Below are positions 1 through 64,000 of a stretch of 64,000 bases of DNA, in pieces. The notes beneath the pieces are model-generated. The model was not told the DNA's origin. It did no database searches and saw nothing but the letters and a program-made list of their open reading frames with translations. Within the stretch, counting starts at the first letter, position 1. Every line of letters begins with the position of its first letter. This stretch comes from Symbiodinium sp. CCMP2592 (taxonomy: Eukaryota; Sar; Dinophyceae; Suessiales; Symbiodiniaceae), in the NCBI GenBank assembly GCA_905221615.1, contig CAJNDT010003179.1:510311-574310 (forward strand). The letters are read 5' to 3'. The position numbers and the translations under genes are program-made.

Positions 1-73
<73 letters not shown>

Positions 74-300
74 GAAGTTGTTGAAGTTGTTGATGTTGTT
101 GGTCTGTTGGTCGTGTTGTTGGTGTTGTTGTTGTTGCAGCTGCTGCTGCTGCTGGTGGTGGTGGTCTGGTGGTGCTGCTGCTGCTGCGGTTGCTGCAAAA
201 GCTGCTGCTTTTGCTGATTTTGCGGCTGTCGTTGGCATAGGTCGGCGCCGTTGTGTTTTGTGTTGTTGGTCCATTCTGCTGTTGTCGTTGTGGTTGTACT
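1..300. repeat. TTG/TGT trinucleotide microsatellite and degenerate flank
   Basis: Bases 1-74 are an almost perfect run of TGT/TTG triplets, followed to about 300 by a decaying mixture of GTT, GCT and GGT triplets. The open frame over it translates to poly-leucine and cysteine/tryptophan runs, which is what a triplet repeat gives, not a gene. The window edge cuts the array, so its full length is unknown. Confidence 0.9.
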
Positions 301-1191
301 AGTGGCTTTTGTGGCTTTAGTATTGACACAGACGGAGCCATGGCGGTGGTAACAGTCAAGAAAAGCGCCGACAACGCCCAGTGCAATTACTAAACCTGGC
401 GAGCGGCAGCCAAGACAAGGTGTTGTTTCAACTCCATGGTTGCTACGGTCTGCGACTCCCAACGAAGAGTATATAAGATTCGGCAATACAGTGACGATGT
501 GCACGAGGATGATGTTGACGATGGCGGCAATATTGTGGCAGCGACGACTAGGAAGAGAGGGATGGTGATGAGAAAGAAGACGAAGACTGTCGATAGTGAA
601 ACAGATTACGAAGCCCGTGTTTCAGTATGATCACTTGTGGCCTGGTTGATGCCGGTCTTGTTTAGCACAGATGTTCGGCGAGTCGTAGACTCTACGTAGA
701 CTGGAGCCTAATCCTTCCGTGCGAAGTCTTGGTGCTTTCCACACGAGCGTTGTGCTGGGGCCGATAGACACTACTATACTCGCCACCTACCTACCTTCTT
801 GCCGCTATCGCCTGGGACCCCGCAGAGTTGTCATTGGCATGCCATGTAGTGTGTGACACAGACTATCACCCTGCAAGAGACATGTCAGTCTCGTGCGAAA
901 GTGAGGCTGAACGTCCGCAAAAGGAAAGCAATAATCCGCCGTGAATCCGATTCTACAAGAATGAATACTGACCACTGCTCAGGCGCACAAATACGTGTAT
1001 AAATATAAACATATGAGAATACCTCCTCGTTTTGCAATGTGTAGCCTGAGCGCATGCCTAGGTAGCCTTCATTGTAAAGTGCTAGTGCGGTAGGAAGCAT
1101 CAAACATGAATGCAAACCGCAACATTACTCTCAAAGGCGCCTTGAGCATAGTGGCGAAAAAGTAGCTGTCCGAAGCGCTTTGTTACCAAAT
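301..1191 (+). other. Gene-free leader, possible 5' LTR of the retrotransposon
   Basis: No convincing coding frame on either strand. The stretch lies directly upstream of a candidate tRNA primer site at 1192 and contains a TATA-like string (GTATAAATATAAAC, 996-1009), so part of it may be the 5' LTR. The second LTR cannot be compared because the 3' end of the element falls in the N gap. LTR borders are therefore not assigned. Confidence 0.35.
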
Positions 1192-1203
1192 TGGTAGCGG
1201 AGC
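1192..1203 (+). other. Candidate primer-binding site (initiator tRNA-Met type)
   Basis: TGGTAGCGGAGC matches 10 of the first 12 bases of the complement of a typical eukaryotic initiator tRNA-Met 3' end (TGGTAGCAGAGG), the usual primer of Ty1/copia elements. It lies 160 bp before the gag ATG, the expected place. The dinoflagellate tRNA sequence itself was not available to compare. Confidence 0.4.
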
Positions 1204-1362
1204 TGAGCCCTCAATTGCAGGGTGAAGCTCCAGCAGGGCCTTTGGGAAGCCAGTTCTCCGTTGTATTGCCTCAGACCGTGTTGGCTGGGGAAGGTGTAAC
1301 ACAGTGGAAGCAAGCAGTGTGATATTCCTTTGGTTGGTGTGGCTGGAGGAGTGTGCCTTACC

Positions 1363-4300
1363 ATGACAGTCGCAGGGTTAAGGTACCAGCAGGGTTCGTA
1401 TGCAACGGCCCCCATAGTGACAAAGAATGGTGTATTCATTTACAGTGGCACTCCAGAAGCGTATCACGAATGGGAGTTCAGAACGGAACTGCGTATCGTT
1501 GCATGTGAGCAGAGAATCAAGAAGGACCGTAGAGAACGGAAGCAGAAGAAGAGCGAATCTTTCTCGTCGTCAAGCAAGCCTGAGACGGGGAAGAGAGAGC
1601 GGTCCCCGACGAAAGGGCGTGAGGATGACTTGGAGCGTGGCCCAGTGTCAGACACGTCCAGTGAGATCCCGAAGGTGAAGGAACACGAGTCAGGGTCCGA
1701 AGATTCCGATGGAGAGAGTGAGAAAGATCAGTGGTTGGATGCTACCTTGCGTGTCATGGAGGGACTGCGAGGAGATGCATTTCAGAGGGCCAAGGACTTG
1801 GGTGTTCAGACATTGTCATCTCCGGGAGGTTTGAGAAAGCTAATTCAAGAGATCAAGCGCATGGTGTTTCCTTTGGGAACCCTTGAAGCACAGGCACTCT
1901 TTCGCAGTGGCCAGGCCCAGTACGGCCCACTGTCGAGACAAGGTGGTGAGAGTATAGTCAGCTACATCTCACGCCGAAGAAGGTGGTGGGAGTTGATGCA
2001 ACAGCTTGATCCCAGAATAAGCTTGAGTGATGGACTTAGAGCAGAACTCATGCTGGAGCTAAGTGGACTCACCAAGGATCAGCAGCTAATGATTAAGGCT
2101 TGCGCAGGAGGTGACAACAGCTTCGAGAGTTTTGCTAGAATCATGATTGAGCATCATGGAAACATTCACTTGAGGGACAACCGCTTATTGGACCCATTTG
2201 GCAAAGGAAAGGGCAAGGAGCCAGGCAAGTTCGGTTCCAAGGACTTCGGCAGGGACAAAGGTAAGTTTGGCCCAAAGGGATTCGGCAAAGGATCTTCAGG
2301 GAAGCCATCTTACAATCAGCCGTCACCGTGGAGAGCGTATGCAGCCGAAGAGATGGGTCAACATGCGGAGTATTATGGAGAACCAAGTGGATCAGAGTAC
2401 GAGCATTGGGGATACCTAGCAGAGCATTGGGGAGAAACCGATCCGAATGAATGGTGGTATGGAGAGCATGGTGAAAACCCCCAAGCATACCCAGCGTATA
2501 CCCCAGACAATCAAGAGAGAGAAGAGTATGTATCTGATGAAGACATTGCAACCGCGCTGAACGTCATTGAATCGTGTGACCCAGATGCTTACCCAGAAGC
2601 AGCGGCAGAGGCTATTCAGCTACAATTGGCTGCAAATGTCGTCATGGGCAAGGCAGGAAAAGGGAAATCCCAAGGAAAAGGTAAAGGATTCCCAGTCGTC
2701 AAGTCGAACTTGAGCATTGAGGATAGGAAAAAGCGCCTTCAGGAGATCAAGAGCAAATCGAGGTGTATGAAATGTGGCCAAGTTGGACATTGGAGTGGGG
2801 ATCCACAGTGCCCGAAAGGACGTGGAGGTCAGGCACCCAACCAGACCCCAGCTAAGCAAGCATTCTTGGCTACGCTATCGGATTCGAGTTCAGAGGATGA
2901 TTGTTTGCTGATTTCGGATGATTCGGCAAGTCCTCATGCGATGATGGCGTACAGGCACAGCCCAAGCAGGTTGACCAAGGGAGGAACAATGAGGGATGAG
3001 GTTCCTCCAGGTGGTGACAAGAAGTTCCTATTTGGACAGCATCGAGGGTTAACTTATGAAGAGGTCACATGGCGATTTCCGGGATATGCGTCATGGGGAT
3101 TCAACGAACGAGCTCCGTCCTTGTATCTGTCTCAGTATCTGGATTGGGTACACAACTATTACACCATCGATCAAAAGACGATGGAAGTCTCCCGGCGAGA
3201 AGTCCCGCTCGACCAAATGGGAGTCCCCAGCGCAGAAGCTTCAGCATCAGATCAGATGATACCAGCAAGATCAGCGCACAGATCAGCCAAGAAGAAGCCG
3301 CCAAATCCACCATTACCCGTGAGCTGTCGGAAATGCACAGATTTCAGTTTCTTGGGAACCAACGCTTATGTGCAGGTCAAGACTTGCAAAGATTGCGGTA
3401 AGATTGAGAAGACGAAGAAGGAGATGCCAGAGAAGAAAGACATCAACCTTTGTGAGCACAAGAACACAAACCGGCTAGGTTCCAATAAGGCAACGATGAG
3501 GGTATTCTGCAAGGATTGCGGGAATTTCATTGATGAGATGCCGAGAGAGGAAGCGAAGAGACGACAGGCGATAGGAAGAGAGGTTGAGACCATGTCGGCA
3601 GCGTCGTTTGACTTGGTATCGAGCATTCAGCAGTCCGTGAGTCAGGGTACGGAGTTGACTACCGAGCAAGCAGTGGTTGTCTTGGACGATTTCAGAACCC
3701 AGGTAGAGGACCACATGGTAGCACAAGATGTAGCTGGAGAAGCAAAGCCTACCATTTCAGCAGAAATCTTGCATGGCATACTCCAAGATTGCATTGAAGC
3801 ATCACAAGTGGCCGAAGAACCTGATCCACCTCGTGGACCAGTAGGTGTGACGGATTGGTCTGGACCCTCTGCAGCTCCATCAGCAAGCCGTCAGAGGACA
3901 GGATATGCGCCACGACGTTCGGGATTCATGGCAACTCTTGAGGAACCCGGACCCCTGCCTAACGATGAGGTTGGATTGATTCTCCCAGTGGTTGACATTA
4001 TGGAAGACGAAGATGTTTGGGCTACTTTGGATGAAGGGGCAAACAGCAGCGTTGCCGGTGGTCAGTGGATGAACAGAACGGAGTCCAAGTTGAGGGAGTT
4101 GGGATTCGAGTGCCCGTGGATTTCCTCCGAAACCAAAACATTCAATGGACTTGCCCACAGCGCCTCAACCGTTGGTACCCGGCGGATTCCCTTCAGCATT
4201 GAGACTTTCGGGAGTTCACTCCTTGACCGTGGTGGCAAGGATGGTTTGACCCATGACCCGAACAGCAGTGGAGATCGGGATTTTACTTCGGGTTTGATGG

Positions 4301-6384
4301 ATGTGCATGTCCTACCTGACGACACAACGGCTCCGCTTCTCATGTCGCAGTTTGCACAGAGTAAGTTGGGGTTGGTGAAGGACATGGGGAATTTTCGGTG
4401 TTACCTTCGAAAGGATGGCCAAGAATGGATGGTTCCATTAGCCCGAGCCAGGGGGAGTAATCTTCTGTGCATCAACTTGACCAAGGGTTTGAGACAGAAG
4501 ACGGAGTTGCCTAAGGCCATTCGGAAGCTCAGAACATCACAGGCAGTGTTGACTGCTAGCTACACAGCTACCACTGAGAGCGAGAGAGTGGCGCGAAGAA
4601 GTGAAGGGGTTCTCGAGGCTCTGCCCTCCATGGAGGTTTACGCGGCATCGGCCGGTCGTAACTTTATTGAGCAGGCTGCGGAGTACTTGAGAGATCCTTC
4701 CCATCAGAGGGCTGTGTTGTTGGCGAAAGCATGCTTTCCAGATCATCGCATTGCGGACGATACAGCTATCTTTGTGATGGATACTCTGCGGTTGCATGAC
4801 CCAGAGGAGCGGCCACAGACTCGTGGACATGTGGGGAGGCGCCCCGATACGCTTGCGGCACCGCTACGAGATGAGAACTTCCTTGCAAACATGCGCGAGC
4901 TCAAGCAGCGGCTGGAGCAGGATGGATCGGTGCGACCGAAGCGTTGTTATGCAATTTATATCTGTAATCAGTCTCGGCATAGATCAGTGGCAGGCGCGGA
5001 GCTTACAGATGCGGTAGTGCCGGAGGGCACGAGGCTTCAGATTGTGCACACTGGCGAGAGGAGCTCATGGCCTCAGATGAGATCTTGTTATGGCCGTTGT
5101 GATATTTGCACTTGGTCAGACAGATGGACGACTCATCAAGTCGAGAACATCTTGGAGGAGGCTCGCCAATGGATCACAAGGGCGCAAGGACGGCCCACGA
5201 ACGCGGCGAAGTTTTATGGAAAATGGACCTGCGAGCGCGCAGAGCCGAAGCCGAAGGTGAGAGCAGAACGCACCGAGTATCTTGAGCCTCGTTCGAAGGT
5301 GAAGGCTAAGGCCAGGCCGGCTGTGCGTGTTGTGATTCCTGATGATCTTGAGCCGGCCGTGCGTGTTGCTGCCCCTAAGCCATCGACTTCCCGAGCTGTG
5401 AGCTCTGCTCCGAAGCCTTCTTCCCGATCAGAGAGCCCTGCTGGGTCTGTTCCGGCTGAGAGTGCTGCGACGACGACTGATCCGGTGGCATGGGCTAGGA
5501 TTCAGGCGTTGGAGTCGGAGGTGAGTAGGCTGGCAGGTTTGCTTGAGACTCGGAGGGATGCCAGGGAGGAGCCCGCGAGCAGGGGGAGAGAGCCACTCCC
5601 GAGGCAGCGAGCCAGGGATGTGACTCCGCCGTGGAGGAGCCGATCGCCTTTGCAACGGCGGCCGACAGTGGCACCTAATGCATCCGTCGCGACGACTGGG
5701 GATTACCCCGAAATGGAGGAACTGATGATCAGCGATGGTGCAGGCGATTGGCGTGGCCGTATTGATTTCCAGAGTTGGATGACTAATGGAATCGTCGAGC
5801 GTATTTTTGCAACTGGTGTGCATTGGATGCGGCCCACTCAGACCCGGCATATCTTCAAGCCCAGAGTCATGACCTGGATTGGACCAGGATCCGCGCACGA
5901 GAACATTCAGCGGAATATCAAGGTACAGGTGTACAAGGATGCAGACCAGGCCGTAAGCAATCTTGCCAATGAGCTGAAGGCTCTCAGGTGGGTGGAGGTG
6001 ACATTCGCTCGGCGCCCATCGGGATGGCAGATGTATGGCCCGGTTGCTGCAGGGACCACTCGCTTCGTGCCGGATGCGAGCGATTTCGTGGTTGTACAGT
6101 TTCCGAACAGCGAGTCAATGCGGAATCCGGCATACACAGCAGTGCTCATGTCGAAGCAGCAGTCTAGTACGTATGATTCGGGAGTGAGAGTGGTGAGCCA
6201 CATGGACAGATTTGTTCACATGACTGCGGGCATGACACATGATGATACGGAGAAGCCAACTTCCCTCATCCTCATTCACGACAATCAGCCATTCCAAGAT
6301 GGCACTGGGATCTCCCAACATTCCGCGAAGGATTTCAAGTTGAGCCGACTGGTTCACGAGATCAACGAGTTCAGGCCAGGGTAA
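1363..6384 (+). CDS. Retrotransposon Gag-protease polyprotein with RapZ-C-like motif
   Basis: Open frame of about 1673 residues from the ATG at 1363 (ACCATGA context). The open frame begins slightly upstream, at 1330 with TTG. Residues about 120-275 look like a gag capsid region. About 280-316 is rich in Gly/Lys/Phe, as in nucleocapsids. A zinc knuckle CMKCGQVGHWSGDPQC lies at about 468-483, with six rather than four residues before the last Cys. Two Cys-rich segments with paired CxxC (about 655-738) may bind zinc. A retroviral-type aspartic protease site is suggested by LDEGANSSVAG, Asp about 890. At about 1195-1215 the string CNQSRHRSVA resembles the C-terminal domain of RapZ. A short heptad-like segment (about 1380-1400) could be a coiled coil. 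The last 200 residues are unrecognised. The frame ends at TAA 6382-6384, and pol continues in the -1 frame. Confidence 0.8.
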   Translation: MTVAGLRYQQGSYATAPIVTKNGVFIYSGTPEAYHEWEFRTELRIVACEQRIKKDRRERKQKKSESFSSSSKPETGKRERSPTKGREDDLERGPVSDTSSEIPKVKEHESGSEDSDGESEKDQWLDATLRVMEGLRGDAFQRAKDLGVQTLSSPGGLRKLIQEIKRMVFPLGTLEAQALFRSGQAQYGPLSRQGGESIVSYISRRRRWWELMQQLDPRISLSDGLRAELMLELSGLTKDQQLMIKACAGGDNSFESFARIMIEHHGNIHLRDNRLLDPFGKGKGKEPGKFGSKDFGRDKGKFGPKGFGKGSSGKPSYNQPSPWRAYAAEEMGQHAEYYGEPSGSEYEHWGYLAEHWGETDPNEWWYGEHGENPQAYPAYTPDNQEREEYVSDEDIATALNVIESCDPDAYPEAAAEAIQLQLAANVVMGKAGKGKSQGKGKGFPVVKSNLSIEDRKKRLQEIKSKSRCMKCGQVGHWSGDPQCPKGRGGQAPNQTPAKQAFLATLSDSSSEDDCLLISDDSASPHAMMAYRHSPSRLTKGGTMRDEVPPGGDKKFLFGQHRGLTYEEVTWRFPGYASWGFNERAPSLYLSQYLDWVHNYYTIDQKTMEVSRREVPLDQMGVPSAEASASDQMIPARSAHRSAKKKPPNPPLPVSCRKCTDFSFLGTNAYVQVKTCKDCGKIEKTKKEMPEKKDINLCEHKNTNRLGSNKATMRVFCKDCGNFIDEMPREEAKRRQAIGREVETMSAASFDLVSSIQQSVSQGTELTTEQAVVVLDDFRTQVEDHMVAQDVAGEAKPTISAEILHGILQDCIEASQVAEEPDPPRGPVGVTDWSGPSAAPSASRQRTGYAPRRSGFMATLEEPGPLPNDEVGLILPVVDIMEDEDVWATLDEGANSSVAGGQWMNRTESKLRELGFECPWISSETKTFNGLAHSASTVGTRRIPFSIETFGSSLLDRGGKDGLTHDPNSSGDRDFTSGLMDVHVLPDDTTAPLLMSQFAQSKLGLVKDMGNFRCYLRKDGQEWMVPLARARGSNLLCINLTKGLRQKTELPKAIRKLRTSQAVLTASYTATTESERVARRSEGVLEALPSMEVYAASAGRNFIEQAAEYLRDPSHQRAVLLAKACFPDHRIADDTAIFVMDTLRLHDPEERPQTRGHVGRRPDTLAAPLRDENFLANMRELKQRLEQDGSVRPKRCYAIYICNQSRHRSVAGAELTDAVVPEGTRLQIVHTGERSSWPQMRSCYGRCDICTWSDRWTTHQVENILEEARQWITRAQGRPTNAAKFYGKWTCERAEPKPKVRAERTEYLEPRSKVKAKARPAVRVVIPDDLEPAVRVAAPKPSTSRAVSSAPKPSSRSESPAGSVPAESAATTTDPVAWARIQALESEVSRLAGLLETRRDAREEPASRGREPLPRQRARDVTPPWRSRSPLQRRPTVAPNASVATTGDYPEMEELMISDGAGDWRGRIDFQSWMTNGIVERIFATGVHWMRPTQTRHIFKPRVMTWIGPGSAHENIQRNIKVQVYKDADQAVSNLANELKALRWVEVTFARRPSGWQMYGPVAAGTTRFVPDASDFVVVQFPNSESMRNPAYTAVLMSKQQSSTYDSGVRVVSHMDRFVHMTAGMTHDDTEKPTSLILIHDNQPFQDGTGISQHSAKDFKLSRLVHEINEFRPG
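6246..6384 (+). other. Gag/Pol frame overlap: -1 frameshift zone
   Basis: The pol frame is open from just after a TGA at 6243, so it overlaps the gag frame by about 139 nt before the gag stop. Protein-like sequence continues across the junction only if the ribosome moves one base back. No classical X XXY YYZ heptamer was recognised. It may be programmed -1 frameshifting or a one-base lesion. Confidence 0.55.
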
Positions 6385-6455
6385 TCGTCTACAAGGCATC
6401 GGAACCGGAACGGAGTGTTATCGTAGATCTTCTGTGCGAGTCGGATGCATCTGGA

Positions 6456-9400
6456 GTGACAGTCTGTGTGGTAGCACCCCTAGGAAAGATCCCGGATTGC
6501 GGAGTGCAGATTCATGAGTGTCGAGGTGATGCAAACATGATTTGTGTTGGACCGTTGGCCAGCACAGTGGGGCGTGATATCGTTACATGGTTTGAGGGTA
6601 ACGGGTACACCCCAAAAGCATACACGGATACAAACTCCTATTCCTTTCGCGACTTCCTGAAATCACTGGCTGATGACGCTTATTTGGAGATGCTTTCCAC
6701 AGCCATGGTTGCCGAATCGGGAGGTGATGGTCAGGATGTGGAGTTAGATCTGGAAAACTCAGACACAGAAATGAACCCAGAGAGAGAGCCGCAGGGAGCA
6801 CAAGATGAGAATCGGAACGCTCAGAATGAGGGTGATCGGGAGATTGAAGACGCAGCTGAACGCATTCTGGAACAAGCCGGGCAACCGCAACTTACCCCAT
6901 TAGAGCGAGAGCGCGAGTGGTTGGAAACACTACCACTACCAGGAGTGCCGAAATCGGAAGCCGAGAGACGCAAGATGTGGCGAATGCTACCGCAAAAGGT
7001 TCGAGTGGCAATCAGGAGACTTCATCGGCAGTTCAATCACCCAGCGCCCAAGACCCTAGTGGCGATACTCAAGGCCGGAGGTGCATCGAAGGAGTTCATC
7101 GAGGCAGCCAAGTTAGCGAAGTGTGATTCGTGCATCAAAACATCAGGGAAGCCGAGGCCTCATCCCGTAGGTTTGGGACACGGAGAGTATCGAGTGGGAG
7201 ATGTTCTGGGGATTGACGTTCTTGAAATTTCCGATTCGGGAAAGCAGAAGTATCAGTGCGTCAACTTGGTCGACATGGCATCAGGATTTCAGCAGCTTGA
7301 AGTGCTTCGACCGGTAGGCGAGCACGCAGGACCACCAAGCGCAGAGTCTTGTTTGGAAGCAGTCCAAAGATGGGTAACTTGGCTAGGGTTGCCAAGAGTG
7401 CTCATGGCAGACCGTGGCACCCACAATCGGGGCATATTCAACAAGTGGGCATCAGAGAAAGGAGTTGACATAAGGTACGCCGCGACCGAGGCCCCATGGA
7501 TGATTGGGAAAGTAGAAAGGCACGGAGGGCTTGCGAAAGCCGTGGTGAGAAAGGTAGTGCATGAAGTGGGTACCACAGGGGTTTCAGAGATCCGAGCAGT
7601 GGTTCAAGAAGTCATCGGAGTCAAGAATGCAATGATGAATACTTCTGGGTACAGTCCAATGCAGTGGGTTACAGGCCGAAACCCAAGGGATCCAGGAGCG
7701 ATGACCGATGAGCACGGATGGCTGGACTTAGGTGCAATGGAATCAAAGCACGATGGGAGCAGCGAGTTCGCATCACGGCATCAGGCAAGAATGGCTGCGA
7801 AGAAAGCCATGATTCATTTGGATTGCAGTCGCAGAGTCCAAAAGGCATTGACCCGGAACGCAGCTCCGATCAAGGAGGATTACCAGCCAGGTGATTATGT
7901 CGTGTATCGGCGAGATGCTCAGGCTGGTGGAACGAAGTGGAGCAGCGCATCAAGAGTGATCGGTAAGGAAGGGTCAGAGTCGGTTTGGGTTATACACGGT
8001 GGAGTGCCGGTATTGTGCTCAGTTCATGCCCTACGCCCAGCTACCGAAGAAGAAGTCATGTCTCATTGCATGCTACAGGGGATCCCGTTGCTGCCTACAG
8101 AGTTGACAGAGGGACCCAGAGGCAAGAAAGCATACATTGACAAGCGTCAAAAGACAGAACCAGCAAAAGCAGCTAAGCAGCCTGACGCGAAGAAGCGGAA
8201 ACAAGAGGGAGCAGCGTCCAAGGACATTCCCATTCCAAGCAGCAGCGAAAGCAACTCAAGCTCAGAGTCCAGTGATGAAAGCGAAGGACAAGGGAATACA
8301 GCAATAGATAAGACGGGCACAATCCCGGAACATCAAGCTGAGCAGAACAACACCGCGCATGAAGCACATCAAGCAGATGGAAATACAATGACGGAGTGTG
8401 AAAGGCTAGCCAAACAGGCCTTGGAACACGAAGATTACACTCCGAGAACATGTTTGCAGGTGTTGAGAGCATGTCAGTTCCCGAAGAAGAGGAAGCGGGA
8501 CATCAATCAGACCGGTGAGTGCATGAGCTTTGGAACTTATGCGCATGGTCCGTTTTCAGGGGTGACAAAAGCAACATTGGAGCACCCATGGCTTGTTCTG
8601 TATGTGAACGAGTACCTACGCGCACGTGGGGCTACGGAGGGGTGGTCCAGCTTCGTGATTCATTTGAATGCAGAGACCCCGAAGCACACGGACAACCACA
8701 ACATGCCAGGATCGGTGAATCAACTCACCAGCTTAGGACCTCACGAAGGAGGACAGATATGGGTTCAAGACCCTGGAGGCCAGTCCAAGCGCATGGATTA
8801 CGAAGGTCAGGATGGGAGAATTCTGAAGTGCAAGCACAGGGTCGTGACATTCGGACCTGATCAGGCGCATGCTACACTTCCTTTTGAAGGTGAGAGATGG
8901 TCTATTTCAGCATACGCCAGTCGAGGTTTTCCTAAATTGACAAAGCAACAGCACAAGGACCTCGCTGATCAAGGGTTTAATGTGGAACCATTGAAAGCAC
9001 TAGCCAGAGCAACAGGGAGTTCGTGCATGACAGCCGCTTGTCATCAGGGAGAACATCATCAGGACGACGTCAAGGTCGTGGACACTCAGGCGGAGGAGTC
9101 AGTGACGCAAGAGCGCGACCTCCCCATGGAATCATTGATGACCCGAGGTATGACTGAGGATCATTGGCGTGTGGCTACGGGATTCTTCTTCAGGGTGCAC
9201 ATGAAGCCCAGAACAGGCCTCTACACCCCAAGTGCCGATGATTTCCCAGGTGATATTAGTCGGGTGAGTCACACAAGGGTAACACACAAAACCTTTTCAG
9301 GTGGAAGAACAGATCATGTTACCGATGAGTGGGGAATGGTTCGCGAAGCAGATGAGAATTCAGATGGACCGTGGACGGGATTCACGTTGTTCAAGTATGC

Positions 9401-10307
9401 TGATACTGAGGCGGAATTATCTTCATTACCTCAGGCGCAGGTGGAGTCAGCGGAGTATCAGGCATTCTTGAGTGACAGAATACTACCCAAAAATGAACCG
9501 TTCGGTGAAGCAGTGAATGGTAAGAAGCCGAAGAAGCTTGACATCAACAGAGTGGATGAGAAAACAGCCCAAGGGATTCACGAGGCCCGAGGACAAGAAT
9601 GGGAAAAGTACAAACAGTACAATGCAGCAGTTCCCATTATGGGACCAATGCTAGAAGGCCTACTTCGAGAAGGACACATCCCGATCCCAAGCCAGTGGGT
9701 GGATGTCGACAAGAACGAATTCAAGAAAGGTCGGAGCGACTACCAGCCAAGGTACAGGAGCAGACTGGTGTCGTGCGGGAACTACGAGAACGTCTCCCGA
9801 AATGAGCTAAGGTGTGATGCGCCCACGGTGGACGCAGAAACCCATTGTCTGATCGCAAGTTACGCGGCTTGCCGCAAGATAAAGCTCAGGTGCGGGGATA
9901 TCTCTTCGGCATACTTTCAGTCAGAACCGCTGGAAAGGGTAATCATCATGAAGCAGCCGCGAGGAGGATTGCCCGGTGTGCCGCCAGAAGCTATGTTGCT
10001 GTGTAGGTTGCCGGTGTATGGCACAATGGATGCTGGCAGAGGGTTCTACACACGTCTGTGCAATGTGTCATGTGAGGAAGGACTCAAGGTAAGCAAGATT
10101 GCAACTGGATTGTACTACGTGCTAGGGTCTGACAACCTTCCTGCAGTGCTGCTGGGGACCCATGTAGATGACCTGCTTTGGTGTGCGACGCCAGAAGGAG
10201 AAGAGATCATGGACAAGATCATGGCCAAGTTTGACATGGGGAAGATTGAGGACACGGATTCCGGTATTGCGGCCGGAGGTTTAGACAGGATGCCGACTTC
10301 AACGTGA
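6456..10307 (+). CDS. Retrotransposon Pol: integrase, dioxygenase-like domain, reverse transcriptase
   Basis: Open frame starting before 6456 (GTG; first ATG 6537) and translated by frameshift from gag. Residues are counted from 6456. Integrase has an HHCC-type site (H190, H195, C223, C226) and the D254, D319, E354 triad with the D-35-E spacing. A Ser/Glu-rich acidic linker follows (about 590-650). Residues about 690-830 carry a 2-oxoglutarate/Fe(II) dioxygenase signature: HTD (H744, D746), GGQIWV, a distal His805 and Arg814 in HATLPFEGERW. Reverse transcriptase follows, with SRLVSCG, D1148 in GDISSAYF, and the HVDD active site (D1238, D1239; usually YVDD). The frame is lost after about 10250: the last residues before TGA 10305-10307 are out of register, and the conserved sequence continues in another frame. 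Copies of this kind are common mobile elements in dinoflagellates; the activity of this copy is doubtful. Confidence 0.8.
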   Translation: MTVCVVAPLGKIPDCGVQIHECRGDANMICVGPLASTVGRDIVTWFEGNGYTPKAYTDTNSYSFRDFLKSLADDAYLEMLSTAMVAESGGDGQDVELDLENSDTEMNPEREPQGAQDENRNAQNEGDREIEDAAERILEQAGQPQLTPLEREREWLETLPLPGVPKSEAERRKMWRMLPQKVRVAIRRLHRQFNHPAPKTLVAILKAGGASKEFIEAAKLAKCDSCIKTSGKPRPHPVGLGHGEYRVGDVLGIDVLEISDSGKQKYQCVNLVDMASGFQQLEVLRPVGEHAGPPSAESCLEAVQRWVTWLGLPRVLMADRGTHNRGIFNKWASEKGVDIRYAATEAPWMIGKVERHGGLAKAVVRKVVHEVGTTGVSEIRAVVQEVIGVKNAMMNTSGYSPMQWVTGRNPRDPGAMTDEHGWLDLGAMESKHDGSSEFASRHQARMAAKKAMIHLDCSRRVQKALTRNAAPIKEDYQPGDYVVYRRDAQAGGTKWSSASRVIGKEGSESVWVIHGGVPVLCSVHALRPATEEEVMSHCMLQGIPLLPTELTEGPRGKKAYIDKRQKTEPAKAAKQPDAKKRKQEGAASKDIPIPSSSESNSSSESSDESEGQGNTAIDKTGTIPEHQAEQNNTAHEAHQADGNTMTECERLAKQALEHEDYTPRTCLQVLRACQFPKKRKRDINQTGECMSFGTYAHGPFSGVTKATLEHPWLVLYVNEYLRARGATEGWSSFVIHLNAETPKHTDNHNMPGSVNQLTSLGPHEGGQIWVQDPGGQSKRMDYEGQDGRILKCKHRVVTFGPDQAHATLPFEGERWSISAYASRGFPKLTKQQHKDLADQGFNVEPLKALARATGSSCMTAACHQGEHHQDDVKVVDTQAEESVTQERDLPMESLMTRGMTEDHWRVATGFFFRVHMKPRTGLYTPSADDFPGDISRVSHTRVTHKTFSGGRTDHVTDEWGMVREADENSDGPWTGFTLFKYADTEAELSSLPQAQVESAEYQAFLSDRILPKNEPFGEAVNGKKPKKLDINRVDEKTAQGIHEARGQEWEKYKQYNAAVPIMGPMLEGLLREGHIPIPSQWVDVDKNEFKKGRSDYQPRYRSRLVSCGNYENVSRNELRCDAPTVDAETHCLIASYAACRKIKLRCGDISSAYFQSEPLERVIIMKQPRGGLPGVPPEAMLLCRLPVYGTMDAGRGFYTRLCNVSCEEGLKVSKIATGLYYVLGSDNLPAVLLGTHVDDLLWCATPEGEEIMDKIMAKFDMGKIEDTDSGIAAGGLDRMPTST

Positions 10308-10959
10308 CCATCGACACGGAGGACAACACAAGGTCCATTCGGCACATCAGTATCGATCCGAACCGCAAGGGCACAGAAGCAGCAACGGAACAAGATGTGA
10401 CACGGTTGCGCAGTGTAGTAGGCTCGTTAGCGTGGGTTGCAAGGTACTCGCGCCCGGATTTGTGCTACCGAGTCAACTGCTTGCAGCGTGCTTGCGCGAG
10501 GGCAACAGTGGCCGACTTGAGGGATGCCAACCGAGTGGTGGATCTAGCCAAGGCGGATATGGGAATCGCAATGTATTACCCAGCGGGAAAGTTCTCATGG
10601 CATGATGCGTGTGTGGTCAGCTTCTCGGATGCAAGCCATGCCGGAGAAGAAGGGCTACGGAGCCAACAAGGCCGATTCCACTACATCACATCGGAGAAGA
10701 TGGTGGATACCAATGAGCACGACGCGCACATCATCGGCTATGGTTCGACAACCATTCGCCGGGTATGTAGAAGCACCCTTCAGGCTGAAACCTATGCGAT
10801 GCAGGCTGCGGTCGAGAGTGGTGACCGGCTACGGGCTATTCTATGCGAGTTGAGGGGCCAGTTGCCGGTCCTCAAGGATTGGATGGAAACCACTCAGAAG
10901 GTCATGAGACATGAATGGGTTTCCGATTGCCGGAGCTTGACAGACCATTTAAATTCATG
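10304..10959 (+). pseudogene. Retrotransposon C-terminal RT/RNase H part, out of frame and cut by gap
   Basis: This frame continues pol after a -1-type break at about 10250-10262, where conserved residues resume (QDADFN-like segment just before 10304). The first annotated codon is GTG, so this is not an independent gene. It carries the copia segment TRLRSVVGSLAWVARYSRPD and the RNase H acidic residues: Asp in SFSDASHAG (nt 10628), Glu in QAETYAM (nt 10787) and Asp in WVSDCRS (nt 10925). The reading frame runs into the N gap, so the C terminus and 3' LTR are not seen. The frame break probably makes the element non-autonomous unless it is a sequencing error. Confidence 0.75.
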
Positions 10960-11059
10960 NNNNNNNNNNNNNNNNNNNNNNNNNNNNNNNNNNNNNNNNN
11001 NNNNNNNNNNNNNNNNNNNNNNNNNNNNNNNNNNNNNNNNNNNNNNNNNNNNNNNNNNN
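10960..11059. other. Assembly gap (100 N)
   Basis: Exactly 100 undetermined bases, the usual placeholder for a scaffold join of unknown size. The retrotransposon on the left and the methyltransferase-like gene on the right are both truncated here, so their adjacency is not proven. Confidence 0.98.
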
Positions 11060-12096
11060 AGTTGCTCCACAGTTGAAGCGGTTTCAGGATGGGCTGGCCG
11101 AAGGCACCACCATAGGTTTTGACCTTCATAGCCTGGATCATTCCCATGACACGATCGACGAGTGGAATGTCGAACAGCATGCTGGAGCAAGGCTGCTCGA
11201 TCACAAACCGGTTGTCATTCAAAGCCGCGAGCAAAGTCAACAGCAGCGTCACATACATGAAACGATTGCCGTCTTGGCATGCCAGCGATCGCTCAGGTTC
11301 TCCCATCCAGTCATTGGCAATGGACCTTCCAGTACTGTATTTACAGAGTTGGACGAAGGAAGAGCATGGAGTTCCAAACCACACCAGGCCGTGTTTGTGT
11401 GTTTGACACACAGCATTGACAGCCAGGCGAAGTGACCTCACAGAAAGAATATCATGATCTGTGCCGTACCTGATGTCCAAGGCTAGCCCCTGCCAGCCAG
11501 CACGGAGCATCTCCCGACTGAGGTTGCCCTGCCCTGCAAAGATCTCCAGGAAGTGGAACCTGGCACTCTGCCTTATGTTCCGCTTCCAATGACAAAACTT
11601 GATGAGGAATCTCATCTGTTTCTTCCATGGCCACGAAGTCATGATGGGAAAAGTTTCTGATAACATTTGTTGCCAGATTGATATCATCCAGGAAAACCAA
11701 CTGGCTTCAAGAATCACATCATAGTTGCACTCAGGCAGAACTTCATAAGGACCTTCATTATGGAACTCCAGAAGCGACGGGTCAACTTCGCAAAGGCGCA
11801 GAACATCCTGTCCTCTCGAAATGGACAAGAATCTCTTCTCCAGTGCGATGTTTGCATCAAACTGCCGCCGAATGTCTGCTAACAGTCTTCTTCTTGTTTC
11901 AGTCGGGTCATCTGCTGCTGCAGACATGGCACTCCGAATTGCACTGTGCATGGCACTCTGTCCTATCCGCAAGAAAGTGTAACACCTTAACCTCAAGGGT
12001 GTTCGAATTAACAACGTAATTGTGAACCAGAACATTCAGCAGTTGACACACTTGTGAGTCGATTGATCCATCACAACACAAGGATGAGACAGACAT
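11060..12096 (-). CDS. Cytosine-C5-methyltransferase-like protein, frame-broken at 13-bp motifs, C terminus in gap
   Basis: The minus-strand coding signal starts at ATG 12096. It shows the landmarks of a Rossmann methyltransferase of the DNA C5 type: FLEIFAGQGNLS (motif I-like, 11558-11517), WFGTPCSSF (motif IV-like with a Cys that would be the nucleophile, about 11380-11352), FVIEQPCSS (motif VI-like, about 11211-11180) and KPLQLWS before the gap. The Pro-Cys is preceded by Thr rather than the usual Pro. The coding frame changes three times. Two changes coincide with 13-bp motif copies (11952-11964, two mismatches; 11562-11574, exact), and leaving out 13 bases rejoins the frame each time. 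A third change, near 11.70-11.73 kb, is unexplained and may be an intron or indel. Related proteins are, to my knowledge, numerous in dinoflagellates. DNA versus other substrate is not decidable here. Confidence 0.6.
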
Positions 12097-12338
12097 GATG
12101 CAATCACTCGTTGAAATTCACATGTGGCATAGTTGTTGCAGACCATGACTTCATGCTCAAGCAATCAAATACAGCACTGCCAGACCCTCACTCGATTCTC
12201 GTTTTTCTGGTACCGCACACAGCAGTCCATCCATATCACTCGACGATTGCGAGACCACCGCGGTGGCAGCCACTTGTCAGGCAGATTCTGCACTGGCACT
12301 CTGCCTTCTATGCAGTCTTTGCTGGTGAGCTAAAATAA
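12097..12338. other. Short intergenic or intronic spacer with one 13-bp motif
   Basis: No frame stands out. It contains an exact 13-bp motif at 12295-12307 in the minus orientation. It may be a spacer between two same-strand genes or an intron; the stop of the upstream gene at 12339 favours a spacer. Confidence 0.4.
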
Positions 12339-13229
12339 TCAGTCTTCCATCTGACAAACAGCATTAGTGGAAGAAGCCTCAGAGTCGGACTCCTCACCTT
12401 CCTCCATCACATCTGAGGGGGCTCCATCATCCGCTGAGCCGCGCTGACTCCAGCCAGGGTCTTCTTCTGAGATGTGCCCATAATCAATACCCAAACGACC
12501 CCGCCCTCCAAGCTCACCAAGACGAACATCTAGAACACCTTCCTCAATCACATCTGAGTCTGAGGCGTGAATCTCACCTTCGGCACGAGCTGGCCCAGTC
12601 AACCAGGCATCCGGGCGAGATTCCAAACGAAACAAAATTTGACCACGAACTCCACTTTCGAACTCATCTGGCACTCTGCCTTCCGGCACTCTGCCTTCTG
12701 GCACTCTGCCTTCAGTAGCTCCACTGTTGGCATTATTGTTAGGGCCAGGATAGCCATTTTCAAGCATCGGCCTTGGCGGCACTATTGGTGGCGGCGGGTT
12801 GTCTGGAGCATTGAAACACATGGCACAAATCCGCCGTTCCAACTGCCGACGTTGCATCTCTTCAGGGGTCAAGTTCTCAAGGGTGACCAGAACAATGCGG
12901 CCCTCCCTAACAGTAACCACATCCGGCTCGAAGTTGATCATGATCGGGGTCTCCATAATGTCCAACGCTTCTGCCACAGCTTGGGCAATCTCAAACTCAT
13001 GTCGCGCAGGGGCGGGAGGTCTTGGGCCAGGTGGGGAAGGTGGCCGATTCACAGGCGTTGGTGGCGGCGGACCCATTTGTGGCCCTGGCACTCTGCCTTC
13101 CGCCCCACCACCTTCTTCACCAATGCCATTCACACAGGTTGGCGGCACTCTACGAGGCCGTCGCTTCGGAGTCCTCACCCCGCCGATCCTCCCCGCTGCT
13201 GCCGGTTTGGCCTTCGGTTTCGGTGCCAT
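12339..13229 (-). CDS. Proline-rich protein of unknown function with EGRVP insertions
   Basis: Single open frame of 296 codons from ATG 13229 (ACCATGG context) to TGA. The N terminus is basic (MAPKPKAKPAAAGR). A Pro-rich stretch follows, then a moderately conserved-looking middle (EFEIAQAVAEALDIMETPIM, then LENLTPEEMQRRQLERRICAMC) and an acidic Ser/Glu C-terminal tail. The 13-bp motif is carried in frame four times: once as AEGRVPG (13087-13099) and three times in tandem with a 15-bp period as EGRVP repeats (12670-12712). No known domain was recognised. Only one CxxC is visible, so a zinc finger is not supported. The next gene upstream is about 1.5 kb away. Confidence 0.7.
   Translation of the reverse strand: MAPKPKAKPAAAGRIGGVRTPKRRPRRVPPTCVNGIGEEGGGAEGRVPGPQMGPPPPTPVNRPPSPPGPRPPAPARHEFEIAQAVAEALDIMETPIMINFEPDVVTVREGRIVLVTLENLTPEEMQRRQLERRICAMCFNAPDNPPPPIVPPRPMLENGYPGPNNNANSGATEGRVPEGRVPEGRVPDEFESGVRGQILFRLESRPDAWLTGPARAEGEIHASDSDVIEEGVLDVRLGELGGRGRLGIDYGHISEEDPGWSQRGSADDGAPSDVMEEGEESDSEASSTNAVCQMED
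12670..12712 (-). repeat. Triple 13-bp motif with 15-bp period
   Basis: Three exact copies separated by 2 bp (cc, ct) encode three EGRVP pentapeptides in the proline-rich gene, showing local tandem growth of the motif. Confidence 0.9.
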
Positions 13230-13640
13230 GGTGCTTAACTTTAAATATCTTTGATCCAACAAGCTGCAAGCAACTATATGTGTTGGATAGTACGAACAGG
13301 TACTAGAAGGTGATTGTCATGTCCGTTTCAATACCACATGCAATAGGTTCCACTGGACGACACAAGCATTTATGCACATGATCATTAGATTAACACATAT
13401 TTGAAGACAGAGTGCTATTAATAGATGATGTAGTTTAATGTTCGAAAGCAGTATGCCCAATAATAAGTGTATGCATATAATCCATACATATATCTATATG
13501 TATGTATGTATGTTATAAATATACCTAGGTCTATGTGTAAACTTACCACACACAGTAACGGTTTAGGGTTTAAAAGAGCTTCAGGGTTTTAGGTTTTAAG
13601 GAGGTCCATGGTTTAAAGGTACTTCAAGGCAGAGTGCCAC
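13230..13640. other. Upstream region of the proline-rich gene
   Basis: Fairly AT-rich, with TATG/TATA-rich stretches at 13470-13525 and short GGTTTAGGGTTT/TTTAAGG repeats at 13559-13620. It holds the only 13-bp motif written AAGGCAGAGTGCC on the plus strand (13626-13638), opposite to all other copies. No gene seen. Confidence 0.6.
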
Positions 13641-14270
13641 CTAGTTTATGCTTAATCATAAGATGTGTTACTACTCGTAGGGATTTGGTTGGGTTAGCTG
13701 GACTGTGCCGATTTAATGGGATTCGATATTGTATAACTAGCTCCCAAGATTCAATAAGCTCCAACAAGACTTTTGGGAGGGGATGCTACATGTGTGCAAT
13801 TGTCTGGTACAGGGTCGGTGTGCCTTCAAAACGTGATGGCCCGAACACTAAGATGCAATAAGATTTTTTCGGGTAGTCCACAATCCTGCAAATGTCTTCT
13901 AAGATTCAATAAGATTTTTTGGGCGAGCTGGAGGCTGTGTCCCTTGTAAAACCGATAAGATTCAATAAGATTCAATAAGATTCAATAAGATTCAATAAGA
14001 TTCAATAAGATTCAATAAGATTCAATAAGATTTTTTCGGGGTATGCCACAATTGTACAAATGTCTTCTAAGATTCAATAAGATTCAATAAGATTTTTTGG
14101 GGCGATCTGGAGTCGTGTCCCTTTTAAAAATGATGGACCAATAAGATTCAATAAGATTCAATAAGATTCAATAAGATTTTTCCGGGGCATGCCACAAGTG
14201 TCACAAATGTCTTCTAAGATTTTGCAGGGCCTGTGGGGCGGTATGGGGATGGTGTCCCTCCAAAGGCCAT
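13641..14270. repeat. Minisatellite of ATAAGATTCA decamers inside a 160-190 bp higher-order repeat
   Basis: The decamer ATAAGATTCA is repeated about eight times at 13953-14032 and in shorter runs at 14068-14090 and 14140-14178. These runs are separated by recurring blocks containing AATAAGATTTTTTcGGG, a 'tatgccacaa-tgt-caaatgtcttct' block and a 'gtgtccctt' block. The whole looks like three to four diverged copies of a 160-190 bp unit. No coding potential. Confidence 0.8.
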
Positions 14271-14281
14271 ATGTTTTTTTT

Positions 14282-14460
14282 AACACGGATGCACCCCATT
14301 GCAGACTTCCGTGGTCCTTTGTTGGGTCCCTCCCAACTGGTGTTCTAGGACAGGTTGGATCCTGCCTTTTTTTAAACACGGATGCACCCCATTGCAGCTT
14401 CCGTGGTCTTTTGTTGGGTCCCTCCCAACTGGTGTTCTAGGACAGGTTGGATCCTGCCTT
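14282..14460. repeat. Tandem duplication, two copies of about 87-90 bp
   Basis: Copies at about 14282-14368 and 14375-14460 both run from AACACGGATGCACCCC through TTGGGTCCCTCCCAACTGG to GGTTGGATCCTGCC. They differ by a few substitutions and small indels. Non-coding. Confidence 0.85.
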
Positions 14461-14767
14461 TGGCGCGGATTTGTCCACAGGCATCTGCAGTATCCTTGTG
14501 AAATCGACAGACCGCCTGGGATTACAAAGAGACATACATTCCTGATGGCATAATGCAACACAAGGCAACACAATCATGTCAATACATAATGATCATGGAA
14601 CACATGTTACAACCCATGGCACTCCGCCTTCAGAAACATGTCTGTGACAATGGCATTGCCACACCTCCAAAATTAATAAGACTCGAGGCCACATCACCGA
14701 CAACACATACACATGAGCCAGTTATTGTGGCACTCTGCCTTGTTACCGAGCCACCTTGTCGACGCAA
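14461..14767. other. 3' flank of the RING gene
   Basis: No gene seen. It contains one exact 13-bp motif (14729-14741) and one with a single change (14618-14630), both in the minus orientation, so both would lie in the 3' untranslated region of the RING transcript if that extends this far. Confidence 0.5.
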
Positions 14768-16396
14768 TCAGTCCACCACGGGGTCGTTGACCTCAGGAGC
14801 TTCCTCTTCACGAGTGCGGTCGTTAACGAGTTGAGCTTGTATTTCCTGAACGATTGCGTCCACATCATTAGCATCATCTTCGACAGGAACAGGGGCATTG
14901 CTTCCCGTGGACCCCCTCGGACCCAAAAAGAACCTTGCCATAGAGGCTGAGCTCGCACACTTGAGAGGGCAAGCGGTGGCCTTGTTCCGCCCGGTCGACT
15001 CACAGTATCGATTGATACATTCGCTGTGAAAGAGGTGGCCACACGATAGCGCTTCCAATGCCTGCATTCCAGGGAAGCAACAGAAAAAGACACGTCATGT
15101 GAGAGGTACTGTTCTGAGGATTAGTGGAATGTACAAACAGGACAGGCACCACTATCAATGGTTCATTAACCAAAGGCAAACGAAACCAGCCTGCCTGGCC
15201 CGGGTGCATCTCCGAATGGCAAATGACACAGAGGTCCTGGTTCCACCGGTTCGCAGGTCTGCTCGACTCATTCGGAGCATCCTCCTCCTCCTCCTCAAAG
15301 AAGGCACTGTCGTCGGCCTCGCGCTCGACCTCGGCCTCGACCTCGGCCCCGGCCTCGACCTCGGCCCCGGCCTCGGCCATGACCTCATCATCGACCTCGA
15401 CTGCGACCTCGTCCTGCGACTCTGTGTTTGGTGCCGTCGCCCTGGCCTTGGACTTGGCCTTGGCTTTCGACTTGCCCTTGGCTTTTGCTTTGGCTTTCGA
15501 CTTGGGTGTCGCAAAGGGCACAACGGCATTCACGTCAGCACCAGCTGTCGAGTCACTGTTCGTGGAGGTGTCTGGCCCTGGCAACTCAACTGTTTGAGGT
15601 GCAGTGGTCACTTCTGCAGGAGGCATGACGATCTCCTGATCGGGCCTGATCTCTGCCTCTGCCGGCGCTAGACCATCGTCATCCATGGCAGGAGCATTCC
15701 CATCAACTGGCACTCTGCCTTCCACAACCCTCGGCACTCTGTCTTGTTCACTTCCTGCAGCCTGGCTGCCTTCGGTTGCCTGGCTTGCATTGGAACCCGG
15801 AACGGCATGAGGGGAGGCAGGCGGCTGTTGAATCGGCACTCTGCCTTGTTCCCCAGCCGGGCTGCGACCCACAGCCTGGCTTGGATTGGAACTAGGAGCA
15901 GTCGTTGGCAAAGGACCAGAACGGACCACGTCTGGCACTCTGCCTTCCGACGGCGGAACCGTTGGCGGGGCAGCTGGAGCAGGACTCGGATTGAAACTGA
16001 GACGTCCCTGCGTCTCAGTGGACTGCCTTGCTCTCGCTCTACGCCTGGCATAGGTCGTGACATCCTCGGTCATCCATGTGGACTGCCATCCACACTCCAA
16101 GGCAACCCTGTCAACAGAATGCTCAGACATATTCACCCCCATTCCCAGAACCGGTTTGGCTATGCGGTTCCAACTGCTGCTATCGCAGAGGGATTGACGC
16201 TTATGGGCATTCGCACATCGCTGACCAAGCAAGCTGTATTTGCTATCGACCCTGAGTTCACTGACCTTTGTGGTCGGCTTCAGATTGGTCAATATGAAGA
16301 GCAGTTGCAGCGCTGTTTGTTGTGGCAGGTCAGCCGTGACCGCGGCATCCCATGCACTATGAACTCGCTCGAGCAGAGCTTTCACCTTCACCTCAG
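14768..16396 (-). CDS. RING-H2 finger protein (probable E3 ubiquitin ligase), two 3' exons
   Basis: Exon 15195-16396 joins exon 14768-15061 across a 133-nt GC-AG intron. The join gives a RING-H2 finger: CVICHSEM, then CGHLFHSEC, then CPLKC. The Cys/His order is C2, C-x-H, H-x2-C, CxxC. RING-H2 proteins usually act as E3 ubiquitin ligases through these zinc sites. Upstream of the finger are a helical region (KALLERVHSAWDAAV near the start), a long Pro/Ser/Gln-rich disordered part with several EGRVP/QGRVP motif peptides, a Lys-Ala repeat (KSKAKAKAKGKSKAKAKS) and an acidic Glu/Val repeat. No ATG opens this frame, so it must be spliced to upstream exons. An acceptor at AAG|CCTTACTG (16396) is one option. 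The stop is TGA at 14768-14770. Confidence 0.75.
15062..15194 (-). other. GC-AG spliceosomal intron within the RING finger
   Basis: On the minus strand the exon ends CCGGGCCAG|GCAGG and the next begins TGCAG|GCATTGG. The intron is 133 nt, with a pyrimidine-rich stretch before its AG. Splicing brings the two halves of the RING finger into one frame, which is strong support. CAG|GCA occurs at both ends, as is typical of dinoflagellate introns. Confidence 0.8.
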
Positions 16397-16451
16397 TCAG
16401 TAAGGCTTATCTAGGCTTTGTGGGGGGAGGGTTCAGGGATCATTGCTGACC

Positions 16452-17150
16452 TTAGGGATACTCTGTTGATTGACAAGCAGCCAGAGGGATCGAACGCAAT
16501 GTCGTGGCGCTTCTCGGGATTGCATCTGCATCGGTAGTGGACGTTGCCAGCCGATCAATCCCGATCGTTGCTGCTTGCCTTGCTCTGTTCTTCTTGGTTT
16601 CCTTACGAATCCTCCTCACTTCTTGGTCTTCTGATTCCGACGAGGAGGAGTCGTTGGCACTCTGCCTTGATTCACCCACAGCAGCCATCTGCTGCTGTTG
16701 CTGCATTTGCTGCATCTGCTGCATTTGCTGCATCTGTTGCTGCTGCTGCATCTGTTGCTGCTGTTGCAACATGAAAGGGTTCATCATGGCCAGTGGGTTG
16801 TTCATTCCCATTGCTGGGTTCATTGCCCCCGGCATTGGGAACATCATCTGATCACTCACACGAGCGCTCTTCCTCGACTTTCCCATTGCTCTCGGCGACT
16901 GTCTCTGGCACTCTGCCTGGAAGCACCACTGCAGCACTAAGGGACTCGATCTTGAACACACATATGTTGATTGCGGCCAGGTCAAGAAATTCTTGCGCAT
17001 CCACTCACTAGTCACTAGAGTCCGTACACACTACGTGGCATGGTCCCATCAACGGCCAGATAGCAAGCGTTTCAGCTTCCACAACTCACAATCACTTGCA
17101 TCATGCATTCCAGCCTTGCCATAGTAGCCAACCACCTTGGACGCCAGCAC
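16452..17150 (-). CDS. Upstream exons, probably of the RING gene: conserved N-terminal part plus Gln/Met-rich region
   Basis: Exon 17096-17150 (VLASKVVGYYGKAGMHDA) joins by a GT-AG intron (17004-17095) to an exon starting at 17003 that reads MDAQEFLDLAAINICVFKIE and SLSAAVVL. At 16907-16919 lies a 13-bp motif copy with one change. The frame changes there; omitting 13 bases rejoins it to a frame with MGKSRKSARVSDQMMFPMPG, a Gln/Met repeat (about 16690-16770) and a charged tail with SSSSESEDQEVRRIRKETKK. Another motif (16656-16668) is carried in frame as RQSA. An alternative reading ends the exon earlier at a donor (T|GTGAGT, near 16869), leaving the Gln-rich part in an intron. The 5' end is not found. 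The link to the RING exons is inferred. Confidence 0.5.
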
Positions 17151-17596
17151 CTGAAAGGTTTTATGGGGCTGTCACAGGAAACCAAGGTTGAACCAATCAA
17201 TTCACAGGCACAGTAATTAATCCATCGAGTTACTGCCGACATGACTGTATGCATAGGCATCGTCTTTGTTTTCCAAAACGGCAAGCTGAAATGTGCCAGA
17301 TCAGACGGACTGCAAAAGTGACAACATTCAAACGCCCCAAGAAATGCGATTTCACATTGGCACTCTGCCTTTCCGGCACTCTGCCTAGTGACAGCGACAC
17401 AAAAATGAATCTGAACAGGCCACACTGTTTGGTGGCACTCTGCCTTAGTCACACCGAGAACTCTCTGGCACTCTGCCTTGTGAAAGTCCCCAGTGCCCAA
17501 GGACGAATGGGATGAAGAAGAGGAGGTCCACTAGATGGCTTTGTTTTGGCAACACAATTAATAAACCTACTCGTTCAGCTCAATCATTGACACTGA
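17151..17596. other. Inter-exon or intergenic stretch with four 13-bp motifs
   Basis: Four motif copies lie here in the minus orientation (17359-17371, 17375-17387 with last base changed, 17434-17446, 17467-17479). Fragments of protein-like sequence occur on the minus strand at about 17215-17290, but no exon could be closed with confidence. Confidence 0.4.
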
Positions 17597-20401
17597 TCAA
17601 TCCTGAAAGCCATCTGCAGTTACTCCCCAATCAGGAACGAAGTTCGCAGTGGTCTGGTAAACATCCACATAGTTATCCTCTTCTTCATCTTCCGATGGCG
17701 GGACATCATCACCCATCTGGCTCACCGCGTTTAGGTTTTCCCCCCTTGCCTTCTGTTCCAGCTTCTTCTGACAATACACAAGCATGGTGTAATTGTAAGC
17801 ATCCCAAATCTTGCACGACAAAGGCACAATCCAGCTCTGCAGGTCTTTGGGCCTGAATTTTTCCTTTGAGATGACATCTTCCGTCGTATAAACCTCAACG
17901 AGTCTCTTGGAGGCCTCCCACCAGTGCCAGTATGTCAGCTGTTTTCCCTTGACTCGATCACGGCCATGAACTGGCGGAGTGACATTGAACATGCACTGGA
18001 GAATCTGCTCAATGACCGCCACCCCAGTTTCCCTCTGAAGCCACAGGTGCCAGTCCCCAGGCTCAGAATTGTTTGGAATCTCCTTCACGTTCTGGTCACA
18101 CAACAGCTCCCAGACAACCGCAGTTTTCGAGCCCTTCGACCGAAAGTCATTCCACGCCATGTCCTTTCTATCCACTGGCACGTTATTCTTCTCGCATTCT
18201 CGGACTGTGATCTCATGGACAGCCATGAGCAGCTGGGTCATGACAGTCGTAGTCTTGCTGTTGAACTTCCGATCGTTGTGGTGGGGGTTGAACGGCTGAT
18301 CTTGTGGCACCGGTCTCGCCATACGTGCCCGATTGGCGAGGCGGCCCACCTTCGAAGTCGTCACCGCCCTGTGACTGCATGGCAGCATTCCCCGCAACGC
18401 TCTGAGAGTTTTCTCCTCCTCAGTCTCTGGCTGCAAAAGCTCGGCTGGAACCTTGATCTTGTTTTGACCCCTTGGCACTCTGCCTTGGGGGTCCGTAATT
18501 CCGAGGTCCTCCTCCGCTTCCAAGAAAGGCTTCACCTCTCCAGGCACTGGCGCAGTCGCACTCTTGGGGTTTGCGGCAGCCTTCGGGCTCGGGTCCACAT
18601 TCATAGCCTCCAGCTCGTTCATGACCTTGGCGACGACGGCATCGTGCTCGCTCTCAGTCACCCGGGTCTCCGGTACAGAAGGCATCGGCTCATCTTGCTC
18701 CTCTCGGAGATGGTCCCCTAGTACCATTGTTGCTTGGCTGTCACCCTCATCCTCGTCCAAGCGATCCGGGTCGGGCTCCGCCTCCATCTCAAGCGGCGGT
18801 TGCTCATCCTGCACCATAACCTCGACAAATTCCATTTCATCGTCCGACGGATCTTGCACAGGCTCCTCCTCTTCCACCACAACATCAACCAAAGTGTCCT
18901 CCTCCTCGGCTTCCACCTCCTCCTGCGGGTCCAACCATATTCCTCCCTTCTCCGTCTTCATATGCCGCAAAAAAGCAGGATGAGCTTCGCCTGGACGGCC
19001 CTTTCCAACAAGGTGAGTAGGGATATTGGGACGGCCCTTTCCAACAAGTGGCACTAGGGCTGGACGGCCCTTTCCAACAAGGTCAGTAGGGATATTGTCC
19101 TCCACTGGCACTCTGCCTTTGTGGCCCTTTCCGGCAGGCTTGCCCTTTTGGGCGAAGTAAGCTGCTTTCCCGATCGGGACGGCGTCGCCCTTGCTTTTCA
19201 AGCCCTGGGCCTTTGCCACCCAGGCCGGCTCAGCGCGTCGGCCCTGCGGAACGAAATTGGAGCCTCTTGCCGTATCGTCAGCATACTCGGCAAGTTCCTT
19301 GGCGAAATCCTGCTCGTCCATCCTTTGCTTTTCCGTCATTTCAGCAGGAGCACTTGCCGACATAAACTGTGGCTTGGAACCAACAGGCACAGGCTGTCCG
19401 TCGCCGAATTTCCTTTTGGCAGGAGGCTGCTTTGCCGGCGGGGGACCCATCGGCTCTGGCACTCTGCCTTGCTCTGCCGGCGGGGGACCCATCGGCTCTG
19501 GCACTTTTAGCACGGGATTCGGCTCGGGATCTGGCACTCTGCCTTGCTTTGCCGGCGGGGGACCCATCGGCTCTGGCACTCTTGGCGGGGGATTCGGCTC
19601 GGGATCTGGCACTCTGCCTTGCTTTGCCGGCGGGGGACCCATCGGCTCTGGCACTCTGCCTTGCTTTGCCGGCGGGGGACCCATCGGCTCTGGCACTCTT
19701 GGCCGGGAATTCGGCTCGGGATTCGGCTCATCGTCATGCCAGGCATCGTATTCGTCCTGGATGACGGGCATTCTGGCCGTTCTGCCCCAGCGATGTTGCT
19801 GCTGCTGGTGGCCAGGAGGAGGATGAGCTGGTTGCACCGGCCCCCTGCCCCTGCCAGGAGGAGGATGATCTGGTTGCACCGGCCCCCTGCCAGGAGGAGG
19901 ATGATCTGGTTGCACCCTGTTGCACCCCCAGCATGGTTCCCACTCCTGCTGCCAAGGGTGATCAGGCAGAGGCCCAGCATTTCGCAGCGGTCTTGCTGGC
20001 ACCTGCCACGGAGCAGGAGGCCTCGCCTTTTGCTGAGGCGGTTTATGCAAAGGCGGGCGGGCCCCCCTGGGAGGAGTCCCTTCAGGATGATGTATTGCTT
20101 TGCCTTTGCCTGGCACTCTGCCTTCTACTGGCACTCCTCCTTTCATGCCTTTGGCTTTTGCAGTCGCAGATCCAGGGGGATCCCAGGGAGGTGTCGAATC
20201 CCAACACTGAGGTGGCGGAGGATTCGGCGGCGCAAGTGCCTGCGGCTGAATTCTGCTCATTACTGCCCTTGTTGCCTCGACCCTCATTTGCTGGCATTGT
20301 TGCATCAAGTCCAGACCCTGCTGGAACTTTGCTTCCAGATTCTTGCACAACTTGTACAGATCGGTACACCATTTCACCAGTTCTCCACTTATTCGGTCCA
20401 T
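17597..20401 (-). CDS. Very proline-rich protein of unknown function (934 residues)
   Basis: Single open frame from ATG 20401 (ACTATGG context) to TGA. The N terminus is helical and probably coiled coil (VKWCTDLYKLCKNLEAKF onward). A long Pro/Gly/Arg-rich region follows, including HPPPGRG repeats, five copies of a 14-residue unit with EPMGPPPAKQGRVP, and GKGRP repeats. Then comes an acidic region rich in Glu and Asp (about nt 18600-18950). A probably folded C-terminal part of about 250 residues contains MAWNDFRSKGSKTAVVWELL and LTYWHWWEASKRLVEVYTTE. The 13-bp motif is used in frame many times as GRVP. No known domain was recognised. Coding sequence of the kinase-like gene overlaps its start in another frame, so the two may be one gene joined by a shift or an intron near 20400-20430. 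Confidence 0.6.
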   Translation of the reverse strand: MDRISGELVKWCTDLYKLCKNLEAKFQQGLDLMQQCQQMRVEATRAVMSRIQPQALAPPNPPPPQCWDSTPPWDPPGSATAKAKGMKGGVPVEGRVPGKGKAIHHPEGTPPRGARPPLHKPPQQKARPPAPWQVPARPLRNAGPLPDHPWQQEWEPCWGCNRVQPDHPPPGRGPVQPDHPPPGRGRGPVQPAHPPPGHQQQQHRWGRTARMPVIQDEYDAWHDDEPNPEPNSRPRVPEPMGPPPAKQGRVPEPMGPPPAKQGRVPDPEPNPPPRVPEPMGPPPAKQGRVPDPEPNPVLKVPEPMGPPPAEQGRVPEPMGPPPAKQPPAKRKFGDGQPVPVGSKPQFMSASAPAEMTEKQRMDEQDFAKELAEYADDTARGSNFVPQGRRAEPAWVAKAQGLKSKGDAVPIGKAAYFAQKGKPAGKGHKGRVPVEDNIPTDLVGKGRPALVPLVGKGRPNIPTHLVGKGRPGEAHPAFLRHMKTEKGGIWLDPQEEVEAEEEDTLVDVVVEEEEPVQDPSDDEMEFVEVMVQDEQPPLEMEAEPDPDRLDEDEGDSQATMVLGDHLREEQDEPMPSVPETRVTESEHDAVVAKVMNELEAMNVDPSPKAAANPKSATAPVPGEVKPFLEAEEDLGITDPQGRVPRGQNKIKVPAELLQPETEEEKTLRALRGMLPCSHRAVTTSKVGRLANRARMARPVPQDQPFNPHHNDRKFNSKTTTVMTQLLMAVHEITVRECEKNNVPVDRKDMAWNDFRSKGSKTAVVWELLCDQNVKEIPNNSEPGDWHLWLQRETGVAVIEQILQCMFNVTPPVHGRDRVKGKQLTYWHWWEASKRLVEVYTTEDVISKEKFRPKDLQSWIVPLSCKIWDAYNYTMLVYCQKKLEQKARGENLNAVSQMGDDVPPSEDEEEDNYVDVYQTTANFVPDWGVTADGFQD
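19430..19710 (-). repeat. Coding minisatellite, five diverged 42-bp-type units containing the 13-bp motif
   Basis: On the plus strand the block GCCGGCGGGGGACCCATCGG followed by CTCTGGCACTC occurs five times between about 19434 and 19700. Two neighbouring pairs are spaced 42 bp. The other spacings are longer because of an inserted GGATTCGGCTCGGGATCT unit. In four units the GGCACTC continues as the full 13-bp motif; elsewhere it reads GGCACTTTTAG or GGCACTCTTGG. Encodes PMGPPPAKQGRVPE-type repeats. Confidence 0.85.
19795..19925 (-). repeat. Coding tandem repeat of HPPPGRG units
   Basis: GGAGGAGGATGATCTGGTTG-type blocks recur three to four times on the plus strand, giving QPDHPPPGRGPV repeats in the proline-rich protein. 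Confidence 0.75.
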
Positions 20402-21503
20402 AGTCCGTTTTGAATTTTTCGCCAGCGGCAAGCATCTTCTTCCAGACCTCTGACGCGTACTCGGAGACGGTGGCGCTGTGGTTTGAGGGAATTTGCCACA
20501 AGCTCAGAAAGCAGTTGAGGTGACCCTTCATCTTTTTTGCGGGAACATCCATAATTGGTAGGCAACCGGAGCAGTCCACCAAGGCAAACGTCAAATTCTC
20601 CGCCCCCACTGGCACTCTGCCTTTGTGGTCCGGCACTCTGCCTCCCATGACAGTAATGTTATTCTCATGGAGGTCCCCCAGAAGACTCCCTTCCTGCCTA
20701 AGGGTATGCATTTGTAGCTTCAAGACAAACTTGAACAGCTTGAAGAGGATCAGCATGGTCTCTTTCTCTGGGAACTTGATTGGGTCGGAAAACCTCTGGT
20801 TGAGGAAGGCTCCCACAGTCGTCCCATCGCCTTTGGCTTCTGTGACGAGCACCGATTTTCTCATCCGCGGTGCCACTACGCCCGAGGCATGGGTGACCAA
20901 GGTTTTCAAGTCGAAAGCGAGCGGGACAGGAAACGATTGCCAGTGGGTTGTGAACGTTCGAGATTTCAGAAAACGCCAGTCATATTGGTTTCCACACTCT
21001 GTTTCATCCTTTGCGAGTTTCCTGTGCAGCTTGACACAGAGGTGCACCTGATCTGTCGGATGATCGAAGTCCAGAGCATCTTCAGGAATAGAATCCACCA
21101 GTTTCAGGGCATCTGCTGCGACTTCCGAGGCTTTGAGGACTTCGGCACTCTGCCTTTCAGACCGAGGAATCCTGAGCTCGCGCAGAAGCTTCAGAATGTC
21201 GATGACCCACGGCTGTGGGATCTTCGCAATCATTGAGTCCCGATTCATTCCATGACCGACGTATTTCCATTCACACTTGCACTGTTTGAATCCTTGCCCG
21301 CCTCTCACGCGGAATTGCAGGCGGACCTCACCGAAGGCTGTGACATAGTATTCTAGAGGTTTTTTGTTCGGCAAGGGAAAATTCCCACCCATCTGCAAGG
21401 ATCCATCCAGCTCTTGTTCGTAAAACTCAGAGGTGATGTTGCCGGCTCGCACATTGGCCCAAAACAATTGACCAAGCGGACTCGCATGCACAGGCGCTGT
21501 CAT
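20082..21503 (-). CDS. Protein-kinase-like/APH-like protein
   Basis: Open frame from ATG 21503 (AGGATGA context). A kinase-type core is suggested by LLGDLHENNITV, resembling the catalytic loop of aminoglycoside phosphotransferase and atypical kinases (H-G-D-x-H-x-x-N), followed 20-30 residues later by FALVDCSGC in the place of the metal-binding Asp. The upstream helical segment ETMLILFKLFKFVLKLQMHT fits the preceding helix. Two 13-bp motif copies sit between these two signatures, carried in frame as GGRVP and KGRVP (20611-20623, 20632-20644), and another at 21144-21156 as RQSA. Protein-like character ends near 20410. The remaining frame to 20082 is a shadow of the proline-rich coding sequence. 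Kinase activity is not proven: the usual N-lobe lysine and a canonical DFG were not identified. Confidence 0.5.
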   Translation of the reverse strand: MTAPVHASPLGQLFWANVRAGNITSEFYEQELDGSLQMGGNFPLPNKKPLEYYVTAFGEVRLQFRVRGGQGFKQCKCEWKYVGHGMNRDSMIAKIPQPWVIDILKLLRELRIPRSERQSAEVLKASEVAADALKLVDSIPEDALDFDHPTDQVHLCVKLHRKLAKDETECGNQYDWRFLKSRTFTTHWQSFPVPLAFDLKTLVTHASGVVAPRMRKSVLVTEAKGDGTTVGAFLNQRFSDPIKFPEKETMLILFKLFKFVLKLQMHTLRQEGSLLGDLHENNITVMGGRVPDHKGRVPVGAENLTFALVDCSGCLPIMDVPAKKMKGHLNCFLSLWQIPSNHSATVSEYASEVWKKMLAAGEKFKTDYGPNKWRTGEMVYRSVQVVQESGSKVPAGSGLDATMPANEGRGNKGSNEQNSAAGTCAAESSATSVLGFDTSLGSPWICDCKSQRHERRSASRRQSARQRQSNTSS

Positions 21504-21660
21504 CCTGCGGCACTCTGCCTTGTCCAGCCAGATTGCGGCACTCTGCCTTGTCCAGCCAGATGCAGGCACTCAGCCTTCTCAGTCCAGCTCAAGGCACTCT
21601 GCAAAGAATGGCGAGGCGGCACTCTGCCTTATAATGTCGAAATGATATACTACCTCTGAC
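21504..21660 (-). promoter_or_regulatory. Leader of the kinase-like gene, a cluster of 13-bp motifs in a 28-bp tandem repeat
   Basis: Immediately upstream of ATG 21503 are exact motif copies at 21509-21521, 21537-21549 and 21618-21630, plus a one-change copy at 21565-21577 and a half copy at about 21593. The first two are 28 bp apart inside a duplicated block (CTGGCTGGACAAGGC...). All have the same orientation as the gene. They would lie in the 5' leader or in an N-terminal extension if translation began at the GTG at 21569. Confidence 0.55.
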
Positions 21661-22495
21661 GTCAATGTGTTGTTAGATTATAGTTACTAGTATTTGACAC
21701 AATTTAAATTATATCAACTATATTTTGATATTATGCTCACATTGACATTAAATATCATGCATATGCCATCATTCAAGGACCACGACTCACTTCACTTTGA
21801 GCAACTCCATCGACAGAATAATCATGACATGACACTTTTATTGAAGCAGCAGCTACACGGAGTTTAACTTAATTGAGGGGCCAGACAGACTCAGCATGAT
21901 CGGGAGCTTAGCACACGAATGAAACCTAATTCAAGGGCTGTGTTGATATTCAAATCTGCCATATGCCATGATTCAAGGACCACTGCAGCAACATTTGAAA
22001 TTTGAGCAACCATCATAAGCCATAGGCAAAACAATCATGACATGACACTTCAGAAGCCCGAGAATGCTAAGTTGAATTTGGCAACGCAGAAGCAGCATGA
22101 TCGGAAGCTAAGAACAGCACCGATGACCAGCAATCCTGGGGTCTGGAGACGCCAGCTGACGGCCAAACCTTGCATGGTCACTTTCATTCATACTCAGACT
22201 CTCTCAGCACAGTCGCAAACCCAACACATCCAACAGAACTCAGAAGTGCTCGGTCTTCAGAAGTCTCAGCACTCACAGTTTTGCTTCTGCAGCAAGCAAT
22301 GCTCTTCTGGAGGCACTACTCTGACAGCGACGAGGCCTTCTCCAAAACACTCACAACTTTGATCATGACTTGTTGGTTTGCCTGCACCACAAACAAATAA
22401 CCTGTTGCTGTGCGAAAGGCAGGCAGAAGTCCACATGAGCAGACATCGGCACTGAAAAACTTGAGAAGAGTCAGTCGACGAAGCCTGACCCACCT
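21661..22495. repeat. Gene-free AT-rich spacer with a diverged 160-200 bp duplication
   Basis: About 21757-21920 and 21957-22115 share blocks in the same order: CATATGCCATcATTCAAGGACCAC, AATCATGACATGACACTT and CAGCATGATCGGgAGCTtAG. They are diverged tandem copies about 200 bp apart. No gene is supported in the whole stretch, which ends where motif copies resume at 22496. Confidence 0.65.
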
Positions 22496-22649
22496 GGCAC
22501 TCTGCCTTCCTGGCACTCTGCCTTCGTCACTGTCCTGGCCTGAAAATTAAATTGATATTGGAATTTGGGCCAACCCACTCACTGAATGGTCCAATGGTGG
22601 GCACTCTGCCTTTGGCACTCTGCCTTTTAAGGCACTCTGCCCTTTTTTC
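22496..22649 (-). other. 3' flank of the zinc-finger gene with five 13-bp motifs
   Basis: Motif copies at 22496-22508 and 22512-22524, then 22600-22612, 22614-22626 and 22631-22643 (one change). They begin only a few bases after the stop codon at 22650, so they probably form closely spaced hairpins in the 3' untranslated region. No coding sequence. Confidence 0.6.
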
Positions 22650-23875
22650 TCACGGCCTTTCGACTTGAACGAATTCGCTGTCTACAGGTGTCATTTGAAC
22701 TTGCTCAATCATAGGCAATTCGAACTCGTTGTAATCCTCCTCATCTTCCACACGCTCTTCATTCCAGGCCTCCGGATCATCTTCGTCGTAAGCGAATCTC
22801 ACCATGGTCGTGGTCCACAAGATTTGGTCACCGTCGGTGACTTCCCCGTCCCACAGCGTCAAATTCTCCACCCCCCGCGCCCAGCCCTCATTACAGGCAT
22901 AGAGCCATCTTTTGTCCATCATCACTTGCATGCCTGCACCGGTGAGTTCCAGCTTCAGGTAAGCTGGCGGTGCGTGTGGATCGATCCTGAACTGAGATCA
23001 TGTTGAAGTTGCTACTTGATTCTAGTCAGTATTAAGATCCGTAGGTATAAGATAATAAATAAATGTAGCGTCGAAGCATTGCTTGAATCTGAGTGGCCAT
23101 CTAATGCACTTTGGCCACCATTGGTAGCGTTGAAGGGCCGTCTGGGCCGTGGGGCGCAAGGACCAGTGCGGATAACTTTTGTGAGTGTTATCCTGCGTGG
23201 CACCGGGTTGCGCCCAAGCGGCGATGCCGTTCGCTTTGAAGAATTCAAAGCGAACCTGCAGGGAGACATCCAGTCAAGCAGTAAGAAACACTCACAATCA
23301 ACACATGCTATGATTATCATCACATACACTGCCCACTGCCTGCCAAACGTCCTCCACGCACATGAAGTATGTGTAAAGGATCTGGTTGGGGTCTTGCATC
23401 GGGATTTTGCCCTTCTTTCCCTTGCCCTTGCCAAGATCGCCCTTGCTCGCACTGGCACTCTGCCCTGGCCCTGGCTTTCCTCCTCCCTTACTTCCTCCCT
23501 TCCCGACCTGACTTGTTCTTTGGGATTGACCGGCGTTGCTCAAGTTGGCCATCTGCCAACTTGAAAACTCTTGCAGCCGAGTGCGCTGGCGAACTGCGCC
23601 CGTGTTTTCCATGGCGGATAATGACTTGCCCACTGCACAAATGGGACAAGGGCACTCTGCCTTACACCGGAACCCAGACAGCTGCAACAGCACAAGTAGG
23701 CAAAAATGAGCACTCATTACAATCACCGGAGACTGACTGTTAAAGTCACACTTGCACCCACTGAGTCGCCGGCTGGATTCACTCATCCAATCGCCCCAGC
23801 GGCCCTGATCACCATGTCGGCACAACCGACAAAGGAACTGACAGTTTCCACAACCGAGACGGGCATGATCTCACT
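22650..23875 (-). CDS. Cys-rich zinc-finger protein, at least four exons
   Basis: On the minus strand a first segment (about 23875-23765) reads CGNCQFLCRLCRHGDQGRWG and DWMSESSRR, a Cys-rich zinc-binding pattern. After an intron whose donor is not resolved, exon about 23700-23340 contains CPCPICAVGKSL, a basic/Gly-Lys-rich region and QDPNQILYTYFMCVEDVWQ. A GC-AG intron (23256-23339) leads to exon 23110-23255 (VRFEFFKANGIAAW onward). A GT-AG intron (22987-23109) leads to exon 22650-22986 (IDPHAPPAYLKLELTGAGMQ, VMMDKRWLYACNEGW, acidic C terminus). Both introns join in frame into smooth protein-like sequence, which supports the model. A 13-bp motif (23651-23663) falls between the first Cys residues of the second exon, reading CKAECPCP. 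Function unknown, possibly nucleic-acid or protein binding. Confidence 0.6.
22987..23109 (-). other. GT-AG intron of the zinc-finger gene
   Basis: Minus strand: CCAAA|GTGCATT ... CAGTTCAG|GATCGATCC, 123 nt. The join gives YQWWPKIDPHAPPAY without a frame change, while both flanking frames meet stops if unspliced. Confidence 0.65.
23256..23339 (-). other. GC-AG intron of the zinc-finger gene
   Basis: Minus strand: GTTTGGCAG|GCAGTGG ... CTCCCTGCAG|GTTCGC, 84 nt, with CAG|G at both ends. Joining gives VEDVWQVRFEFFKANG in one frame. The exon after it begins with a perfect 12-bp inverted repeat with a 3-nt loop (23229-23255). Confidence 0.7.
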
Positions 23876-24130
23876 TTCTTTTTAAGCTCAGTCAGTAACA
23901 CCGGCAGCCAGGTTTAAAAGCACGAATTAAGCTGTGACTGCCAGCTGAAAGTGGGAATGTAACTATTAGCCTTATCAAGGTAAGGACTGTGTTTCACTTC
24001 CAGCCAGCAGTCCAGTGTCGGGTCCAGGACTCTCTGGCTGGGCCAGTGTCGGGACACAAATTTCGACGGCTCAGAATCATTCATTGGAGCAGAACTGTTT
24101 GACCATGGACTTCGGGTTCAGTGTCGATGA
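23876..24130. other. Spacer between zinc-finger and phosphatase genes
   Basis: No gene, repeat or 13-bp motif seen in these 255 bases. A short repeat with CCAGTGTCGGG occurs twice near 24012-24054. Confidence 0.5.
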
Positions 24131-25428
24131 TCAACTGTACGTGTGCAGCTCATCCTGCATTTCCAGCAGTGCTTCAATCATGTACTCACGATCCCGGAAT
24201 GGAGCATAGTAGGCTCGGTGGTTGATCCACCTGACAATGGCTTGTTCCATGGTCATCGAGGCAAAGGCCATGACTAGGACACAATAAGCAGCACAGGTCC
24301 TGTTAATGCCACCGTAGCAATGGACAAGCACACGAATTGGCCTCTTCTTGCCTCCACGCTTCCGACCACCTCCCTGAAGCTTCATCGCCTCCAACAAAGC
24401 AAGAGCATTACCGAGCTCACCAGGGAATGTCTCATCGGCCACCTTCAAGGCACTCTGCCTTCCATCGGCACTCTGCCTTCCTCAGCGGCTCTTCCGAACA
24501 GGCTGCCCATGTCACTTCCCTTGCTGAAGCCCTTGTCATAGGAGCAGCCATAGCCAAATGAGCCCTTCGTCGATGCCTTCTGGCTTTGCATGTGATTGGA
24601 AACCTGACAGGGGCCGCTGTAGCCCTTGCTGATTGTCTTGCCCTTGCCCCTGCCGCCATTGGCCTTGCCCATCATTTTGCCCTTGATGGCACTCTGCCTT
24701 TGACTCTGGCTGAACTCCTCTGCTGAGCGCTGCCAGCACATCATAATCTTTCTGAAATCTGAAATGAGGCGGCGCCAAATGGTCTTGAACTCATGACTTC
24801 TTTGTTCAGCATCAAAGTCATTGGCATGTGTTTGATCCCAGCCACCATACCGAAGATGTGCAGTGCCAAACGGTCCACAATTCGCCAAATACTGATACCA
24901 GTCCCATGGCTCAAAATTCCGAGGTCTGTCATCTGCATTCATAGAGATGACAATGTCAGGCTTGACCCGGAGCTGGTCATATCGGATCGGGCAACCAATA
25001 CTGCCAACAAACAGTTGCCACTGGGGATGGTCGTAAATCAAAACATCATCCATGGGCCACGTCTCGACATCATGCTGGCATGGCCGAGGTGGCGGGATCG
25101 ACCCAGGCAGCACATCTGTCTGGCCGGTCCATGCTTTGTACAACTTCATATCCATATCTCCGAAATCTGAGATGGCCTCAACTGCCAATTTGATTCGTTG
25201 ATCCAATTGTGCAGCCCTTTGGATCTTTCGGAGCCCGGTGGTATAGTCGGCAGCTGATCTGCCACAGTGTAAACAATTCCACCGAAGTTGTTGCACGGCT
25301 TCGTTCCAGTAATCACTGCCAAGGTCAATGTGATTGGCCTGATTCTGATGGTCAGCAGCAGAAGTCTGGCACTCTGCCTCGGAACTCCCTGAGCACCTTG
25401 AAACGGTCGTCGGCATCACTGCTTTCAT
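24131..25428 (-). CDS. Dual-specificity phosphatase-like protein, frame changed at two 13-bp motifs
   Basis: ATG 25428 opens a frame of 327 codons (WNCLHCGRSAADYTTGLRKI, DDRPRNFEPWDWYQYLANCG) that ends in a TGA created inside a motif. The C-terminal part, in another frame from 24448, contains VLVHCYGGINRTCAAYCVLV. This is the Cys-x5-Arg phosphate-binding loop of protein tyrosine/dual-specificity phosphatases, with Cys as nucleophile, and is followed by helices as in that fold. Exactly at the frame change lie two motif copies (24449-24461, 24467-24479). Omitting both (26 bases) gives one continuous frame through AEGWLKVADETFPGEL. Other motif copies are in frame (24688-24700 as RQSA, 25368-25380 variant as EAEC). 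A Gly/Lys-rich linker precedes the phosphatase part. The first eight codons lie inside the downstream 870-bp tandem duplication, so the true 5' end is uncertain. Intact as a protein only if the motif pair is removed or bypassed. Confidence 0.6.
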
Positions 25429-26278
25429 CGAGCACCCAATTGTCCAACGATTAAAACATTAACAGTGACTAATGCATCACTATACAGTACATTAACCAAT
25501 GATATGTAACATTGTGTTACTACTGTTACATCAGTATGAATGAATCACTTGATTCCCTGGCCGGCAGATGTCGATCATGTATGGTGCAAGGCAACTCACT
25601 GACAGACTATGCAGGCAGGCAGGCAGGCAGCCAGCCTCGGAGACAGCAGGGTCCTGAGGACATCACTGCCACCCGGCACTGTGTAGTCAGCATGTCATGC
25701 TGGGTAACCTTTTTGAATCCAAGTTGCGCACACTACCGCTGAGGTCTCAAATCGGACAGTCTAGCTCTGCTGGCGAGATCGTCGAATTCAAAATCCTCTA
25801 AGCACACGCAAACCCGGCACTCTGCCTTCCCCAACATCCGTAATACGGTCTCGGAGGCTGTACAAACACGACAAATCATTGATTCAGTGACGACACAAAT
25901 TCGTCTGACACATTGTAATGTAAAATTCCTGGCACTCTGCCTTGCCGCACAAATCTCGGAACGAGTACGCACAGGATCATGTCATTGATATGCCAGTCTA
26001 CTTGCAAGACTTGCCCACGCTCTTCAGAATTCAGAAACATCCACAATGTCGAAAAGGACTCCTCTAGCAGCTCGTCGAAATAAATCACATAATCATCGTC
26101 GTCAAAACTGTCCGCGACCGAGCCCACAAACGAACCCCCAAACGCCGCAGTGCTTGCAAACTCGCCAACAGCCAATAAGTCCGAGACCGAGCCCAGAGAC
26201 TCACTGTCACTCCACGACGTCGACGACATCTGCCGGCTTGCACGGAGGCCTACTACGACTTAGACTAGAGACAGAGCA
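25405..26278. repeat. Tandem segmental duplication, copy A (874 bp)
   Basis: Starts GGTCGTCGGcATCACTGC and runs to the same point in copy B. It carries one small acidic protein gene, two 13-bp motifs (25816, 25931) and a GCAGGCAGGCAGGCAGGCAG run of about five GCAG units at 25610-25633. Most differences from copy B are point changes and small indels. Confidence 0.9.
25733..26229 (-). CDS. Small acidic protein, copy A
   Basis: ATG 26229 opens 117 codons (stop near 25876): a Ser/Asp-rich N terminus (MSSTSWSDSESLGS), SVADSFDDDDYVIYFDELLE and LNSEERGQVLQVDWHINDM, then the in-frame motif peptide QGRVP and HYNVSDEF. Downstream in another frame (25733-25972) a Cys-containing segment reads ICRVCTASETVLRMLGKAEC then CVCLEDFEFDDL, which recalls the start of a RING finger but lacks the rest. 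The part upstream of the motif is well kept between the two copies, suggesting selection. Function unknown. An intron or motif skipping may join the frames. Confidence 0.45.
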
Positions 26279-27140
26279 GGTCGTCGGGATCACTGCTTTC
26301 ATCGAGCACACTTCAATTGTCCAAAGATTAAAACATTAACAGTGACTAATGCATCACTATACAGTACATTAATCAATGATATGTAACATTGTGTTACTAC
26401 TGTTACATCAGTATGAATGAATCACTTGATTCCCTGGCCGGCAGACAGATGTCGATCATGTATGGTGCAAGGCAACTCACTGACAGACTATGCAGGCAGG
26501 CAGGCAGCCAGCCTCGGAGACAGCAGGGTCCTGAGGACATCACTGCCACCCGGCACTGTGTAGTCAGCATGTCATGCTGGGTAACCGTTTTGAATCCAAG
26601 TTGCGCACACTACCGCTGAGGTCTCAAATCGGACAGTCTAGCTCTGCTGGCGAGATCGTCGAATTCAAAATCCTCTAAACACACGCAAACCCGGCACTCT
26701 GCCTTCCCCAACATCCGTAATACGGTCTCGGAGGCTGTACAAACACGACAAATCATTGAAGCAGTAACGCCAGAAATTCGTCTGACACATTGTAATATAA
26801 AATTCCTGGCACTCTGCCTTGCCGAAAATCCCGCCGAAGTCTCGGAAAGAGTGTGAACATGATCTGCTCATTGACAGACCAGGCTACTTGCAAGACTTGC
26901 CCACGCTCTTGAGAATTCAGAAACATCCAGAATGTCGTAAAGCACTCCTCTAGCATCGTGTCGAACGGAATCACAGAATCATCGTCGTCAAAACTGTCCG
27001 CGACCGAGCCCGCAGTGCTTGCACCCTCATCGTCAACCAGAACCCAGTCCGAGCCCAGAGACTCACTGTCACTCCACGACGTCGACGACATCTGCCGGCT
27101 TGCAGGGGGGCCTACTACGACTTAGACTTGAGACAGAGCA
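26279..27140. repeat. Tandem segmental duplication, copy B (862 bp)
   Basis: Immediately follows copy A, beginning GGTCGTCGGgATCACTGC and ending TTGAGACAGAGCA. The two 13-bp motifs (26693, 26808) are at positions equivalent to those in copy A, so they were present before duplication. The GCAG run is shorter here. Confidence 0.9.
26600..27091 (-). CDS. Small acidic protein, copy B
   Basis: ATG 27091 opens 112 codons to a stop at 26753. The sequence is similar to copy A (MSSTSWSDSESLGSDWVLVD, SVADSFDDDDSVIPFD, LNSQERGQVLQVAW, QGRVPGILYYNVSDEF) with several substitutions and two short deletions. The CVCLEDFEFDDLASRARLSD segment is identical downstream in another frame. Tandem same-strand copies of genes are typical of dinoflagellate arrays. 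Confidence 0.45.
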
Positions 27141-27533
27141 GCTGTAACACGACTATAGTAGATTACGCAGGGCAACAGCGAGCACAACTGCTGCAGCGGC
27201 AAGTTGCGATACATGACACGCTCACTGACTATGCAAGGCAGCTTGTCCTCTGCGATGGCAGCATGTCCTCAGGATCCTCGTCATGAGCCTCGGTGCCAGG
27301 ACTGTACCATAATAATGGAAGTAGCTGAAGCAAGCTGATGCTGAGATCCCAGCAGTTGGCATCCACTTCTCGATGGGCTGGAAGCCGATGAAGACCGATG
27401 GGAGAGAAGGAAATGGAAGAGAAGGCGTTCACTAGGCTTGGATTCAAACCGAACACTTAGACCTGGCCAACGGTGTGGGGAGCAACCCCGATGGGGCAGG
27501 GACTTAAGTAAGGCAACCTCGAGAGGCTCGACT
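27141..27533. other. Gene-free spacer
   Basis: No gene, repeat or 13-bp motif recognised. The short open frames on the minus strand look like chance. Confidence 0.5.
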
Positions 27534-28066
27534 GGCACTCTGCCTCTGTCGATCCAAGTCGCAAGGCTCCCTAACTAACGTGACAAGCATGGATGGCCTC
27601 CCCTCCTGGTTGGGAGAAAAATAAAAAAGCCACAACCACTGGACCACCCCACCCAGCACTTTAGCCCATGTGCCCGGGTGTCATATGCCACTGCCCTGGC
27701 ACGTTGGCCCCAAGGCGGTCCAGGTACCATCGACAACACCTGACACCCGGCCAACGGTGTCCACGAACCGAGATGGGCAGTCGATCCGTGTGGGTAAGGT
27801 GGCACTCTGCCTCTGTCGCTCCAAGTCGCAAGGCTCACTAACGTGACAAGCATGGATGGCCTCCCCTTCCTGGTTGGGAAACAGATCAAGCAACAACCAC
27901 TGGACCACCCCACCCGGCACTTTAGCCCATGTGCCCGGGTGTCATATGCCACTGCCCCACGTTGGCCCCAGGCGGTCCAGGTACCATCGACTCAACACCT
28001 GACACCCGGCCAACGGTGCCCACGAACCGAGAAGGGCAGTCGATCCGCGTGGGTAAGGGCAAGATC
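27534..28066. repeat. Tandem duplication of a 267-bp unit, each copy starting at a 13-bp motif variant
   Basis: Copies at 27534-27800 and 27801-28066 begin GGCACTCTGCCTCTGTCG and include CAAGCATGGATGGCCTCCCC, CACTGGACCACCCCACCC, GTGCCCGGGTGTCATATGCC and CACCTGACACCCGGCCAACG. They differ by small indels. These are the last motif copies before the gene-poor half. No gene. Confidence 0.9.
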
Positions 28067-28440
28067 TCAAGGCAAGTCAACATGTCACTACGGCCTCCCT
28101 TCTTTGTTCAATCACAACCCAAAACTATTTAAAAAGATTAAATATTAAAAATTATTAACTTCAACAACAAATAAACAACAATTTTGTAGACATACAGCAG
28201 CAGGAAACCAGGTAGAACAACAGGAAGCCAATTGACTCACTCAGAAACAAAATTCACAAACATGTATTTTTTACACCAAAAATAAAATAAAAGAATTTTA
28301 ACAACTGTAAAACACAAAAAAACCTATTTAAAAAACTTTTAAATACAAAACAATACTTTTAAATACAAAAAAACACTTTTAAACACAAATAAAGCCAACC
28401 ACATACAAAAATGAGATTTTGGGTTCCTTTCATATAAGCC
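28067..28440. other. AT-rich boundary zone
   Basis: Poly-A/T-rich sequence with AAAACACTTTTAAATACAAA-like repeats (about 28325-28400) separates the motif-bearing gene block from the gene-poor half. No gene seen. Confidence 0.6.
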
Positions 28441-28626
28441 TTGTTGATCTAAACCCTGTGGTTCTGGTTCGGCGCAAAGGGTTAAGGATCAAAACCCTTC
28501 GCATCTCTCGGCCAGATGCAAAAAGTTGCGACCCGGAAGCAAAGGGAAGCAAAAGGCAGCTGCGCAAGGGTTTGGGGCCCCTGAGGGTTTACAGGTGAAA
28601 GAACCTTGGGAGCCCTGCGTATCTAG

Positions 28627-28723
28627 TACCTAATAGTAGAGTAGGTAACCTTTAACCTTTGTTGGGCAGTATATAACCAAAAAGTTTAACCTTTAGTTCC
28701 CCATGATACCCGACAAGTAGGAG
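28627..28723. repeat. Dispersed element family 2, copy 1
   Basis: About 97 bp sharing with 54369-54472 the blocks AACCTTTAACC, TATATAACCAAAAAG and GTTCCCCATGATACCCGACA. Contains internal direct repeats of TTAACCTTT. Confidence 0.75.
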
Positions 28724-30114
28724 CAAGACGTACCGGAAGGTCCATAGCTGAAGGTAATGCAGCCTGCAGGTGTCCCATGACTCTTTGCAGGATCACTGTA
28801 AAAGACGCCTTCTTCTCCTTGTCTTTGGACCTGAAACTCAAACCCTGAGTAGATCCCCATGCCGAGCAGACATGAAGAAGTTCTCACAAAACCCTGAGAC
28901 TGGGAGCAGTTCGGGGGCAGCCAACGTCGCTGATGTGCTAGCCTTCTCAGTTTCAAGGAGATTTCTCTGTGGGGTACAGCCGTTTCGGAACGGGTGTGCA
29001 CACGCTGTCGCTGTCATTAATGACCGACCCCATTTGGGCGCAAGGAGCCGTTAAACCCCAAGTTATTATACCCCAAGCCTGCAACCTCAAACTCTGAATC
29101 TCTTGGCCTCATACCGAGAGACCTCGTCTGGCTGAGACCGAGTTGCGACAGCATAAGGCGTAAGCTTTCTTCCGGGATCAAAATGTCTAACGATGACACA
29201 TGCTCTCCCAAGTGCTTAACCCACGGAAACTACCACTGACTAATCCTAAGTCCCGACTTCGTAGGTACTTGGGCAGGGCACACCCCGATCCTTGTCAGGC
29301 GAAGCAGTGCTTGCCTCGCGGCTAGCGGCAGCGTCGGGCTCAGGGACCGGAACGAATAGTCTTTCAGCGAGTTAGGTTCCTTGCCGCTACCCCGGGTTTA
29401 GGGTTGGCACAAGTCCACAGCACAGTCGGCGCCGCGGTTCCTGGCATACGCGCAGTCCAGGTGTAACAAGGGTTATGTAAGAAAGCCCTTGTTCAAGGGC
29501 AGGCACCCTTACTGTAACCCTGGGCTTGTCCTTGCGACGTACTCGCAGGAGGCAAAAGAAACTTGCAGAATGCAGAGCAGGAGCCCTGTACCCACTTTAA
29601 AATGGAATCTCACTGGACGGTTTAGGCAAAAGAACGTTTGGCTTTCTGGCACACAGTCCAAGCCCATGCTGCAAAAAAAAGGGGGACACATCTGGCGACT
29701 TAGACTTAGAGTGCTCCGTGGCATCCTACAACGACGTTGTTGACGAGGTGCTCCTTGAAGTCCTCGTTTCGGATCCTGGCCATGAGGATCGTGCTATGTA
29801 GGGCCCATATTACGGTCCCGATGGGTTGCGTATTTCTGAAACTCGCATTATTTGTGCTTGCATCTGAGCCCCTTTCAAGTCTTATCACCGAGAACGACCA
29901 CTAAACAAACGCCCTGATCAGAAACAAATTCTGCTGACAGTGGCATGTAATCAAGTGGTGTGGTAACTTTACATGATGGCGCAGACCTAAAGCTTAAACC
30001 TGTAGAAGCGTTGCTTTTGGAACTCTTGTAGTACCTGCATCAGCATAGAACCCTTATAGAGATCCTATAAATTATAGCACCCCTATAGATAGAATTCAGC
30101 CCTTACACTACCCC

Positions 30115-30540
30115 GCTTAAACCCTGAACCCTAGCTTAAACACTAAACTAAAGCCTTTGTAGAACCCCCGTTACAGAACCCCTAAACCCTAAACCCCTTA
30201 GAGAGCCCTCACACTACCCAAATCACTGCCCTCCTAGGTCGGCTATGAGGGCCAAGCGAAATCTGAAGCTTTGCGCCTCGCGCACCAGCAGCGTGTCCCT
30301 GGGCTGTAAGGGTTCCGAAAAGGGATCTTTAAGGGGTCCTTTAGGAGATCTATATAGGAGCTCCTGTAGGATCCTAAGGGCTGTAAGGGTTCCGAAAAGG
30401 GATCCATAGAGGGTTTAGGGTTTAGGGTTACAGGTTCTTGTAAGGGATTCATAAAGGGTATTTGGAGGGTCTCCTATACGGTTTCTAATGGGGTACGGAT
30501 TAGGTCATCGGGTTTACGAGTTGGGTTTAGGGTTTAGGAT
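30115..30540. repeat. Inverted pair of telomere-like tracts
   Basis: CCCTAAA-type repeats at about 30115-30200 are followed by TTTAGGG-type repeats at about 30405-30535. All are degenerate (for example AAACCCTAAACCCC, GGGTTTAGGGTTTAGGG). TTTAGGG is the repeat reported for dinoflagellate and plant telomeres. Confidence 0.65.
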
Positions 30541-31797
30541 ACCCGGCTGGCGCCTGGGCAGAGTCCTCGGTTCCGTGCTCAGTGGGGTGCTGGCATTCAT
30601 CAAGTCCAGGTGTAAAAGGATGGGTATCCTCCGTCCTCCGCTACAGTATCAGTGGAAAGACAGATGCCATAAATCTTGATGTAATGCTATATTGCTAGGT
30701 AATGCCGATATTCATCAGGAGTATCATCGAGGAATTTTAGATTATTGCAGGAACGACGCCAACTGTAGCGGATAATTCCCACCTGTCGCTGAATAAACAG
30801 AAAACTAAAGGTTCATCAGCACATCCATGCTGCTGGACAGCCCGGCCACATTGATAGGTGGATGGCTGCAAGGTGGAATGTTCGAAGTTAGAGTGGAAGG
30901 AAATCGCATACCAGGCGAGGAGTGCTGGAAATACTGTTGCCAGTAAGACCCAGAAGCTGCTACGTTGCTGTAAGCGGCATGATCGAGAACAACCCCTAGT
31001 TGCGAAGGCCGAGCTGAAAATCTCCAAACCTCATAGGGAGGGTCTCAGGAGTCTTAAGAAAGTTTAGCTCAGTCTTTCCAGCAACAGACGGTGGAAGCAG
31101 GCCATGCAAGATAGTCAGGATAGAAATCTCAGGTGTAGAAGAAGTCGTCGTCGTCATCGTCGTTGTAGTCGTAAATGGTAGTAGCAGCTGAAGTACCTGC
31201 AGTAGCAGCAGCAGCAGCAGCAGCAGCAGCAACCGTCGTAGTCGTGAAGCTTTGAAACCAAACTCACATGTGCTTGATTGAACTCCACACTGTAGCAGAC
31301 CCGAAATTGACCGGCTGAGCTTTCAATGACTGTACATCCAAACTTTGTCTTGGTCCTATCGTCATGTCTGAAGACTTTGCAGAAGGCTTCCAGCTTTAGG
31401 GAAGCTTTATAGGGCTGCCCTGATGTGCCGTGTCTTTTGGGGCTTCTAGCGGCTCTGTGTGGTGTAGAAGATGCGGAGAGTCTCCCGAAGGAGCAACGCA
31501 GCAGCCCAGGATCTGGATTTGGAACCCTGCAAAACCGCTTTAAGCAAAACCATCAACATCCTAAACTGGCGGGCATCCCGACAACGGAAAGCCAGCCTGG
31601 CGCCAACGCTTTCCGCTCAGGCATCGCGCCTCGTCACAGAGAAGCTTCCCAGCTGCAACAAATGAGGGTTCTGCGTGTGCTTGGGGTTCAGGGTCAAGCA
31701 CTTGTTGGTAGGTAGGTCTAACAATTCAAATTTGAGTGGATGCCGACAAGCTGGAAACCTCCCACTCTGCTCTCAGCACCTTTAATTAAGCATGTCA

Positions 31798-31853
31798 TAC
31801 ATATATATATATATGTATACATATATATATATATATATCCATATACACATATC
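31798..31853. repeat. AT dinucleotide microsatellite
   Basis: Alternating AT/TA runs interrupted by GTATAC and CCATATACAC. Confidence 0.9.
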
Positions 31854-32565
31854 TGTGTGGGTGGAACCTCTTAACGGACATTTGCATTCACAAGGCTATA
31901 ATATTGAACTACTCATCAACAAGTTTCTTTCGGCGTTTCAAAGTACACGGCTTTGGGGGTTTCCGCCGTATGGTATGTTTCAAGATTCCGGCTTTGGGCT
32001 AAAGTTGAAAATCTTGCTTTCCAGCGCGATTTGCCCTCTACGAGGTTGCCATAGATTCGATCAGCTATCCCGTTCTAAGCATGTCGGCCCTGCAGTGGCT
32101 ATTGTAGAATACGATCCTGTCCGATCGTTCGGCGGAGGCCATGACACTGTAAACTCAGAACCCGACCCCGGGATCCAATCATGAATGCCGCAGATCCAAG
32201 TCCTTTAAACCCCAAGGCTGCAGACCAAGATCCCAGAGATACAAAGCGATGGTGTCCCTGCAAGCCGTGGTGTTGAGCCTATGAAGCCCTGTTTCAAAAT
32301 ATCAGCCTGCCGAAAGTTGAAGATGCTCTGGCATCTAGAGGCACGATCAACTTGCTGTACCTCCTCAGTCGGCATTTACTCTGCCAGACCTTTGTCTGAT
32401 ATCTGCAACTGAACTGACACCAGCAGCCTACACTCTAATTGATGCAGCCCCGGTTTCGTTGAATTTAAGTTACCATAATCAGGAAACCGTGCTACTTGCT
32501 ATAGATTCCTATATGGTAAACCCTAAGCCCTTAAAGGAATCCCTATTTATGGTATATAACGCAAA

Positions 32566-32870
32566 AACCCCTAATCCCCTAATCCCCTAAAACCCCTAAA
32601 CCCCTAAACCCTAAAACCCTAAACACTCATCCCCCAAACCCCCAAACCCAAATTCCTCCAGGAACGAGCGCTTGGCCGAAGATGTTGCGACTCGCCGCGC
32701 CATGCGCGAGGAGCCCTTCGAATTGGGTTTAGGGGAGTAGGGGTTTAGGGTTTAGGGGGTTTAGGGTTTCAGGTCTTTGATCAAGAATAATTAAGGTTTT
32801 AGGGTTTAGGGTTTCAGGTTTTTGCTAAAAAAATACGGTTTTAGGGTTTAGGGTTTAGGTGTTAGTGCGA
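32566..32870. repeat. Inverted pair of telomere-like tracts
   Basis: CCCCTAAACCCCTAAACCCT-type array at 32566-32650, an 80-bp spacer, then TTTAGGG-type arrays at 32724-32770, 32795-32818 and 32840-32865. Confidence 0.75.
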
Positions 32871-35287
32871 AGTACGAAGCCTGTTGCAAAAAGGGGTTAT
32901 TGGGGGGGGGGGTTGTCTTCTAGGGTTTGCTTCTAGGGTTTATTGAAGTGGTGAAGTATGTTTTGTTTGTTTAGTTAACATTAAGGGTTAATTTTAAATG
33001 TCTCGAGGTGCAGGTTTCCTATGCCCGACGGTTTGGGCGGTCCATTTTATAGCTTGTTTCATGGGGGTTGACGGTTGACCCCAAAGTTGGCACGAGGCAG
33101 CTTAGGCCGTAGGATGAACTTGATGCAGCCGCCTCGCCCAGCTCGCACGGCTTTCTGGCTCACTTCATGTCTAGCGCGCCATAGCCTCCTCAACTACCGT
33201 ATAACATGTGGTGTCAGACACGCCCTCTTATAAACGACCGTCACACCGAAACTCTGAACCCTTCTTCTGTCAAGGGCATGGATCTGCTAGCCGAAGCTGT
33301 CGCCGAAGCTGTCGTTAGCGGCGTCATTGGTTTCACAAGTGGACGCTGTGGCGTGGCGCGCTCTATTGTTGCATCGCCACTGTCACGAACACCCCTTATC
33401 ATCCCATTCCGGCACCTCGTGCTCCGCCAAAATCATTAACATGTTGATGATAATCGGAGCGACAGGTGGAAGCAAAAGCATCACATGGTGCCGAATTCTG
33501 ATTCACCATTGCGATCATCAAGTTCCTGTTTCAGCTCCCCCCATTATTCAACAGCTTGCTTATTCCTGTAGCCCCAAACCCTACAACACATTAGGCTATG
33601 ACCCCTGGAATGGGCATGGCAAAACCCTCAAAATACGCAGCGGGTAGTTGGAGCCAGGTTTGTCATTCATCATGGCAACTCCATGAGGCCCTGCATACAC
33701 ACAGTATGATGATGAGGAGCCTGCTTGCTGTAGCCACTCGTGGACTTATCCTCTACCACTGATCCCTTACGGCATTAAAGGAACAGTTAAACGGATCCGC
33801 GTGCGAGAGTGAGAGACGAAAGGGAACCGAGCCTTCTTGCGTTTTGTCAAGCTGCAGCTCTAGGAGCGAGCCACAGCGGCTGCAAGTAGGCGATGCCTCT
33901 CCGAGGCCTCTATGGGAAGGGGCCGGGATCTATTTCAAACAGAAGCGGACTTTTTGGTAAGGGCTCTTGTATTGGGATGCCGACAAATCCATGGCCTTGT
34001 TAATCAGTGATAATCAGGGTCGACATTGCTACTGTTATCATGATTAGCTTCAGAAATATGATGATTATGATCGCTACTACCCTTCTTACACAACAACATC
34101 CGGACCTCCCCCGAAAAAGATGTTAATCATGTTCCGTTTCGATCTCGGCTTTGAGGGAGCAGCTTTGGATTCATTCTAAGGCTTACGAGGCTCCCCCGCT
34201 TCGTGTTCCGGATTAAGGGGATTTGAGGATTTACAAAAGGCGCGCTGATTTGGAAATGTCAAGCAGTAGCTCGTCTTTGGGGTAGCGACCAAACTTGGGA
34301 CCTTGGCGGCCTGCTAGCCGCCATTGCAGTCTGGCACGGTAACGGACGGCCTGCTTGATCCTTGTTGCAGCTCTGTAATACTGGGGGCCTATGCAGATCC
34401 GAGCAGCAAAGCCCAAAGCTCAGCATCATTTGGGATTTGGGGTTCAGGGTTTCAGTTCACCCAACCAGAACGTAAGCATCCAGCCAGGCTCGTGCACGAT
34501 TTGTGCGGCGCTGGCCGCAACCGGAGGAGGCCGCCGCCCAAAGGATTCGGTCGTTACTTTGCGGGCGTAGGGGCCACCAGAAAACCAGTTTGGTCAGTTG
34601 CTGTTTTTGGGTTTCCGTTGTTTTCCGTTTGCTTTCCTTCGTAACCTCTTGCGGTATGTTTCATGGTTTCGTGCCGTCCGTACAGCAGCTAAGGCAGCTG
34701 ACGTCCGTGAAAAGGATATGGCAGTTACATCTCTGCACAGCGGAAGAGGAGTTCCGATTCCCGCCGCTCTGTCACCCGAAGCCTGATCAACCATGGTGAA
34801 CAAGTGCAGGTGATAGTGCACATATGGCTGATTAAGTTTCCGTGTCGAGCGGTCGGGGTTGAGATTGAGACAAGCCGAGATACATCTTGTCCTGCGTCAG
34901 ACAGGTGGAGCGTCGGAGAGCGCGGGTTCATGCAGGAGGATAATCTAATCCCGCTCGACGGGACCGGGAAAAGGAGGACCATGCAGGCAAGAGGAGATCG
35001 AAGTTGGCATGTAGCGAGCAAGAGGCAAGACTTCAATGATGTGAGTTTTTCAGAACTTGAGAACAGATATACTGTACCATGGCACGCCAGCTGAAAATGC
35101 TGTTGGAATCAGACAGAGTGATGGAATCCCAGCAAATTTGGAAGAAATCCGCTTTACCCTCTTGACTTATTCCCCCAAGGGTCCGAAGGACCCAATAATT
35201 AGATACTTGGTTCCAGGATATTAGTTATGTAGGCTACTATTTTGGAGAGTATACGATTATTCGGGACTTGGACCCTTAAAGGGAACT

Positions 35288-35372
35288 CCAGAAAGTTGGA
35301 ATATGGATTAATGGTGGGATCCCCCATCATTTACCATAAAGGGGTTAGGATAATGATATTCCAACTTTCTGG
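35288..35372 (+). mobile_element. MITE-like hairpin element family 1, copy 1
   Basis: 85 bp bounded by the inverted repeat CCAGAAAGTTGGAATATgg / ccATATTCCAACTTTCTGG (18-19 bp) around a core with GGATCCcCcaTcATTTACCA. Flanked left by GGGAACT and right by CTTTTACT. Full-length copies at 39107, 40045 and 60648. Confidence 0.85.
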
Positions 35373-37236
35373 CTTTTACTATAAGGTTCAGGGCACAGCA
35401 GGATTTGAAAGGGAAGCGGCAGAGAGCTCTGCTTGAACTCCCGAGGCTGAGTCTGAAGGAAGTGTTGGGTAGAAATCAGCCCTGAACAATGCTGTTCTGT
35501 GCGTGTCTGCATATGCACAATTCTGTTCATGCATGTCTGAAGAAGTGTGTGCGGCGCTAGTACCGGGAAGCGTGGCATATCTTAGACTTCTACTCAGTGT
35601 ATAGCTCCTTTTGGGCCCACTTCCGCTGCCACAGGCGCTCGACTCAACCCCGTCCTCCTTGCCCAGCCTGCTGGCCGACGATCCAGCTTTGGCCTCTGGT
35701 GTTTATGGTGTTTGTCATCGTATTATGTTATATTATAGTCTGTATGTTATAGTACATTATAGTAGTTCATTATAGTATATGTTTAGCTGGTAGCGCTTGA
35801 AGTCAGACTTTGGGCTGTTCGAGGTTCTTTGGGTTCAGATTTGTATGCATTTTTCGCGTGGATGCATATATCGTTTGCATTGGCCGGCCGGTAGCCACGC
35901 TGCCTTCAGCCAGTCATTGGGGCAGATCTTGCCGCCTGCACTCGCATTGCATCACAGGCATGAGGGTAAGTAACTGCCTTGACGTCAGGCTATCGCTCCA
36001 AGTGTTGAGCTGCAGTGTATGTTCTCTTGGGTTATTTGATGTCCTCTTGTGTGGCCGTATGTTGCCACACATCAAGCCCCCAATCCAAAGAACCTGAACC
36101 TTCCTCCACGCCGAGGTCGTTCGGCGGGCGAAGGCGCTTTGCAGCGGAGCTGCGCAGGTCGGTCGGTTTGGAGTTTCATGGCGGGGATTTTCCTTAGGAG
36201 GACTTCTATGAAGTAGAGAATATGTACGGACTGGTAGCCAAGAGACATTGCACAAGTCTGGGCGCTACAATATGGGGAGTTTTTTTAAGTTCGGAAAGAA
36301 ATTGATGGAAGACGTTTCGGGGGACTTTGTATGTGTGAAGAGCAGAGGTCAATCGAACGTGTAGCTAAAGGCTATAGGCCCTACAAGATAAAAAGTACTA
36401 TGTCGGCCTGAGGTCCTTCCGGTATCATGTAGGGCTTCTGATTCGATGATTTTTGGGTGTAGGAGAGCCGGCATCTGTCCAGGGCATGTAGCGTCATGAA
36501 ACAGAGCCTGGAGTGCTCGGTGGACTTACTGAGTTGTTACCCCAAACAGTTATAAGTAGTATAGTCCCGATTATGATGCCTTTTAGAGGTTCGGGAGGTT
36601 TAGAGTTCAGGCTTTAGGGCTTATATTGTGGTCGGGGAGCCCCCAAGAAAGTTGATTCATGTAGCGGCACGAGGCGGTTAGGATGAGAGATGCTGACAGA
36701 CCTGTTCCGCGCAGATTTGGAATGTAACTAAAATGAGTTGACGTGCCGTGAACAACGCCTGACCACACTGGGTAACCTGTCCTCGTTTGTGTTTTGAGAC
36801 TCGTGGCTTGCAGTCATGCGTGGGCGGTGTAGGCTGTAGGTTCGGAGGTATACAATTGGGTACAAACCATGTCCGTTCGACGTTGCCCCTTCAAAGTTTG
36901 CCGGTTTGTTGTTGCAGATTGTGTCTGGCTTTCAGGCCACTGTATACAGCCCCATTAAGGCCTGAATGAAAAGCCCCAGCCGGTGAGCCGGACTACAGGT
37001 ACGATGGTACCGAATGATGCTAGTGTTCCGGAGATGCTGACTGATATCTTCTTCTTGCTGGGTTGTGCTTTGGGATCTGTTTTAACTTCCCCTACCATTT
37101 TGTAGAGAACCATAATAGTAAAATAATTTCAAAGGGCTTAAGGGACAACTCAGTTTGGTATTCTTGGCTCGTGCCAGGCAGTCGCCCAGCTTGAGGACCG
37201 GCCGGAAGGGTCGGTGAAGGTTGGAGAGTTGGAATT

Positions 37237-37351
37237 CATGTGGGTGGTTGTCAAAATTCTGGGTCCCTTTTGGGTCCCCAATAAAATACGGCACCTCAGA
37301 TTTAGGGTACCCAGAAAGGGACACCCCCCAATTTTGACAACCACCCATGTG
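37237..37351. mobile_element. Hairpin element with about 17-bp perfect inverted ends
   Basis: GGGTGGTTGTCAAAATT near the left end is matched by AATTTTGACAACCACCC near the right end. The inner parts (GGGTCCC, GGTACCC) are partly complementary. Single copy seen. Confidence 0.75.
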
Positions 37352-37984
37352 TTTTTGAACCTTGCCACAAACTCAGATGCAGTACGTATTGGACATATCC
37401 TTCTGTCTACACACGTACTTTTACACCGAACCCGAAGCCCTAAATCCATAAACTTTTACAAGCCCTAAACTTGAAATCGCTGAACCCTCAACGCATGTGA
37501 CGAGGAGCAGAACCAGCTGCTCAGAGCGAAGCCCACGCTGCAGGTCGTTAGGCGCCTGACCTAGGAACCAGGGCGGAGGTTCGGGGGGGCCCTTAAAGGA
37601 GCCGATTATAGTAACCATCAGTATCCATGAAAAAACTCTATATACCCCTTCGCTTAGACTATATTGTCAAAGGAGGCGTTTCAAGTGTGGGTTTGTAGAG
37701 TTTAGCGTCTCAGAACCGTTAAACCTCCAACCGGAGGCTGCCCTCTGCTACCCCGTCTTACGAGGTTGTCTAGATCTGGGATTTTCCTAGAATAGGGGAC
37801 CCTAATATAGCACCCGAAATAGTAGGATTTCCATTATAAGGACTCCATAGGGCCCCAAACAAGGTATCAGCGCTTAGTTCACACTAGCTTGCTGGCCATA
37901 GTACAGGGCTTTCGATAGCTCCAGTTCGAGGAATCAGGTAGGTTTTCGGGTTTAGGGGGGTGATTCCGGACGTTTCGAATGCCT

Positions 37985-37987
<3 letters not shown>

Positions 37988-38038
<51 letters not shown>
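37988..38038. repeat. GA dinucleotide microsatellite
   Basis: About 24 GA units, flanked by short duplicated GGGGGGTGATTCCGG blocks at 37955 and 38036. Confidence 0.9.
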
Positions 38039-38042
<4 letters not shown>

Positions 38043-39106
38043 TGATTCCGGGCTTAGGGCATTGCAGTCCCTGCTCAAAAAAGGGTTTAGGGGGTGAGGT
38101 GCGGGGTTTGTGGTTTACGGTTCAAGTCTTACCGAAGCTATCGACCTCACAGACTTACGTCATCCGACCCCCTCGAGACTCTCGCCTACCCAGAACGGCG
38201 TAAGAGCTTGCTTAGGCCCCCCTTCAGCCCCGAACCGCACCAAACTTTGAAGTTTGAAACCAAAATGAAGCCCCAAGCCCTGAATCCCACATGTTAAGCC
38301 CTTTGCCTGAAACCCACAACCGAAACCAACAACAAGACCAAAAACTTAACTTCTGCAGCCACAGCCCTAAACCTGAAAGACCCCTCTTAAAATACGCACC
38401 AAAACCCACGCCCCCGAGCCAGCTTAGCCCACAACTTAACAAGCAACTTAACAATCGAAAGCCCACTGAGAGGTGCTTAAACGAAACCTTACACCCCAAA
38501 ACTAAACCCAAGGCAGGAAAAGGACCTTTAAATTCAACAGACACAAGTAAAGGCTAACCCCCTAAAACCGTCTATCCTAAACCTATAAACTCTGTACATC
38601 CTAAACCCGAAACTCCACAGCGCGCTGGGAGGCCCGAGCCCAAGGAACCCAAAATCCCTTCGCGGGGGCCCACGCCGATGCCCAGCAACGAGGCAAGGCA
38701 CTCGTTTGGGTCTAGGATTTAACTTGCTTTAAGGGCGGTTGAATTTGCGTGCCTAGCTGACCTCTCATCTCCTTTGCCCGCCTGCGAAGCGGTGAGATTG
38801 TCAGTCGTTTAGACGTGGTGTGAAAAGTCCATCTGTTCATGTCCCCTGAGAGCTTTGTAGATACTGCTTGCACAGAGTTCCATCAAACCGGCTTATAATA
38901 AGGCCTTCAGACCAGATTTTGTTTCAGGGCTTAGTGCTTTGCAGTCCTTGCTGCAAAAATGAAACCTGCTTTTCTTTCCAAAAACATGTTGGGCCTGGAA
39001 GGAGCTCATTGCGAAGGCAAAGGAGCTCCTGGCAGATTACAAGCCTTGTCCTCAGTCGCTTCGGGGTTAGGGGTTGGAGATTTGGGTTTAGGGTTTAAAG
39101 TAAAAG

Positions 39107-39191
39107 CCAGAAAGTTGGAATATGATTCTCCTAAAACCTTTATGGTAAATTATAGGGTATCCTACCCTGAAACCATATTCCAACTTTCTGG
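39107..39191 (-). mobile_element. MITE-like hairpin element family 1, copy 2
   Basis: 85 bp, in the opposite orientation to the 35288 copy as judged by the flanks (AAAAG on the left, AGTTCCCCTTA on the right). Inverted ends as in the family. Confidence 0.85.
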
Positions 39192-40044
39192 AGTTCCCCT
39201 TAGGGCAGAGATAGGGTTCCCCCTTTGAACCCGAAGCTTCAACCTCTCCAGTGGGCCTGCGTCGTTCGCAGCATGAGCTTTGGTGCGTTGTACATGTAGT
39301 ATACTCAGTATCGCTTCCCAGTGCTTAGGGCTATAAGGGGAGATCACTGCAAGTTGTCATTAGCAAGTAAACGGGGTTTAGGGGTCGGTGTCGAGGGCTC
39401 ATCGGACCACCCGGTGAGAGGCAACCACTATAATGCAAAGGTCCCCGAAGCAATCGTAATTGCGGAGGTTGTTGTTGTGAGCTGGAGCCCCCCTGCACAG
39501 GTCCCTGATGCTGCAGTTCTTAAACAGGCTTGGTTTAAAAAACAGTTTTGCCTGCTCCTGAATGCCATTTTCTGAGGCCAGAAAAACTTCGGCCCCTTGG
39601 CGATGAGACTCCAGGGTCATCCTTAGCCAGGGAAGCCTTTAAGGGTTCCCTTAAGCATTTTATGGGGTTGAGGATTTAGGGTGTTGGGTTTTTGTCAGGT
39701 TTCAGTGACTCTTGCTAGCCCGCATCCACTACTCATATGACACAGGTCCAAACACACAGAAATCACCTGAGTCGAGTCTAGACTGGGGATGGCACCGTCT
39801 CGGAACCCCTGAACAAGGTGCTTTAGCCCTAAGCCGTCGAACCTCGACATGAATTTCGGAGATACTTAGTATAGGGGGCCTTATACTATTTTTTGTGGCG
39901 GGAGTTCCTTATTCTGGCTAAAGTATGATGGGCCCGAAATACTTACTCGAGGGGCCTTCATAATTGCCAACAGTATGTTGAGGCTTCCTTTTTATGAACC
40001 CTGTATAGTCCCTTAATTAAGAATTGAATACGGTACAGTAGAAG

Positions 40045-40129
40045 CCAGAAAGTTGAAATATCATTATCGTAACCCCTGTAAGGTAAATTACAGGGGATCC
40101 TACCATTAATCCATATTCCAACTTTCTGG
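40045..40129 (-). mobile_element. MITE-like hairpin element family 1, copy 3
   Basis: 85 bp with slightly diverged left end (CCAGAAAGTTGAAATATC) and intact right end. Core GGTAAATTACAGGGGATCCT. Confidence 0.85.
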
Positions 40130-40255
40130 AGTTCCCTTTAGGTTGTTCGGGCCAAGGGCTCGGGTTTGGGGGACGTTTTGAGGCAGCCGGCTTCCGGTCG
40201 AACTTCTTCGGCCCGGACAACTGCAGCCTCAGCGGAGCGAGTCGACGTTACGGCT

Positions 40256-40470
40256 TTGCTTTAGGGTTCAAAGATTAGGGCTTTAGAGGTTTCGAGTTCA
40301 AAGCGGTTCAGGGTTAGGGTTTAGGGGTTATTTTGGGTCTGTAGGATTTGGGTTTTAGGGTTCAAAGGGGTTTAGGGTTTTGGGATTAGGGTTTATAAGG
40401 GTTTAGGGTTCAGAGGGTTTGGGGTTTCGTGTCTGTAGGGTTTAGGGTTTGGGGTTCAAAGGGTTAGGGG
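40256..40470. repeat. Degenerate TTTAGGG tract
   Basis: Many GGTTTAGGGTT/GGGTTCAAAG units over about 215 bp, G-rich strand on the plus strand. Confidence 0.7.
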
Positions 40471-43400
40471 CTGTAGGTGGGGAGAACTGCGACTTTCCCC
40501 GGCCGACTCCCCAAGCCCACAGAAAGGGCCTAGAGGTGTTCGTTTCTTTTGGGGGGTTTTGGGATGCCAGGCGAAGGGGTGTAGGATGGAAGGGTAGGGT
40601 ATAGGATTTCATGCCCAAGGGGCGTAGGCTGAAGGAGACCTGGGGGCCCTCGTCATGGTGTTGGTGTTGAATCTCGGACTTTTCGGGTTTTGGGGTTTAG
40701 GGTGTGCAGCCTTCAACCAGCCATCTTCCACCCTCAGCCCTGCTCAAATATAAGTGGTAGGTTTCTCAATATCAAGCTACCCATAACATATTGACTGGCT
40801 TTCTGCTTTTGGTTTCGCAGAATTCGCCAGGAGAGCTCCACGAGGAACTCACCACGGCACGGTGCTGGAGGTGCCATGTAGTCAAACCTATGTATACTCA
40901 CACCGGCGTTCAACATTCTCGACTTCGTCAGACAGATAACCTGGTTAAACAGGCTATCTGCATAATGGCAAGGTTAAACAGATCCCACATTTCAGAAGGA
41001 CCCTCGTTGGGAACCTTGGCACGTGATTCTCCACTGCTCAGGGATCAAGGGCACGTAAGAATTCCTGTGAATTCTTCGGGCGCCTTCGACCTGAGATGTA
41101 TAACAGCCAAGAGGGATCCCCACACCATCGTCCCTTTTAGGGTTTTGGGGTCTAGGGTTTGGATCCCTGAGAAGGTGGTGGAGATCTCACTGCTCTCCAG
41201 CGTGCTAGACAGCAATGCGCCGATGTGTGTGCCCGGCGCCAAGAGGAGTTTGCATGAGGGCGGAGAGTTTCAGCGCGCAGCATGCCTGGGATTGCTTGCG
41301 CTTACGATTGCAACTCCCTTGTCAGTTCGTGTTTTTGCAAAGGTTGCATCTGCAGACTTTCAGGTATCGTGTTCCTCTTAGCCTCATCTGTGTCTTTGCT
41401 GAGTCCTCTCGCTGCCCCAGCCTGAAACAAGAGCTCGCAGCAAGGTTTTAACCGGATTGTATATACGGTGGCCGTAAACATACGGTCTGAGAACCTTTCT
41501 ACGGCCGTAGAAGTAGTGCATAGCAGTGCAATCACGTCAGTAGCCCGAGTCCGAAAGCTAAACGGTGCGAGGTAGAGCTGACCAGCAAGAAGGACACACT
41601 GAGGCGGTAGCATTGTGGCTGGCTCCGTCCAACGGGAACGTTGTTCAAATTGTGTCACATACTGTAATCTATACCCAGAACCCTTAGCCCAAACACAGTA
41701 CGTTCAAGATGATATTGCGTCTGTTGGTCGAATCTGCACGGTCATTCCACGGTTCGGTTTCCGTAGCTCGTGTCTGTCATTGGAGTTCTCCTGGCCAGTT
41801 AAGATTTATGATTGTAGAGTCAGGGCAGACTGGGCCTAGACCACGTGTTTACGAGCATTGTAAGCCTGTTGCAAGCACGGTCGCTATGTCTATGGTTCAG
41901 TCTACAGCTGAATCGTGTTTGTAAGTTAGTAAGTACAGTACGGTTAAGGGTTGCACGATTCGGTCCTCACGTAGTGTCCTTGTTCCCCTTGAGTTTGGGA
42001 TTGGTTCATACTACCAAAGACGTAAATGAGCTTACACAGTGTGCTCTTACTATTATGGGTTATCAAGGTCTGAGGTTTCGGAGCCAATCTTCCAATCGAC
42101 GGCAAGTCCTTATTCTCACTGTCTCACAGCCTGAACGCCCCTGGCTTGGACCAACAAGCTTTCAAGTCAGAGGCCGTTCTTCAGTGAAGCACATGTGCCT
42201 GCCCTGAGCCGTAAACTCCATGAATCTGAAGACGACCCTGCCCCGTCCACACCCACCACATAAGCCTGTGCCTGCTCGAACTATATATTCTGTACGAATG
42301 ACAAACAGCATTCATCGTACTGTACCGGAACCATGCTGCGTTTTAGAGCGCTTCGCATGCATCGGAGTTTCACCCGCGCCTGCCACAGCTGCTGGTAACG
42401 ATAACGACTGACAACCAGTTACTATGGCATCGTTACCTCAGTAGTATACAACCACTACCATGACATGACATCATTACTTCTCCGACGACGACAACTCTGT
42501 GACTCGCACTGGTGACTGCTACTGCTCCCTGCACCTGCGCCTGCCTCTGCCGCTGCGCCTGCGCCTTCCCCGCTGCCTCTTCTTCTGCTGCTGGAGCGAT
42601 TACTGCAACTACGACAGTGACGTCGTCGATTACTTCCACTGCACTACCACTATCGCCTTTACTGCGGCGACGACAGGCAGCAATCAGACATTTTTTGCTG
42701 TTCACCACCACCCCCCATGCCCCCGCCCCCCTCCCCCCCACTACCCCCACCACCTCGAAACCACCGTCATCACCCTCCGCCCCCACCACTACCACTACAG
42801 CACCGCCAGCAGCATGTACTAAAAGTTTATGAGAGTGCATGAGGGTACTGTCTCGAACAGCGACTTCGTGTCAGATGTTACCAGCAGTCGCCAGCAGCAT
42901 CCCTGGTGTGAAAGCACGAGAGAACTGCACAAGGAGCGAGTAAAGACATAAGACATTGGACCTCCGGTGCGTTCTGAATCTGGATTCTTCGTAGTACGTG
43001 TAGCTCCGTGAAGATGACGTAGGCTCAGGTTACAGCCCCATAGTGCTAACTTTCTGCCCTGTAGATCGATCCATCACCACTAACCCTAGGAACCCCAACT
43101 CCATAGCACCGGCGGTCGTCCAAAAAGCTTCTGCTTCCCTTTGACCTGGGGTTGCAAAGCATGCGTCAAACCATGTAACTTCCGGCCCAAATGCAGACAT
43201 GCATGGTCAATGTAGGGTAGAGCACATAAGCCCAAAGCCACACCCCAAAGCAAACCTTTGCTCGAAGCCCCGAAGAACCGAGCACCCACCCAAGTTAACC
43301 AAGCGCACTCATCATCGTCATCACATGGACGGATCTTGAGGCTTGGGACATCCCTGGGACCTTTACCCTAAACTGTTTCCTTTCGACTCTCAGATATCTG

Positions 43401-45222
43401 AGCTCAGTATACGCTCAAGCCCCGAACCCAACCACCCTTGCAAAGACTCCATGCAACCCCGCAGAACCCTTAGCCTGCCTTAGCCTTAGCCCTTACAGGA
43501 CTCGGATTCTAGGACTCTTTCACGACGAAAGATACAGCCGACTGACGACGGACGGCTGCCGCCCGACCCTGGCCAGGGTGATGCAGGCCACTGCCTTGTC
43601 TGTCAGGGTTAGAGTAAGAGAGCGGTCCACATCCGTAAAAAAATAAGGGGTCAATATAGGGCCTTTAACAAACGAGTAGGATTCTGGCGATATACTTATG
43701 GTCACGTAGGGACTAGAGGGGGATCTGACTTGCTGGCCCAGCCTTGAACGTGTTGAGGGTTAGACTATGTTTCCGAAGTTGGCCAAGGGATGTTGGAAGG
43801 AGCCCGCTTGATTCATCAGCGACGGATCAGTAAAGAGCTTATGAAGTCATGGAGCCGAGACTTCAGACTCTGAGAGTTTTCAATTTCCTTTCTGCCGCTG
43901 TGGTTTTGAGAGTCTAAGGGGTCCACGGGTCTCGCCCCGAGAACTACAGCCCCTGACTGCAGACAGAAAGCTCTCTTTGTGTGTGCCCTGGAAGGAACAT
44001 ACGCATCATAAACGGGAGAAGCTCCACAAGAGCCCCAATTCTGGAGAAGACTCTCAAACTCGCCACAATAGATTGAAAGACTAACAGTTGGCACAACACT
44101 GGCTTTGCGAAGTGCTGTTTCGTCTTAGGCTTTTGGGCTTCGGAGTTTGGGCGATGATGGCTTCGTAGAGTTCGGAAACCTGGGATTTGTAGGTTCGGCG
44201 TGGGTTCTCCGGTTCAGGCTTGTTGTGGGTTTGACCGATGTATAGTCATCGGGCGTGAGGTTTAGCCTTCAAGGTTTCTGTGGGTTGGGTTTCTGTTTAA
44301 GGTCTGTGGAGTCGGATTCACTTTAAAGAGAGGGCCCCCAAATACCGACAAATTCAGGCATCCATTCTATGATATCAGGTTATTGAAATTTTGGTCTCGC
44401 GAAAAGGTAGGGGTTCTTAAGGCATGGTTGTTTAGGGGTTCAGGGTCAGGTTGCTGTGTGATTTACGGCGTAACAAGGGCTCTAGTTTTGATTGACTCTG
44501 AGGTCTCCAGCTCTCGGGTTTAGGGTTTTGTTGGGGTTTGGCATTTGAGTTTTAGAGACTTTCGGGTGAAGGATTCAGGTTTTAGGCTTCATGCTAGGGT
44601 TTTCTTAAACCGGGGCATCAAGACCAGAAGTGGCTAAAGCTTTGCCACTCGCCATGCTTCAAGCTGAAAGAAGAAGGACCGTTCAAAAAGTCAGGAACAG
44701 TAGTATGCATTATGATCTGATATCGTGGCAAGTTTTGTGTTCTGATCCTGTTGGTATCGGAGCTTCGTTTCGAGCAAAGAGGGTTGGTGATGCTTGCGCT
44801 CCTGGTGGCTCAGGATACATGTTTCTTCCCTAGGTTTCCTAGGTTTGAGAGGTGCCCACCCGTACCTCCAATTATACAGCCATGCGCGCGGAAGACGAAG
44901 AAGGACCGGCACCAGCACCTACTGTCCCTGTTCGCCTCGCATGGGTTCTAGAAAACATGGACCCAAAACAGCTGAATCCTTATTCTAAAGATCCGTACAC
45001 AAGACGCTCGATTTTTTGGGGACGCCGTCTATATTTCTGTCAGAGATTTACTGTGAACTATGGCTTTTTGCTCAGCAATGCCAGACAGAAAGAAGGCTAA
45101 GCTTCCAGTTCCTCTCGGGCATGGTTGCTGTCGTCCTGTGTCCGGTACGCGAGTTTCAGATAGTATGTGATGACCTCTTGTCCATTGTATCCCCGGAGAC
45201 TCATCTCTGATGCACTATGTGT

Positions 45223-45241
45223 GTGTGTATATATATATATG

Positions 45242-45275
<34 letters not shown>

Positions 45276-45345
45276 TATATGTTCTGCTTATATATTAATA
45301 TATACCGACATATGTATATATATATATATACATATGTAATATTAC
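45223..45345. repeat. AT-rich microsatellite, about 120 bp
   Basis: Long AT runs with GTATAT interruptions. The MYIYI-type open frame over it is a repeat translation. Confidence 0.9.
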
Positions 45346-45565
45346 AGATAAATTTTCAATATTCGGCTACAAGATCGTACAGTGAAACAGTAGAACCTCG
45401 TAGGTAAAAGCTGCCATGGAGGAGACGCGGCCTTCAAGCCGGGATACTCAACGTCATCCTTGTCGACGGCGGCCACAGACGGGGCGCTGGCAAAGCATGA
45501 ATCACAATGGGGGATCAGCGGCTTCTTTCGTGCTTCGGCTGATGGCGTGCTTGGAGGGTCGGGAG

Positions 45566-45685
45566 GACTTAGTAAGAATAGGTTTTGAGTAGACTTATAT
45601 AAGTACCCCAGAAGGGATCCTAAGTGGAAGCTATGATACTTATCAGTCTATAAAATATAACTACATACTGAGTCCCCGAAGGGTA
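45566..45685. mobile_element. Hairpin element family 3, diverged copy
   Basis: Begins GGGAGGACTTAGTAA and ends near ACTGAGTCCCCG. Related to the elements at 51098 and 53070 by these ends and the inner TATAAGTACCCC. Confidence 0.5.
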
Positions 45686-45744
45686 GGATCAAGCCGCAAA
45701 GCCCATTTTTGTCCAAATCGTGGTTGCTATACATGTACTTTAAG

Positions 45745-45790
45745 GCCACCCTAAACCCTAAACCCTAAACCCCAAGCCCTAAACCATGGA
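45745..45790. repeat. CCCTAAA telomere-like tract
   Basis: Three perfect CCCTAAA units plus CCCCAAGCCCTAAACC. Confidence 0.8.
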
Positions 45791-48007
45791 ACCTTAGGGC
45801 CTGCAGCCCCAAATCCACAGTCCGTCGTCCCCTCAGCCGCGGCAATGCAAAGCCCAAAGAAATTGCCTAAACAACACTACGTTTGCGTGTATAACAGACG
45901 CACCTGCGGATGTGTTCATATTTCCGTCATAGTTCTAGATATAATTAGTGTTAATGTTGTTTCTTGTTGTACAGTAATGTTTAACTATCTCCGACACAAC
46001 AAGTAAAGTGCATGAATGGATGGATGGATGGACGGGTGGCTGGATTTTTGCATGTATGCACACAATTGTACACATATGTGCCTGTGCATGCAAGTTTTGT
46101 GGCTTCATACTACGTCAGTATTGGTATATGTGGTGATGTTGGTGGTTTGCTGAACATGCCTCTTGTTACTCGTGCAACGTCCAAGGTGTGCTTTGCGACG
46201 CATTCGGATGGAGGCTACTTCTGATGCTTACGTTGACCGAGGCCGATCTGTTCGTGTGACCGGCATGGAGACTATGGTAACGAATCTGTTATGCGTTCTA
46301 TCCTGGTTTCATGAATATCAAGTTCCTGAATGGAGGGAGTTGAAACACCGGGCTAGGTTGTGGTGTGGGAGTATGTGGATGCTCGTTCTTGCGACCTCAG
46401 TATCAGGACTCTGTCTTGCATGTTGCAGTGCAAATCAAGATGGAATATCCAGGTTCAGGGTTCAGAACCGGAATCTGTTGTGTTGGGGTTCAGGTGCTGC
46501 GGCAGGAGGTTTGTGAAAAGGCCAGCTGATCAACAGGATTTTTCGAGCATCTGACAATTTATTTGGAACAGGTTGGCATCTTTGCCACAAAACGGGAAGT
46601 CTCAGAATGTCAGTTCGGAATGTCTGTTCAAGCATCCCAAGCCTTAACCTCTATACACCCTACACCTCTGCTACGTACCACACACTTCCTTACAGTACGT
46701 AGTCCCTTTGTAGCCATGTAGATATACTGTAAAACACCTGCAAGACCCCTGTGTTGCTTACTTTTCTGTTACCACCCATATCCCTCAACAGTCCCTAAAC
46801 CCAAGATCCGCAAGCACCAGACAGTAGACCCTGAATGCCTAAGCTCTAAAAAGAAAATTTTGGGGTTCATTCAGTTAGGATCCGGGGAGGGAGAGAAGCC
46901 CTTGAACTTGAATCCTAAGCCCTTCGAACCCCTAAGCCGTTCACCGCATTTGCAGGCGGGTTTGAAGGGCTTCGCCGCGGGCGGTGGCAATGGCGGCCTA
47001 ATTGGCCTGCCTATCGAATATCTCCTAAAGGACCGGGTAGGAAAGGGAAGGTTTTAGGAGAGCTTATCTTGCCACGATAATCGTTCTGGACGTGTGCACT
47101 GACTCATCGAAGGGTGTAGAACGCCGCCATCGTTTCAGCCAGGGCTTTTGTAGGCTTACCCTCAACCCCAGACTGGTTGGGCGTTTTTGTGCGTGGTTGA
47201 GCTGATACATGGCTGGCGCTTAACCTGCTCTGGAGTCTGAATCCCACGCCCCAGACCTGTCTAACCCACTGAGAACCGTCAAGCAGGGCCCCGCAAGACC
47301 CTTTTCTCAATGATTCATACAATATCGACTTATTCCCTTTATTGTGCAACTATACCAAAAATCAGGAACCTTCCGCTACTTGTAATCATTCAAAGCTCTT
47401 GTACGAAGCCCCATTGTTTCCCCGGGCTATAGAAACCCTTGTAAACGTCTTGTAAAGTGCCACAAGCAGCCAGGAGTTCCACGTTAGCGCCGGGAACATC
47501 CAGATCTACAGGTCGGCTGTGAGCGTGCCATGGTAGCTTGGCTGCAGGCAGTTCGACTATAAGGTGTACTTCCAAAGAGTTTACAGTAAAGGTTACTCTA
47601 CGTAAGGTTTTACAGGACCTTTGCTAAAGACAAAGCGGGTCATTATGATGCGCTTTGGTAGGCGGGCTAGCATAGGCGGTGCTGCAAGGGATGCTACAAG
47701 AAACCGAGTCATTTACTCTGACCGTCGTGTGTTGTGGCGCAGCCTTGGCGATTCACCTTGTTTCATCTTGTCTCAGTGTTTGGGTTTGCTGCATGGAGAG
47801 GGCAGGGAGCACAACTTCTTGGTTAAATTGCATTGGAGGCCCCAAGGGTTTACAGGCGTGCCAGGATAAGGTGGTGGGTCGTTGGAGAGGGGATTAGGAG
47901 GAGGGGATCGCTGTGGGAAACTCTGACCGCTTCGGCCTCGAACAAGCTTTTGTAGCCTCAGCATCTCGTGGCAAGGGTACGAACCCAGGCCGGCAGCTGT
48001 GACATAC

Positions 48008-48009
48008 AC

Positions 48010-48047
<38 letters not shown>

Positions 48048-48052
48048 ACACG
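48008..48052. repeat. AT dinucleotide microsatellite
   Basis: About 18 AT units between CACGT-containing flanks. Confidence 0.9.
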
Positions 48053-50249
48053 TATGTGAAGCATGTTTAAGCAAGTAAGGGCTTGTGATTGTCTTGATTT
48101 CTTTCTCGAAACCCAAAGCCTTAATTAAGCCCTACACACGAAGTCTGATGCTGAGGTCCATCAAGCCGCTATTGGGACTGATATCGGACGCCGTCCCCAT
48201 CTTCGGATACCATCGTGTCCCGATCAGGTTTAATGAAACGGAGGATGCACCGTCAGTTTTAACGCTTAGGGCCTAGGTACGGGTGGTACACAACCTGGTT
48301 TCAATATACGAGAACTGAACATGGAGGCTGCGCATGTTACAGGCCTGGTATGATCTATCATGTAGGCCTTTTTGTGCCCCCGACGGACGGCGGCCAGGCC
48401 AAGCAAAAGCAAGCCATACACGTTGTGGGCAGCGCAACATTAATCGGCAAGTCATACAATGAGTAATTTGACAGATGTGTTGGAACTAAAGTAAGAAGAC
48501 CCCAAACCCAAAGCCTTAAATGCCAAGAGTCATCGAGGTGTTCCATACTTCTTCTTCGTTACCACTGCAGGCACAATTTCCTGCCTGTTGAGCCTTGGCG
48601 ACGGTTTTTGTTCTTGCGGTTTAGGGTCTAGGGGCACTTTGTGGGGCTCTCTAAGCCGCCAAGCACTGTTTCATAACATCACGTGCCTGCTGCGGCTCTG
48701 AAACCGGAAATGTCGAGAAAGCACGGCATGTTCATGATGTCGGTTGCGTCAAGTACATGATCAGTATTTTGGGGTATGTTGCTTCGTATATTTCGCGTGC
48801 ATCATGCACTTTCTTAACACATCCCATGATTGAGTGGACTTGCCGAACGTTGTTGTGTTTGTCTTTGTACTTGCTAGTGCGGTCGTCCTTCATTGTTGTC
48901 ATGTCTGTGTTGTGCTGTTGAGGGTCTTTTTCAGGAGGCTGCTCGGAGAGTCGGAGGAGAGGCAGCAGGAAACGGCGGAGCAATGGCTCGCTGCCGCCAG
49001 GTCTTGCTCATCATGAGATGGAACGGACGGCACTGTAAGCACCCGGCTTGGATCCTGGCAACTTCCAGGACTCCTAGCCTACGATCCAGTTGCAGTTGCC
49101 ATAGCCATGATCCGCAGACAAGTGCAGAGTCATGTCTGTAAGCGAACGTGATTACGGTATGTGGTCAGTAAGAGCTTCGCAGTCTCAGTGATGAGAAGAA
49201 CGGCAATGATAATCGAGATTACAAACGTGCAGTCAGGCAGCTTTCAATACTCCCTGGCCAGCAAAAAGCCCAAGGATCGCCTTGTACAGCGATCTCACGT
49301 TGACTATGCTGCCTCCGGGATTATTGTTTCAAGAGAAAGGTCAAGGTGCGGGATAGTTTCGAAATTGACTGAACACAAAGCCCTGTCTCCCAGCCAATGC
49401 AACGCGGTCTTCGGAGGTTGAACATTAAGCAGGATGCAGACGGGACAAGTCCTAATGTTGCCACAACTTGGGCGTCCTATGATAGTAAGATGATCCAAGC
49501 TCCAGGCGCCTGCTCCTTTTGGGGCCCTAGAAAGCTTCAGGACCAGAGGTTTGTTTACGACATTTGATGGCTTCTTCGCTTCTTCCTGGTTTGTCCGCGG
49601 CATGTATGCCTTGTGTAGTGATGCCGGTGATGCCCATGGTTTTGAGCTCCCTCTCTCTCTCGGAGGTTACAATGGTGAGTGGCCGTGAAAACATGTATAT
49701 ATCGGAGCCCAAAGTGAGAGCTCGCACCCTCGCGAACCCCGCCGATGTCCCCGTGCCTTCAGTGTGCGGTTGCAGTAGCCTTCAGCTCCAGTTGATCCCA
49801 ACCTGAAGCGACCCCCATCACAAACTCTAAGCCTTGAAACCCGAAACCTTGGCAAGATACCCGGACAACCCTAAGCCCTAAGCCCCGAGAACCTCGCCTG
49901 GTATGTCCGAGTTGTGAGAGCGTAAGCCCCCGAGTCCTGAAACCCTAGGCCCCAACCAAGCATTGAGGCTCCTGGACTTGCATGTAATCATCACAAGCCT
50001 TAAGCTCCGAAGACTCTGAAACCCGAAACCTTGAACCCCGAAATCCTAGGCCAAAAACTTACCGGGCAGGAGGAAAAGAGGGTTCAAACAAAAAACAAAA
50101 GATCCTAAGCCAAGCATTGAGGCTCATCCTTTTGTTTTTCGTTTTCCTGATGGTCGCGTGGAGCGACCTCCTGACCGAAGCCGTCTACTCGGTCGTTCTG
50201 CGAGAGAAGCCGCCTGCCTCGATCTGGGACTTCAGGGCTTGTGAGGTTC

Positions 50250-51010
50250 CGGTGTAGGGTTTTAGGGTGTAGGGTTCTGGATTTAGGGTTGAGGGTTTAG
50301 GGGGAGAGGGTTTAGGGTTTAGGCTTTTGGGGTTCAGGGTGTAGGGTTTTAGGGTGTGGAGCTAGGTGTTAGAGGGCCGGGTTGAAGCGGCAGTCTGTAG
50401 GAAGCCCAGACATGGCTGGCACGAATCGCCCCAAACCGGAAACCCGAGCTCCGGCCATCGCTGCCTCATGAAGAGCATGATCATGAGTCCTGACCAGACA
50501 GGGGTGGGATTCGATTTGTGGAGCCTTCTTGATTCCTGCTTGATGCTCCCAGGCGATGTCATGCAGAAGAAAGGCAAAGAAACACCACCCCACTCTCGGA
50601 ATTTACGCAAAAGCGGAGCTCCAGCTTCCAACTGGATGGCAGTTCAGGTTCCCACCTTGACAATCCTGAAACTTTTCTGGCTTCGTGCCTATCATGTTCA
50701 ACGTAGCCCAGTGCCTTCGACGGGCATCTTCCCCGTCACCAAGACTGTGCCATTGCGAAGCATTGAGACACAGGATGGTGCCAGTTTGGCAAATCCGACC
50801 CCGTGCCAGAGATAGAGCGCAGGACAGAGGCAGCGTGTTGCTTCCATTACTCCCAACCCCCAGACTGCTTTGGCGCGAGCACCCGAGGCTTTGAATCGAA
50901 TACAATGGCCGCAAACCCGAGAGTGCTTGCTCTAAGCCTCTAAGCCCTAACCCGTAAGCCCTTAACCCCAAGCTCTAAACCCTAAATCCTGACCCCTAAA
51001 CCCTAACCCT
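50250..51010. repeat. Pair of telomere-like tracts in G-then-C order
   Basis: TTTAGGG-type repeats at about 50250-50360 and CCCTAAA-type at about 50940-51008, the reverse order of the pairs at 30, 32 and 59 kb. Confidence 0.6.
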
Positions 51011-51097
51011 TATTGGGCAGAAGTCTGTAGCTTCAGAATCTCGGGAGACTGGAGCCTCTCGTCCAAAGTTGCAGCCTCACGAAACCTGTAGGCCCTA

Positions 51098-51215
51098 CTT
51101 AGAGGGTCAGGGAACTTAGTAACTAGTTATCTTGGAGACTTATACGTACCATAACCCCGATCAGGATCCCTTTTAGGGTACTTATTGCTCTGCTTACTAA
51201 GTCCCCCGACCCTCC
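51098..51215. mobile_element. Hairpin element family 3, copy
   Basis: Ends GAGGGTCAGGGAACTTAGTAA / TTACTAAGTCCCCCGACCCTCC are imperfect inverted repeats of about 22 bp. The core contains GGATCCCTTTTAGGGTACTT. Confidence 0.8.
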
Positions 51216-51949
51216 AAGTACAAATCCGTATATCACTAAACCTTACGACACTCTTAGCTGCCCGAAGACCCTAACTAAAGAGCCACGCTAAAGCCTCCCT
51301 TAACTATAAAGACACACGCTCAAGCCCCGAAACTCTAAAAACCTACAGCCCCCAGGCCCATCTAAAGCAAAGCCCTAAAGCACCGAAACTCAAACCCCAA
51401 ACTCGGTGTGCACTCAGAGAGTCCTTTCATCCCACCCAAAAACCTGGCTTCAAACTACAGGAAATGTTCTAAATCCTCACAAGGCCGGAGCATGGGCCCA
51501 GCCTGATCTCCTATGTCTGGGGCGGCATTAGCTGTGGCCGGCTTCTGGCACTCTTAGCTGTCGGAGAGGCGGCCAAAGCCTTCTTGGGGTTTTAGGGGTT
51601 AGGGCCTTCTTTTTGGTGAGTTAAAGTAGGGTGATGGGATATGTGCTCTTGTGCGATTATGGGTTACTGCCATTCGGAACCTATCGGAGCATGAGTAGAA
51701 CAACCCGTTCAATACAATCCGATTCCAGATTCTGCGTGCTTTGGGAGTCAGAGTGATTTTTGGCAGTTCGGCATGGTGCTTATTTGTACTCGGGGTATGC
51801 TAAATTATACATTTGTCCGAAAGGCAGCGTTTCAAGGCATACTGAGACTTTGATCCTAGGGTTTCGAGGTTTGCAGGCTGCATTTGAGGAAGCTTAAACC
51901 ATTGAAGCCTCGACACCTAGCATGTGTTCTTAACCAGTCTCCTTGTACA

Positions 51950-52040
51950 GTCTCCATTGTATTTCCTTTTTTGGATTAACCAGCCTTTTTTGTTTTAGGG
52001 TCTTAAAAGGCAAGCCCAAAAAGGAATCACAATGGAGACT
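51950..52040. mobile_element. Hairpin element
   Basis: AGTCTCCATTGT at the left and ACAATGGAGACT at the right, extended by TTTCCTTTTTtGG / CCcAAAAAGGAA: inverted ends of about 25 bp with small mismatches. Confidence 0.75.
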
Positions 52041-53069
52041 ATTGGTAGATGAGCACATGTTCAGATGCCAAGTTCCGCATCGTCTTGATGTTACCATCTG
52101 CGGCACATTGTGCAGTAGCTTGAGCCTGAAGCAACCCCAAAGCATGCTCGATTGCAGGGCCAGGGGCACCATGACTTGACACCTATAAAGTGTGGGGTTT
52201 GGTTGTCATAAGTGGGAGGACTTCATGTTCGCTTTTGGGCTTGATTGGGTTATTGTACGCTAAAGAATATTACTCAGCTCCTTATTTTCCGGCTTGGAGT
52301 TCGTAGCTTCGCAGGTGATGACGCATTTCGGCAACCGCACCTCGTACTTGGCACCTTGGGCAGCGAAGCCGAAAGCCCGTAACCCTGACGGCTTACAACA
52401 TATCTTAGATGCCCAATGCCCAACCTTTAAGCTTTTCGGGTTCTTATAGTTTAGTAGGAATCGGAAAGTTCAACCTTATTACATTTTTGTGGCTCATTGG
52501 GGGCATAAGATATTCTTTCTTAAAGCAAGCCATTTTTGGCATTATTTATCATATACATCAGAAAAAAATTGCACTCAAGCCCTATAGCTCAACCTCAGGC
52601 TGGGTCTTAAATCTAGAAGAGCCCAAACCAAACACAGATCTCGAATCCACCTTATATCGAACTCCAAGTTGCACAGTCATAACATCAGGACCCAATGCTA
52701 TCGAGAATCCCCATGTAGGTTAATATCACCCTGCTCGGAGGCGTACTAAGCCCAGTTAGGATCACTTGAGGTTCGAGGGATCTCGGGCTGAGGCAGAGAG
52801 TCTGACGGGCCGTGGGTCTATGATCGATTGCATCTGTTCGTTTCATCGCCTCTGTACCGCGCAAGGCCTACACCCCCCAAATAGTGCTCTACACCCAAAA
52901 TCCATCAAACTCCTGGAAGCCTGACACTCTATAGAGCCAGCCTGTGGCCTACGAGTCGAACTTCCGAGATCGCAACGCCCATGGCCGTCTTGTCTCTGCT
53001 GGTCCCACTGATGAATCTTCCCCAGGAGCCCGACTGCTGCACGGCTGAGGCTCTAATGTAGTGGTCAGA

Positions 53070-53197
53070 ATACTTGGAGGATCATGGGACTTAGTAAGTA
53101 GGGTTATAAGTACCCTAATCGGGGTTATAAGTTATTATAAGTATAGTTACCCTAATCATAACCCTAATTACTAAGTCCCATGACCCTTTAAGTAGTA
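53070..53197. mobile_element. Hairpin element family 3, best-preserved copy
   Basis: Left end ACTTGGAGGATCATGGGACT + TAGTAA, right end TTACTAAGTCCCATGACCCT + TTAAGT: about 26-bp inverted ends with few mismatches. The core is rich in TTATAAGTA and ACCCTAAT. Confidence 0.85.
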
Positions 53198-53541
53198 GCT
53201 ATTACTACGGCCCCCTAATCTCGGATTTGGTGCGTAGGTCCTTTCTATGATCACATACGGTGCTGCCAGCTTCCCTTTTTCCTGATGTCTGCTTAAGTCT
53301 GCCAGCTGCAGGTGATCCAAAGAAAAATGTCAGCTTCTCTTATGTCCAAGACCTTCGGCTGCTTGCCACTTCCACCTCGACAAGTAGTGAAATGTTGGTT
53401 GACTTCCCGACTCTTGTCCATCCCGACTTTTGTTCATTCGCTGTTAGGTGTCGGAGCCAGAGCTGTGAGTGTTGGAGCCATGATGCGAATACATGCGCCC
53501 GTACACTCGTTAGTTCAGTTCATGCGATCGCATGGTCTCAT

Positions 53542-53633
53542 CTTACCTTTGGTTAGTAGGGAATGGAGGAATGGGGTACAATTACAACTACTATTACTAC
53601 CATTCTTCCATTCCCTACTCAACCAAAGGTAAG
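53542..53633. mobile_element. Hairpin element with about 24-bp inverted ends
   Basis: CTTACCTTTGGTTaGTAGGG / CCCTACTCAACCAAAGGTAAG with GAATGGA / TCCATTC inside, 92 bp in total. Confidence 0.8.
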
Positions 53634-53756
53634 TCATGTAGATACGCGACCGGGCCAGAGTTTGCAATGTGCAGTTAAGGGAGCATTCACAGGCACTTAG
53701 ATGTGCACGAACGATTTGTACGAGGCAAGTGGGCGTGTGTAACTGATGTATGTACA

Positions 53757-53851
53757 GACTATCTAGACATGTACATAAAGTACATGCATACATATATACA
53801 TGCATACATACATACGTGCATACATACATACATACATGCATACATACATAG
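53757..53851. repeat. CATA tetranucleotide microsatellite
   Basis: Runs of ACAT/CATA with GCATACATAC interruptions. Confidence 0.9.
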
Positions 53852-54368
53852 TTAGAAACACCTCTCTGTATGTCCGCGTGGACATACAGAGACAGGGGTA
53901 GCATTCCATGGCAAGTATACACTTGCAGAAACCAAAGTGTTCTAGAGCTCCTGTTTGCAGTGTATTCCGCACTGGATCGCAGGAAACCCGGTCGAGAGCC
54001 AAGTGTGGAGCCAAGCTGAGTGGTTCTGAGCTGCCGCAGCCTTCCTGCGTTTGAGATGACCTCCTTTCGTACGAGGAGGGTTCAAACAGCGAAGGGATGT
54101 GGGGGTTTAGGGGGTAAGCGCGATCTGCTAGTTGAGCGACAGACTGACCCTTGGCCAGTCTTTGGCATTCCGCGTTTACGGTCTCCATATTATTGCCGCG
54201 CAGTTAAAGGTGAGTGCTGCGCGCATTGTTCGTGGAAGAAGTGCATGGCATGTGCAATTAACAGCGTACCAGCATCTTTCAGCTAGTGGAGAGTGTCGCG
54301 CAGTGGTTCGAGTATGTCCCAGCATCCAGACCATGTGGAGCCCTTGAGCATTGATTTCGAGGATGAAT

Positions 54369-54472
54369 ACCTAGTAGTCGAGTAGGGAACCTTTAACCGT
54401 TTTTGGGTAGTATAGTCCCTATATAACCAAAAAGGTTAACGTTTAGTTCCCCATGATACCCGACAAGTAGGA
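54369..54472. repeat. Dispersed element family 2, copy 2
   Basis: Same element as at 28627-28723, in the same orientation and 25.7 kb away, with a small insertion (TAGTCCC) and point changes. Confidence 0.75.
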
Positions 54473-55155
54473 ATAGGCATCCAGAGCAAAAGCCAGCAAG
54501 CCTGAAGTCCGAAAGCCCATACTTAGCAGACCCCCAAACTCATCCAAGGCTGGCAATTGTCGCCTTCATCACGGGCTGCGGAACTCTGGGCCACACACCC
54601 GCATAGTGCGTCATCCGTCGATCTCTAAAGCCGGCAGTGCTGTGGAGTTCGGGTTTTCGGGCCCCAAACCCCAAATTCCTGTATCTTCGAAGCTTCAATG
54701 ATGCAGCCTCGGGCTGAAGAACTTTCGAAGCCCTGCACGCCTCATGCTTGGGGGATCTTCCTGTATGCCCTTCGGACAGGGTTTCGCTTGCGAAGCCGCA
54801 AGGCCTTAATGCTGAATCCCTGAAGCCCCAAACTCTGGGTCCCTTCTTTAGAAACTTTGGGTCCCTTCTTTAGAATAGGTCACTTCATCGCCTGGCCATG
54901 ATGTTTTTGTTGCATGATCGGGTTCCGTGGGGCTCGGATTTCTTCGGGAGTACGTTTACTTTCAAGGTTCAGCATCAGGGAGTGCATGGGTGAAACTGAC
55001 TCGCGCAGGGTACGCTGGTGTTCTTGAGGTGCGGTGTGTAGGATGTGACGAGGAATTACCGCACAACAGAAAGACTTTGATCACGTCGTTTGAGTCTAGC
55101 CTGAACCCGGAAGCATAATTACAGAATCCCCGAGCCCCAAACAGAACTTCACCGT

Positions 55156-55253
55156 ACAGTCTATAGTGCCAAACAGAACTACAGTCTATATTGCCAAACA
55201 GAACTACAGTCTATAGTGCCAAACAGAACTACAGTCTATAGTGCCAAACGGAA
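55156..55253. repeat. Minisatellite, about four 25-bp units
   Basis: The unit ACAGTCTATAGTGCCAAACA followed by GAACT repeats four times with single-base changes. Confidence 0.9.
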
Positions 55254-55743
55254 CCACATAATCCCGAAATTTCCCAACAATCCTCAGCCGCTCTTCCCAG
55301 GCCTGGCTTTGCTTTCCATCTTCGGAGGGAGCCTTCAAACAAAGGCCCGGCCCGAATCCTATGCTTTCCACGGAGCTTATAGTATGTTATAGTTGGGGCC
55401 CGAATATAGGGGCCTAAATAGATACCAAACTGTAATCATGATATAGTGGGCCCCCAAACCCTCTTCTAATTATTCAGGCCCGTATATTACACCCCCAAAG
55501 GGCGCAATAATGACATGGAAGCATAGGGCGACACAGCGAGAGATATCTGCTGATGGACGTTGAGCGTGTACTGTAGGACTTTATTGGAGGTTCGCTGATG
55601 GACAAAATCCGACCGTCTGTTGAATCCGACGTGTTATAGTAAAACGTCAAATCATACCATATCTCTCGGAGTTCAGGGTGCATAAATCCGTGAAGGATCT
55701 TGTCCACTGCCAGCAGTGTCGGAATGGTCCTTGGGTCCCAAGT

Positions 55744-55849
55744 GGGAGTTTCCGAAAATAGGGGAACCTGTTTTTTGGGTGGTCTTATAATAAGGGTCCT
55801 ACTATTTAGGGCGCTACATTAGGGTCCCCGGCTTTAATTGGAAACTCCC
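55744..55849. mobile_element. Hairpin element family 4, copy
   Basis: GGGAGTTTCC / GGAAACTCCC terminal inverted repeats. The inner blocks GGTCCTAC and TTATAATAAGG are shared loosely with 57083-57168 and 37780-37860. Confidence 0.65.
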
Positions 55850-55988
55850 CAAGTAGAGTTGCTTTTTGGTAGTTCTGCACTTGGCCAGTCGGTGAAGAGG
55901 TATTTCAATTCTCGCAGAAGGGTTCAAGAGGGCCTGCCGCTGGCCCACAATACTGGTGACTAAACATGATTATCCTCGTGCCCTTAGA

Positions 55989-56060
55989 GTAAAGTATAAG
56001 GGATCCTAGCACTAATCCTCCTAAAGTCATGTTCCAACTTTCTGGCTTCTACTGTACAGA
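55989..56060. mobile_element. Family 1-related element, half-type copy
   Basis: Carries only the right end CATGTTCCAACTTTCTGGCT preceded by AAGTATAAGGGATCCTAGCA. It shares this structure with 59536-59606. Confidence 0.65.
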
Positions 56061-57165
56061 AGCCGGAATATTTACCAATATCATCATTATGTTCTTAGTC
56101 TTCTTGGTTTTAAATGTATCATATACCCTCAAACCTAGTAATTACTATGAAGTCTATGAAGGCCCTGTGTGCACTTGAGGCCCTCTATCCTGGATCCCTT
56201 CTGCTCTTCATATACAGAGCACCCATAAGTCTCTATCAGCCTTCACAAGGAGTCTTCAAACAGTTTCCACACCCTAAAGTAAAACCCCTTCTCAAACCAT
56301 ATAAATGCTAGGAGTAGCTGTTAAAAGAAACCCCGTCTTTATATACAGCCTCACACTTCTCATGCACCCAATAGAAGCCTTAGCAGCGGCTTACAGGAAC
56401 TGACTAGCGCCCTACACCCCCTTGCAGGTCTTTGCTGCGGCATGTTTGGCTGTGTTGGCCCTGGGTGACTTGTCCGAGCATAGTTTCACGTTCGCGACTT
56501 CGCAGTTTTGTTTTTTGGAGGAGTTTGGGCTTCACAGCTAGGTGGCTTTATTAATTTTGCTTAATTGGGGTTTAGGTCCTCATGCCTGCCTGAGGTTTCG
56601 GGTGGGTTACTTCTGAACTTCAGTATGCTTCGGAATTAGCTTTCGGGTCTCTCACGCTCTGAAACTCCTAGAAAGTAGGCACTTAGGCCCTAAAGTACCT
56701 AGATAGGAACCTCTTTCAGCCCTAAGTACCTACTATAGGGGCACATGGGGTCTTAGGGGACTCCAGCATCACCTACCTGTAAGGACTCACATACGGAAAT
56801 CATAATAAGGAACCTAAAAAAGGATAGCATATTTGGGGTTTCAGGTCAGCTTGAGATAAGCGTGCATGGCGAAATCGCTATGTTCCGCGTCGTGGCTGAC
56901 AGGCAACTGAGTCCGTGAGAGAGAGAGAGAGGTCAGCTTGAGTACCTTAAATTACAGGGAGTTGGAGCACACCCTAATGAGATATGGAAGATGCAGACTT
57001 TTGTCCATGAGCCGTACGACTTATAAACACTTCAGGCATAACAAAGGGGACGCATGAATTTGACCGGGGCCTGTGTAAAACGGGGGACCCTACTATAGCA
57101 CCCGAAAGAGTAAGATCCTTTCTATAAGGACCACAAAATAAGGTACCCTAATTTTCGGAATCTCC

Positions 57166-57274
57166 CATACTGCTGATGGACAAAATCCTGCATGACCCTA
57201 AGGACTCTAAACTATGGGAACTATGGTGTATTCCTTATAATGGGTAATGCAGGATTTTGTCCATCAGCAGTATG
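57166..57274. mobile_element. Hairpin element with perfect 28-bp terminal inverted repeats
   Basis: 109 bp. The first 28 bases (CATACTGCTGATGGACAAAA...) are the exact reverse complement of the last 28. Related solo ends occur at 55591 (CTGATGGACAAAATCC) and 60076 (GATTTTGTCCATCA). The perfect ends suggest a recent insertion. Confidence 0.9.
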
Positions 57275-57410
57275 TGTACATGGAGCCTGAGGGGTTTGAA
57301 GGGGTTTGCCCTTAGCTGGCAGCTTGAGGCCTGGTCTCCTGCGCGCTCTCCCCCATCATCGCGAAGATGAGCCCAGGATGCAGTGAAGCCTGTAAAGGAG
57401 TATTCTGTCT

Positions 57411-57433
57411 ATCTATATATATATATATATATC
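57411..57433. repeat. AT dinucleotide microsatellite
   Basis: Short AT run, about 11 units. Confidence 0.85.
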
Positions 57434-58924
57434 AATAGATGCATTTATACAATAGATACCACGGAATATAATTACCTTAAATCGTATGAAGGACCCCTCT
57501 AATTACTTAATTAGAGGATTGTGCTATCTCTTGTAAAAAAACTGCAGTTACCATCCGCTTTTGCACGGCAGATGGCTTGAAGTTGAGTGATGCATTTTCA
57601 TGCTGCTGCTTGCTACAGTCCACGCGGTGAATCCAACCATCACCCTAGACTCAAGTCAGTTTATGGGCCTGGCCAAAACGAGTTCTCGCCGTAGCTCGTC
57701 TAGAAGTATCGTCATGCCATGGACGGGTGGGAAAAACCGTCTGAGGAATGCGTTCTTCTTCATCCAGAACATCTGCTCCTTCGGCATCGGAGGCACATCA
57801 TCGTGGGATGCGTTGAACTTTGGTTAGGGTGCTGGCTAATGACACCATGTTTTTCTTGCATAATGTATGAATCGATCCCCTCCTCGTAATATGAAGGGCT
57901 TCAGAGGTCTGTACTGCCACTCAACTCTATTGCTACTGATTGACACCGCTGTCCTTTTGCGCCGGCGGAAAGGCATGAGTTTAACCCGAGATCATGGCGT
58001 TCATCAACTTCAAACTCAGACAGGAGCCTTCAGACTGTTGACAGGGTTCCTTATTGGCTCCTTATTACGACTTATTGTAGAAGCGCCTCAAGGGACACGG
58101 TGATTTCCCCCAAAGCTTTAGGACTTATTGTAGAAATGCCCGAACACCCTATTCTAATCATCAAGGCCCCTATGTTAAAGCGCTTCTTGCATTCCTCGTT
58201 TGGAAAGTGGCCACCCAGTGCCTAAGTCAAGAGCCCCCTTTGTGGCGCAAACTCCCTGGATCTTGTTCATGCCCTTTTCGACAGTTGTTTGCTGTGGGAC
58301 GTAGAAGGAAGACTACATGCATACTGTATGCATCTTCAGACTGGTGTTTGCGATGGCAGAGCTTACTTTGGCATTTTTGCTGCAGCCTGAGACCTGTTCT
58401 GCCATATCACAGCAGCCGTCGCGAATTTCCGGTAAGCTAGTCAGGCGATAGATTGGCATCGTAGTTGGCACTGGAAGGTCGGAGGCTTCCCGAGTCCTAA
58501 ACCCGAGAACGACACAGGTGCGCAGTTCTACTTCTTCACTGATGGCCGCTTGGATGATGTCGGGCCTGTGCCAATAAACATGCCTCCTTGTTCCTTGTGC
58601 TGTGAATTCGGCATTTTAGAACCTATGTTGGAACAGGTTAAGAGGTGTCCTTGAGAGTTTCAAGTTTTTTAGGGCCCCCTTGATGAAGCAAGCTAGCTTG
58701 GAGCCAGTGTCACCTTTGAGAAGTCAGATCCCTTTGAGTTTATGTTTCTGGCAGTTGCGAGCACGGTCGAGTGTTTCCTGGTTCCAAAGGCCCCAAACAC
58801 TGTCCCCAACTCGCAGCTACGGTCCGAAACCTTGTATACCCAAAGCCCCAAACCCCAGAACCTCGATCCTTTGAGGCCCTCATAGGATGCTTCATACAAA
58901 AGCGATGAAGCCATTTCTGAAAGC

Positions 58925-59420
58925 CCTAATCCCAAAGCACTACTCCCTAAGCTCTAAACCCCTAAACCCTAAACTCTTAATCCCTAAGCCCTTAACCCCT
59001 AAACCTTAAAACCCTGGACCCTAAACTGCTACTCCCTATGCCCTAGATCTCCAAACCCCCAAACCCCTAAAACCCTGAACTCGTAATTAAATCGAGAAGT
59101 GCACCAAGTAAGCTCCTAATTAAGCCAAGATCCAGCAGACTCAGGTCCGGAGTCATATCCGGAAGGACCACACCTTTCGAAGGCCGGTCCTACCATTACC
59201 ATGATGCTTTGTGGGGGTTGGGGATTGTCTGTTGGGTTTAGGGTTTGGGGTCTTTTTTGTTGGTTTAGGGTTTATAGGGCTGTTTCGGTTTGGGTTTAGG
59301 GTTTGGGATTTTTGTCGGTTTAGGGTTTCGGATCAGTGTTCAGGTAGCGTGGTCTTTTGGGCTAAGGGTTTGGGAAGTTTTTGGTTTAGGGTTTGGGATG
59401 TGGGTTTATTTAAGGCTTAG
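58925..59420. repeat. Inverted pair of telomere-like tracts
   Basis: CCCTAAA-type repeats at 58925-59075 and TTTAGGG-type repeats at 59211-59420, about 135 bp apart. Confidence 0.7.
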
Positions 59421-59535
59421 GGATGAGATTGCTAGCGTTTGTGATTTAGTTCAGGGGGTTGGAGCCAGGATCTAGAATCGAGGATGGGGGATATATGAGC
59501 TGAATCTGAAGATTTTCATGTTGCAGCTGCTGCTC

Positions 59536-59606
59536 AAAGTAAAGTATAGGGAATCCTAGCACTAATCATCCTTATCCATGTTCCAACTTTCTGGGTTTCA
59601 CTATAG
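59536..59606. mobile_element. Family 1-related element, half-type copy
   Basis: AAGTATAGGGAATCCTAGCA, then CATGTTCCAACTTTCTGGGT: the same half structure as 55989-56060. Confidence 0.65.
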
Positions 59607-60647
59607 ACTGCAAGCCCTGAACCCTGTGCAGACTGAACAGCATACCCAAAGCGATCAGAGTCTCACCCCTATTGTGGGATGGAAAGGATCCAATGACTGA
59701 TTACGGGCTTAGGGTATAGTGCTCGTTGTAGCAATGTCTTGGATGGTTTTGCGACTCTCAGGTGCCTGGACACTTAGGGTCGGCGATGTTCATTCAACCA
59801 AGAATGCGTTTGTTGCGGAATTGCTCTAAAGGTTGTTAAATCCGCACACACCAAGATTGAATTCGGGTGCCATGGTTCCCGCAAAACTCCTGGACCTGAA
59901 GCCCCAGCCTCATCCGCAGCTGAACAATGCCAAAGGTTTAAGCACCTAAGCCCGAAACCGTTTTTGAAGCAGGAAACGTCCACGGCTTGGTAAACTTGCA
60001 GTATATACTTCTCATGTACAAATGCCTGCGTTATCGATATTTCATGAGGATGCCCCCCGAAATTCGAGCTTTTTGCAAGTGATGCAAGATTTTGTCCATC
60101 AAGTAGCTAGGATTGGTAAACCCTTCCCTGCCCTGCCCCCAGGTCTTCTACACCAGCGCGATTGGCATGGTGTCGACCGCAGCATCCTCAGTCGAAGGGT
60201 GTGGTTACAACGGGCCAGGGGCTTCAGGAGAGGCAGTGACATGGTGTTTTGTGGCCATCCTCACGGGCACGGGCCTTTGGCTTAATTTGAGGCGAAGTTC
60301 ATCTCAGGAGCTTTAACACGAGTGCGCAGTTGACAAGATGAAGATCCCAGCCGTACTCCCCTTGGGCCGATGACGAGCTGGTTGCAAGATGTAGGCCTCG
60401 AGGATGAAATAGACAAAAGAGAAAGAGCGCAGTAGGCTTTGAGAAGGTAGGTTCATGTCGCCTGAAGTCGCTTCGCGCTGCAGCGCACCTCCCTCCCTCC
60501 ATCTCTCTCATGTACCGCGATGCCCGGAAACCCTACACACATGAACGGTAGAACATGTCCAGACTTTCTATACCCAACCAAGCGCAGCAATCAAGCTCCC
60601 ACCTTCGCACCCCTTCAGCCTCCACTCCTCCTCTCCTAAAGGGAACT

Positions 60648-60732
60648 CCAGAAAGTTGGAATATGGTTTCAGGGTAGGATCCCCTATAATTTACCATAAA
60701 GGGTTTAGGATAATCATATTCCAACTCTCTGG
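60648..60732 (+). mobile_element. MITE-like hairpin element family 1, copy 4
   Basis: 85 bp with ends CCAGAAAGTTGGAATATG / CATATTCCAACTCTCTGG and core GGTAGGATCCCCTATAATTT. Flanks GGGAACT and CTTCTACT match copy 1. Confidence 0.85.
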
Positions 60733-62180
60733 CTTCTACTGTAGGATGCAAGTCCTAAACCCAATCTCTTCCGGACTTCGGCCTGGTATTTTGGGGTTGC
60801 GGCTTCAGGGGTTAGGGTCTGAACCTCGTTATATAATATAAGTAAGGGATCTATAAGGGGTACCTTTAAAGGGCTCCTATAAGGGATCTATAGGGTGTTT
60901 AGGGTTTAGTTGTTGTTATATTATAAGCTGAGCTGAACCTCCTCAAGCTTTTGGACTCATTGAAGAAAAGGTCTTCTCTCTGGTGGGCATGGTCATCTAC
61001 AACCGTTGGATGCAGCGTTGGAGCTACCCACACATCCTCATGGCATCTCGGATGCTTCAGAGGATGAGGTTTTGGGGGACTTTCACACACTCACAGCCCA
61101 GCTGCAAAAAGGGTTCAAAGTCACAGCTTTGGTGTAGGGGTAGGGCTTGCATTCGAAGCTATATTGAAGTTGTCGGAGGATTGTTTGAAGAATTCTGCAG
61201 ATGAAGCTCTTGACGTGTTTGTTGGCTGTCGGCGTGCTGGTTCTTGCCCAGACGTGCTTAGGAAACGTTGAAGCTATCTTGATCACTTGCGACGCCCTCC
61301 ACAAGCTTCAAGAGCTCTGACCCTAAGCAAACAACCCCTCAACGAGGGTCAGCATAGCAGGGGCCTGCAGCATAGCCCAACTGTGCTGCTTCGTTTTTTG
61401 CGCGGGTGCCAGGCCTGGTTTACGAGTGCGAGTTTTGCGCAGGGCGCTGACTTTGGTATCACATACCCGAAAAAACCATTCTTATCAGCAAGGCCCCTGT
61501 ATTACCTGAGCAGGTCGGATATGAGAGGGCTGCCAGGCTCAGACACAAATCTAGCGAACCTCGCAGCACCAGCGCTCTCTAGTTGCAGACAATGGACATC
61601 TGACACTCTGACTCTGGCGGCCTTGAAGCGGTGAAGCTGGTCATGGTTTACTTCCAACATCAAGCTTCAGCCCAGTGCCCTCAATGTCCGAACAGTCCTG
61701 AGCGCCCCATCTGCCCTATAACTCAAGGCATCTCAAGGCCCTCAACCCTTTGACTTTAGACTCAGGCTTGAGACAAGCAAGCCGAAAGCTTGGCAGGTCA
61801 GAGTTTATAGGGAGGAATCAGAAGCCCGTAAGCATCACCGTACCTTTCTCTGACAAGTTTGGCAACATCCTCACCGCCGTCTGCAACTTGCTCAACTGCT
61901 TGGTCTTCTCACGCTGGAACTTGAAGTTCCCTGGTGCAGTAGTTAGAAAAGACACTTCAACGGATGCAGGCAAGAGTTTGAGGTTTCTTTTCGCCTTCAT
62001 GCTGCAGTAGTATGCGTCTGTACGACATCAAGGACCCCATCCTACACTGTCATTGCACAGGGATGGTGCAACTGACAATGCTCAAAAGGCAAACAAAGAC
62101 CCCCGTCACGAGGTAACACCAGGATTTGGTTGCCTACAAAAGGAGGAGCCGGTTTCATTAGACAGTTTACTAGCACCCGA

Positions 62181-62243
62181 TGCTTCCATGGACCTTATTG
62201 TTGGGTCCTTAAGGGCTCCTAACTATAAGGTCCTTGGAAGCAT
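62181..62243. mobile_element. Small hairpin element
   Basis: 63 bp with TGCTTCCAtGGACCTTAT / ATAAGGTCCtTGGAAGCA ends, nearly perfect. Confidence 0.75.
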
Positions 62244-63954
62244 AGGGTAATGTAAGTTCACTGATTTCGAGAGCGCCGTTTGCAAACACCCAGCGGTATT
62301 GGCGCAAGGTTGCTCAAGATTTCGGCTTTCTCCTCTCATCCTGTCCGGTTTTGGGTGTCCAGAGTTACAGGCTTTTTATGGGTCTTGAGGTTTTTAAAGC
62401 TGAGCGCTGATGGACCTTGAGAGTCCCAAACGCCCCAACATGTACAGAGTAAGAGTTCAACCGGAATCCCAATCGCCGAAGGTAGGCCGAAGGGAGTGCG
62501 AAACCCGAATTCTGAACCACATAAGAAACCAGAAGTAGGGGCATCGAGAATCGCTCTGTTTCACACCCCAAAGGCCCTCAAAGCAGAAGCCAAACGACCT
62601 AATGCAGAAGCCTGAATAAGTACGTAATACTTACTGACTGATATTAGCTAGCAGCTATACTATATCATATCTGTACCCTCAAAGGCTGTTACAATTCTTA
62701 AGGTGCCTAAACTATACTTTATCGTAAACCTGGTAGTGGCCCTGTCAAGGACCCTTTCAATAACCCTTTGTTCGAATAACTAAGGCCCTTTTTCTTCAGC
62801 ATTGAACCCCCAAGCCCAAAAGGTTGGGTATCAACGATCATGTCTTCGTCCTCGGGTCGGATGCGATTCAGAATGTGGTGCAAGAGATCGACGCTCGCTG
62901 GGTTAAGAGTTTAGTTTTCAGGCATACAGCTTGTGCTTTCTTGTGGTTTGGGTTTCGGGGTTTCATCATACTGCTGGAGGCACTTCAGCGAGACCTCCTT
63001 CAAAAAAGGGTTCCAGCTCTTGCTTCCCAGAAAGCAGCAGAGGATCAGAAAGCTTTGGAGAAGATTGACATTTGTTGATCGGCATTCAGTACAGTTAAAT
63101 GTCTTGTCTGCATGAGGCCTTTACCATCATCTTGCTTGTCGGATGTTCGCTACAAGTTCGATGCTTTTCATTGCGCCCTACATACGAACAAGCCGTAGTA
63201 ATGACGTCGTTGTTGGAATTTACTGGAAGCTCCTTGCGCTTTACGCTTTCAGTATGTGTGGGTACCTCGGTCTCCCCAATACCTTACATAAATACTATAG
63301 GGGCCTAAACAATTACCTCTACTATTTCGGGGCTTCCTTATGAAAAGTATAGCAGAGTCGGCTCCAAAACCCTTTTCTAATTTTTTAAAGGCCCCTTCAG
63401 TAGATATTTCATCCCTAGATTGCCCCAGACTCACTTCTGCTCCCTGGACAACAGGATGAGTGCCGCAGCTGGCACCGCCTTAAACCCTAAATGAGTCTCT
63501 ATCCGTTGGGTTTCGGGTTTAGGGTTATGTCTCTACGCATATGCCAGGAAACCGAGGCGAGTTTAGATGTAAAAGGGTTATGTCTCTATATATACATATA
63601 CATATACACATATACATAGGCCACCCACCTTGACGAGACTGAACCATCGATTCACAACGTCCCCTGAGACGTCAGCGACAAGCATCACTCACTGCCACTG
63701 ACACAATCTTGAACGTAGGGGGACGTACACAGACCGGCCATGCATCTCTGCTTCAGGCGCAGATACATAGTACGGTTGCCATTAGAAGCCCAGAAACTGT
63801 CAACCCGAACAACCCGAACCTCTACTTCAGGCGTGGCTGCCGACCATGCTCCTCATCTCGCAGCTGTGCCCCAAGGGCTGTGAAGCTGCTCGGATCCGCA
63901 TCTTCCGTTAGGTTCAATGATTGTTTGGAGATCACAACCTCTAAAGCAGTCCGA

Positions 63955-64000: not shown

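Follow-up and report, generated by a model that had tools for sequence, protein, structure and literature searches.

A short hairpin motif, mostly in one orientation, throughout a giant terminal-inverted-repeat transposon of Symbiodinium

A 13-base motif that saturates part of a Symbiodinium contig belongs to a giant DNA transposon of ca 24 kb with terminal inverted repeats (TIRs), which is present in very many copies in this dinoflagellate nuclear genome. With a probability that we put at about one half, the motif would be a family-specific RNA hairpin, carried on the sense strand throughout the element and tagging the element's own transcripts. This reading is derived from comparisons of sequences, and the evidence for and against it is given below. 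The window referred to is the whole stretch analysed, 64,000 nucleotides of contig CAJNDT010003179.1.

In the window, the motif AAGGCAGAGTGCC has 38 exact copies on the minus strand and one on the plus strand, while copies with one mismatch number 11 and 0, respectively. These 50 matches with at most one mismatch compare with 0.12 expected (100 dinucleotide shuffles, largest value 2). All of them are confined to positions 11,562-27,813, and neither the 13-mer nor its 11-base core was found in 1-10,959 or 28,489-64,000. For the palindromic core GGCAGAGTGCC, the counts are 46 (minus) and 1 (plus), that is, 46 of 47 copies have a common orientation. The initial annotation, which had described about 39 exact copies plus near copies within 16 kb, oriented along the genes, is thus confirmed on both counts. 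It should be noted that the motif-bearing genes in the block all face one way, and orientation relative to the gene is therefore inseparable from orientation relative to the element. The copy counts also overstate independence, because they include a tandem triple of 15 bp (12,670-12,712), a 75/42-bp repeat (19,458-19,662) and a stretch (25,816-26,820) that is part of an 877-bp duplication.

Among the 49 minus-strand copies, 31 lie inside 13 listed ORFs, several of which run from stop to stop so that leader sequence is counted in, and they are read in all three frames (GRVP, RQSA and AEC, with GRVP the most frequent). The other 18 are outside every listed ORF. Since three frames and non-coding sites are involved, the motif is not a protein-domain or codon repeat, as had been stated earlier. 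The suggested fold GGCA-GAG-UGCC was reproduced by calculation, the core as RNA giving a 4-bp stem with a GAG loop at -2.9 kcal/mol. Over 65 sites with at most two mismatches, the two A's outside the palindrome take 10 of the 20 substitutions. No Rfam family at the gathering threshold and no tRNA match were obtained. The features of the block are as follows.

11,060-28,488, minus strand: partial giant transposon of ca 24 kb, its left ca 7 kb missing beyond the assembly gap at 10,960-11,059
11,062-12,035, minus strand: ORF that we take to be C5-DNA-methyltransferase-like from the motifs FLEIFAG and GTPCSSF (no match in Pfam); one motif copy in the RQSA frame at 11,562
12,295-12,307, minus strand: single spacer copy from the motif scan
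12,339-13,238, minus strand: proline-rich ORF with four EGRVP copies (12,670; 12,685; 12,700; 13,087)
13,626-13,638, plus strand: the sole exact copy in opposite orientation in the window, between ORFs
14,618-14,741, minus strand: two spacer copies, at 14,618 (variant AAGGCGGAGTGCC) and 14,729
14,768-16,391, minus strand: RING-type gene in two reading frames (Pfam zf-RING_2, E 3.1e-4, which does not reach the curated cut-off); copies in the GRVP frame at 15,709, 15,733 (variant), 15,835 and 15,934
16,656-16,919, minus strand: copy at 16,656 in the RQSA frame of a Q-rich ORF, and variant copy at 16,907 directly before the likely ATG of that ORF
17,359-17,479, minus strand: spacer array of four copies between ORFs, 17,375 being a variant
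17,597-21,503, minus strand: large ORF, interrupted in the window copy (in C4, 1293 codons stop to stop, 1271 from ATG); motifs at 18,474; 19,107; 19,458; 19,533; 19,608; 19,650; 20,112; 20,611; 20,632; 21,144
21,509-21,630, minus strand: array in the leader, directly before the ATG at 21,503, with copies at 21,509; 21,537; 21,565 (variant); 21,593 (decayed); 21,618
22,496-22,643, minus strand: spacer array of five copies, 22,631 being a variant; among four aligned element copies, one 16-bp tandem gain is private to the window copy
23,454-23,663, minus strand: copies at 23,454 (variant) and 23,651
24,131-25,428, minus strand: phosphatase-like ORF (HCYGGINRT), interrupted in the window and 442 codons long between stops in C1 and C4; copies at 24,449, 24,467, 24,688 and, near the N-terminus, 25,368 (variant)
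25,437-27,141, minus strand: 877-bp direct duplication with two copies per unit (25,816/25,931; 26,693/26,808)
27,534-27,813, minus strand: two GAGGCAGAGTGCC variants near the right end, within a repeated segment
28,436-28,481, no strand: right TIR of about 46 bp, 91% to the C4 left terminus; coordinates transferred from C4

We now consider the element itself. The genome contains 16,243 exact copies of the 13-mer, as compared to 11 of a reversed control. Searches restricted by flanking sequence returned 3, 2 and 1 matches, compared to 63, 254 and 63 that we calculate for random contexts, and the six loci obtained have 5-11 motif copies per 3 kb. This indicates that nearly all genomic copies of the motif probably lie within copies of one block. 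The longest pieces of the block are 95.3-97.5% identical (blastn) between the window copy (W) and two other copies, C1 and C4. All three end at the identical base on the right, within unrelated flanks, and a left terminus is present in C1, C4 and the locus L046. The two C4 ends form TIRs of ca 46 bp with 91% identity. The C4 flanks allow a target-site duplication of ca 3 bp, but within a CTA/CTG microsatellite, and C1 is inserted in (AT)n. In a check for a transposase, D41, D226, D249, D257 and E373 of a 962-aa ORF were found to be invariant or nearly so; this ORF has no match in Pfam or the PDB, and other PDB searches by sequence gave weak matches only (best E 0.33). The phosphatase-like piece in the window matches CDKN3 with E 1.8e-4, above the cut-off, and DSPc with E 6e-4, below it, while the full C1 ORF is below both cut-offs. 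Out of 2,268 candidates, 78 genome copies of the large ORF were scored, and in all of them the match was free of internal stops. A Pfam scan of 17 ORFs returned no recognised RNA-binding domain. In the viral contigs, a paired-motif scan gave no hits, and a scan with the distant 962-aa pattern gave 44 stretches, none of them confirmed.

The initial annotation saw an analogy in spirit to Rickettsia palindromic elements. A reading of the motif as a short element that inserts independently into genes is not supported, as the sampled copies are in one ca 24-kb transposon and motif sites are mostly common to different element copies. Where lineages differ at a site, either the length is unchanged or a short tandem duplication is involved, and local duplicates of 15, 16, 24, 75 and 877 bp account for many of the motif copies. 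In relatives, the motif is found in gap-free alignment stretches where other lineages carry different residues, and the sites thus look made and lost by substitution together with local tandem duplication. The relatives retain the motif at shifting places and in three frames. Sense motif peptides number 34/24/5 by frame in 23 relatives of the large ORF, with 6/0/0 for the antisense, and 3/23/9 in 10 relatives of the phosphatase, with 0/0/0 for the antisense. In P0008, a relative of the large ORF, four motif peptides precede the aligned start. Of the motif peptides in the 962-aa family, 21 are present in 4 close relatives and 1 in 28 distant ones. Fixation at the same sites as ordinary conserved codons, which the annotation had set against its own interpretation, was found once, at ERQSA, which is shared by 14 of the 15 proteins aligned. 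It had also regarded equal frequencies of the two orientations genome-wide as contrary evidence; the counts, 7,894 versus 8,349, are nominally of that kind, but they tell us nothing here, since copies of the element are found on either strand.

The motif columns change less than the rest of the alignment when W is one of the copies compared. The numbers of changed columns are 1/642 versus 413/16,462 elsewhere for W-C1b (p 5e-6), 0/512 versus 274/12,538 for W-C1a (p 3e-5) and 3/642 versus 324/16,021 for W-C4 (p 0.002). In the non-coding part of W-C1b, they are 0/299 versus 214/7,369. Little or no reduction is found for C4-C1a (3/533 versus 56/12,206) and C1b-C1a (1/533 versus 69/12,699), and C1b-C4 gives 4/663 versus 198/16,157 (p 0.2). 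The conservation signal comes thus only from pairs with W. Across 13 copies of the large ORF, 4 of 117 motif columns are variable versus 262 of 3,695 others, which is not significant (p 0.14), and at fourfold sites the numbers are 0/18 and 27/598. We have also considered dispersed tetrapeptides in the related proteins. The observed value exceeded all 200 shuffles for P0040 and P0063 only; it was reached by 3 shuffles for P0035, 4 for P0039, 7 for P0034, 9 for P0057 and 37 for P0059. For P0036, the best word (5/200) differs from the motif. The test failed for P0037 (152/200) and P0038 (197/200) and showed nothing for the remaining proteins; it is thus a weak one even within the family to which the motif belongs.

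A distant 962-aa scan of the genome contigs gave 48 stretches, of which one was confirmed. This locus, L061, is a distant element. Two of the genes recur there with order and strand preserved, and the C1 copy of the methyltransferase-like ORF is 34% identical to a gene of L061. The core described above (called A) is present in W and the C4 element and absent from L061, while L061 contains another hairpin (called B), CCCTTGC-N6-GCAGGG, absent from W and C4. The B pattern occurs 10 times on the plus strand and 0 times on the minus strand of the same contig from which it was derived, and a pairing scan gives 11 on plus and one unlike sequence on minus. Its arms are paired in 89.6% of cells, compared to at most 49% when slid; the copy at 3752 was left out of the pair count, its hairpin and 3' flank repeating those of 3320. 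Three of eight pairs are changed on both sides, which is not unusual (141/500 shuffles), while the six cells with two-sided changes (7/500) and the covariation score of 0.244 (6/500) are reached rarely, on the basis of 12 sequences from one contig, 6 of which do not form the outermost pair. The A-type stem of 4 bp is nearly invariant and hence gives no covariation signal itself; support for the hairpin reading is added by the second family, in which a covarying hairpin in one orientation is present. In the motif-bearing genome itself, the B pattern has 52 scattered matches versus 12 for a control, which suggests that the B family is absent there. A family-specific hairpin and its placement in one orientation are thus seen in two families.

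The main alternative is a tag at the DNA level, which we consider rather unlikely. Here, the imperfect palindrome GGCA-N3-TGCC would be a duplex site for an element protein, for VANC-like anti-silencing, or a transposase or recombination cue. The palindromic core with its tolerant outer bases, the arrays in non-coding sequence and the difference between related families, of the kind that passages in PMC5735166 report for VANDALs, are consistent with such a tag, and so are opposite-orientation copies at the left end of the element, where C4 has nine antisense core copies and a 94-bp minisatellite. However, 46/47 copies in the block and 54 of 64 in the whole C4 element (54 versus 10) have a common orientation despite symmetric half-sites, the motif also occurs within coding sequence in three frames, and the L061 hairpin contains G-U pairs, a bulge and arm changes that compensate each other. 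A slippage- or gene-conversion-prone word could also have been multiplied inside the amplified element without any function, which we judge somewhat less probable still. The local duplicates, the sites shared by descent and the uneven conservation tied to one copy agree with it; the reduced change also in non-coding columns, the single copies in gap-free conserved stretches and the analogous covarying one-orientation hairpin of the distant family do not.

Independent micro-insertions of mobile hairpins are very improbable. Although identical 13-mers are dispersed over genes and spacers, the sampled copies belong to one transposon, the aligned copies show no clean 13-bp insertion difference or empty site, gains are tandem duplications, and the motif lies in gap-free stretches relative to motif-less relatives. 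This option is therefore largely refuted. A short linear protein motif GRVP can practically be dismissed: it is the commonest reading in the ORFs of the window, but identical DNA encodes RQSA or AEC at other sites and also occurs outside ORFs, and the three reading frames refute it.

Among the closest known systems are the VANDAL transposons of Arabidopsis, a Mutator-like group with anti-silencing VANC proteins. According to passages in PMC5735166, each of their families accumulates a short motif of its own, which forms tandem arrays and varies between relatives. The present elements likewise have a family-specific short motif, in two families. The VANDAL motif is described in those passages as a duplex DNA site in non-coding sequence (PMC5735166), whereas the present one is also coding, mostly in one orientation and a hairpin. 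A concentration in non-coding sequence is not seen here, given the 31 of 49 copies in listed ORFs (some in leader parts), and among the 17 ORFs scanned Pfam reported no VANC-type domain or relative. The dispersed packaging signals of single-stranded RNA viruses, for example of parechovirus (PMC5431903), are similar in being many short stem-loops on the sense strand across a coding RNA. Such viral signals differ in sequence from one another and depend on a capsid protein, while here the copies are near-identical and reside in a DNA element without a recognised capsid gene (no capsid family among the Pfam matches of its ORFs). Rickettsia palindromic elements and bacterial REP/REPIN sequences are short palindromes, some in coding sequence; in contrast, the present motif is tied to one transposon and has no insertion footprint. 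DNA uptake sequences of Haemophilus and Neisseria are one exact short word running through coding sequence, apparently by substitution, as in the present case, but they are bacterial, genome-wide and on both strands, as opposed to one element and mostly one orientation.

Methyltransferase genes in mobile elements of Symbiodinium have a precedent in the retrotransposons SymbioLINE-Dnmt and SymbioDIRS-Dnmt3, as described in parts of PMC5890265, the main text of which has no occurrence of "hairpin" or "terminal inverted". The methyltransferase-like gene here is in a multi-gene TIR element instead. Among the mostly open-access journal papers listed on short repeats in Symbiodinium, conserved motifs in dinoflagellates, mobile blocks of Symbiodiniaceae, dinoflagellate TIR transposons and GRVP, no title or abstract opening described the motif or the element, and papers that contained the core letters had unrelated titles. 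The review PMC12787238 contains six hairpin or stem-loop passages, none of them on the motif, and describes dinoflagellate gene control as mostly post-transcriptional.

Returning to the RNA hairpin as a transcript tag, AAGGCA-GAG-UGCC on the sense strand of genes and spacers would cause element transcripts to display many copies of the family's hairpin. An element-encoded protein may then bind it and in this way recognise the RNAs of its own element, which could serve, for instance, their export, translation, packaging or protection from silencing. Between families, hairpin and binder would drift together, and related elements would carry other hairpins in like manner. Tentatively, this could be extended to a family-specific RNA bar code in giant dinoflagellate transposons, placed even within conserved coding sequence and read by a putative element protein, such that a family would act on no transcripts but its own and hairpin and reader would change together. 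Other codes are perhaps represented by the B hairpin of L061 and the peptides GVVP (P0040), GVLP (P0039) and LAPAQG (P0063).

The general view is that transposons reserve their products for their own use by cis-preference or terminal repeats. If true, a dense family-specific hairpin code would be a different route to self-recognition, and protein sequence would be constrained from the RNA level. The RNA-protein pair is something to look for, and it would provide a testable handle on the spread of large multi-gene elements in dinoflagellate genomes.

The repeated 13-mer, here called the A motif, occurs exactly 38 times on the minus strand and once on the plus strand, always within positions 11,562-27,813 of the 64-kb window. 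With up to one mismatch allowed there are 50 matches against 0.12 expected, so the abundance claimed in the initial annotation is real and not a product of chance. The claimed bias toward one orientation is also borne out in the window, by the exact copies (38 vs 1) and by the palindromic 11-base centre of the motif, the A core GGCAGAGTGCC (46 vs 1 in the block), which as RNA would form the hairpin GGCA-GAG-UGCC. As tandem or segmental duplication accounts for some of the copies, there are fewer independent sites than copies. Within listed ORFs lie 31 of the 49 minus-strand copies, read as GRVP, RQSA or AEC, while 18 of the 49 lie outside every listed ORF. Arrays of a 10-bp unit, AATCTTATTG, are found within the element at 13943-14201, near the sole exact copy in the opposite orientation.

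The block that carries the motif is a giant transposon with terminal inverted repeats (TIRs). The copy in the window is 95.3-97.5% identical, over the longest pieces (blastn, gapped), to copies on two other contigs of the same genome, C1 (two tandem units, C1a and C1b) and C4. All of them end at one common base (28,488 in the window), beyond which the DNA is unrelated. The left terminus is located at 1,146,663 on C1 and 80,577 on C4, is found again at locus L046, and matches the right terminus over 46 bp (91%) in inverted orientation. On C4 the unit spans about 24 kb, and its A core again has a predominant orientation (54 vs 10). The window copy is without the left part, where a gap of 100 N is followed by a retroelement-like region free of the A motif (no copy in 1-10,959):

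1330-11122, + strand, retroelement ORFs of 1684, 1283 and 272 aa, which we take to be Copia-like; the region includes a frame change and, at 10,960-11,059, an assembly gap

On the other side, 28500-64000 contains dispersed telomere-like words of the CCCTAAA type, AT microsatellites and one ORF of at least 150 aa, and the A motif is absent. At the left end of the C1 copy (L031:7121-7912) there is a 94-bp minisatellite with the A motif in the opposite orientation, seen also at 81.0 kb on C4 and apparently in L046. One copy (C1:1146663-1190172) contains a 14.8-kb tandem duplication, which means that element copies grow internally as well.

On its gene strand the element encodes a 962-aa protein (C1 copy) with acidic residues that are invariant or nearly so, which we infer to be a putative DDE transposase; it has no Pfam or PDB match. 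It belongs to a large family (P0034-P0065), several members of which represent clusters of 40-296 sequences, with no Pfam matches in the 9 members scanned and none in the PDB. The same strand carries a presumably methyltransferase-like ORF, a weak RING match, a dual-specificity-phosphatase-like match and an ORF of 1293 codons. The 962-aa ORF has zero stops within the match in 48 scored copies (of 774 candidates), and so has the 1293-codon ORF in 78 (of 2,268). One relative of an element protein, P0031, comes from Symbiodinium necroappetens, which makes a dinoflagellate of the Symbiodiniaceae the probable host.

In the 1.098-Gb assembly holding the window, the exact motif occurs 16,243 times, compared to 11 for the reversed word. 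With 53 exact copies on C4, this corresponds arithmetically to about 300 element equivalents. Flank-restricted patterns gave 3, 2 and 1 matches, where random context would by arithmetic keep ca 63 copies for a four-base flank and ca 254 for a three-base one. The six 3-kb loci obtained contain 5-11 copies each, with spacings that, judged by eye, match the element block or its left-end minisatellite. Given the too few matches and the 5-11 copies per locus, the motif is apparently part of a single repeated block.

In the three pairs that include the window copy, substitutions outside the motif columns amount to 2.0-2.5%, and the motif columns change much less, both within and outside coding sequence (p 0.0004 to 0.05). 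The reduction persists without CpG sites for the pairs with C1b and C4. In the three pairs excluding the window copy the signal is small or absent (C1b-C4 p 0.2, the other two compared as rates only), and among 13 copies of the 1293-codon ORF it is not significant.

Motif sites are mostly common to the aligned copies; the gains observed are a 16-bp duplication private to the window copy, a 24-bp duplication at locus L053 and a 75-bp repeat difference. Between lineages (about 43-64% identity) the motif peptides shift position. LLQGRVPSENN (P0007) stands opposite LIQGVEDNWDD (P0001) and, by eye, IKKAECQVDNFG (P0029) opposite IKEATVAVQDFG (P0024), both at equal length. Without gaps, AAGGCAAAGGGCC of this genome is aligned with TALKAECHHKSLL of P0034 and P0036, and distant families have other residues there. 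A five-codon tandem change distinguishes FDARQSAAAARQSAL (P0031) from FDARQSAAAARQSAAAARQSAL (P0029). Equal-length, gap-free differences and a tandem change do not fit a 13-bp insert as the source of the sites; together with the tie to one giant TIR element, this speaks against the independent micro-element initially proposed.

Of 32 proteins related to the 962-aa one, the 4 closest (80-86% identity) contain 21 A-motif peptides, while the 28 at 26-45% have one in sense versus five in antisense. Some of these 28 contain other dispersed peptides: five copies of GVVP (P0040) and of GVLP (P0039), three of RGVVP (P0038), four of LAPA (P0063) and three of LAATQG (P0059). In 200 shuffles the observed value was reached 0 times for P0040 and P0063, 4 times for P0039 and 37 times for P0059; P0038 fails this test and most distant relatives show nothing. 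From the peptides alone, G-x-[VL]-P could derive from GGC-NNN-NTG-CC, an A-type hairpin with a different loop.

A distant element is found on the 7.8-kb contig L061 (JASJEH010000121.1), filed in a bacterial MAG and probably a eukaryotic mobile-element contig contaminating that Methyloceanibacter MAG. On it are a gene for a relative of the 962-aa protein (34%) and, upstream in the same sense, the methyltransferase-like gene (34%, E 1e-42); the order and strand of the two are those of the C1 copy. The A core is absent from the whole contig. A second hairpin, CCCTTGC-N6-GCAGGG (B), occurs 10 times on + and 0 on - by regex (0.01 expected), and a pairing scan gives 11 on + and a single dissimilar sequence on - (0.4 expected). 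The two expectations are optimistic, as the patterns derive from L061 itself. The copies lie in both genes and the spacer between. In 12 aligned copies, 89.6% of cells are paired, compared to 19-49% when slid; in 6 of the 12 the outermost pair does not form. Three pairs show two-sided change (C-G to U-A twice, G-C to A-U); as many such cells as observed arose in 7 of 500 shuffles, and as many such pairs in 141. The B pattern has 52 scattered matches in the window's genome (control 12), and 10 of its 12 matches in the MAG are on L061. Each of the two related elements thus has a hairpin of its own and not that of the other.

The A motif is tied to the giant TIR element, mostly in one orientation and in all reading frames; the motif is replaced in a family-specific manner, with a covarying stem in one family. 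The hairpins would serve as tags on RNA, recognised by a product of the element; this reading does not account for the copies that face the other way in the 94-bp minisatellite at the left end. The single orientation of a near-symmetric word argues against a dimer site in duplex DNA, but the motif could be an asymmetric site there. The closest functional parallel is VANC-VANDAL, where the motif likewise differs between related elements (PMC5735166) but is non-coding DNA, whereas the A motif also lies in ORFs. For the RNA-level tag, the nearest parallel is in the packaging signals dispersed along viral RNAs. Among the papers listed in literature searches on repeats, conserved motifs and transposons of Symbiodiniaceae and dinoflagellates, none was seen to describe the motif or the element. 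The hairpin system, with its putative function, falls outside the known motif systems tested.
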